The notes beneath the pieces were generated by a model. The model made no database searches. It was not told the origin of the DNA and saw nothing but the letters and a program-made list of their open reading frames with translations. From Chamaelirium japonicum (Eukaryota; Streptophyta; Magnoliopsida; Liliales; Melanthiaceae), in assembly GCA_947650365.1 (NCBI GenBank), contig OX393553.1, positions 69,800,463 to 69,864,462 on the forward strand: a stretch of 64,000 nucleotides of DNA, read 5' to 3'. This document shows positions 1 through 64,000 of the stretch, in pieces. Each line of letters starts with the position of its first letter. The stretch's first letter is position 1. The translations under genes were made by a program, and so were the position numbers.

Positions 1-790
1 TTCGATACTTTCGGAGGACTTGGAAGGTTTCAGCCAGATCAGATAGATGTTTGCTCCGAACGGAACTCTTGGTGAGGAGATCATCGACATAGACTTCGAC
101 GTTGCGACCGATCTGATCTTCGAACATTTTGGTGACTAGCCTTTGATAGGTGGAACCAGCATTTTTGAGGCCGAATGGCATGACATTGTAGCAATAAAGG
201 CCTCGGCTAGTCACAAAACATGTCTTCTCTTGATCATCAGCGTGGAGTGGAATTTGATTGTATCCGGAATACCCATCCATGAAAGACAATAGCTCGTGGC
301 CAGCAGTGGCGTCGACGAGTCTATCTATCCTTGGCATGGGAAAAGGATCTTTGGGGCAAGCCTTGTTGAGATTGGTAAAGTCGATGCAGACTCTGACTTT
401 CCCATTCTTCTTTGGAACAGCCACTATATTAGAGATCCAAGTTGGATACTCTACTTCTCGGATGAATCCGGCTGCGAGTAGCTTGGTAATTTCTTCTTGA
501 ACAGCAATTTGTAGCTCTGGTCGAATGGTGCGAGGCTTTTGCTTGACGGGCTTCACCTCTTCTTTGATCGCAAGTCAGTGACAAGCGTCATCTGGATTGA
601 TCCCAGGCATGTCTTCGAAGCACCATGCGAAGACGTCGATATTGGACTGGAGGAAGGATACCATGTCTTGCGCTTCTACGTCGCTAAGACCGGTACCAAT
701 AAATGTTTGTCGAGGGAGATCTCCGCTGCCTATGTTGATCGGGATGATTTCTTCAATTGAAGGTGATGCTTCCCATTCGATTGGTGGAGG
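1..790 (-). CDS. pol: Element 1 reverse transcriptase region (partial, runs off the left edge)
   Basis: The minus strand of this stretch reads as the fingers and palm of a Ty3/gypsy reverse transcriptase. Visible motifs in order: IRPELQIAVQEEITKLL, AGFIREVEYPTWISN, VPKKNGKVRVCIDF, NLNKACPKDPFPMP, FMDGYSGYNQI, MPFGLKNAGSTYQRL, and the catalytic box VEVYVDDLL near positions 75-100. In the family this enzyme copies the element RNA into DNA inside the virus-like particle. The spacing between protease and RT (the part above about 540) is a less conserved linker. RNase H and integrase would follow left of the window. The domain itself looks well preserved over the visible part. Confidence 0.93.
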
Positions 791-819
791 TTCGGTCAGC
801 GGAATCTCCTTTGATTGCT

Positions 820-2280
820 ATTTGGAAGAGGGACCAGCTTCATCTCGTGGCCGCTTTGGAGGAGCAATGTTAATCTTTCGATCTGTCTTTGCCGCAGCAG
901 CTTCACAAGACCTTCCAGCTTGCTGATCGCCTCGAATGCAGACGATGCCTTCTCCAGTTGCAAATTTGAGTAGTTGATGGTAAGAGGAGGAGATGGCATT
1001 GATCTGATGGAGGAATGGTCGCCCAAGAATGGCGTTGTAGCTAGACATTCCTTCGACGATTGCAAACCTCACCGAGACTCGAGTCTCTCGGCTGAGGTCG
1101 ATGGTAAATCTGGATTCGCCCACTGTGATGCTTTGTTCACCATTGAAGCCGGTGATCACAGTCGGGACGACGTCGAGGCTTTGATACTTATGTCCCAGAC
1201 GTTTGAAACAGTCTGAGAACATAATGTCGATAGAGCTTCCGGTGTCGATGAGGATCCGGTTGACAGTGCTGCCGTCGATGATGAGTTTCAAGACCAGGGG
1301 GTCTCGATGTGGAGTATGAACTCCTTGAAGATCAGTGTCGTTGAAGACTATGGATGGACAAGCAAGACCTTCGATGGGCTTCTCGATCCAGGTATCTTCT
1401 TTGTTTGCAGTAGATCGAACATGGAAGATGCGTCGAACCTGCCGATCGACTTCCTTCCCGGTCAAAGCTTGATTGTGCAAGGTTCCATGAATGCCAAAGA
1501 CATTGGCATTCACAGAAATTGGTTGCCGGTTGGAAGAGATTTGATGTATCCAACACACTTCTTTCCCCTTGGCAGAGGTTCGACGTTGATCGTGCCCATT
1601 GTTGACGAATTCTTGAAGGTGGCCTTCTCGTAGTAAGTCTTCAAGATGGAATTTCAGCCGAAAACACCGATCGGTGGAATGGCCGTGACTTCGATGGAAT
1701 TCACAGTAGACTGTTTTGTCTGCTGTGAATTTGGAATTTGGTTGAAGAGGATTGGGCCTCCGAAGATACTCGTCGTGTTGAATACGGTCGAGTATCTGCT
1801 CGACTGGCATGTTCCACTCGGTGAAAGTGGTCTTCGTTGGAGATCGACGCCCATCATTCTTTGATCTTTTGTTGGCCGGAGGGGCTGCTGCTTCAGTGTT
1901 GTGAGCCTTTGCAGCATATTTAGGTGCTTCTCTTTCAGCAGGCCTTCTCTTAGTTTCTCGCCCTTTTCGAGCGACTTGATCGTCTTCCACCTCAATCTCC
2001 CTCTGAATTCGATCGAACATAGCTCCCAGAGAAGGAGGGGGATTGCGGATGAAGTCGTTGTAGATGTGTAGATTGAAGCGGAGAGCGTTCTGGAAAGCCA
2101 ACATGATGGCTTCATCATCCAGATGCCTTCCAGAGAGAGCAGCATGCTCGTTGCGAAACCTCCTCGTGAAGCTGCGGAGAGTCTCATCTGCACCCATCCT
2201 TAGTCGATATAGAGAGTCGAGCTTCTTCTCGGGTTTCAGGTTGAGCTGGTAATGCTGCACAAAGAGGTTAGCCAAAACAC
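820..2280 (-). CDS. gag-pol: Element 1 gag C-terminal part with Cys/His box, followed by aspartic protease
   Basis: A minus-strand open segment of about 485 residues. The first 95 residues are the second half of a retrotransposon gag domain (LFVQHYQLNLKPEK, then SLYRLRMGADETLRSFTRRF). A basic, low-complexity linker follows at about residues 100-150. Residues 191-204 form a Cys/His box (C-x2-H-x4-H-x4-C) of the kind common in Tat-like elements. An aspartic protease domain occupies about residues 320-430, with the catalytic DTGSS at 344-348 (positions 1232-1246) and the ILGRPFL motif downstream. In the family, gag builds the particle and the protease matures the polyprotein. The C-terminal tail (KPR-rich, EAGPSSK) leads toward RT. 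Confidence 0.88.
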
Positions 2281-2284
2281 CGAA

Positions 2285-3286
2285 CTAGGTAATGGACCCA
2301 GCTCGGAGATTGTGATACCAGTCGAGTGAAGGCTCGTCGAGACTTCCCGCGAAGGTGCGGCAGAGCACGTTGTTTTCCTCTTCGTGTGGCGTTAGAGCTT
2401 GCTTGAAGGCAAGTATATGGAGGCTTGGATCTCCTCGGACGCAGTTGAATTTGGGGAGGGTAGGAGTTCTCCATCCTCTTGGAAATGCTGATTCGAAGAG
2501 GCTTCGATGTAGTGGCCCGGCAGAAGAGTAGCCATCCCTACGACCGTGTCCTCGACCTAGAGGTGGGTCAAGAGGTAAGATCGCAAGGTCTTGTTCTGGC
2601 ATCGGAGTGTTCGCCGGTTGAAGTCGATGTCGAAGGTCCGATCCAAGTCTACGTTGAAATGGAATGGAAGGAGAGACTCTACTCTTTGAAGGAGCGCCTT
2701 TCATTTGGTGCTTCCTTGGCATGTTGATCTTCGATGGTGCTCTTTTGTCGCAGTTACGACCAGATGAGGATTGGGAGGACTCGTCTTCAAGACGATCCCA
2801 GACACTCTGCTTCCAAGGAGCAGCAGAGGGAGTTGGGTCGCATCGAATCCTCTCGAGAGCATCAGTGCCCATTGACCTCCGTTGTTCGGAGTGAATTGAA
2901 TGTCGAGGAGGATCAACCCTCTCACTTGCGGAGGGGATCGGAATAGCAATTCCAGCTTCGGAAGCTGCCTTCTTCAGAGCATCCCTCTCAGCAGTGAGGG
3001 TGGCGTTTTGCTTCGCCAATTGGAGTAGTTGGAAATCGATTGCAGAGATCTGGTAAGTCGATGGAGGATCTTCAGCAGGAGCAGGGACAGTCTGCCCAAT
3101 TGATTGATGAGGATGAGGGGCGATCGGTCGATCGACTGATCTCCCGCTTCCTGAATGAACCCCCATCTCGGGGACAGCAAGGGGCTGCCCGAAATTGAGC
3201 CTTTGACTCATTGAACGAGTCTCAGGACGAGGTTGATGTTGAGTGTTACTTCCTTCTGGTTGACCCTGATGTTTGGTTCTCGCCAT
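2285..3286 (-). CDS. gag: Element 1 gag, N-terminal part
   Basis: A minus-strand open segment of about 333 residues beginning MARTKHQGQPEG, the first Met after the leader, which sets the start. Residues 1-85 are polar and low in complexity. A likely short coiled coil follows (FQLLQLAKQNATLTAERDAL). The last third carries the start of a plant Ty3/gypsy gag domain: PRGWRTPTLPKFNCVRGDPS, then FAGSLDEPSLDWYHNL. This is the structural protein of the virus-like particle in such elements. The gag domain continues in the next segment in a different register. Confidence 0.85.
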   Translation of the reverse strand: MARTKHQGQPEGSNTQHQPRPETRSMSQRLNFGQPLAVPEMGVHSGSGRSVDRPIAPHPHQSIGQTVPAPAEDPPSTYQISAIDFQLLQLAKQNATLTAERDALKKAASEAGIAIPIPSASERVDPPRHSIHSEQRRSMGTDALERIRCDPTPSAAPWKQSVWDRLEDESSQSSSGRNCDKRAPSKINMPRKHQMKGAPSKSRVSPSIPFQRRLGSDLRHRLQPANTPMPEQDLAILPLDPPLGRGHGRRDGYSSAGPLHRSLFESAFPRGWRTPTLPKFNCVRGDPSLHILAFKQALTPHEEENNVLCRTFAGSLDEPSLDWYHNLRAGSIT

Positions 3287-3433
3287 TCAGAGTGCGAAGG
3301 GTGCAACGAGATTACCGACGTCCGATCAGTTGTCTGATTAACCGAGGGGACGAGGAAGTTTGACTATATTGATATGGTAGTCGAAGTAGAGAGAACACAG
3401 CTTCTCGCTCGAATCCCACAGACAGCGCCAAAC
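3287..3433 (-). other. Element 1 leader and primer binding site region
   Basis: This lies between the inner end of the LTR and the gag start. Immediately inside the LTR, the minus strand reads TTTGGCGCTGTCTGTGG (about 3415-3432). TGG-starting sequences at this place are the site where a host tRNA primes minus-strand synthesis, and TGGCGC-type sites are usual for Tat-like elements. The exact tRNA was not determined. Confidence 0.7.
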
Positions 3434-3858
3434 TGTGGGGGAAAATCTTCGTGCCGACCCGAAGACCTTCGCAGCACTAGTCAATTGGAGTCGAAGTTAA
3501 TGTCGAAGATCGTTGGTCGATCGGTTGGTTGAAGTTGTTGCTTTTTTGATATGTAAACAGAAAAGCAATCAGAGAGAGATTTTGACACAAAAGAAGTGAT
3601 CTCGGAGTTCAGCCGAAGCCTACGTCTCCGTGCTATAGGGAGCAACCCGAATTCACTAACACTTATGTTGAAGTGACCTCGACAGGCCGAGTATCACTGA
3701 AAGCTCCCTGATCTCTTCGAAAGAGAGAAGAAGATCAAAGAGAGATGGTAGATCGGAGGTTAGAAATCCCAAAGCTCTGGTTCTGAAAGTCAGATCTCAG
3801 AGTGGAAATCAGATTTCCGGATCTTAGATTTCGATCCTTTTACATTCGAATGCTCTGC

Positions 3859-3866
3859 TATTTATA
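3859..3866 (-). promoter_or_regulatory. TATA box of element 1 LTR
   Basis: The minus strand reads TATAAATA in the context GTCTATAAATAGCAGAG. It sits about 220 bp from the outer LTR end, with U3 repeats upstream and the gag leader downstream, the expected place for the RNA polymerase II promoter of an LTR element. Confidence 0.75.
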
Positions 3867-3936
3867 GACATTCTGGGTGGCGAATGGCGGTTTTTGCTAT
3901 CGTATCTGGGGATCCTTCAGGTAAAGTTGCGTCCTC

Positions 3937-4053
3937 GTGGGCCCACCAGGCAGGGCCGGTGGGTCCCGTGGTAGTCCTTGTGGGCCCACCAGGCAGGGCC
4001 GGTGGGTCCCGCTGTAGTCTTCGCGGGTCCACCAGGCAGGGCCGGTGGGTCCC
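3937..4053. repeat. 43-bp tandem repeat (about 2.7 copies) with palindromic core in element 1 U3
   Basis: Copies start at 3937, 3980 and 4023. Each contains GTGGGCCCACC, itself including a perfect palindrome (GTGGGCCCAC) in the first two copies, and GGTGGGTCCC, which pairs imperfectly with it, so each copy can fold as a GC-rich hairpin. Repeated U3 motifs in LTRs often act as enhancer or repressor sites; that role is inference here. Confidence 0.85.
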
Positions 4054-4085
4054 GTGGTGGATTTATGCCAAAATTTGCACCCACA

Positions 4086-4090
4086 GGTGC
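4086..4090. repeat. Candidate target-site duplication (one side) of element 1
   Basis: The five bases GGTGC follow directly after the LTR end. Ty3/gypsy elements make 5-bp duplications; the matching copy would lie beyond the 3' LTR left of the window, so this is a prediction. Confidence 0.45.
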
Positions 4091-5080
4091 GAACAAACTG
4101 CTTCATCATCTCGTCGCCGTATGTGTCGGTGTTGTTGCAAGTTTTGATAAAGTGGACCACGTGCTGCCTTGGATTTTCCTTCCCATCGAAGTGCTAGAAC
4201 TTTGGTGGCTGGAACCCGATAAAGAAGCATAGCTGCTGGATCCTTGCGGTGTAAGGTTTCGAGTATGCCGCCGTGAACGGAGGAAGACTACCGCCGTGGG
4301 AACGCATCATGTCGGCCACCAATGCTTGTATTTGTTGGGCATTCATTGTTACTGTTGCTGAAGGTTGTGTAGCCACCGAGACTAGTACTGGAGAGACGAC
4401 TTTTGTCGGGACGGGAACCGAGGAGAGCGCTGGAGTAGTCGCTAGAACTGTCGGAACAACCTTTGTAGGAGCGGGAGTTGAAGACGGAGCTAGAGCGGCT
4501 ACTGGAGAAGCAGGAGGTTGGCTGACTACTGTAGCATCCCTTGCGCTTAGCCTTTGAAGCAAGGTGTTGATGTGACGATCCTTCTCCATCAGCCGAGTAA
4601 TTTGCGCCATTTGTTCACCCATTTGCATTACTTGGAGCTGAAGAGCGGAGGGAGGATGATGACGGAGGATGTCTCGATGTTGCATGCCTGTATCCTCGCC
4701 GTCATCGTTAGAGACGTAGTTTGCGTCGACTTGCTTCTTCTTGATGACGGATGTTTGCCCCTGCAGAGGAGGTGCAACGTCCGTCGGAGAACCCAAACGG
4801 GCTCGGGGTTGGGGCTGGTCTTCCCCAAACTTCTGGACATTGATTTCAGGATCGAGGCTCATTTCTTCATGCACCAAGGCCTCGTCGGCGCTTTGGCGGG
4901 CATCTTCAGTAGTAGTTTCTAGCATGAAGACATCCGCAAGAGTTCGAGTACACCGAGTATAGATGCGTACCATCGGGGAACATCACCTTCCAGGTTTACT
5001 GGATCACCGTATCGGAGTAGAGGAGACTCGGCGATGGGCGAAAGGCTTAGAGCAAACGCATCGTTGTTTGTCCCGGCCAT
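4086..5080 (-). pseudogene. gag: Element 2 gag fragment
   Basis: Minus-strand reading starts MAGTNNDAFALS at 5080, the first Met after the leader. A long Pro/Thr/Val-rich spacer follows (repeats of the type PAPTKVVP and VPVPTKVV) after a helical stretch (LQLQVMQMGEQMAQITRLM). Near the cut end come AYSKPYTARIQQL and HFIKTCNNTDTYGDEMMKQF, the start of the conserved plant Ty3/gypsy gag domain. The domain stops where element 1 is inserted. Treated as a fossil and not reconstructed. Confidence 0.78.
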
Positions 5081-5127
5081 GGCGAACTTGAAGCAACTCC
5101 TTCAGACAGATGGATGAAAGGAGAGGA

Positions 5128-5146
5128 GGTCCCACCGGACGTGCCA
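5128..5146 (-). other. Candidate primer binding site of element 2
   Basis: The minus strand reads TGGCACGTCCGGTGGGACC just inside the LTR and about 50 bp before the gag start. Sequences of the form TGGCACG..GGTGGGAC occur at this position in plant Ty3/gypsy elements (recalled, not searched). Confidence 0.5.
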
Positions 5147-5181
5147 GAAATCTATATGCGCAGAAAAAGATCCGGATCGTC

Positions 5182-5187
5182 TTTATT
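5182..5187 (-). promoter_or_regulatory. Candidate poly(A) signal in element 2 LTR
   Basis: The minus strand reads AATAAA within GCAATAAAGACG, about 25-30 bp before the inner LTR end. This suits a polyadenylation signal for a transcript ending in the 3' LTR, but a single hexamer is weak evidence. Confidence 0.35.
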
Positions 5188-5547
5188 GCAAACACACGTA
5201 GATTACAGAGGCCGAGACCCGGGGACTCGGGGGTGGTGAGCCGGGTGCAGCGAATATTCGATCAGGAGATTATGGGAGAGATCCTCTGGAGGGTCCCTTT
5301 GATCCGCGTCTTCATGTGGTATTCGTGCGAGAGCTTTGAAGGGGTTACCCAGGACAGAGGTCTTTACAGGGGAAGGGTTTCTTGAGAGGCTAAGGAGTGT
5401 CCGCCATTGCTTTTGTTCCTTCCGTGCTTCGTGCTTTCTCGGCTAAGGGTTTTTGGCTTCGTTCCTTGGTCTTCGTGTCTTTCTCGATCCTTGCTAGACC
5501 TCGGCGTCCTTGATCGTCAGTTCGTGGTGTCGATCGTGCTTTTGGCA

Positions 5548-5628
5548 TCGGCTTTAGCTTTGGCTTTCGGTTTTGGCTTGGATTTGGCGTGGCTCTGGCT
5601 TTTGCTTTGCTTTGGCGCTTGCGCTTGA
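5548..5628. repeat. Imperfect GGCTTT-type hexamer tract in element 2 LTR
   Basis: A run of variants of GGCTTT, GGCTTG and GCTTTG covers about 80 bp (GGCTTTAGCTTTGGCTTT and onward); a weaker echo follows near 5735-5815. It looks like a decayed short tandem repeat inside the LTR. Confidence 0.6.
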
Positions 5629-5914
5629 ACGTAGATGGGCAGAGGCTTGTGATGCTTTAGTTCTTCCGGACTTCATGTAGTATCGGCTAGAACGTGCGGT
5701 GCTTTGCTCGTGACCGGCATAGTTACTTAGCTTTGGCACTTGCGTTGCTTTGGCGCGGGCTTTTTTGGGGCTTTTGCTTTGGCTTCTTACGTTGGCTTTT
5801 GCTTCGGTGTTGACTCGATCTTCTTCTCGAACGGCGGTTACTGCTTCTTCAAGGCTTCTTTATCCTTCCGACTTCCTCGGTGGTTAAGGCGTCGGTTTGA
5901 CTTCTCCTCTTCTC

Positions 5915-6180
5915 CGGGCTTCTTTGGCTTGATCGGAGTCGAAGGCTTTGCTTCAAAGACGACGGGTGTAGTGCCGGCTTTGCTTCTCTTCTTCTCCGGG
6001 CTTGTTTAGCATAATCAGAGTCGAAGGCTTTACTTTGAAAACGACGGGTGTAGCGTCGTCTTTGCTTCTCTTCTTCTCCGGGCTTCTTCGGCGTGATCGG
6101 AGTCGAAGGCTTTACTTTTGAAGATGGTGGAGTAGCACCGATCTCCGTGCGACAGTTGTAGCATCGGCTTTACTTTAAAG
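5915..6180. repeat. 82-bp minisatellite (about 3 copies) in element 2 LTR
   Basis: The marker TCGAAGGCTTT recurs at 5939, 6021 and 6103, exactly 82 bp apart. Each unit also carries CTTCTTCTCCGGGCTT and GACGACGGGTGTAG (degraded in the last). Related single motifs (GATCGGAGTCGAAGG) recur through 6300-6970. Confidence 0.85.
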
Positions 6181-6289
6181 ACGACGGGTGTAGCGATGCT
6201 TCGGGTGTCCCTCTCCAAGCTTTCTTCTTCGAAAATAGAGTGGGCGTTTATCGAAGGCGATGGGGTGATGACGCTTCAGTTTTCTTCTT

Positions 6290-7180
6290 CGGGCTTTTGG
6301 GCTTGATCGGAGTCGAAGGCTTGTTGGAGACGACGGGGTAGTGCAGCTCCGATCTTCTTCTCCGGCCTTTGCTTCTGGCGTCTTCAGAGTCTAAGTCTTC
6401 TTCTTCTCCGAGCTTTCTTCTTCGTGCACGGAGTCGAAGGCTTGATCTTCTTGTGTAAGGGTCTTTACTTTGATGAGGGCTTTCAATAGACTAAGTCAGT
6501 CCCGAAGGGATAAGCTTGCCGGTCCCTCGTGAAGCCTTGGGTCGATGAAGAGTGCGTCTCCTCTTCTGCAGAGCTCCTTCGCCTTGTCTTCAGTTCCAGC
6601 TCTGACCCCTTCGACCTTGGCGATGGTTGTGGCGTCGGCTTCTTCTGCGGGCGTATTTGGCGTAATCGGAGTTGAAGGCTTTGTTGAAGATGACGGGTGT
6701 AGCGCCGCTTCGGGTATCCTTCTCCAAGCTTTTTTCTTCGTGAATGGAGTGGATGCTTCTTGAAAACAACGGGGTGATGCCGCTTCAATCTTCTTCTCCG
6801 GGATTTTGGGTTTGATCGGAGTCGAAGGTTTTGTTGGAGACGACGGGGTGATACCGCTCCGATCTTCTTCTCCGGCCTTTGCTTCTGGCATCTTTGGAGT
6901 TAAAGGGTTGTTGGAGACGACGGGGTGATGCCGCTTCGATCTTCTTCTCCAGCCTTTGCTTCTGGCGTCTTCGGAGTTGAAGGTTTCTTCTTCTCCGAGC
7001 TTTCTTTTTCATGCACAGTGTTGAAGGGATGATCTTCTTGTGCAAGGGTCTTCACGTTGATGAGGACTTTCGATGGACTAAGCCGGTCCCAAAGGGATAG
7101 GCTTGCTCGTGCCTCGTGAAGCCTTGGATCGATGAAGGGCGCGTCTCCTCCTCTGCAGAGCTTCTTCGCTTCTTATCATC
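6290..7180. repeat. Direct duplication of about 300 bp, offset 587 bp, in element 2 LTR
   Basis: About 6290-6595 and 6877-7180 align with an offset near 587 bp. Shared blocks include TTGGAGACGACGGGGT, TCTTCTCCGAGCTTTCTT, the block around CTCGTGAAGCCTTGG and GCGTCTCCTC followed by CTGCAGAGCT. The stretch between the copies holds further partial repeats of the same motifs. Divergence is clearly above a few percent, so the duplication is not very recent. Confidence 0.75.
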
Positions 7181-7209
7181 CCCCCTCTTGAGCCTTCCCC
7201 CTCTCCCTC

Positions 7210-7217
7210 TATTTATT
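7210..7217 (-). promoter_or_regulatory. Weak candidate TATA box of element 2 LTR
   Basis: The minus strand reads AATAAATA within CACCAATAAATAGAGGG, about 585 bp from the outer LTR end. It is the best TATA-like site in this LTR, but would imply an unusually long transcribed LTR part of about 2 kb. Confidence 0.35.
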
Positions 7218-7500
7218 GGTGAAGGGGAGAGGGGAGAGATATAGGAAGATTATTTAAATCTCTTTAATATCTCCCATAATTACCCAAGATTTATTCTTTC
7301 ATTGAAGAGAGGAATAAACCTTTATTTGCCTTCCTTTTCTAGTGGAGTAGTTATGGCTCAATCCTCTTTGAATTTATTTGATTCTTGCACATAAAGTCGA
7401 TGGCGACCCGTCTTCGTTTCTTGTTCGTCGGATCGAGGGATCGACACAGATCTACGCTTATGTAGACATCATACGCAATCTCCCCCCACACATGGCGGTA

Positions 7501-7567
7501 TTTTTTTTTTCCTTTTTCTTCTTTTCTTTCCTTTTCTTTTATTTATTTATTTCTTTTCTTTTCTTGC
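7501..7567. repeat. Homopyrimidine tract (T/C)
   Basis: About 65 bp of the plus strand are almost only T and C, starting with a T run and containing CTTTTCTTTT and ATTTATTTATTT segments. It lies inside the U3 part of the element 2 LTR. Confidence 0.85.
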
Positions 7568-7674
7568 ATGGCCGGCCACCCCTTAAGGGGTTCGGATTTC
7601 TAGAAGGGGGCCGGGTGGGCCCTACTTGGGGATGGGTCTACCCGGCCTCTTGTTTGGCGCGGGTCGGGTCCGGT

Positions 7675-7780
7675 TGCGTGTCGGGTTTTGCCTCCGGATC
7701 GGCGCATGCGAGTCAGGTCCGGGTCCGAGTGCGTGTCGGGTTTGCCTCTGAATTAGTGCATGCGAGTCGGGTTCGGGTTA
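7675..7780. repeat. 55-bp direct repeat (2 copies) in element 2 U3
   Basis: The marker TGCGTGTCGGGTTT recurs at 7675 and 7730; GCATGCGAGTC recurs in the same register. The tract is GC-rich with repeated CGGGTC, unlike the neighbouring satellite. Confidence 0.8.
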
Positions 7781-7798
7781 GACACAATTTGTGTGTCT
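7780..7798. repeat. Short inverted repeat at the outer end of the element 2 LTR
   Basis: AGACACA (7780-7786) pairs with TGTGTCT (7792-7798) across five bases. A palindromic LTR end supports placing the boundary at 7801. Confidence 0.7.
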
Positions 7799-10700
7799 AC
7801 ACATACATATAATCACCCATACCCATCCTCACCCACTGAAACTCACACATACCTATCAAAAAAAACCCAATCTAATCCATACCAATTTATACCCACCCAT
7901 ACACACTCATACCCATCCTAATCCATGCATACTCACTCATACCCACCCATACCCACAACAATCCATCTATATTCACTAATATCTACCCCTATCTACCCTC
8001 ATTCACCCATACCATGCCCACCCCCATACCTATCCATACCAATATAAACACATTACTACCCCTTTATACCTGCCCATACCCAGTCTTACCCACGCCCATC
8101 CTCTATAATAACTATACTTACCCACTGAAACTCAACCATACAGATCCAAAACTACCTATACCCTCCCTTACCTACTTATACCTACTCATATCCACCAAAT
8201 CCCATCAGTATATAGCCATACTAATTTATACCCACCCATACACACCGAAGCCAACCTATACCGGCTTAAATCCACCTTTACCTATAGATACACCCCATAC
8301 CCACCACAACCCACGCCCATCAATTGAAACTTACCTATACCTACCAGAACCTACCTAAACCAACTCATACCTATCCAACCCACCCATACCAACTCATACC
8401 CACCCTCACCCTACCCATACCTTGTCCAACTCATTCATACCCACCCGTAACAATCTATAACCACCTATATGCACCCCAGTCACCTAACCATATGTACATC
8501 AACCCTGACCCACTCATACCTAACACAACCCACACATACTTATCGTCATTTATCCAAAACCACCCATACCCACCTCTACTTATCTATACCCACCTCGACC
8601 AACTTATGCACATCTATACCCACCACAACCTATCCATAAATACTCATACCGACCTATATGTATCCCTACCCACCATACCAACCAATACCTACCCCCACTC
8701 ACCTAGACCCACTAAAACGCACCCATACCTACCCCAACCCGCTCATACCAACCTCGATACACTCATACCCGCTCTAACCTACTCATACCCATCCTTTCCT
8801 AGCTTTATACATCCCTACCCCACCATACCCCCCCATATCCATTTTATACCCCCCATTCTACCCCATACCCACCTCAAACCAATACCCACCTAGCCACACT
8901 TACCCATTCATACCACCTCCCATCCTTACTTACTTGTACCCACCCATACCCATCCGCACATACCCATACCCACCCCTATATGCCCATATATACATATAAT
9001 CACCCATACCCATCCTCACCCACTGAAACTCACATATACCTACCCAAAAAAACCCAATCTAATTTAAACCCATTCATACCCGCCCATACACACTCATACT
9101 CATCCTAATCCATTCATACTCACTCATACCCACCCATACCCACCACCATCTATCTATACCCACTAATATCAACCCCTACCTACCCCCATTCACCCATACC
9201 ACGCCTGCCCCCCAAACCTATCCATACCAATACAAACCCATTACTACAACTTTATACATACCCATACCTATTCTTACCTACCCCCATCCTCCATACATAC
9301 CCATACCCATACCTACCCATTAAAACTCACCCATACAGATTTGAAACTACCTATACCCTCCAATACCCACGTAGACCTACTCATACCCACCAAATCCTAT
9401 CTGTACATAGCCATACCCATTTATACTGACCCATACACCACAACCTATGTCCATCAACTGAAACTTACCTATACCTACCCGAACCCACCTAAACCCACCC
9501 AAACTAACCCAAACCAACTTATACCCATCCAACCCACCCATAATAACTCATACCCACCCTCACCTTACCCATACCTAGTCTAATTTATTCATACCCACCC
9601 ACACCCATCTATACCTACCCATATGTACCCTACCCACCTAACTATATATATACCAACCCTAACCCACTTATACCCAACACAACCCACCTATACCTATCGT
9701 CATCTATCCAAACCCACTCATACCCACCCCTACTTATCTATACCCACCTCGACCTACCTATGCCCATTTATACCCATTCCAACCTACCCATACGTGCTCA
9801 TACCCATCTATATATCCCTACTCACCATACCAACCAATACCCATCCCCACTCACCCAGACCCATCCTTAACTACCAAAACCCACGCATACTTACCCTAAC
9901 CCATTCATACTAACCTCGACCCACTTATACACGTCCCAACCCACATATACCTACCCTTTTCTAGCTTTATACATCCTTATCCCAATATACCCCCTAATAT
10001 CTACTTTATACCCTCTATTCTACCCTATACCCACCTCAAACCAATACCCACATAGCCACACTTACCCATTGATACCTTCTACCACCCTTACTTACTTATA
10101 CCCACCCATACCCATCCCCACATACCCATACCCACCCGTATATGCCCATACATATATATAATCACCCATACCCATCCTCACCCACTGAAATACACATACC
10201 TATCTAAAAAAATCTAATCCAATCCATACCTATTCATACCCGCCCATACACACTCATACCTATTCTAATATATACATACTCACTCATACCCACCCATACC
10301 CACTATTATCCATCTATACCTAGTAATATCTACCCCAATTCACCCATACCATGCCTACCCACAATAGCTATCCATACCAATACAAACCCATTACTACCCC
10401 TTCATACCTACCCATACCCATTCTTACCCACCCCCATCCTCCATAATACCCATACATATACTTACCCATCAAAACTCACCCATACAGCTCCAAAACTACG
10501 TATACCCTCCTATACCCACTTATACCTACTCATACCTACTAAATCCTATCTGTACCTAGCCATGCCCATTTATACCCACCCATATACAATGAAACTCACT
10601 TATACCGGCTCAAATTCATGTTTACCTATAGATAAACCCCCATACCCACCACAACCCATGCCCATCAACTGAAACTTACCCATACCTACCCGAACGCACC

Positions 10701-13700
10701 TAAACCCACCCAAACTAACTTATACCCATCCAACCCACGCATAAAACTCATATCCACCCTCACCCTGTCCATACCCAGTCCAACTCCTTCATACCAACTC
10801 ACACCCATCGATACCTACCTATATGTAACCCACCAACCTAACCATATGTATACCAATACTAACCCACCCATACCTAACATAGCCCATCCATACCTATCGT
10901 CATCTATCCAAACCTACCCATACCACCCCTACTTATCTATACCCATCTCGACCTACCTATGCCCATCAATACCCACCCCAACGTACCCATACATACTCAT
11001 ACCCACCTATATGTATCCCTACCTACCATACCAACCAATACCCACCCCCACTCACCCAAACAAACCCTCAACCACCAAAACCCACATATACCTACCCTAA
11101 CCCACTTATACCAATCTCGACCCACTCATACCCACCCCAACCCACTCATACCCACCCATATTTATAGTTTCCTAGCTTTATACATCCCAACCCCACCATA
11201 TCCCTATATATCCAACTTATACCCCCCATTCTACCCCATACCCACCTCAAACCAATACCCACTCATCCACACTTACCCATTCATACCTCCTCCTACCTTT
11301 ACTTACTTGTACCCACCCATATCTATTCCCATATATTTATATCCACCCCAATATGCCTATACATACATATAATCACCCATACCATCCTCACCCACTAAAA
11401 CTCACACATACCTACCCAATAAAACCCAATCCAATCCATACCCATTCATACCCGTCACAACCAACGCCCATCAATTGAAACTTACACATACCTACCAGAA
11501 CCTACCTAAACCCACCCAAACCAACTCATACCCATCCAACCCATCTATAACAACTCATACCCATCCTCACCCTACCCATACCCAGTCAAACTCATTCATA
11601 CCCACCCGCACCTATCTATACCCATCTATATGCACCCCACCTACCTAACCATATATATACCAACCCCAACCCATTCATACCCAACATAACCTATCCATAC
11701 CTATCGTCTTCTATCCAAACCCACCTATACCAACCCCTATTTATCTATACCCACCTCGACCTACCTATGCCCATTTATACCCACCCCAATCTACCCATAC
11801 ATAATCATACCCACCTATATGTATCCCTACCCACCATACTAACCAATACCACTGACACTCACCCTGACCTACCCTCAACCACCAAAACTAACCCATACCT
11901 ACTCGAACCCACTCATACTAATCTTGACCCTCTCATACCCGCCCCAACCCATTCAAACCGACACATACCAACCCTTTCCTAGCTTTATATATCCCCACCC
12001 TACCATACCCCCCTATATCAACCTTATACCCCCCATTCTACCCCATACCCACCTCAAACCAACACCCACCCAACTACACTTACCCATTCATACCTCCTCT
12101 CACCCTTATTTACTTGTACCTACCCATATCCATCCCCTTATACCTATATACAACCATATATGCCTACACATATATATAATCACCTATACCCATCCTCACC
12201 CAATGAAACTCACATATACCTACCCAAAAAAACCTAATCCAATCCATACCCATTCATACCTGCTCATATATACTCATACCCATCCTAATCTATGCCTACT
12301 CACTTATAACCACCCATACCCACTATCATCCATCTAAACCCACTAATATCTCCCCTTACCTGCCCCTATTCACCTATACCATGCCCACGCACCATTCTTA
12401 TCCATACCAATACAAACCCATTACTACCCATTCATGCATACCCATACCTATTCTTACCCAACCCCATCCTCTATACATACCAATACCTATCTTACCCACC
12501 GAAGCTTACCCATACAGCTACGAAACTACCTATACCCTCCCATACCTACTTATACCTACTCATACCCACCAAATACCATCTGTATATAGCCATACCCATT
12601 TATACCCACCTATACACATCGAAACCCATATATGCCGACTTAAATCCACCTTTATCCACAGATATACCCCTATACCTACCACAACCCATGTCCATCAATT
12701 GAAACTTACCTATACCTGCCCAAATCTACCTAAATCCACCCAAACCAACCCAAACCAACTCATACCCATCCAATCCACCTATAGCAATTCATACCTATAC
12801 TCACCCTACCCATACCCAGTCTAACTCAATCATACCCACGCGCACCAATCTATACCTACCCATATGTACCCCACCTACCTAACCATATGTATACCAATCC
12901 CAACTTACTTATACCCAACACAACCCACCTATACCTATCGTCATCTATCAAACCCACCCATACCCACCCCTATTTATATATACCAAACTCGACCTACCTA
13001 TGCCCATCTATACCCACCCCAACCTACCCATACGTACTCATACCCACCTATATGTATCCTTACATCACCATACCAACCAAAACCCATGCCTACTTACCCA
13101 GACCCATACTCAACAACCAAAACCCACCCATACCTATCCCAACCTGCTCAAACCAATATCGACTCACTCATACCCGTCCCAACCAACTCATAGCCACCCA
13201 TACCTACCCTTTTCTAGCTTTATACATCCTTATCCCACCATACCCCCCCATATCGAATTTATTAGCCCCATTATACCTATACCCACCTCAAACCAATACC
13301 CACCTAGCCACACTTACCCATTCATACCTCCTTCTACCCTTACTTACTTGTACCTACCCATACCCATCCCCATATACCTATACCTACCCCTATATACCCA
13401 TACATATATATAATTACCCATACCCATCCTCACACACTGAAACTATCACATACCAATCCAAAAAAACCCAATCCAATCCATACCCATTCATACCCGCCCA
13501 TACACAGTCATACCCATCCTAATCCATGTATACTCACTCATACCCACCCATACCCACCACCATCCATCTATACCCACTAATATTTACCCCTACCTACCCC
13601 TATTCACCCATACTATACCTATTTCCCATACCTATCCATACCAATACAAACTCATTACTACCACTTTATAGCTACCCATACCTATTCTTACCTACCCAAA

Positions 13701-14613
13701 TCCTCTATATATACCCATACCTATATTTACCCATCGAAACTCACCCATACAGCTCCGAAACTACCTATACCCTCCCATACCCACTTATACCTACTCATAT
13801 ACACCAAATCCCATTTGTATATAGCTATACCCATTCATACCCACCCATACATAATGAAACCCACCTATACCGGCTCAAATCTACTTTTACCTATATATAC
13901 ACTCCCATACCAACGACAACCTATGCCCATCAATAAAAACTTACCCATACAAACTCGAACCCACCTAAACCCACCCAAACTAACTCAAACCAACTCATAC
14001 CCATCCAACCCACCCATTACAACTCATACCCACCCTCACCCTACCTATACCCAGTCAAAATCATTCATACCCATCCGTACCCATTTATATCCACCTATAT
14101 GCACCCCAACTTCTTAACCATATTTAGACCAACCCTAACCCACTTATACCCAATATAACCCACCCATACCTATCGTCATCTATCCAAACCCACCTATACC
14201 CACCCCTACTTATATATACCTACCTCGACATACCTATGCCCATCTATACCTACCCTAACCTACCTATAAGTACTCATACCCACCTGTATGTATCCCTACC
14301 AACCATACCAACCAATACCTACCCCCACTTACCTAGACCCATCCTCAACTATCAAAACCTACCCATACCTACCCCAACCCGCTCATACCAATCTTGACCA
14401 ACTCATACCAGCCCCAACCTACTCCTACCCAACTATACCTACCTTTTCCAAGTTTTATACATCCCTACCCCACAACACCCCCCTATATCCACTTTATACC
14501 ACCTCAAACCAATATCCACCTAGCCATACTTACCCATTCATACCTCCTCTCACCCTTACTTACTTGTACCCATCAATACCCATCCCCACATACCCATACC
14601 CACCCCTATATGC

Positions 14614-14616
<3 letters not shown>

Positions 14617-14707
<91 letters not shown>
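14617..14707. repeat. (TA)n microsatellite, about 45 repeats, at the monomer marker box
   Basis: An uninterrupted run of TA follows ATGCCCA and leads into AACCACCCATACC. In other monomers the same place holds only catacatatataatc, so this is a local expansion of a short TATATA seed inside the marker box. Confidence 0.95.
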
Positions 14708-14709
<2 letters not shown>

Positions 14710-15479
14710 CCACCCATACCCATCCTCACCTACTGAAACTCACACATACCTACCTAAAAAAACCCAATCCAATCCATACCCATTCATACCCGTCCATACA
14801 CACTCATACCCATCCTAATCCATGCATACTTACTCATATCCACCCATACCCACTACCATTCATCTATACCCAATAATATCTACCCCTATTCACCTATACC
14901 ACGCCCAACCCCTATGCCAATACAAACCCATTACTACCCCTTTATACCTATCCAGACCTATTTTTACCCAATCCGATCCTCCATGCAAACCCATACCATA
15001 CTTACCTATCGAAACTCACCAATATAGCTCTGAAACTACCTATACCCTCTAATATTAACTTATACCTACTCATACCCACCAAATCATATCTGTACATAGC
15101 TATACCTATTTATACGCACCCATACACAACAAAACCCACCTATGCCAGCTCAAATCTACCTTTACCTACAGATACACCCTCATACCCATCACAACCCATA
15201 CCTATCATCTGAAATATACCTATACCTACCTGAACCCACCTAAACCCACCCAAAACAACTTATACCCACCCAATCCTCCCATAACAAATCATACCTACCC
15301 TCACCCTACCCATACTAAGTCCAACACATTCATACCCACCCGTACCTATCTATACATACCTATATGTACCCCACCCACCTTACCATATATATAATAACCC
15401 TAACCCACTCATACCCAACACAACCAACCCATACCTATCGTCATCTATCCAAACCCACGCACACCCACCCCTAATTATC

Positions 15480-15899
15480 TATATCTACCTTGACCTACCT
15501 ATGCCCATCTATATCCACGCCAACTTACCCATACATATTCATACCCACCTATATGTATCCATACCCATGATACCAACCAATACCCACCCCCACTTACACA
15601 AACCAATCCTCAACCACCAAAACCAACCCATACCTACCCCAACCTGCTCATACCAACCTCGACCTACTTATACCAGCCCTAACCCACTCTATACCCACCT
15701 CGACCTACCTATGCCCATCAATACCCACCTAAACCTACCTATATATACTCATACCCACCTATATGTATCCCTACCAACCATACCAACCAATACCTACCCT
15801 TACTCACCCAGACCCACCCTCAACCACCAAAACCCACCCATACTTACCCCAACCTACTCATACCAACCTCGACCCTCTCATACCCGCCACAACCCACTC
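15480..15899. repeat. 210-bp tandem duplication inside one satellite monomer
   Basis: The step TATATCTACCTTGACCTACC at 15480 recurs as TATACCCACCTCGACCTACC at 15690, and both copies run in parallel through the CTCAACCACCAAAAC and CAACCTCGACC steps. The offset, 210 bp, is a multiple of the 10-bp unit. Confidence 0.85.
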
Positions 15900-18800
15900 A
15901 TACCAACCCATACCTATCCTTTCCTAGCTTTATACATCCCCACCCTACCATACCCCCATAAATCCACCTTTTACCCCCCATTCTACCCCATACCCACCTT
16001 AAACAAATACCCACCCATCCACACTTAACCATTCATACCTCTTCCCACACTTAATTACTTGTACCCACCCATACCCATCCCTACATATCCATACCCACCC
16101 TAATATACCCATACATACATATAATCACCCATACTCATCCTCACCAACTGAAACTCATACATACCTACCCAAAAAAACCCAATCCAATCCATACTCATTC
16201 ATACCCGCGCATACGCATCCATTCCCATCATAATCCAAGTATACCTACTTATATCCACCCATACCCACCACAATCCATCTATACCCACTAATAACTACCC
16301 CTATCTACCCCCATTCACCCATACCACGCCCACTCCCCATACCTATCCATACCAATACAAACCCATTACTACCCCTAAATACCTACCCATACCAATTATT
16401 ACCTACCCATATCCTCTATACATACCCATACCTATACTTACCTACTGAAACTCACCTATACAGCTCTAAAACTACCTATACCCTCCCATACCAACTTATA
16501 CCTACTCATACCTACCAAATCTTATTTGTACATAGCCATACCCATTTATACCCACCCATACATAACGAAACCCACCTATGCCGGCTCAAATCCACCTTTA
16601 CCCATAGATACAACCCCATACCTACCTTAACCCACGCCTATCAACTGAAACTTCCCCATACCTACCTGAACCTAACTAAACCCACCCAAACCAACTTATA
16701 CCCATCCAACTTACCGTCACCCTACCCATACCCAGTCTAACTCATTCATACCCACCCGCACCTATCTATACCAACCTATAAACACCCTACCCACGTAACC
16801 ATATGTATACCAACCCCAACTTTCTCGTACCCAATACAACCCACGCATACCTATCGTTATCTATCCGAACCCAACTATACCAACCCCTATTTATCTATAC
16901 CCACCTCGACCTATCTATGCCTATCTATACCCACCCCAACCTACCCATATATACTCATACCCACCTATATGTATTCCTACCCACCATACTAACCAATACC
17001 TACCCCCACTCACCCAGACCCACCCTCAACTACCAAAACCAAACCATACCTACTCCAATCCACACATACCAACCTCGACCCACTTATACTCGCCCCAACC
17101 CACTCAAACCTACCCATACCTACCCTTTGCTAGCTTTATACATCCCCAACCAACCATACCCATCCATACACACTCATACCCATTCTAATCCATGCATACT
17201 CACTCATAACAACCCATACCCACTACCATCCATCTATACCCACTAATATCTACCCCTATCTACCCTCATTTACCCATACCATACCCACCCCCCATACCTA
17301 TCTATAACAATACAAGCCCATTACTACCCCTACATACCTACCCATACCCATTCTTACCCACTCCCATTCTCCATACATACCCATACCCATACTTACCTAT
17401 CAAAGCTCACCCATACAGATTCGAAACTACCTATACCCTCCTATACCCACTTATACCTACTCATATCATCCAAATACTATCTGTATATAGCCATACCCAT
17501 TTATACCCACCCATACACACTAAAACGCACCTATATCGGATCAAATCTACCTTTATCCATAGATATACCCCAATACATACCACAACCTTTGCCCATCAAT
17601 TGAAACTTACCCTTAGCTATCCAAACCCACCCAAACTAACTCATACTCATCCAACCCACCCATAACAACTCATACCTACCTTTACCCTACCAATACCCAA
17701 TCCAACTTATTCATACCTACCCGCACTTATCTATACCTACCCATATACACCCTACCTACCTAACCATATATATACCAACCCCAACCCACTTATACCCAAT
17801 ACAATCCACCCATACCTATCGTTATCTATCCAAAACCACCCATACCTACTCCTACTTATCTATACCAACCTCGACCTACCTATGCCCATCTATACCTACC
17901 CTAACCTACCCATACGTACTCATACCCGCCTATATATATTCCTATATTACCATACCAACCAATACCTACCCCGACTTACCCAGACCCACCCTTAATAGAC
18001 AAAACCTACTTATAGCTACCCAACCCGCTCATACCAACCTCGACCCACTCATACCCGCCCCAACCCACTCATACCCACCCATACCTACCCTTTCCTTGAT
18101 TTTTACATCTCTACCCCACCATACCCCCCATATCTACTTTATACCCCCTATTCTACCCATACCTACCTCAAACCAATACCCACCTAGCTACACTTACCTA
18201 TTCAATACTCCTCCCACTCGCACTAACTTGTACCCACCCATATCCATCCCCAATTATCGATACCCATCCTTATATGCCCATACATATATATAATCACCCA
18301 TACCTATCCTCACCAACTGAAACTCATACATACCTACCCCTATCTATCCCCATTCACCCATACCACGCCTACTCCCTATACCTATCCATTCCAATATAAA
18401 CCCCATTACTACCACTTCATACCTACACATACCTATTCTTACCTACCCCCATCCTCTATACGTACCCATACCTATATTTACCCATCAAAACTTACCCATA
18501 CAGCTCCGAAACTACCTATACCCTCCCATACCCACTTATACCTACTCATATCCACCAAATCCTATTTGTATATAGCCATACCTATTTATACCCACCCATA
18601 CATAACGAAACCTACCTATGCCGGCCCAAATCAACCTTTACCCATAGATACACCCCTATACCAACCACAACCTATGCTCATTAGCAGAAACTTACCCATA
18701 CCTACCCGAACCAACCTAAACCCACCCAAACCAACCCAAACCAACTCATACCCATCCAACCCACCCATAACAACTTATACCCATCCTCACCTAACCCATA

Positions 18801-21800
18801 ATTAGTCTAACTCATTTATACCCCATTCGTACCCATCTATACTTACCTATATGCACCCCACCCATCTAACCATATGTATACCAACCCCAACCAACTCATA
18901 CCCAATATATCCAACCCATACCTATCGTTATCTATCCAAACCTACCTATACCCACCTCTACTTATCTATACCTACCTCGACCTGCCTAGGCCAATCTATA
19001 ACCACCCTAGCCTGCCCAAATATACTCATAGACACCTATATATATCCCTACCCACCATACTAACCAATACCCACCCACCCTCACCCAGACCCACCCTCAA
19101 CCACCAAAACCCGCCCATACCTACCCTAACCCGCTCATATCAACCTTGACCCACTTATACCCGCCCCAACCCATTTATACCCACCCATACCTACGCTTTT
19201 CTAGATTTATACAACCCCCCCACTATACCCCCCTATATTCACCTTATACCCCCTATTCTATCCTATACCTACCTCAAACCAATACCCACGCAGCCATACT
19301 TACCCATTTATACCTCCTCCTATCCTTACTTACTTGTACATACTATACATATCCCCATGTACCAATACTCACCCTTAAATGCCCATACATAGATATAATC
19401 ACCCATACCCATCCTCACGCACTGAAACTCACATAATCCTATCCAAAAAAACCCAATCGAATCTATACCCATTTATACCCGCCTATACACACTCACTCTT
19501 ATCCTAATCCATATATACTAACTCATACCCACCCATACCCACCACCATCCATATATACCCACTAATAACTACCCCTATATACCCCTATTCACCCATTTAT
19601 ACCCACCCATACACAACGAAACCCAACTATACCAGTTTAAATCTACCTTTACCCACAGATAAACCCCCATACCAACTACAACCCACGCCCATCAATTGAA
19701 ACTTACCCATAACTTCCCGAATCAGCCTAAACCTACCCAAACCAACCCAAACCAACCCAAACCAACTCATACCCTACCAACCCACCTATAACAACTTATA
19801 CCCACCCTCACCCAACCCATACCCAGTCCAACTTATTTATACATACCCGCACCCATCTATACCTACCTATATGCCCCCTATCAATTTAAGTATATGTATA
19901 CCAACCCCAACCCACTCATACCTAATACAACCTACCCATACCTATCATCTTCTATCCAAACCCACCTATACCCACCCTTACTTATCTATACCTCCCTCGA
20001 CCTACCTATGCCCATCTATACCCACCCCAAACCAACCCATACATACTCATACCCACCTATATATATCCCTACCCAACCCCACTCACCCAGACCCATGCTC
20101 AACCACCGAAACCTACCCATACCTACCCCAACCTGCTTATACCAACCTCGACCCACTCATACCCACCCCAACCCACTCATACCAACCCATACCTACCCTT
20201 TTCTAGCTCTATACATCCCCACCCCACCATACCCCCTTATATCCACTTTACACCCCCTATTCTACCCCATACCCACTACAAAGCAACACCCACCCAGCCA
20301 TATTTACATATACATACCTCCTCCCATCCTTACTAACTTGTACCCACCTATACCCTTCCCCACATACCCATACCCACCCCTATATGCCCATACATATATA
20401 TAATCACCCATACCCATCCTCACCCACTAAAACTCATATATACCTACCCAAAAAAACCTAATCCAATCCATACCATTCATACCTGTGCATACAAACTTAT
20501 ACCCATTCTAATACATGCATACTTACTCATACCCACCCATACGCACCACCATCCATCTATACCTACTAAAATCTACCCCTATATACCCCCACTTACCCAT
20601 ACCATGCCCACCCCCCAAACCTATTCATACTAATACAAACCCATTACAACCCCTTCATCCCTATTCTTACCCACCCCATCCTCCATACATACCCATACCC
20701 ATACTTACCCACCAAAACTCATACATACAGCTTCAAAACTACCTATTACTTTCCATATCCACTTATACCTACTCATACCCACCAAATCTTATTTGTACAT
20801 AACCATACCTTTTTATACCTACCCAAACACATCAAAACCCACCTATACCGGCTCAAATCAACCTTTACCCACATATACACCCCCATACCTGCCACAACCC
20901 ATGCCCATCAATTAAAACTTACCCATACCTACCCGAACCCGTCTAAACCCACCCAAACCAACCCAAACCAACTCATACCTATCCAACCTACCCATAATAA
21001 CTTATACCCACCCTCACCCTACCCATACCCAGTCTAAATCATTCAAACCCACCCGTACCCATCTATACCTACCTATATGTACCCCACGCATCTAACCATA
21101 TGTATACCAACCCCAACCAACTTATACCCAATATAACCCACCCATACCTATCATCATCTATCCATACCAACCAATACCCACCCCTATTTATCTATACCTA
21201 CTTTGACCTATCAATGCTTATCTATACCCACCCCAACCTATCCATACGCACTTATACACACCTATATGTATCCCTACCTACCATACCAATCAATACCTAC
21301 CCCCACTCAACCAGACCTATCCTCAATAACCAAAACCCACCCATACCTTCTCCAACCCACTCACACCAACCTCGACCCACTCATACCCGCCCCAACCAAC
21401 TTATACCCACCCATACCTACCATTTCTAAGCTTTATACATTCCTATCCAACTGTACCCTCCCATATCCACTTTATACACCACATTCTACCCCATACCCAC
21501 CTCAAACCAATACCCACCTAGCCACACTTACCCATTCATACCTTCTTCCACCCTTACTTACTTGTACCTACACATACCGATCCCCATATATCTATATCCA
21601 CACATATATGCCCATATATTCATATAATCACCCATACCCATCCTCACCCACTGAAACTCACATATACCTACCCAAAAAACCCCAATCTAATCCATACCTA
21701 TTCATACCCGCTCATACACACATATCTATCCTAGTCCATGCATACTCACTCATACCCACCCATACCCACCACCATCCATCTATACCCACTAATATCTAAC

Positions 21801-23392
21801 CCTATTCACCCATACCACGCCCACCACCCATACCTATCCATACTAATACAAACCCATTACTACCCCTTCATATAAACCCATACCTATTCTAACACACCCC
21901 CATCCTCCATACATACCCATACCCATACTTACCCACCAAACTTACCCATACAGCTCCGAAACTACCTATACCCTCCCATTACCAACTTATACCTACTCAT
22001 ACCCACCAAATCCTATTTATACATAGCCATACCCATTTATACCCACCCTTACATAACGAAACCCACCTATGCTGTCTCAAATCCAGCTTTACTCATAGAT
22101 ACACCACCATACCCACCACAATCAATGCCCATCAACTGAAACTTACCTATACCCACCCTGACCCTACCCATACCCAGTCCAACTTAATCATACCCACCCG
22201 TATCCATCTATACCTATCTATATGTACCCCACCCACCTAACCATATATATACCAACCCACCCCACTCATACCCAATACAACCCACCCATACCTACCATCA
22301 TCTATCCTAACCCACCTATACCCACCCCTACTTATCTATATCCACCTTGACCTACCTATACCCATCTATACCCATGCCAACCTACCCATACATACTCATA
22401 CCTACCTATATGTATCTTTACCTACCATACTAACCAATACCTACCCCCACTCACCCAAACACACCCTTAATCACCAAAACCCATCTATACTTACCCCAAC
22501 CCCGCTTATACCAACCTCGACCCACTCATACCCACCCCAACCCACTCATACCCAGCCATACCTACCCTTTCCTGGCTTTATATATCCCCACCCACCATAG
22601 CCCTTTATATCCACCTTATACCACCAATTCTACCCCATACCTATCTCAAACCAATACCTACCCAATCATACTTATGCATTCATACCTCATCCCACCCTTG
22701 CTTACTTGTACCTACCTATACCCATTCCCTATACCCATACCCATCCATATATGCCCATACATATATATAATCACCCATACCCATCCTCACCCCCTGAAAC
22801 TCATACATACCTATCCAATAAAACCCAATCCAATCCATACCCATTTATACCCGCCCATATATACTCATACCCATCCTAATCCATAGATACTCACTAATAC
22901 CTACCCATACCTACTACTATCCATCTATACCTATTAATATCTACCCCTACCTATCCCCATGCACCCATACTATGCCCACCCCAATACCTATCCATACCAA
23001 TAAAAACCCATTACTATTATTTCATACCTACCCATACATATTCTTACCCACCCCATCCTCCACAAATACCCATAACTATACTTACCCACTGAAACTCACC
23101 TATACAGATATGAAACTACCTATACCCTTCTATACCCACTTATACCTATGCATACCCAACAAATCCTATCTGTATATTGCTATACCCATTTATACCTACC
23201 CATACATACCGAAACCCACTTATGCCAGCTTAAATCCTTCTCTAACGATATATACACCCCCATACCTACTACTACACATGCCTATCAACTAAAACTTACC
23301 TATACCTACCTGAACCCACCTAAACCTACCCAAACCAACCCAAACCAACTCATACCCATCCTACCTATACCAACTCATACCAACCCTTACCC

Positions 23393-26043
23393 TACCCATA
23401 CATAATCCAACTCATTCATACCCACCCGCTCTAATCTATACCTACCAATATACACCCCACCCACCTTACCATATATATACCAACCCCAACCCATTTATAC
23501 CCAACACAACCCACCCATACTTATCGTTATTTATCATTATCTATCTAAACCCACCTATACCCACCCCTACTTATCTATACCCACCTCGACCTTGCCCATC
23601 TAAACCCACCCCAACCTACCTATATACACTCATACCCACCTATATGTATCCCTACCCACCATACCAACCAATACCTACCCTCACTCACCTAGACCCACCC
23701 TCAACCACCAAACCCACCCATTGCAACCCTAACCCGCTTATACCAACCTCGACCTACTCATACCCGCCTTATCCTACTCATACCCACCCATAACTACCTT
23801 TTTATAGCTTTATACATCCCCACGCCACCATACCTCCCATATCAACTTTATACCCCCCATTCTACCCTATTCCCACCTCAAACCAATACCCATCCAGCCA
23901 CACTTACCCATTCATACCTCCTCCCAACTTTACTTATTTATACCCACCTATACTCATCCCCACATACCCATACCCACCCCTATATGCCTATACATACATA
24001 TAATCACCTATACCCATCCTTACCTACTGAAACTCACACATACCTACCCAAACAATCATAATCCAATCTATACCCATTCATATCTACCCATATACACTCA
24101 TACATATCCTAATCCATGCAAACTTACTCATACCCACCACTATCCATCTATACCCACTAATATCTACCACAATCTACCCCCATTCACCCATACCACGGCT
24201 ACCCCCCATACCTATCTATACCAATACAAACCCATTACTACCCTTTCATACCTATTCTTAATTATCCCCATCCTTCATATATATCTATACCCATACTTAC
24301 CCATCGAAACTCACCCATAGAGCTCCAAGACTACCTATACCCTCTCATACTCATATATACCTACTCATACCCACCAAATCCTATTTGTACATAACAATAC
24401 CCCTTTATACTCATCCATACACAACGAAACCAACCTATACCATTTTAAATCCACCTTTACCCATGGATACAGCACCATACCCACCATAACCCACACCGAT
24501 CAACTGCAACTTACCCATACCTACCCGAGCCCACCTAAACCCACCCAAACTAACTTATACCTATCTAATCCACCAATAATAACTCATACCCACCCTCCAC
24601 TCTACCAATACCCAGTCCAACTTATTCATACATACCTGCACCTATCTATACCTATCTATCTATACCCACTTCAAACAAACACCCACCTAGCCACACTTAC
24701 CCATTCATACCTCCTCCCACCCTTATTTACTTGTACCTACCTATACATATCCCCACATACCCATACCCACCCCTATATGCCCATACATACATATAATTAT
24801 ATATACCCATCGTCACCCATTAAAACTCAGATATACCTATCCAAAAAAACCTAATCCTATCCATACCCATTCATACCCGCCAATACACACTCATACCCAT
24901 CCTAATCCATGCATACTCACTCATACCCACCTATACCTACCATAATCCATCTATACCCACTAATATCTACCCCTATTTACCCATACCATGCACACTCCCC
25001 ATACCTATCCATAACAATACAAACCTATTACTACCACTTCATACCTACCCATACCTATTCTTACCTATCCAAATCTTCCATAAATACCCATACCTATACT
25101 TACTAATCGAAACACACCTATATAGCTCCGAAACTACCTATACTCTCCCATACCCACTTATACCGACTCATACCCTCCAAATCCCATTTGTGTATAGCCA
25201 TACCCATTTATACCCACCCATATACAATGAAACCTACCTATGCCGGCTCAAATCAACCTTTACCTATATATACACCCCCATACCAACTATAATCTATGCC
25301 CAGCAATAGAAACTTACCCATTCCTATCCGAACCCACCTAAACCCACCCAAACCAACTCAAATCAACTCATACCTATCCAACCCACCCATAACAACTCAT
25401 ACCCACCTTCACCCTACCCATTCCAAGTCTAACTCATTCATACCCATCCGTAACCATCTATACCCACCTATATGCACCCCACCCATCTAACCATATATAC
25501 ACCAACCCCAACCCATTCATACCCAACACAACCCATCCATACATATCGTCATCTATCCAAACTCATATATACCACGCCTACTTATCTATACCTACCTCGA
25601 CCTACTTAGGCCAATCTATACCCACCCCAACCTACACAAACATACTCATACCTACCTAAATATATCCCTACCCACCATACAAACCAATACCCATCCTCAT
25701 TCTCCCAGACCCACCCCTCAACTACCAAAACCCACCCATACCTACCCCAACCCGCTCATACCAACCTTGACCCACTCATACCTGCCCCAACCCACTCATA
25801 ACTACCCATACCTACCCTTTCCTAGCTTTATACATCCCTACCCCACCATACCTCCCTATATCTACCTTATACCCCCCATTTTACCCCATACCCACATACC
25901 CATACCCACCTCTAAATGCCCATACATACATATAATCATCCATACCCATCTTCACCAAATGAAACTCACACATACCTACCCAAAAAAACCCAATCTAATC
26001 CATAACCATTCATTCCCGCCCATACACACTCATACCAATCTTA
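23393..26043. repeat. Higher-order repeat copy 1 (2.65 kb, lacks 2.44 kb of the unit)
   Basis: 23393-24659 matches 26044-27310, and 24660-26043 matches 29746-31129. The copy therefore has both ends of the 5,086-bp unit but lacks about 2,435 bp from the middle; the joint near 24650-24665 lies in a shared CTATCTAT step. Identity with copies 2 and 3 is very high by eye. Confidence 0.85.
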
Positions 26044-29000
26044 TACCCATACATAATCCAACTCATTCATACCCACCCGCTCTAATCTATACCTACCAAT
26101 ATACACCCCACCCACCTTACCATATATATACCAACCCCAACCCATTTATACCCAACACAACCCACCCATACTTATCATTATTTATCATTATCTATCTAAA
26201 CCCACCTATACCCACCCCTACTTATTTATACCCACCTCGACCTTGCCCATCTAAACCCACCCCAACCTAGCTATATACACTCATACCCACCTATATGTAT
26301 CCCTACCCACCATACCAACCAATACCTACCCTCACTCACCTAGACCCACCCTCAACCACCAAACCCACCCATTGCAACCCTAACCCGCTTATACCAACCT
26401 CGACCTACTCATACCCGTCTCATCCTACTCATACCCACCCATAACTACCTTTTTCTAGCTTTATACATCCCCACGCCACCATACCTCCCATATCAACTTT
26501 ATACCCCCCATTCTACCCTATTCCCACCTCAAACCAATACCCACCTAGCCACACTTACCCATTCATACCTCCTCCCAACTTTACTTATTTATACCCACCT
26601 ATACTCATCCCCACATACCCATACCCACCCCTATATGCCTATATATACATATAATCACCTATACCCATCCTTACCTACTGAAACTCACACATACCTACCC
26701 AAACAATCACAATCCAATCTATACCCATTCATATCTACCCATATACACTCATACATATCCTAATCCATGCATACTTACTCATACCCACCACTATCCATCT
26801 ATACCCACTAATATCTACCACAATCTACCCCCATTCACCCATACCACGGCTACCCCCCATACCTATCTATACCAATACAAACCCATTACTACACTTTCAT
26901 ACCTATTCTTAATTATCCCCATCCTCCATACATATCTATACCCATACTTACCCATCGAAACCCACCCATAGAGCTCCGAGACTACCTATACCCTCTCATA
27001 CTCATATATACCTACTCATACCCACCAAATCCTATTTATACATAATAATATCCCTTTATACTCATCCATACACAACGAAACCCACCTATACCATTTTAAA
27101 TCCACCTTTACCCATGGATACAGCACTATACCCACCATAACCCACACCGATCAACTGCAACTTACCCATACCTACCCGAGCCCACCTAAACCCACCCAAA
27201 CTAACTTATACCTATCTAATCCACCGATAATAACTCATACCCACCCTCCACTCTACCAATACCCAGTCCAACTTATTCATACATACCCGCACCCATCTAT
27301 ACCTATCTATATGTACCCTACTCATCTAACCATTAGTATACCAACCTTAACCCACTTATACCCAACACAACCCACCTATACCTATCGTCAACTATCCAAA
27401 CCCACCTATACCTACCCCTGCTTATCTATACACACCTTGAGCCACCAATGCCAATCTATACCCATCCCAACCAACCCATACATACTCATACCCACCTATA
27501 CGTATCCCTACCCACCATACTAACTAATACCCACCCTCACTCACCCAGACCCACCCTTAACCACCAAAACCCACCTATACTTACCCCAACCCGGTCATAC
27601 CAACCTCGACCCACTTATACCCATCCCAAACCACTCATACCTAGCTTTATATATCCCCACCCTACTATAACCCCTATATCCACCTTATACCCCCGATTCT
27701 ATCCCATACCCACTTCAAACCAATACCCATCCAAACATATTTACACATTCATACCTATTCCAACCCTTACTTACTTGTACCCACCAACACCCATCCCTAC
27801 ATACCCATACCCACCCCTATATGCCCATATATACATATAATCACCCATACCCATCCTCATATACTGAAACTTATACATACCTACCCAAAAAAACCTAATC
27901 CAATCCATACCCGCCCATATACACTCATACTCATCCTAATCCATGCTTACTCACTTATACCCACCCATACCCACCACTATTCATCTATACAAACTAATAT
28001 CAACCCCTACCTACCCCCATTCTCCTGTACCATGCCCACCCCCCATACATACCTATACCAATACAAACCTATTACTGCCCCATACCAACCCATACCCATT
28101 CTTACCCATCCCCATCCTGTACTTATACCCATTTACCTACCGAAACTCACCCATATAGATATGAAACTACCTATACACTCCCATACCTACTTATACCAAC
28201 TCATACATACCAAATCCCATCTGTATATAGCCATACCTATGTATACCCACCTATACACACCGAAACCCTCATTTGCCTACTCAAATCTATTGTTACCATA
28301 GATACACCCATATACCAACCACAACCTACGCCCATCAACTAAAACATACCTATATCTACCCGAACCCACCTAAACCCACCCAAACTAACTTATACCCATC
28401 CAACCTATCCATAACAACTCATACCCAACCTCACCTTGCCCATACACAGTCTAACTCATTCATATCCATCTGTACCAATCTATACGTACCCATATGCACC
28501 CTACATACCTAACCATATGTATACCAACCCCAACCCACTTATACCTAATATAACATAACCATACCTCTCATTATCTATCCAACCCACCCATACCTACTCT
28601 TACTTATCTATACCCACCTAGACCTACCTATGCCGATCTATACCCACCTCAACCTACCCATACACACTCTTACCTACCTATATGTATCCCTACCCACCAT
28701 ACCAAACAATACCCACCCCACTCACTTAGACCCACCCTCAACTACTAAAACCCACCCATACCAACCTCGACCTACTCATACCCGTCCAAACCCACCCATA
28801 CTTACCCTTTTTAAGCTTTATATATCCCCACCCCACTATACCCCCCATATCCACTTTATACCCCCATTCTACCTTATACCTACCTTAAACCAATAACCAC
28901 CTAGCCACACTTACCCATTTATAATTCCTCCCACCCTTACTTACATACCCATAGTTATACTTACCAATCGAAACTCACCCATACAGCTCCGAAACTACCT

Positions 29001-31129
29001 ATACCCTCCCATACCCACTTATACCAATACATACCCACAAAATCCTATTTGTACATAGCCATACCCATTTATACGCACCCATACATAACGAAACCGACCT
29101 ATACTGTCTCAAATCTACCTTTACCCATAGATACACCCCATACCCACCATAATCTATGCCTATCGACTGAAACTTACAAATACCTACCCGAACCTACCTA
29201 AACCCACCCAAACCAACCCAAACCAACTCATATACTTCCAACCCACCCAAAACAACTCATACCCACCCTCACCCTACCCATACCCAATCTTACTCATTCA
29301 TACCGACCCCCACCAATCTATACCTACCTATATACACCCAACCTACCTAACCATATATATACCAACCCCAACCTACTTATACCCAATACAACCCACCCAT
29401 ACCTATCGTCATCTACCCAAACCCACCTATACCTATCCTTATTTATCTATACCCACCATGACCTACCTATACCCATCTATACCCACCCCAACCTACCCAT
29501 ACGCACTCATACCAACCTATATGTATCCCTATAATACCAAACAAACCAATACCCACGCCCACTCACTCAAACCCACACTCAATAACCAAAACCCACCCAT
29601 ACCTACCCCAACCCACTTATACCAACCTCGACCTACTTATACCCGCCTTAAACCACTCATACCCACCCATACCTACGCTTTCCTAGCTTTATACATCCCT
29701 ACCCTACTGTACCCCCCTATATCCACTTTATACTCCCCATTCTATCTATACCCACTTCAAACAAACACCCACCTAGCCACACTTACCCATTCATACCTCC
29801 TCCCACCCTTATTTACTTGTACCTACCTATACATATCCCCACATACCCATACCCACCCCTATATGCCCATACATACATATAATTATATATACCCATCGTC
29901 ACCCATTAAAACTCAGATATACCTATCCAAAAAAACCTAATCCTATCCATACCCATTCATACCCGCCAATACACCCTCATACCTATCCTAATCCTTGCAT
30001 ACTCACTCATACCCACCTATACCTACCATAATCCTTCTATACCCACTAATATCTACCCCTATTTACCCATACCATGCACACTCCCCATACCTATCCATAA
30101 CAATACAAACTTATTACTACCACTTCATACCTACCCATACCTATTCTTACCTATCCAAATCTTCCATAAATACCCATACCTATACTTACCAATCGAAACA
30201 CACCTATATAGCTCCGAAACTACCTATACTCTCCCATACCCACTTATACCGACTCATACCCTCCAAATCCCATTTGTGTATAGCCATACCCATTTATACC
30301 CACGCATATACAATGAAACATACCTATGCCAGCTCAAATCAACCTTTACCTATATATACACCCCCAAACCAATTATAATCTATGCCCAGCAATAGAAACT
30401 TACCCATTCCTATCCGAACCCACCTAAACCCACCCAAACCAACTCAAATCAACTCATACCTATCCAACCCACCCATAACAACTCATACCCACCTTCACCC
30501 TACCCATTCCAAGTCTAACTCATTCCTACCCATCCGTAACCATCTATACCCACCTATATGCACCCCACCCATCTAACCATATATAAACCAACCCCAACCC
30601 ATTCATACCCAACACAACCCATCCATACATATCGTCATCTATCCAAACTCATATATACCACGCCTACTTATCTATACCTACCTCGACCTACTTAGGCCAA
30701 TCTATACCCACCCCAACCTACACAAACATACTCATACCTACCTAAATATATCCCTACCCACCATACAAACCAATACCCATCCTCACTCTCCCAGACCCAC
30801 CCCTCAACTACCAAAACCCACCCATACCTACCCCAACCCGCTCATACCAACCTTGACCCACTCATACCTGCCCCAACCCACTCATAACTACCCATACCTA
30901 CCCTTTCCTAGCTTTATACATCCCTACCCCACCATACCTCCCTATATCTACCTTATACCCCCCATTTTACCCCATACCCACATACCCATACCCACCTCTA
31001 AATACCCATACATACATATAATCATCCATACCCATCTTTACCCAATGAAACTCACACATACCTACCCAAAAAAACCCAATCTAATCCATAACCATTCATT
31101 CCCGCCCATACACACTCATACCCATCTTA
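26044..31129. repeat. Higher-order repeat copy 2 (full 5,086-bp unit)
   Basis: The unit starts at TACCCATACATAATCCAACT and holds marker boxes at 26653, 27839, 29881 and 31019, with spacings of 1186, 2042, 1138 and 720 to the next copy, summing to 5,086. The 2042 interval is two monomers fused by a deletion near 28935, and copy 3 shares it. Sampled stretches differ from copy 3 by about one or two bases per 100. Confidence 0.92.
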
Positions 31130-34100
31130 TACCCATACATAATCCAACTCATTCATACCCACCCGCTCTAATCTATACCTACCAATATACACCCCACCCA
31201 CCTTACCATATATATACCAACCCCAACCCATTTATACCCAATACAACCCACCCATACTTATCATTATTTATCATTATCTATCTAAACCCACCTATACCCA
31301 CCCCTACTTATATATACCCACCTCGACCTTGCCCATCTAAACCCACCCCAACCTAGCTATATACACTCATACCCACCTATATGTATCCCTACCCACCATA
31401 CCAACCAATACCTACCCTCACTCACCTAGACCCACCCTCAACCACCAAACCCACCCATTGCAACCCTAACCCGCTTATACCAACCTCGACCTACTCATAC
31501 CCGCCTCATCCTACTCATACCCACCCATAACTACCTTTTTCTAGCTTTATACATCCCCACGCCACCATACCTCCCATATCAACTTTATACCCCCCATTCT
31601 ACCCTATTCCCACCTCAAACCAATACCCATCTAGCCACACTTACCCATTCATACCTCCTCCCAACTTTACTTATTTATACCCACCTATACTCATCCCCAC
31701 ATACCCATACCCACCCCTATATGCCTATATATACATATAATCACCTATACCCATCCTTACCTACTGAAACTCACACATACCTACCCAAACAATCACAATC
31801 CAATCTATACCCATTCATATCTACCCATATACACTCATACATATCCTAATCCATGCATACTTACTCATACCCACCACTATCCATCTATACCCACTAATAT
31901 CTACCACAATCTACCCCCATTCACCCATACCATGGCTACCCCCCATACCTATCTATACCAATACAAACCCATTACTACACTTTCATACCTATTCTTAATT
32001 ATCCCCATCCTCCATACATATCTATACCCATACTTACCCATCGAAACTCACCCATAGAGCTCCGAGACTACCTATACCCTCTCATACTCATATATACCTA
32101 CTCATACCCACCAAATCCTATTTGTACATAACAATACCCTTTTATACTCATCCATACACAACGAAACCCACCTATACCATTTTAAATCCACCTTTACCCA
32201 TGGATACAGCACCATACCCACCATAACCCACACCGATCAACTGCAACTTACCCATACCTACCCGAGCCCACCTAAACCCACCCAAACTAACTTATACCTA
32301 TCTAATCCACCAATAATAACTCATACCCACCCTCAACTCTACCAATACCCAGTCCAACTTATTCATACATACCCGCACCCATCTATACCTATCTATATGT
32401 ACCCTACTCATCTAACCATTAGTATACCAACCTTAACCCACTTATACCCAACACAACCCACCTATACCTATCGTCAACTATCCAAACACACCTATACCTA
32501 CCCCTGCTTATCTATACACACCTTGAGCTACCAATGCCAATCTATACCCATCCCAACCAACCCATACATACTCATACCCACCTATACGTATCCCTACCCA
32601 CCATACTAACTAATACCCACCCTCACTCACCCAGACCCACCCTTAACCACCAAAACCCACCTATACTTACCCCAACCCGCTCATACCAACCTCGACCCAC
32701 TTATACCCATCCCAAACCACTCATACCTAGCTTTATATATCCCCACCCTACTATAACCCCTATATCCACCTTATACCCCCGATTCTATCCCATACCCACT
32801 TCAAACCAATACCCATCCAAACATATTTACACATTCATACCTATTCCAACCCTTACTTACTTGTACCCACCAACACCCATCTCCACATACCCATACCCAC
32901 CCCTATATGCCCATATATACATATAATCACCCATACCCATCCTCACATACTGAAACTTATACATACCTACCCAAAAAACCCTAATCCAATCCATACCCGC
33001 CCATATACACTCATACTCATCCTAATCCATGCTTACTCACTTATACCCACCCATACCCACCACTATTTATCTATACCAACTAATATCAACCCCTACCTAC
33101 CCCCATTCTCCTGTACCATGCCCACCCCCCATACATACCTATACCAATACAAACCTATTACTGCCCCATACCAACCCATACCCATTCTTACCCATCCCCA
33201 TCCTGTACTTATACCCATTTACCTACCGAAACTCACCCATATAGATATGAAACTACCTATCACTCCCATACCTACTTATACCAACTCATACACACCAAAT
33301 CCCATCTGTATATAGCCATACCTATGTATACCCACCTATACACACCGAAACCCTTATTTGCCTACTCAAATCTATTGTTACCATAGATACACCTATATAC
33401 CAACCACAACCTACGCCCATCAACTAAAACATACCTATATCTACCCGAACCCACCTAAACCCACCCAAACTAACTTATACCCATCCAACCTATCCATAAC
33501 AACTCATACCCAACCTCACCTTGCCCATACACAGTCTAACTCATTCATATCCATCTGTACCAATCTATACGTACCCATATGCACCCTACATACCTAACCA
33601 TATGTATACCAACCCCAACCTACTTATACCTAATATAACCTAACCATACCTCTCATTATCTATCCAACCCACCCATACCTACTCTTACTTATCTATACCC
33701 ACCTAGACCTACCTATGCCGATCTATACCCACCTCAACCTACCCATACACACTCTTACCTACCTATATGTATCCCTACCCACCATACCAAACAATACCCA
33801 CCCCCACTCACTTAGACCCACCCTCAACTACTAAAACCCACCCATACCAACCTCGACCTACTCATACCCGTCCAAACCCACCCATACCTATCCTTTTTAA
33901 GCTTTATACATCCCCACCCCACTATACCCCCCATATCCACTTTATACCCCCATTCTACCTCATACCTACCTTAAACCAATACCCACCTAGCCACACTTAC
34001 CCATTTATAATTCCTCCCACCCTTACTTACATACCCATAGTTATACTTACCAATCGAAACTCACCCATACAGCTCCGAAACTACCTATACCCTCCCATAC

Positions 34101-36214
34101 CCACTTATACCAATATATACCAACAAAATCCTATTTGTACATAGCCATACCCATTTATACGCACCCATATATAACGAAACCGACCTATACTGTCTCAAAT
34201 CTACCTTTACCCAAAGATACACCCCATACCCACCATAATCTATGCCTATCAACTGAAACTTACCAATACCTACCCGAACCTACCTAAACCCACCCAAACC
34301 AACCCAAACCAACTCATATACTTCCAACCCACCCATAATAACTCATACCCACCCTCACCCTACCCATACCCAATCTTACTCATTCATACCGACCCCCACC
34401 AATCTATACCTACCTATATACACCCAACCTACCTAACCATATATATACCAACCCCAACCTACTTATACCCAACACAACCCACCCATACCTTTCGTCATCT
34501 ACCCAAACCCACCTATACCCATCCTTATTTATCTATACCCACCATGACCTACCTATACCCATCTATACCCACCCCAACCTACCCATACGCACTCATACCT
34601 ACCTATATGTATCCCTATAATACCAAACAAACCAATACCCATGCCCACTCACTCAAACCCACACTCAATAACCAAAACCCACCCATACCTACCCCAACCC
34701 GCTTATACCAACCTCGACCTACTCATACCCGCCTTAAACCACTCATACCCACCCATACCTATGCTTTCCTAGCTTTATACATCCCTACCCTACTATACCC
34801 CCCTATATCCACTTTATACTCCCCATTCTATCTATACCCACTTCAAACAAACACCCACCTAGCCACACTTACCCATTCATACCTCCTCCCACCCTTATTT
34901 ACTTGTAGCTACCTATACATATCCCCACATACCCATACCCACCCCTATATGCCCATACATACATATAATTATATATACCCATCATCACCCATTAAAACTC
35001 AGATATACCTATCCAAAAAAACCTAATCCTATCCATCCCATTCATACCCGCCAATACACACTCATACCCATCCTAATCCATGCATACTCACTCATACCCA
35101 CCTATACCTACCGTAATCCATCTATACCCACTAATATCTACCCCTATTTACCCATACCATGCACACTCCCCATACCTATCCATAACAATACAAACCTATT
35201 ACTACCACTTCATACCTACCCATACCTATTCTTACCTATCCAAATCTTCCATAAATACCCATACCTATACTTACCAATCGAAACACACCTATATAGCTCC
35301 GAAACTACCTATACTCTCCCATACCCACTTATACGGACTCATACCCTCCAAATCCTATTTGTGTATAGCCATACCCATTTATACCCACCCATATACAATG
35401 AAACCTACCTATGCCGGCTCAAATCAACCTTTACCTACATATACACCCCCATACCAACTATAATCTATGCCCAGCAATAAAAACTTACCCATTCCTATCC
35501 GAACCCACCTAAACCCACCCAAACCAACTCAAATCAACTCATACCTATCCAACCAACCCATAACAACTCATACCCACCTTCACCCTACCCATTCCAAGTC
35601 TAACTCATTCATACCCATCCGTAACTATCTATACCCACCTATATGCACCCCACCCATCTAACCATATATAAACCAACCCTAACCCATTCATACCCAACAC
35701 AACCCATCCATACATATCGTCATCTATCCAAACTCATATATACCACGCCTACTTATCTATACCTACCTCGACCTACTTAGGCCAATCTATACCCACCCCA
35801 ACCTATACAAACATACTCATACCTACCTAAATATATCCCTACCCACTATACAAACCAATACCCATCCTCACTCTCCCAGACCTACCCCTCAACTACCAAA
35901 ACCCACCCATACCTACCCCAACACGCTCATACCAACCTTGACCCACTCATACCTGCCCCAACCCACTCATAACTACCCATACCTACCCTTTCCTAGCTTT
36001 ATACATCCCTACCCCACCATAACTCCCTATATCTACCTTATACACCCCATTTTAACCCATACCCATATACCCATACCCACCTCTAAATGCCCATACATAC
36101 ATATAATCATCCATACCCATCCTCACCCAATGAAACTCACACATACCTACCCAAAAAAACCCAATCTAATCCATAACCATTCATTCCCGCCCATACACAC
36201 TCATACCCATCTTA
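31130..36214. repeat. Higher-order repeat copy 3 (5,085 bp)
   Basis: It parallels copy 2 with an offset of 5,086 bp, becoming 5,085 bp near the end because of a one-base length difference. The match ends at about 36214: copy 2 goes on to TACCCATACATAATCC whereas here the array returns to an ordinary monomer (TTAATATATGTATACTCACT). Confidence 0.92.
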
Positions 36215-39200
36215 ATATATGTATACTCACTCATACCAACTCATACCCACGACCATCCATCTATACTCACAAATATCTACCCCTACCTAACCCTATTTAC
36301 CCATACCGTGACCACCCCCTATACTTATCCTTACCAATACAAACCCATTACTACCTTTTTATACCTACCCATACCCATTCTTACCCCCCAATCCTCCATA
36401 TATATCTATACCCATACCTACCCACTGAAACTCACATATACAGATCCGAAACTACCTATACCCTACCATACCCTCTTATACTGATACATACCTACCAAAT
36501 CCTATCTGTATATAGCCATACCTATTTATACCCATCTATACACATCGAAACATACCTATACAAACTTATTCATACCCACCCGTCCCCATTTATACCTACC
36601 CATATGTACTCCACCCACCTAACCATATGTATACCAACCCTAACCCACTTATACCCAACACAACCCACCCAAACCTACCATTATCTATCTAAACCCGCCC
36701 ATACCCACCCCTACTTATCTGTACCCACCACGACCAATTATGCTTATCTATACCCACTACAACCTTCCCATAAGCACTCATACCCATCTATATGTATCCC
36801 TACCTACCATACCAACCAAAACCTATCCCCACTCACCCAGACCTACCTTGAACAACCAAAACCCACCCATACCTACCCCAACCTGCTCATATCAACCTCG
36901 ACGCACTCATACCAGCCCTAACTTACTCATATCCACATATTCCTACCCTTTCCAAGCTTTATACATCCCTACGCCACTATACCCCCCAAATCCACTTTAT
37001 ACCCCCCATTCTACTCTATACCCACCTCAAACCAACACCCACCTAGCCACATTTACCTATTCATACCTCCTCCCACCCATACTTATTTGTACCCACCCAT
37101 ATCCATCCCAATATACCCATACCCACCCGTATATGCCCATAGATACATAAAATCACTAATACACATTCTCACCCACTGAAACTCATACGTACGTATCCAA
37201 AAACCCAATCCAATCCATACACATTCATACCCATTCTACCCCCATTCACCTATACCACGCCCACCCCTCAAACTAATCCATAACAATACAAGCCCATTAC
37301 TAACCCTTTCTAGCTACCCATACCCATTCTTACCCACCCCCATCCTTTATACTTATCTAACGAAACTCACCCATACAGCTCCGTAACTACCTATACCCTC
37401 CCATATCCACTTATACCTAATCATAACCACCAAATAACATCTGTACATAGCCATACCTATTTATACCCACAAATACACAACGAAACCCACCTATGTCAGC
37501 TCAAATATACTCTTATCCAGAGATACACTCTCATACCCACCACAACCTATACCATCAACTGAAACTTACCCATACCTACCCGAACCCACCTAAACCCATC
37601 CAAACCAACTCATATCCTTCCAACCCACCTATAACAACTCATACTTACCCTCACCCTACCCATATCCAGTTCAACTCATTCATACCCACCCGCACCCATT
37701 TATACCTACCCATATGCACCCCACGTACCTAACCATCTGTATACCAACCCCAACCAACTTATACCCAACACAACTAACCTATAACTATCGTCATCTATCC
37801 AAACCTATATATACCCACCCCTAATTATCTATACCCACCTCCTCGACCTACCTATGCCCATCTATACCCACCCCAATCTACCCATATATATTTATACCCA
37901 CCTATATATATCCCTACCTACCATACTATCCAAAACCCACCCCCACTAACCCAGACTAACCCTCAACCACCAAAACCTACCCACACCTACCCCAACCCAC
38001 TCATACCAACCTCGACCCACTCATACCAGCCCCAACTCACTCATACCCAACCATACTTACCCTTTCCTATCTTTATAGATCCCCATGCCATTATACCCCC
38101 TATATCCACTTTATACCCCCCATACTACTCTATACCCACCTCAAACCAACACCCGTGTAGCCACACGTACCCATTCATACCTCCTCCCACCCTTACTTAC
38201 TTGTACCCACCCATACCCATCCCCATATACCCATACCCACCCTTATATGCCCATACATATATATAATCAACCTTACCCCTCCTCACCTACTAAATCTCAC
38301 ACATACCTATCTAAAAAAACCCAATCCAATCCATAATCATTCATACCCGCCCATACACACTAATACCTATCATAATCCATGCAAACACATTCATACCTAT
38401 CCTAATCCATGCATACTCACTCATACCAACCCCTACCTACCACCATTCGTCTATGCCCACTAATATCTATTCAAACCTAACAAATCCCATCTTTACATAG
38501 CCATACCCATTTATACCCACAAATACAAACAAAAACCCCAGTCCAACTCATTCATACCCACCTGTACCCATCTATACCTACCCATATGCACCCCACCCAC
38601 CTAACAATATATATTCCAGCCCCAACCTACTCATACCTAACACAACCGACCCATACCTATCGTCATCTATCCAAACCCACCTATACCAACCCCTACTTAT
38701 CTATACCCATCTCGACCTGCCTATGCCCATCTATACCCACCCTAACATATCTATACGTACTCATATCCACCTATATGTATCCCTACCCACCATACCAAAT
38801 AATATCCACCCTCGCTCACCAAGACCTACCCTCAACCACTAAATCATACCCATACCTACCCCAACCACCTCATACCAACCTCGACCCAGTCATACCCGCC
38901 CAACTCACTTATACCCACCCATACCTACCATTTCCTAGCTTTATACATCCCCACCCTACCATACCCTCCATATCCACCTTATACGCCCCATTCTACCCCA
39001 TGCATACCTCAAACTAATACCTACCCAGCTAAACTTACCCATTTATACCTTCTCTTATCCTTATTTACTTGTACCCACCTATACCTACCCCCATACCCAT
39101 ACCCACACCTATATGCCCATACATACATATAATCACCCATACCCATCCTCACCAATTGAAACTCATGCATACCTACCCAAAAAAACCCAATCCAATCTAT

Positions 39201-41500
39201 ACCTATTCATACCTGCCCATACCCACTCATACACATCCTAATCTATACATACTCACTCATACCCACCCCTACCTACTACCATCCAACTATACCCACTTAT
39301 ACCTACTCATACCCACCAAATCCTATCTTTATATAGCCATAACCATTTATACCCATCTATACATACCGAAACCCACCAATACCGGCTCAAATCCAGCTTT
39401 ACCCATAGATACACCCCCATACCCACCACAACCCACGTCTATGAATTGAAACTTACCCATACCTACCCGAACCTACCAAAACCCTCCCAAACTAACCCAA
39501 ACCAACTCATACCCATCCAACCCAACCATAATAACTCATACCTACTCTCACCCTATCCATACACCATCCAACTCATTCATACCTACTCGTACCCATCTAT
39601 ACCTACCTATATGCACCCTATCTACCTAACCATATATATACCAACCCCAACCTACTTATACCCAACACAACCAACCCATACCTATCGTTATTTATCTAAA
39701 CCAACCCATACTTACCACTACTTATCTATACCTGCCTCGATCGACCTATGCCTATCTATACCCACCCCAACGTACCCATATGCACTCATACCCTCTTATA
39801 TGTATCCTACCCACTATACCAACCAATACCTATGCCCACTCACCCAGACCTACCCTCAATCACCAAAACCTACATATACCTACCCCAACCAGCTCATACC
39901 AATATCGACCCACTCATACCTGCCCCAACCCATTCATACCCACTCATACCTACCCATTTCTAGCTTTATACATCCCCACCCCATCATACCCCCCTATATC
40001 CACCTCATACCCACCTTCATCCTATCCTTATATAGTCCAACTAATTTATACTCACCCGCACCCATCTATACCCACCCACCTAATCATATGTATATAAACC
40101 CCAACCCACTCATACCTAACACAACCCACCTATACTTACTGTTATCTATCCAAACACACATATACCCACGCCTTCTTATCTATACCCACCTTGACCTACC
40201 TATGTCCATCTATACCCACCCCAACCTACCCATACATACTCATACCCACCTATATATATCCTACCTACCATACCAATATTACCCACTACTACTCACCCAA
40301 ACCCACCCTCAACTACCAAAACCCACTCATACCTACTCCAACCTGCTCATTCCAACCTTGACCCACTCATACCCACCGCAACCCACTCATACCTACCTAT
40401 ACCTACGCTTTCCTAAATTTATACATCCCCACCCTACCATACCCCCCCATATCAACTTTATACCCCCTTATTCTACCCCATACCCACCTCAACCAACCAC
40501 CCACCTAACCACACTTACCTATTCATACCTCCTACCCTTACTTACTTGTACCCACCTATACCCATCCCCAAATATACATACCCACCCTTCTGTGCCACAC
40601 ATACATATAATCACCCATACACATCCTCACCCACTGAAACTTACACATACCTACCCAAAAAAATCCAATCCAATCTATACCCATTCATACCCGCCCATAC
40701 ATACTCATACCCATCCTAATCCATGCATACTTACTCATACCCACGCCTACCTACCACCATCCATCTATACCCATTTATACCTACTCATACCCACCAAATC
40801 CTATTTTTATATATCTATACTCATTTAAACCTACCTAGACACAAAGAAACCCACCAATGCCAGCTCAAATCCACCTTTACCTATAGATACACCCCCATAC
40901 CAACCACAATTCACACCCATCAACTGAAACTTACCCATACTTAACCAAACTCACCTAAACCTACCTAAACCAACTCATACCCATCCAACCCACCTATAAC
41001 AGCTCATACCCACGCTCACCCTATCCATACCCAGTCTAACTCATTCATACCCACCCACACCCATCTATACCTACCCATATGCACCCCACCTACCTAACCA
41101 TATGTATACCAACCCCAATCTACTTATAACCAATACAACTCATCCATACCAATCGTCATCTATCCAAACCAACCCATACGTACCCCAACTTATCTATACC
41201 CACCTCGACCTACCTATGCCCATCTATACCTATCCTAACCTACCCATAAGTACTTATACCCACCTATATATATCCCTACCCACCATACCAACCAATACCC
41301 ACCCCCACTCACCAAGACCCACCCTCAACCACCAAAACCCACCCATACCTACCCCAACCCACTCATACCAACCTCAACCAACTCATACCAGCCCTAACCC
41401 ACTCATACCCACCCATGCCTCCTCCCACTCTTACTTACTTGTACCTACCCATACCCATCCCCACATACCTATACCCACTCTTATATGCCTATATATACAT
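36215..41500. repeat. Satellite block 2: mixed, rearranged monomers with short-type members
   Basis: Marker boxes are at about 37151, 38265, 39131, 40609 and 41503, so spacings vary widely (866-1,478 bp). Three members (near 38464, 39300 and 40775) have the short-type join CTATACCCACTTATACCTAC or its variant and the diagnostic ATCTTTACATAGCC form or a variant. Near 40010 a jump from the TATATCCACCT step back to the CCTTCATCCTATCC step adds a partial second copy of a monomer segment and lengthens the interval to 1,478 bp. Confidence 0.8.
38364..38423. repeat. 30-bp direct repeat (2 copies) inside a monomer
   Basis: TACCTATC followed by ATAATCCATGCAAAC at 38364 recurs as TACCTATCCTAATCCATGCA at 38394. 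The 30-bp step equals three decamers. Confidence 0.75.
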
Positions 41501-44500
41501 ATAATCACCCATACCCATCCTCACCCACTGAAACTCACATGCACCTACCCAAAATAACCCAATCCATACCATTCATACCCGCCCATACACACTCATACCC
41601 ATCCTAATCCATGCATACTCACTCATACCCTCCCATACCCAGCATAATCCATCTATAACCACTAATATCTACCCCTATCTACCCTTATTCACCCATACCA
41701 CGCCCACCCCTCATACCTATCCATACCAATACAAACTCATTACTACCCCTTTATACCTACCCATACCCATTCTTCCCACCACTATCCTCCAATAATACCC
41801 ATAACCATACTTACCCACCGAAACTCACCCACACAAATCCAAAACTACCTATACCCTCCCTTACCCACTTATACCTACTCATACCTACCAAATCCCATTT
41901 GTATATAGCCATACCAATTTATACCCACCCATACACACTGAAACCCATCTCTATTGGCTCAAATCCACCTTTACTTATAAATACACCCCCATACCCATAA
42001 TAACCCACACCCATCAATTGAAACTTACCCATACCTACCAGAACCTACCCAAACCAACTCATACCTATCCAACCCGCCAATACCAACTCATACCCATCCC
42101 CACCCTACCCATACCGTGTCCAACTCATTCATACCCACCCACACCTATCTATATCCACCTATATGCACCCCACTCACCTAACCATATGTATATCAACCCC
42201 GACCCACTCATACCCTACACAACCCACCCATACTTATCGTTATCTATCCAAACCAACCCATACCGACCCCTATATGCCCATACATATATATAATCACCCA
42301 TACCCATCCTCACCCACTGAAATTTATATATACCTACCCAAAAAAACCCAATTCAATCCATACCCATTCATATTCGCCCATACACACTCATACCCATCAT
42401 AATCCATGCATACTCACTCATACCCACCCATACCCACCATCATCTATCTATACCCATTAATATCTACCCATATCAACCCCCATTCAATAAAACCACGCCC
42501 ACTCCTCATACCTATCTATGCCAATAGAAACCCATTTCTACCACTTCATACCTACCCATATTTATTTTTACCTACCCCTATCCTCTATACATACCCATAC
42601 TCATACTTAACCACCGAAACTCACCCATATCGCTCCGAAACTATATATACCCTCCCATACCCACTTATACCTACTCATACATACCAAATCCCATTTGTAC
42701 ATAGCCATACCCATTTATATCCACCCATACACAGCGAAACCTACCTATTCCGGCTCAAATCCATCTTTGCCCACAAATATACCCCCATACCAACCACAAC
42801 CTATATCCATCAACAAAAACTTACCCATACCTACCCGAACCCACCTAAACCCGCCCATACCAACCTAAACCAACTTATACCCATCCAACCCACCCATAAC
42901 AACTTATACCCACTCATACCCTACCCATACCCTGTCCAACTTATTCATATCCATCTGCACCCATCAATACCCATATATATGTACTCCACGTACCTAACCA
43001 TATGTATACCAACCCCAACCCACTTATACCCAACATAACCCATTCATATCTATCGTCATATATTTAAACCCATATATACCTACCTTTACTTATCTATACC
43101 CACCTTGACCTACCTATGCCAATATATACCCATGCCTACCTACCCATACATACTCATACCCAACTATATGTATCCCTACCTACCATACTAACAAATACCA
43201 ACCCTCACTCATCCAGACCCACCCACAACTACCAAAACCCACCCATACATACCCCAACCCGCTCATACCAAGCTTGACCCACTCATAACCGCCCCAACCC
43301 ACACATACCCACCCATACCTACCCTTTCCTAGCTTTATACATCCCCACCCTACCATACCCCCTATATCCACCTTATACCCCCCATTCTATCCCATACCCA
43401 CGTTAAACTAATACCCACCCAGCCATACTTACCCATTCATACCTCCTCCCACCCTTACTTACTTGTACCCACCTATACGCATCCCCACATACCCATACCC
43501 ACGCCTAAATGCCCATACATATATAGAATCGCCCATACCCATCCTCACCCATTGAAACTCATATATACCCACCTAAAAAAACCCAAACCAATCCATACCC
43601 ATTTATACCCACTCATACACACTCATACCTATCTTAATCCATGCATACTTACTAATACCCACCTATACTCACCACCATCCATCTATACCCAATAATATCT
43701 ACCCCTACCTACCCTCATTCACCCATACTATGCCCAGCCACCGCCCAAACCTATCCATACCAATATAAACCCATTACTACCCCTTCATACCTACCCATAC
43801 CTATTCTTACCCACTATCATCCTCCACATATACCCATACCCATACTTACTCACTGGAACTCACCCATATAGATCCGAAACTACCTGTACCCTCCCATACC
43901 CTCTTATACCTACACATACCCACCAAATCCCATCTGTATATAGCCATACCCAATTATACCAACCCATACACATCGAAACGCACCTATGCTGGCTCAAATT
44001 TACCTTTACCCACAGATATGCCCCCATACCTACCACAACCTATGCCCATTAACTGAAACTTACCCATACTTACCCGAACCCACCTAATCCAACTCAAAAG
44101 AACTCATACCCATCTAACCCACCCATAACAACTCATACCCTCTATCACCCTATACATACCTAGTCCAACTCATTCATACCTACCCGTACCCATCTGTACT
44201 TACCCATATGCACCCCATCCACCTGACCATATGTATACCAACCCCAACCAACTTATACCTAACACAACCCAACCATACCTATTGTCATCTATCCAAACCC
44301 ACCTATACCTATCCCTACTTATCTGTACCCACCTCGACCCACCTATGCCCATCTATACCCACCCCAACCTACCCATATGTACTCATACCCATATATATAT
44401 CCCTACCTACTATACCAACCAATACCCATCCCCGCTCACCCAGACCCACCCTCAACCACCAATACCTACCCCAACCCGCTCTTACCAACCTCGACCCACT

Positions 44501-47500
44501 CATACCAGCCCCAACCCACTCATACACACTCATACCTATCTTTTTCTAGTTTTATACATCCTAACCCTACCATACCCTTCCCATATCCACTTTATACCCA
44601 CTATTTTACCCTATACCTATCTTAAACTAACACCCACCTAGCCATACTTACCCATTCATACCTCCTCCCATCCTAACTCACTTGTACCCACCCATACCCA
44701 TCCCCACGTACCTATACCCACCACTATATGCCCATACATATATATAATCACCCATACCCATTCTCACCCACTGAAACTCATACTTGCCTATCCAAAAAAA
44801 CCCAATCAAATCCATACCTATTCATACCCGCCTATACACACTTATACTTATCATAATCCATACTTACTCACTCATACCCATACATACCCACCACCATCCC
44901 ATCTATACACACTAATATCAACCCCTATCTATCCTCATTCACCTATACCATGCCTACTCCCTATACCTATCCATACCAATACAAACCTATTATTACCCTT
45001 TTATACCTACCTATCCCTATTCTTACCCACCCACATCCTTCATATATACGCATACCCATACTTACCCATTGAAACTTACCTATACAGCTTCAAAACTACC
45101 TATATCCTCCCATACCAACTTATACTTCCTCATACCCACCAAATCCTATTTGTATATAGCCATACCCATTTATACCCACCCATGCATAATGAAACCCACC
45201 TATACCGGCTCAGATCCACTTTTACCTATAGATACACCCCCATACCTACCATAAACCATGCCCATCAACTAAAACTTACCAATACCTACCAGAACCCACC
45301 TAAACCATCCCAAACCAACTCACACCCATCTAACCTACCCATAATAACTCTTACCCACCCTCATCAATCCCATACCCAGTCCAACTCATTCATACCCTTA
45401 CGTACCCATCTATACCGACCTATATACACCCTACCCATCTAAGCATATGTATACCAACCCAAACCCACTCATACCCCAAACAACCCACCCGTACCTATCA
45501 TTATCTATCCAAACCCACCTATACCATACCTACCCATACCTATGCCCATCTATACCTACCCCAACCTACCCATATACACTTATACCCACCTATATGTATC
45601 CTTACCCACCATACTAACCAATACCTACCCCTACTCACCCAGACCCACCCTTAACTACCAAAACCTACCCATACCTACCCCAACCCGCTCATACCAACCT
45701 CGACCTACTTATACCCGCTACAACCTATTTATACCTACCCATACCAGCCCTTTCCTAGCTTTATACATCCCCACCCTACCATACCCCCTTATATCCACCT
45801 TATACCCCCCATTCTACCCCATACCCACTTCAAACTAACACCCACCCAGCCACACTTACGCATTCATACCTCCCCCCACCCTTACTTACTTGTACCCACC
45901 CATATCCATCCCCACATACCTTACCCACCCCTATATGCCCATACATACATATAATCACCCATACCCATCCTTACCCACTGAAACTCATAAATACATACCC
46001 AAAAAAACCCAATCCAATCTATACCTATTTATACCCTCCCATACACACTCATACCTATCCTAATCCCTACATACTCACTCATACCCACCAATAACCACCA
46101 GCATGCATCTATTCATACAAAAATCTACCCTTACCTATACTCATTCACCTATACCATGCCTAACCCCCTTACCTATCTATACCGATACAAAGCTATTACT
46201 ACCCCTTCATACCTGCCCATACCCATTCTTACCCAACCCCATCCTCCACACATACCCATACCCATATTTACCTACCGTAACTCACCCATACAGCTTCGAA
46301 ACTACCTATACCCTCTCATATCCACTTATACTGAGTCATACCCACCAAATCCTATTTGTACATAGCCATACCCATTCATACCAACCTATATACACCGAAA
46401 CCAACCCATGCCGACTCAAATCTACCTTTACTTATAGATAATCCCCTATACCTACCAAAACCCACACCCATCAAATGAAACTTACCCATACGTACCCGAA
46501 CCTACCTAAACCTACCCAAACCAACCCAAACCAACTCATACCTATCCAACCTACCCATAACAACTTATACCCACCTTTACACTACCTATACCTAATTTAA
46601 CTTATTCATACCCACCCGTATCCATCTATACCAACCCATATGCTCCCTACCCACCTAACCATATATATACCAACCCCAAGCCATATATACCCAATACAAC
46701 CCATCCATACCTATCGTCATCTATCCAAACCCACCCATACCCATACATATCTCCTCCCATCTTTACTTATTTGTACCCACCCATACCCAACCCACATACC
46801 CATGGCCCTATATGCCCATACATATATATAATCACCCATACCCATCCTTACCCATAAAAACTCACACATACATACCTAAAAAAACCAAATTCAATCTATA
46901 CCTATTCATACCCGCCCATACACACTCATACACATCCTAGTCCATGCATACTCACTTATACCTACCCATACCCACCACCATCTATTTAACCCACTAATAT
47001 CTACCCCTATTTTCCCCCATTCACTTATACCACGCCCACCCCCAAACCTATCAATACATTACAAACCCTTTACTACCTCTTCATACCTACTCATACCTAT
47101 TGTTACCCACCCCCATCCTTCATACATACCCATACCCATACTTACACACCGAAACATACCCATACAGCTCTAAAACTACATATACCCTCATATACCCACT
47201 TATACCGACTCATACCCACCAAATCCTATTTGTACATAGCCATACCCATTTAGACCCACCCAAAAATAATGAAACCTACCTATACCGGCTCAATTCCACC
47301 TTTACCTATAGATACACCCCCATACCAACCACAACACACGCCCATCAACTAAAACTTACCCATACCTACCCGAACCCACCTAAACCCACCGAAACCAACC
47401 CAAACCAACTCATACTCATCCAACCCGCCCATAACAACTCATACCTACCCTCACCCTACCCATACCTAGTCCAACTCATTTATACCCACCCGTACCCATC

Positions 47501-50500
47501 TATACCCACCTATATCTACCCACCCAACTAACTATATATATACCGACCCCAACCCACTCATACCTAATACGACCCACTCATATTTATCGTTATCTATCCA
47601 AACACACATATACCCACCCTTACTTATCTATACCGACCTCGAGCTACCTATGCCCATCTATACCTATCCCAACCTACTCATACATACTCATACCTACCTA
47701 TATGTATTCCTACCCCCTATACTAACCAGTATCCACGCCCACTCACCCAGACCCACCTTTAACTACCAAAACCAACCCAAACCTACCCCAACCTGCTTAT
47801 ACCAACTTCGATCCACTCATACCCGCCCCAACCTACTAATACCTACCCTTTTCTAGCTTAATATATCTCCATCCCACCATACCCCCTATATCCACCTTAT
47901 ACCCCCATTCTACCCCATACCCACTTCAAACCAATACCCACCCAGCTATACTTACCCATTCATACCTCCTTCCATCCTTACTTACTTGTACCCGCCTATA
48001 CTCATCCCCACATATCCATACCCACCCCTATATGTCTATACATATATATAATTTTCCATACCTATCCTCACCCTCTAAAACTCATACAGACCTACCCAAA
48101 AAAACCTAATATAATACATACCCATTCATACCAGCCCATACACACTTATATCAATCATAATCCATGCATACTCACTTATACCCACCCATATCTACTACCA
48201 CCCACCTATATCTACCCCTACCTATGCCCATTCACATATACCATGCCCACGCCCCATACCTACCCATACCAATACAAACCTATTACTACCTCTTTATACT
48301 TATTCTTACCTATCCCCAACCTCTACATATACCCATACCCATACTTACCCACCAAAACTTACCCATACAGATTTAAAATAACCTATACCCTCCCATACCC
48401 ACTTATACTTACTCATACCCACCAAATCCCATCTATATATAGCCATACCCATTTATACCCACCCATACACACCGAAACCCACCTTTACCCCTATATACAC
48501 CCCCTTACCGACCACAACCCATGCGCATCAATTAAACTTACCCATACCTACACTAACCCACATAAACCCACCCAAACCAACTCATACCCATCCAACCCAT
48601 CCATAACAACTCATATCTTCACCCTATCGATACCCAGTCCAACTCATTTATACCCACCTGTACCCATCTTTACCTACCTATATGTACCCCACCCACCTAA
48701 CCATATGTATACCAACCCCAACCAACTTATACCTATACAACCCAACCATACCTATCATCACCTATTCAAACCAAGCCATACCCCCCTACTTATCTATACC
48801 TACCTCGACCTACTTATACCTATCTATACCCACCCCAACCTACCCATACGTACTCATACCTACCTATATATATCCCTACCTACCATACCAACTAATACCC
48901 ACCCCCACTCACCCAGACCCACCCTCAACCACCAAATTCTACCCATACCTACCCTAACTAGCTCATACCAAACTCAACCTACGCATACCCGCCCCAACCA
49001 ACTCATACCCACTCATACCTATCCTTTCCTAGCTTTACATATCCCCACCCTACCATACCCCCCATATCCACTTTATACCTCCTATTCTCCCCCATACCCC
49101 CCCATATCTACTTGTAGCCACCCATACCCATCTCTACATACCCATACCCACCCTTATATGCCTATACATACATATAATTACCCATACCCATCCTCACCCT
49201 CTGAAATTTATACATACCTACCCAAAAAAGACCAATCCAATCCATACCCATTCATACTCGCACATACACACTAATACCCATCATAATCTATGTATACTAA
49301 CTTATATCCATTTATACCCACCACCATCTATTTATAACCACTAATATCTACCCCTATTTACCCCTATTCACCCATACTACACACACCCCCTATATATATC
49401 CATACTAATACAAACCCATTACTACCCCTTCATACCTACCCATACATATTTTTACCCACTTCTATCCTCTATACATACCCATACCCATACTAACCCACTG
49501 AAACTTACTCATACAGCTTTGAAACTACTTATACCTTCCTATATCCATTTATACCTACTCATACCCACAAAATCCCGTTTGTATATAGCCATACCTATTT
49601 ATACCCCCCCCATACATAATAAAACCCTCCAATATCGACTCAAATCAACCTTTACGCAAAGATAGACTCCTATATCCACAACAACCCATGCCCATCAACT
49701 GAAACTTACGTATACCTACCCGAACCCACCTAAACCTACCATAACCAACCCAAACCAACTCATACCCATCCAACCCACCCATAATAACTCATACCAACCC
49801 AACCCACTCATACCCAACATAACCCACTCAAATCTATCGTTATCTATCCATACCCACCCATACCCATCCCTATTTATCTATACTTAATCTTGACCTACCT
49901 ATGCCCATTTATACCTACCCCAATCTACCCATATATGCTCATACCAACCTCGACCCATTCATACCCACCCCAACTTACTCATACCCACCTATACGTACCC
50001 TTTCTTAGCTTTATATATCCCCACGCCACTATACCTCTATATATCCACCTTATATCTACCCCATACCCACCCCAAACCAATACCCACCCAACCATACTTA
50101 CCCATTCATACCTCCTCCTACCCTTACTTACTCATACCGATACATACTAATCCCTACATATATATACCAACCCCTAAATGCCCATACATACATATAATCA
50201 CCCATACCTATCCTCACCCACTGAAATTCATTTATACCTACCTAATAAAACCCAATCCAATCTATACCCATTCATACCCACCCATACACACTCATAATCA
50301 TCCTAATCCATGTATACTTACTCATACCCACCCATACCCACTACTATCCATCTATACCCACTAATATCTACCCCTACCAACCCCTATTCACCCATACCAT
50401 TCCCACCCGCCATACCGATCCATACCAATACAAACCCATTACTAGCCCTTCATACCTACCCTTACCAATTCTTACCCACCCCCATCCTCTATACATACCC

Positions 50501-52430
50501 AAACCCATACTTACCCATCGAAACTAACCCATACAGATCCGAAACTACCTATACACACTTATACCTGCTCATACCTACCAAATCCCATCTGTATACAACT
50601 ATACCCATTTACACCCACCCATACATATCGAAACCCATATATGCAGTCTTAAATCTACCTTTACTCACAAATACACCCCCATACCAGCCACAACCCATAT
50701 CCATCAACTAAAACTTACCCATACCTACCCAAACCTACCTAAACCCACCCAAACCAACCCAAACCAACTCATAACCATCCAACCCGCCCATAACAACTCA
50801 TACCCACCCTCACTTATCAATACCTACCTATGCCCATCTATACCCACCCCAACCTACCCATAAGTACTTGTACCTACCTATATGTATCCCTACCGACCAT
50901 ACCAACCAATACCTATCCCCACGTACCCAGACCCACCCTTAACCACCAATACCCCCCAACCCGCTCATACCAACCTCGACCAACTTATACCAGCCCCAAA
51001 CAACTAATACCTACCTTTTCATAGCTTTATACATCCCCACCCTACTATACCCCCCCATATCCACTTTATACCCCCTATTTTACCCTATACCCACCTCAAA
51101 CAAATATCCACCTAGACATACTTACTCATTTATACCTCCTTCCACCCTTACTTACTTGTACCTACCTATACCCATCCCTACATACCCAAACCCACCACTA
51201 TATACCCATACATATATATATCACCCACACCAATCCTCACCCATTGAAACTTAGACATATCTATCCAAAAAATCCCAATCTAATCCATACCTATTCATAC
51301 CCGCCCATACGCAGTCATACCCATTCTAATTCATGCATACTCACTCATATCCATCCATACCTACCACCATCCTTCTATACCCACTAATATCTACCCCAGT
51401 CACCCATACCTCGCCTACCCCCCATACCAATCCATACCAATTCAAACCCATTACTACCCCTTCATACCTATCCAAACCTATTCTTAGCCACCCCCATCCT
51501 CCATACATACCCATACCGATACTTACCTACCGAAATTCACCTATACAGCTCCGAAACTACCTATACCCTCCCATACCCAATTATACCTACTCATACCCAC
51601 CAAATCACATTTGTACATAGCCATACCCATTTATACCCATCTATATATAATGAAACCTACTTATGCCAGCTCAAATCTACCTTTACTCACAGATATATGC
51701 TTATACTCACTACAACCCATGCCCATCAACTGAAACTTACCTGTACCTAACCGAACCCACCTAAACCCACTTAAGCTAACGCAAACCAACTCATACCCAT
51801 CCAACCTACCAATAACAACTCATATCTACCCTCACCCTACTCATACAATGTCCAACTCATTCATACCCACCCGTACCCATCTATACATATCCATATATAC
51901 CATACCTACTTAACCATATATATACTAACCTCAACCCACTCATACCCAATACAACCCATCCATACCTATCCATACCCACCCTTAATTATCTTTACCCACC
52001 TTGACCTACCTATGCCAATCTATACCCACTCCAACCTACGCATACATACTCATACCGACCTATATATATCCCTACCCACTATATAAACTAATACCTACCC
52101 TCACTAACCTAGACCCACCCTCAACCACCAAAACCCACCCATACCTACCCCAACCAATTTATACAAACCTTGACCCATTCATACTAGCCCCAACCTACTT
52201 ATACCCACCATACCTACCCTTTCCTAGCTTTATAATCCCCACCACACTATACCCCCCCATATCCACTTTATACCCACCATTCAACCCTATACCCACCTCA
52301 TACCAATATCCACTAAGCCACACTTACCGATTCATACCTTCTCCTACCCTTACTTACTTGTACTTACCCATACCCATCCCCACATACCCATACCCACCCC
52401 TATATGCCCATACATATATATAATCACCCA
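41501..52430. repeat. Satellite block 3: long-type monomers, several with private deletions
   Basis: Marker boxes are at about 41503, 42292, 43528, 44746, 45953, 46830, 48050, 49176, 50196, 51220 and 52432. Spacings of about 1.2 kb alternate with shortened ones (789, 877, 1020, 1024), which come from different deletions: for example near 42265 and 46745 (loss toward the marker box), 49795 and 50815. Confidence 0.85.
52368..52402 (-). other. Representative G-quadruplex-type tract, repeated in most monomers
   Basis: Just before the marker box the plus strand has six C runs of three or four (CCCATACCCATCCCCACAT, then ACCCATACCCACCCC). The minus strand thus has six GGG/GGGG runs separated by loops of one to five bases, which meets the usual G3+N1-7 rule. 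Equivalent tracts lie at the same place in other monomers, for example around 8943-8977 and 38208-38244. Folding is inferred, not shown. Confidence 0.7.
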
Positions 52431-55400
52431 TACCCATCCTCACCCACTGAAACTCATACATACCTACCTAAAAAAACCCAATCTAATCCATACCTATTCA
52501 TACCTGCCCATACACACTAATACCCATCCTTATCCATACATACTCACTATACTCATCCTAATCTATGCATACAAACTCATACCAACCTCTACCTACCACT
52601 ATCAATCTATACCTACTAATACCTACTCATACCTACTAAATCTCATCTTTACATATCCATACCCATTTATACCACCTATATATATCGAAACCCACCAATG
52701 TCGACTCAATTTTAGTTTTACCGATAGAGACACCCCCATACCTACTACAACCCATATCTATCAACTGAAACTTACCCATACCTACCCGAACCCACCTAAA
52801 CCCACCCTAACTAACCCAAACCAACTCATACCTATCCAACCTACCCATGACAACTCATACCCACCCTAACCCTATCCATACCCAGTCCAACTCATTCATA
52901 CCTACCCGCACCTATTTATACCCACCCATATACACCCCACACACCTAACCATATGTATACCAACCCTAACCCACTCATACCCAACATAACCCACACATAC
53001 CTATCGTCATATATCCAAACCTACCCATACCTACCCTTACTTATCTATACCCACCTCGACCTACTTATACCCATCCCAACCTACACACAACTCATACCCA
53101 CCTATATATATCCCTACCCATTATACCAACTAGTACCCACCCCCACTCACCCAAATATACCCTCAACCAATAAAACTAACCCATACATACCCTAAACAGC
53201 TCATACCAACCTCGACCCACTCATACCTACCCTGACCCACTCATACCTGCCCAAACCCATTCATACTCACCCATACCTATACTTTCCTAGCTTTATACAT
53301 CCCCATGCCACCATACCCCCCTATATCTACCTTATACGCCCTATTTTACCCCATGCCCACCTCAAACCAATACTCACCCAGCTACACTTACACATTTATA
53401 CCTTATCCCACCCTTACTTACTTGTACACACCCATACCCATCCCCATATACCCATACCCACCCCTATATGCCCATGCATACATATAATCACCCATACCAA
53501 TCCGCACCCACTGAAACTCGTACATACCTACCCAAAAAACCTAATCCAATCCATACCCATTCATACCCGCCTATACATACTCATACCCATCCTAATCCAT
53601 ATATACTCACTCATACCTACCTCTACCTACCACCATCTATCTATACCCACTTATACCTACTTATACCCACCAAATCCCATCCTTACATAGCCATACGTAT
53701 TTATACTTACCCATACACACCAAAACCCACCAATGCCGGCTCAAATCTAGCTTTACCTATAGATACACTCCCATACCCACCACAACCTACATCCATCAAC
53801 TAAAACTTACCCATACCTACCTGAACCCACCAAAACCCACCCAAACTAACCCAAACCAACTCATACCCATCCAACCCAACCATAACAACTCATACCCACC
53901 CACCCTATCCATACCTTATCTAACTCATTCATATCTACCCGTACCTATCTATACCCACCCATATCTACCCTATCTACCTAACCATATATATACCAACCCC
54001 AACCCATTCATACCTAACATAACCCACCCATACCTATTGTCATCTATCAAAACCCACCCATACCTACCCCTATTTATCTATACCCACCTCAACGTACTTA
54101 TGCCCATCTATACTCACCCTAACCTAACCATACATACATATACCAACTTATAAGTATCCCTACCCACTATACCAATAAATAACTACCCCCACCCAGACCT
54201 ACCCTCAACCACCAAAACCTACCCATACCTACCCCAACCTGCTCATACCAATCTCGACCCACTCATACCTGACCCAACCCACTCATACCCACCAATACCT
54301 ATCATTTTCTAGCTTTATACATCCCCACCCCATCATACCCCCCTATATCCACCTTATACCCCCCATTCTACCCCATGCCCACTTTAAACCAATACCCACC
54401 CAGCCATACTTACCTATTTATATCTTCCCCGACCCTTACTTACTTGTATCCACCCATACCCATCCCCACATACCTATACCTACCCTTATATGCCCATGCA
54501 TACATATAATCACCCATACCCATCCCCACATACCCATACACACCCATATATGCCTATAAAATAATCACCCATACCCATCCTTACACACTAAAACTCACAC
54601 AAACCTACGCAAAAAAACCCAATCCAATCCATACCCATTCATACTTGCCTATACACACTCATACCCATCCTAATCCTTGCATACTCTCTCATACCGACCC
54701 CTACCTATGACAATCCATCGATACCTACTTATACCTACTCATACCCATCAAATTACATCTTTATATAGCCATACCCATTTATACCCACCCATACCCACCA
54801 CAACCCATGTCCATCAATTGAAACTTACCCATGCCTACCCGAACCCATATAGACCCACCCAAACTAACCCAAACCAACTCATACCCATCCAACCTATGCA
54901 TAAAGACTCATACCCACCCTTACCTAACCTATACCTAGTCTAACTCATTTATACCCACGCGTAGCCATCTATACCCACCCATATACACCCCACCCACCTA
55001 TCTATATGCATACCAACCCCAATCCATTCATATCCAATACAACCCACCCATACTTATCGTCATCTATCCAAACACACCCATACCCACCCCTACTTATCTA
55101 TACCCACCTCGACCTACCTATGCCCATCTATACCCACCCCAACTAACCCATACATACTCATATCCACTTATATGTATTTCTACCCACTATACGAACTAAT
55201 ACCCACCCCCACTCACCCAGACCCACCCTCAACCACCAAAACCCACCCATATCTACCCCAACCCACTCATACCAACCTCGACTTACTCATACCCGCCCCA
55301 ACCCATTCATACCCACCCATACCTACCCTTTCCTAGCTTTATACATCCCAAATGCACCATACCCCCCATATCCACTTTATACCCCGTATTTAACCCCATA

Positions 55401-56000
55401 CCAACCTCAAACTAACATCCACTTTGCTATACTTACCCATTTATATCTCCTCCCACCCTTACTTATTTATACCCACTCATACCTATCTCTATATATCCAT
55501 ACCCACCCCTATATACCCATACATATATATAATCACCCTTACCTATCCTCACCTACTGAAACTCACACATATCTACCCAAAAAAACCCAATCCAATTCAT
55601 ATCCATTATAACTCGCCCATACACACTCATATCCATCCTAATCCATGCAAACTAACTCATACCCACTATTACATACCACCGTCCATTTATACATAATTAT
55701 ACCTACTCATACCCACAAAATCCCATCTTTAAAAAGCCATACCCATTTAAACCCACCCATATACACCGAAACCCACCAATAACGGCTCAAATCCACCTTT
55801 AACCATAGATACACCCTTATACCTACCACAACGCATGCCCATCAACTGAAACTTACCAATACCTACCCGAACCCACCTAAACCCACCCAAACCAACCCAA
55901 ACCAACTCATACCCATCCAACCCATACATAACAACCTAAACCAACTCATACCCATACACCTGCACCCATCTATACGTACCTATATATACCCCACCCACCT
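52431..56000. repeat. Satellite block 4: short-type monomers (about 1.02 kb)
   Basis: Marker boxes are at about 52432, 53486, 54508 and 55531. In each monomer the step CTATACCCACTAATATCTAC is joined nearly directly to CTTATACCTACTCATACC, removing about 200 bp that long-type monomers have (the part with the ACAAACCCATTACTACC and GCTCCGAAACTACC steps). The diagnostic bases ATCTTTACATAGCC and CACCAATGCCGGCTC replace ATCTGTACATAGCC and CACCTATGCCGGCTC, with some variation. Confidence 0.82.
54508..54570. repeat. 54-bp duplication of the marker box
   Basis: AATCACCCATACCCATCC at 54508 is followed 54 bp later, at 54562, by a second AATCACCCATACCCATCC after a second ATATATGCCTATA step. The box and the C-rich tract before it are present twice. 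Confidence 0.8.
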
Positions 56001-59000
56001 AACGATATGTATACCAACCCCAACCCACTTATACATAATAAAGCCAACCCAAATTTATTGTCATCTATCCAAACCTACCCATACCCACCCCTACTTATCT
56101 ATACCCACCTTGACCTACCTATGCCTATATATACCCACCCTAACCTACCCATAAGCTCTCAAACCCACCTATATATATCCCTACTCACCATACCAATCAA
56201 TACCCACCCCCACTCACCCAGACCCACCTTCAACCACTAAAACCCACCCATACCTATCCCAACCCACTCATATCAACCTAGTCCCACTCATAGCAGCCCC
56301 AATCCACTCATATCGACCCATACCTACCGTTTCATAGCTTTATATATCCCTACGCCACTATACCCCCTATATCCACTTTATATCCCCCATTCTACCCTAA
56401 ACCCACCTCAAACCAATACCCACCTAGCCACAATTACCCATTCATACCTCCTCCCATCTTTACTTACTTGTACCCAACCATACCCATCCCCACATAGCCA
56501 TACCCATTACTATATGTCCATACATATATATAGTCACCCATACCCATCCTCACCCACTGGAACTCACATATACCTACCCCTAAAAAATCTAATCCAATCC
56601 ATACCCATTCATACCCGCCCATATACACTAATACCCATCCTAATCCATGCATACTCACTCATACCCACCCTCACCCTACCCATACCTAGTCCAACTCATT
56701 TATACCCACCCGCACCTATCTATACCCACCTATATGCACCCTACTTACCCAACCATATGTATATCAACCTTGACTTACTCATACCCAACACAACCCACAT
56801 ATAATTATCGTTATCTATCCAAACCTACCCATACCCACCCCTACTTATCTATACCCACCTCAACCAACCTATATGTATCTATATTCACCCCAACCTACCC
56901 ATACATACTCATAACCACTTATATGTATCCCTACCAACTATACCAACCAATACCTACCCCCACTCACTAGACCCACCCTCAACCACCAAAACCCACCCAT
57001 ACCTACCCCAACCCACTCATACCAACCTCGACACACCTATACCCACTCTAACCCACTCATACCCACTCATACCTTCCCTTTCCTAGCTTTATATATCCCC
57101 ACTCCACCATACCCCTCCATATCCACCTTATACCCCATATTGTACCCCATACCCAAACCAACACCCACCCAGCCACACTTACCCATTTATACCTATTCCC
57201 ACCTTTACTTACTTGTACCCACCCATACCCATCCCCACATACCCATACTTTCCCATTAAAACCCAATCCAATCCATACCCATTCATACCCGACCAAATAC
57301 ACTCATACTCATCATAATCCATGCATACTCACTCATACCCACCCATACCCACCACTATCCATTTATACCCACTAATATCTACCCATACCTACCCCCATTC
57401 ACCCATACCACGCCTATACCCTATACCTATCCATACCAATATAAACCTATTACTACCCTTTTATACCTACCTATACCCATTCTTACCCACCCCCATCCTC
57501 CATACATACTCATACCCATACTTACCCGCTGAAACTCACCCATACAGATTCGAAACTACCTATACCCTCCCATACATACTTATACCTATTTATACCAACC
57601 AAATCCCATCTGTACATAGCCATACCCATTTATACTCACCCATACACATCGAAACCCACCTATGCCAGCTCAAATCCACCTTTACTCGTAGATATACCTC
57701 CATACCACCACAACCTATGCCTATAAACTGAAACTTACCCATACCTACCCGAACCCACCTAAACCCACCCAAACCAACCCAAACCAACTCATACCCATCC
57801 AACCAACCTATAACAACTTATTCCCATCCTCACCCTACCTTTACCCAGTCTAACTCATTTATACCCACCCACACCTATCTATACCCACCTATATTCACCC
57901 CACTCACCTAACCATATGTATACCAGTCTCGATCTACTCATACCTAACACAACCCACCCATACTTATCGTTATCTATCAAAACCCATTTATACCCATCCC
58001 TACTTATATATACCCACCTCGACCTACCTATATCTATCTATCCCCACCCCAACCTACCTATACATACTCATACCCACCTATATATATCCCTACCCACCAT
58101 ACCAACCAATACCTACGCCAACTCACCCAGACTCACCCTCAATCACCAAAACCCACCCATACCTACCTTAACCTGCTCGTAGCAACCTCGACACACTCAT
58201 ACTGGCTCTAACCCACTCATACATAGCTTTATACATCACCACCCCATCATACCCCCCCATATCCACCTTATACCTCCCCATTATACCCCATACCCAATTA
58301 AAACCAACACCCACCCAGCCACACTTACCCATTCATACCTCCTCCCACCCTTACTTACTTATACCCACCCATACCTATCCCCACATACCCATACCCAGCC
58401 CTATATGCTCATATATATATAATCACCCATACTTTCGTCACTCACTGAAACTCACATATACCTATCCAAAAAAACCCAATCTAATCCATACCCGCCCATA
58501 CACACTCATACCCAACCTAATCCAAGCATACTCATTCATACCCACCCATACCCACCACCATTCATCTATACCCACTAATATCTACCCCTACCTACTCATA
58601 TTCACCCATACCATACCCACCCTCTATACCTATCCATACCAATATAAACCCATTACTACCCCTTCATACCTACCCATACCTATTCTTACCAACCCCCATC
58701 CTCCATACATACACATACCCATACTTACCCACTGAAACTCACCCATTCAGATTCGAAACTACGTATACCTTCCCATACCTACTTATACCTATTTATACCC
58801 ACCAAATCCCTTCTTTACATAGTCATACCTATTTATACCCATCTATACACACCGAAACCCACCAATATCGACTCAAATCTAGCTTTACCCATAGATACAG
58901 GCCCATACCCACCACAACCCATATCCATCAACTTAAACTTACCCATACCTACCCGAACCCATATAAACCCACCCAAACTAACCCAAACCAACTCATACCT

Positions 59001-60129
59001 ATCTAACCCACCCATAACAACTTATACCCACCCTCAACCTATCCATACCCAGTCGAACTCATTCATACCCACCCGCACCCATCTATATCCACCCATATAT
59101 ACCCCACCCACCTAACCATATGTATACCAACCCCAACCTACTCATACCCAATATAATCCGCCCATACCTATCGTCATATATCCAAACCCACTCATACCTA
59201 CCCCTATTTATCTATACCCACCTCGACCTACCTATGCCCATTTATACTCACCCCAACCTAACCATATACATTCATACCCATCTATATGTCTCCCTACCCA
59301 CCATACCAACCAATACCCACCTCACTCACCCAGACTTATCCTCAACCAACAAAACCCACCCATACCTACCCCAACCAGCTTATACCAACCTCGACCCACT
59401 CATACCAGCCCCAACCCACTCATACCCACCCATACCTATCCTTTTCTAGCTTTATACATCCCCACCCCACCATACCCCCCCATATCCACCTTATACCCCC
59501 CATTCTACCCCATGCCCACCTCAAACCAATACCCACCCAGCCACACTTACCCATTTATACCTCCTTCCACCCTTACTTAATTGTACCCACCCATACCCAT
59601 CCTCACCCCTATATGCCCATACATATATATAATCACCCATACCCATCCTCACCCACTGAAACTCATGCATACCTACCAAAAAAAACCTAAATCCAATCCA
59701 TACGCCATTCATACCCGCCCATTTACACTTATACCCATCATAATCCTTGCATACTCACTCATACCCATGCCTACCTACCACCATCAATCTATACCCACTA
59801 ATATCTACCCCTACCTACCCTTATTCACCTATAACACGGCCATCCCCTATACCTATCTATACCAATACAAACCCATTACTACCCCTTATACCTACCCATA
59901 CCCATTCTTACCCACCCCTATCCTCTATACATACCCATATCCATACTTACCCACGGAAACTCACCCATACAGATCCGAAACTACCTATACACTCCAATAC
60001 CCACTTATACCTACTCATACCCACCAAATCTTATCTATACATAGCCATACCTATTTATACCCACCTGTACACACCGAAACCCTCATATGCCGGCTCAAAT
60101 CCACCTTTACCCACAGATACATCCCCATA
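56001..60129. repeat. Satellite block 5: long-type and chimeric monomers
   Basis: Marker boxes are at about 56532, 58421 and 59631; one box is lost near 57250. The monomer starting at 58421 is full length (it keeps the 200-bp part) but after about 58800 carries the short-type diagnostic bases (CTTCTTTACATAGTC, CACCAATATCGACTC, TCTAGCTTTACCC). Confidence 0.8.
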
Positions 60130-61640
60130 TACCAACGTACACCCACCCATCTATATGTACACCCACTCATTCATACGTATAAGCACACACATACATACAT
60201 ACCCCTTACCTACTTATGTATGTATTCACCCACCTAACCACATACACTACCCAACCCACACACATAAGTCAACCCACCTTACCTACCCATACCCAACTAT
60301 ACACCCATACTCACACACCCATCCATTCATACATACGAAACCATATATTCACCCATCTATACGTACACACCTACGTATACCCTTCTACATACACACCTAT
60401 ATAGGCACACCTATATATTTACCAATATAAACACATACCTACCCACTCATCTATATACACACCCATGCACACCCACCCACGTACCCACATATACCCGCCC
60501 ACCAATCTATGCACACCCCATCCATAAATACATACTCACCCACCCACATATATAAACCTACCCATATACCCACCCACCAAACTACTCACGTAAATATCTA
60601 CGCATATGGTCTATACCCAGCCACTTACACCCACCCACCTATCCACTAACTTACGTATACCCATACACCAACCCATATACACCCACCCACATACTTATCC
60701 ACCCCCACATATACCTTGGCATACCTACCTATCTACCCCCCTATACCCACCTTTATATATATATACCTACCAACTCACACCCACTTACCCATCTACCCAT
60801 ATAAACCAATTAACATACACATACCTACTACCTATTTGTATACCCACTCACCCACCAACACGTATATACCCACCCAGTTACCCACTCACACATACTCGCC
60901 TACCAACCTACACATACTTCCCTATCCATCTACCCACGCATATATACCCGCCAATCCACCTACCCATACAAACAACCATTTACCCATGCACCCACCGACA
61001 TATATATACCCACCCACCTATCTATCGACTCATACACATACACCTATTTACCTATACCCACTCATCCAAACACATATACCAACCCACCCACCCCCACACA
61101 CACTCATCCATATATATACACTTGTACACATATACGTACGTACTTACTTACCTACCCATATACACATACCCAACCACAGACCCAATTATACTAATATATA
61201 CCTACCCACGTACCCATACAAACCCATCCATATACACCCACTCATATACACACATACTCACCCACCTACGCAACTATTCATACATACCCATCCATACACA
61301 TACATACCCACTTATTCACGCACACTAACACACCAATGCATATACTCACGCACCTACCTACCCATTCATGTACACCAATACACCCATTCATGCATAAAAA
61401 TATACTATCTACCCACCCAATAACATACCCACCCATACATACACCTACTCACCGACCCACACACATATACCTAAGCACCCACCTAACCACGCAAACACCA
61501 ACCCACCTACCTATACATGTACAAACCACCACATATATATCTTCCACCTACCCAACAACAAATCCAACTACCTACCTATTAAATATCCACATATCCACGC
61601 ACACATATACCTACCCACATACATACATACATAAGCGCCC
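60130..61640. repeat. Island of different simple-sequence texture within the satellite
   Basis: From about 60130 the regular monomer text stops after the CAGATACATCCCCATAT step and is replaced by about 1.5 kb rich in CCCACCCA, TATACACCCA, ACATACATACAT and GTACAC steps. A local 20-bp rhythm is visible at its start (GTACACCCACCCATCTATAT, then GTACACCCACTCATTCATAC), but I could not fix one period. The plus strand is still G-poor, with somewhat more GTA and TACGTA steps. Normal monomer text resumes near 61645 (ACTCATACCCATTCTAATCC). No gene is supported. Confidence 0.75.
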
Positions 61641-64000
61641 ACCCATATATTTACTCATACCCATTCTAATCCACGCATACTCACTCATACCAACCCCTAC
61701 CTACCACCATCTATCTATACCCACTAATATTAACTCATACCCACCAAATTCTAATTTTACATAGCCATACCCATTTATACCCACCCATACAGACCGAAAC
61801 CCACTAATGCTTGTTCAAATCCAACGTTATCTATAGATACACCCCCATACCCGCCACAACCCACGTTCATCAACTAAAACTTACCTATACCTACCCGAAC
61901 CCACCTAAACCAACCAAAACTAACCCAAACCAACTCATACCTATCCAACCCACCCATAACAACTCATACCTATCCAACCCACCCATAAAACCTCATACCC
62001 AATATCACCCTATCTATACCCAGTCCAACTTATTCATACCCATCCATACCCATCTATACCCACCTATGTACTCAACCTACCTAACCATATGTATACCAAT
62101 CCCAACCCACTCATACCCAACACAACCCATCCATACCTATCATCATCTATCCAAATAATACCCACCCCTACTTATCCAGACCTACCTTCAACCACCAAAA
62201 CCCACATATACCTACCCCAACTAGCTCATACCAACCTCGACCCACTCATACCCACCCAAACCCACTCATACCTACCAATACCTACTATTTCCTAGCTTTA
62301 TACATCCCCATCCTACCATACCCCCCTATATCTACCTTATACGCCCTATTCTACCCCATGTAGACCAAAACCAATATCCACCTAGCCACACTTACCCATT
62401 TATACCTCTTTCCACCCTTATTTATTTATACCCACCCATACCTATAGTTACCCCTATATGCCTATACATATATTTAATCACCCATACCCATCCTTACCAA
62501 CTAAAACTCATGCATACCTACCCAAAAAAACCCAATCTAATCCATACCTATTCATACCCACCCATACCCACTCATACATATCCTAATCCATACATATTCA
62601 CTCATACCCATCCTTACCTAGCACCATCCATCTATACCAACTTATACCTACTCATACCCACCAAATCCTATCTTTATATAGCCATACCCATTTATGCCCA
62701 CCCATACACACTGAAACCCACTAATACTAGCTCAAATCTAGCTTTATCCATAGAAACACCCCCATATCCACCACAATCCATATCTATTACCTAAAACTTA
62801 TCTATACCTATCCAAACCCACCAAAACCCTCCCAAACTAACCCAAACCAACTCATACATATCCAACCCAACCAAAACAACTCATACCCACCCTCACCCTA
62901 TCTATACCTAGTCCAACTCATTCATACCCACCCGTACCCATCTATACCCACCTATATGTACCCCACCCACATAACCATATGTATATCAACCTTAACCTAT
63001 TTATACCTAACATAACTCACCCATACCTATCATCATCTATTCAAACTAACCCATACCTACCCCTACTTATCTATACCCACCTTGCCTTACCTATGGCCAT
63101 CTATACCCACCCCAACCTACCCATACGTACTCATACCCACCTATATGTATCCCTACCCACTATACCAACCAATACCCACCCCTACTCACCCAGACCTACC
63201 CTCAACCACCAAAATCGACCCATACTTACCCAAACCAGCTCATACCAACCTCGACCCACTCATACCCACCCCAACCCACTCATACCCACCTATACCAACC
63301 CTATTCTAGCTTTATATATCCTCAGCCCGTCATACCCCACCATATCCACCTTATACCCCATATTGTACCCCATGCCCACCTCAAACTAATACCCACCCGG
63401 CCATATATACCCATTTATACCTCTTTCTACCCTTACTTACTTATACCCACCCATACCGATCCCAATATACCCATACCTACCTTTATATATCCAAATTTAT
63501 ATAATCACCCATACCCATCCTTACCCACTGAAACTCATACATACCTACCTAAGAAAACCCAATCCAATCCATACCCATTCATACCCAGCCATACACACTC
63601 ATACCCATCCTAATCCATGCATACTCACTCATACCCACCCTTACCTACGACAATCCATCTATACTTACAAATACTTACTCATACCCGCTAAATCCTATCT
63701 TTACATAGTCATACCCATTTATACCCACCCATACATATCGAAACCTACCAATATCGGCTCAAATCCAGCTTTACTTATAGATACATTCCCATACATACCA
63801 CAACCCACGTCCATTAACTGAAACTTACCCATACCCACCTGAACCCACCTAAACCCACCCAAACTAACACAAACTAACTCATACCCATCTAACCCACTCA
63901 TAACAAGTCATACCCACCCTAACCCTATCCATACCTAGTCCAACTCCTTCATACCCACCCGCACTATCAATACCTACCTATATATACCCCACCCACCTAA
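61641..64000. repeat. Satellite block 6: short-type monomers to the right edge
   Basis: Marker boxes are at about 62475 and 63503. All three members have the short-type join (near 61730, 62637 and 63660) and TCTTTACATAG-like or ATTTTACATAG diagnostic bases. The array continues beyond the window. Confidence 0.82.
61931..61988. repeat. 29-bp direct repeat (2 copies)
   Basis: CAACTCATACCTATCCAACC followed by CACCCATAA at 61931 recurs at 61960. A short slippage-type duplication inside a monomer. Confidence 0.75.

Follow-up and report, generated by a model that had tools for sequence, protein, structure and literature searches.

In the mouse major satellite, a larger monomer descends from a 9-bp ancestor through nested intermediate levels, and in potato, telomere-similar DNA forms large kilobase arrays. 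The closest architectural parallel to the array described here is found in human satellites 2 and 3, which, according to the relevant passages of PMC4022460, go back to an ancestral CATTC unit and are organised in kilobase units of 1.77 kb on chromosome 1 and 3.6 kb (DYZ1) on the Y. A short ancestral unit combined with kilobase units is common to both systems, whereas the human satellites, as far as these passages go, are built on a pentamer rather than a decamer, extend over multi-megabase arrays and differ in unit sequence. With CATACCCACC as its fitted unit, the array does not show the CATTC ancestry that membership of satellites 2 and 3 implies. Drosophila decamer satellites such as Prodsat (AATAACATAG) also consist of 10-bp repeats, but their sequence is different and no kilobase monomer is mentioned in the corresponding part of PMC8122249. 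Among plants, the telomere-similar centromeric DNA of potato is likewise derived from a short repeat, yet its unit, as presented in the portion of PMC3276127 used here, is telomeric and our decamer is not. Several Lathyrus satellites, by the partial account in PMC7004042, arose from retroelement subrepeats; an association with LTR elements is seen here too, whereas such a subrepeat origin was not found.

The window, i.e. the whole 64,000-nucleotide stretch analysed, corresponds to C5:69800463-69864462. The original prediction read its part from 7802 to 64000 as a kilobase-scale plant satellite grown out of a decamer and regarded this as unusual. That reading is partly supported and the observation behind it was largely right; the claim of unusualness holds only in part, since human satellites 2 and 3 also have kilobase units derived from a short one (PMC4022460, same passages). 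Among the titles listed from the open-licence PMC literature, none named this satellite, though a description filed under a species name could be missed; two papers contained 15-mers of the decamer array, neither of them on satellites to judge from title and opening of the abstract. Prokaryote genome contigs gave no match. A 20-mer matched two IMG/VR loci by chance: both sit in the same sequence context, which is unrelated and does not match the window at E 1e-10. As far as our searches could tell, the satellite is a new family with a short-unit-derived kilobase architecture that is already known. We consider it probable that it is a plant satellite family of pericentromere-type heterochromatin without a coding role, formed by stepwise amplification and subsequent decay.

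Extent and composition of the array

From 7802 to 64000 the window is poor in G (about 3%; C 22,770, A 18,342, T 13,404, G 1,683), and C exceeds G in 56 of 56 1-kb windows. The decamer-based satellite occupies 7802..60126 on the + strand, as judged from autocorrelation, circular alignment, the excess of C over G in the 1-kb windows and flanking DNA, and it resumes at 61641..64000 (+) according to circular alignment and the flanking DNA on the right. Together these form a long head-to-tail, apparently non-coding array of 56 kb with about 50 monomers in the window, all in one orientation. Two monomers are separated by a (TA)n microsatellite at 14616..14705, the end of which is approximate. The satellite extends past the window on both sides, being present to the left of the window's retroelements (loci L007 and L008) as well as to the right (L011-L014).

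A coding role is not supported. Stop-to-stop frames reach 528 codons on the + strand and 81 on the - strand, and we nevertheless take the array as non-coding because neither 10 nor 1,235, the length of the monomer consensus in bp, is divisible by 3. A G-quadruplex array was also considered and makes a weak candidate: the - strand has 151 potential motifs, which is a 1.4-fold excess over the 107 (sd 7) of 30 first-order Markov sequences.

The predicted coordinates, 7802-64000, were correct at their start and wrong at 60127..61640 (+; ends approximate), where about 1.5 kb of another G-poor repeat with a 4-bp period interrupts the satellite. Its lag-4 identity is 0.534 against a Markov null of 0.341, while the lag-10 signal is weak (0.382 against 0.331). 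A genome search gave at least 124 matches (40 of 120 candidates were scored); among the matches listed, all relatives of at least 100 bp at 78-90% identity lie on C5 at 69.92-70.09 Mb, and weaker matches (63-72%) occur on many contigs. A further match to this repeat lies at C2 33.3 Mb. The repeat constitutes a second family, perhaps related to the decamer satellite through the ACCC tetramer. A 40-mer across its left junction, searched in the genome with up to 3 mismatches, found itself alone, a search with little power for copies about 83% identical.

On the left, the array starts at 7802 because the 5' LTR of a retroelement (5152..7801, - strand) ends at 7801. The partner LTR, 90.2% identical, lies outside the window and begins near C5:69778804; the 5-bp target-site duplication CATAC flanks the element on both sides, with satellite outside it. 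The left edge is therefore not the true end of the array: the retroelement inserted there and the satellite continues beyond. It follows from this insertion that the satellite must be older than the retroelement's arrival. The two LTRs differ at 246 of 2,636 sites (K2P 0.102), and at the commonly used rate of 1.3e-8 per site per year the insertion would be about 4 million years old, if that rate holds. A second, nested retroelement is represented by a probable LTR at 3441..4083 (- strand; termini set by eye), recognised from a 99.4% copy of 3433-4086 in the DNA left of the window, and by protease and reverse transcriptase frames at 2..2284 (- strand), where Pfam PF13650 and PF00078 score over their cut-offs, PF13975 falls just under and stops interrupt the frame.

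As retroelements both adjoin and interrupt the arrays, one might suppose that the satellite itself derives from tandem subrepeats of an LTR retroelement, an origin published for several Lathyrus satellites (PMC7004042, in the part cited above). The subrepeats of the window's retroelements (43, 77 and 82 bp), however, differ from the satellite in sequence and are not G-poor, and no decamer-bearing element was found in the small part of the genome examined. We regard such a derivation as quite improbable.

The decamer, the monomer and the local block

The fitted decamer matches 68.8% of positions across the array; A is present in 93% and 91% of units at two positions, and most of the others vary between C and T. 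Identity at lag 10 is 0.495, compared with a mean of 0.328 (sd 0.002; maximum 0.333) in 100 dinucleotide shuffles, i.e. z 82, and at lag 20 it is 0.497 against 0.329 (sd 0.002); lags 20, 30, 40 and 100 all lie above every one of the 100 shuffles. A 6th-order Markov model yields 0.409 at lag 10 and 0.355 at lag 20, which is still below the observed array. Together, shuffles and Markov models rule out chance low complexity as the source of the 10-bp period, so that the proposed decamer passed the shuffle check suggested with it, peaks at multiples of 10 included. The period persists throughout: the lowest lag-10 value in any 1-kb piece of the array is 0.395, and in-register decamer runs of at least 50 bp, the longest of 512 bp, hold 83.5% of bases. 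Further autocorrelation peaks stand at 4, 6, 14 and 16, which agrees with a decamer composed of ACCC and ACCCAT.

The monomer consensus obtained by wraparound (circular) alignment is 1,235 bp long. Setting aside the interruption, copies of more than 700 bp match it at 0.875-0.926 (about 90%), and within the window copies are about 84% identical to one another. Start-to-start spacing among 51 copies (those spanning 600 columns or more with identity above 85%) has a median of 1,120, a mean of 1,093 and quartiles of 975-1,206, and near the monomer length plain autocorrelation gives a weak signal (0.343 at lag 1,206, compared with 0.328). The predicted monomer is thus real as a repeat unit, but the value of about 1.19 kb is neither its full length nor a constant spacing. 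Length varies because of deletions; columns 175-370, for instance, are mostly absent in 12 of 49 copies. One monomer carries a local 210-bp duplication.

Inside the monomer consensus, decamers agree with their own consensus at 75%, whereas monomer copies are about 90% identical to theirs, which places the decamer expansion before the amplification of the monomer and identifies the array as a kilobase satellite derived from a short unit. The decamer still acts as a unit of sequence gain and loss, because indels are often exact multiples of 10: this holds for 53 of 114 indels of at least 5 bp, where about 10% would be expected, and, once indels that share column bin and size are counted as one, for 31 of 80 (binomial p 1e-11). 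Losses of 10 bp outnumber gains by 34 to 4, a direction that depends on the consensus retaining columns present in 40% of copies. The largest deletions, such as one of 207 bp seen 9 times, are not multiples of 10. Both the 75%-to-90% comparison and the whole-decamer indels bear out the proposal of a plant satellite grown out of a decamer. Unlike the mouse major satellite, the monomer consensus showed no intermediate repeat level between 10 bp and 1.2 kb: its best internal 60-bp match is 0.80, against a unit-shuffled null mean of 0.816.

Another way to account for the 10-base period is that selection for rotational nucleosome positioning maintains it through phased TA steps, in place of inheritance from a decamer. 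TA steps recur with a phase of exactly 10 bp (0.227 at lag 10, 0.105 at lag 100), close to the helical repeat of DNA. Yet the period is common to TA, AT, CC and CA steps, and the whole-decamer indels indicate a repeat unit; moreover, C>T at a given context, although varying by decamer phase (0.124-0.249 for CA), is nowhere near zero. Selection of this kind has, in our opinion, only a slim chance of being the explanation.

At the largest level, a repeated 5,086-bp higher-order block had been proposed. Such a block exists, at 24638..36223 only (+ strand; about 2.28 copies; diagonals at lags 5086, 5085 and 10171; ends approximate owing to 150-bp windows), and the name higher-order block overstates this level. 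It comprises five monomers (1139+719+1186+1108+934 bp) and takes up 20.6% of the array. The long diagonals are 95-98% identical, with one 242-bp piece at 90.5%, and the block is one recent local duplication event. A 30-mer common to all three copies occurs 4 times genome-wide, three times here and once in the inverted C5 array. Beside the block, 23372..24681 (+ strand) is duplicated at lag 2,651, being 96.6% identical to 26023-27332. Local re-amplification was also seen on C12, at lags of 1,121, 2,220 and 6,165 bp and with identity up to 98.8%. Higher-order blocks occur in this 20.6% of the window array and on C12, and the rest of the window is about 84% alike at every separation tested.

Distribution in the genome and relations among copies

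The genome scanned comprises 1.52 Gb in 3,253 contigs. It contains open rbcL frames (131 matches, nearly all of equal score) and is therefore that of a plant; the best PDB match of the rbcL protein is 1wdd, a rice structure, which makes a monocot likely. An exact 32-mer gave 43 matches in a complete list (C1 4, C2 2, C5 17, C8 1, C9 6, C11 9, C12 1, C227 3) and an exact 40-mer gave 27, also complete (C5 11, C11 1, C12 15). As the two distribute differently, single patterns evidently miss clusters. A 16-mer gave 375 matches against 30 in a reversed control, and a 21-mer 127; the first 100 of each were located. Besides the small contig C227, seven large contigs carry the satellite in narrow clusters. 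These are located at C1 38.2-38.4, C2 36.3, C8 17.2-17.3, C9 52.3-52.4, C11 29.0-29.2 and C12 46.3 Mb, and C5 has two, at 68.9-69.1 Mb (reverse) and 69.8-70.1 Mb (forward). A lone 16-mer match on C4 has no array around it (L031). Contigs C1, C2, C5, C11 and C12 span 137.3, 122.5, 93.2, 69.9 and 69.9 Mb, and from their positions within these spans the clusters on these five are interior. We estimate the assembled total at 0.8-1.2 Mb, to which collapsed arrays could add; the individual values of 0.8, 0.84 and 1.2 Mb come from match density in the 56 kb here (9 of 127, 23 of 375 less the 30 control matches, and 2 of 43, respectively). Beyond the window, 24 pieces of 10 kb were read at clusters outside C8, C9 and C227, some of them retroelement.

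The interior position of the five sized clusters also bears on whether the satellite might be a degenerate telomere-like repeat. Its C-rich strand has CCC runs and contains CCCTAA 34 times (a count without a null), and potato has centromeric regions with telomere-similar DNA (PMC3276127, in the portion used here). Against this, the 56 kb contain 5 copies of the plant telomere heptamer CCCTAAA and none of TTTAGGG, and the unit is 10 bp long and not 7. A telomeric origin is hardly credible.

Pairwise identity within the window is 0.839 between neighbouring monomers and 0.836 between those 30 apart; the rise to 0.862 at a separation of 5 is due to the 5,086-bp block. Across 208 monomers (those covering 600 columns or more with identity above 85%; sampled from five chromosomes, with none from C8, C9 and C227, and with loci L003-L006, L009, L010, L012 and L031-L033 left out), median identity is 0.83-0.855 within and between all groups, except inside C12, where it is 0.956. 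In a tree of 141 of the 208, terminal branches make up 92.9% of the total length. The star-like relations are imperfect, with some clustering by origin and chromosome: 13 of 50 cherries fall within one group (expected 7.6, sd 2.6) and 34 of 50 within one chromosome (expected 25.0). Since identity is about the same across chromosomes and between neighbours, a single episode of spread, followed by largely independent decay of the copies, seems to lie behind the family.

These relations are also informative about a possible role as an active centromere satellite, with chromosome-specific higher-order blocks kept by homogenisation. On one hand, most contigs bearing the satellite have a single narrow cluster, interior on five, and there are local higher-order blocks on C5 and C12. 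On the other hand, neighbouring monomers are no more alike than distant ones, unlike in a homogenising array; an old transposable element insertion sits in the array; the assembled amount is small, even if collapsed arrays could add to this estimate; and the 32-mer is absent from C3, C4, C6, C7 and C10, although so thin a pattern (2 in 56 kb) could miss small arrays. We therefore find a role as active centromere satellite unlikely. Our best guess for function would be pericentromere-like heterochromatin.

Decay of the copies and strand asymmetry of cytosines

Relative to the consensus, C>T accounts for 2,930 of 5,316 substitutions and T>C for 314. With the second and third copies of the 5,086-bp block set aside, C>T rates by context were CWG 0.257, CAH 0.208, CG 0.184, CCG 0.131, CTH 0.080 and CCH 0.063, the CWG and CCG values coming from 6 and 8 columns. 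Bootstrap intervals over columns are disjoint for CAH (0.192-0.223) and CCH (0.057-0.070). The rate at CAH is above that at CCH in all 9 array groups, but CCG falls below CWG in only 6 of the 9; CA exceeds CC in all 6 decamer phases with both listed (more than 150 sites). Neither C>A nor C>G shows such a dependence on context, apart from the outlier CGC (C>A 0.150).

The spectrum is similar to the context bias of plant DNA methylation (PMC5221884), and decay might have been driven by methylation. CTA is a preferred CHH site in Arabidopsis and maize (Gouil and Baulcombe, PMC5221884), whereas in the array CTA is not raised (0.080) and CAC is. The LTR pair gives rates of CG 0.238, CA 0.156, CC 0.122 and CT 0.077; because its CA effect is weaker, something besides methylation may contribute to the strong CA bias seen in the array.

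The probable history of this pericentromere-type family can be put in the following order. A C-rich ten-base unit (ACCC plus ACCCAT) expanded to a tract of about 1.2 kb and diverged, an order shown by the decamer and monomer comparisons. One stretch of about 1.24 kb would then have become the amplification unit and reached at least seven chromosomes, seemingly in one episode to judge from the star-like relations on the five sampled, perhaps by rolling circle or unequal exchange. Subsequently, the copies would have decayed largely independently, mostly by C-to-T changes with a bias suggestive of methylation, and also lost or gained sequence by the whole-decamer indels observed. Retroelements then inserted, one of them at the window's left edge, and finally local re-amplification of small stretches produced the 5,086-bp block here and the 1.1- and 6.2-kb repeats on C12. 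In this one array the order of decamer, monomer, spread to several chromosomes and local re-amplification can be read, with the LTR insertion serving as a clock. The family is also a clear instance of a satellite in which little concerted evolution is still going on, since monomers resemble those of other chromosomes about as closely as they do their neighbours.

Among the + strand cytosines scored, 21,619 of 22,770 (94.9%) are in CHH context, and the - strand has 1,683 cytosines in all. With + cytosines nearly all CHH and few on the - strand, methylation here could not be copied at replication via symmetric CG/CHG maintenance. We tentatively propose, as an idea that may well prove wrong, that the array is a natural one-strand methylation substrate, on which methylation would be rewritten each cycle by a chromomethylase or a small-RNA pathway, the C>T spectrum being its fossil record over millions of years. 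If this were true, the family would allow the maintenance of asymmetric silencing to be tested at the sequence level; with cytosines almost confined to one strand, it is a useful natural system for testing asymmetric (CHH) methylation in plants.

Retroelements and local changes at the left of the array

The left edge of the window (1-7801) is occupied by nested LTR retroelements on the minus strand. The outer element has LTRs of ~2.65 kb, which contain tandem subrepeats of 77 and 82 bp, while the LTR of the inner element carries a GC-rich subrepeat of 43 bp. Within the satellite array, a (TA)n microsatellite is expanded at 14616-14705, where two monomers join; the satellite consensus at this site reads CATACATACAT, followed by ATAAT. 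We also found a local tandem duplication of 210 bp (84% matches) at 15478-15908, lying within a single monomer.

A tetramer repeat interrupting the satellite

Between 60127 and 61640 the array is interrupted by a G-poor repeat of tetramer periodicity. Among the matches listed in the genome search, its relatives of 78-90% identity lie on C5, the contig of the window, at 69.93, 69.99, 70.04 and 70.09 Mb, spaced ~46-65 kb apart, and less similar ones occur on many contigs.

The satellite elsewhere in the assembly

Rightward of the window, the array includes 7.5 kb of N (L012:1501-9000), either an assembly gap or withheld sequence. As 131 scored rbcL matches, nearly all equal in score, are spread over many small contigs (C265 and above), the unplaced assembly appears to be partly plastid DNA. 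On another contig, C12, the window's satellite has undergone a young re-amplification (46.30-46.33 Mb; loci L028-L030), with a median monomer identity of 0.956 and lags of 1121, 2220 and 6165. On C5 itself, the same satellite forms two clusters of opposite orientations, at 68.94-69.14 Mb and 69.76-70.07 Mb, separated by a gap of ~0.6 Mb, and these look as if one array had been split by an inversion.
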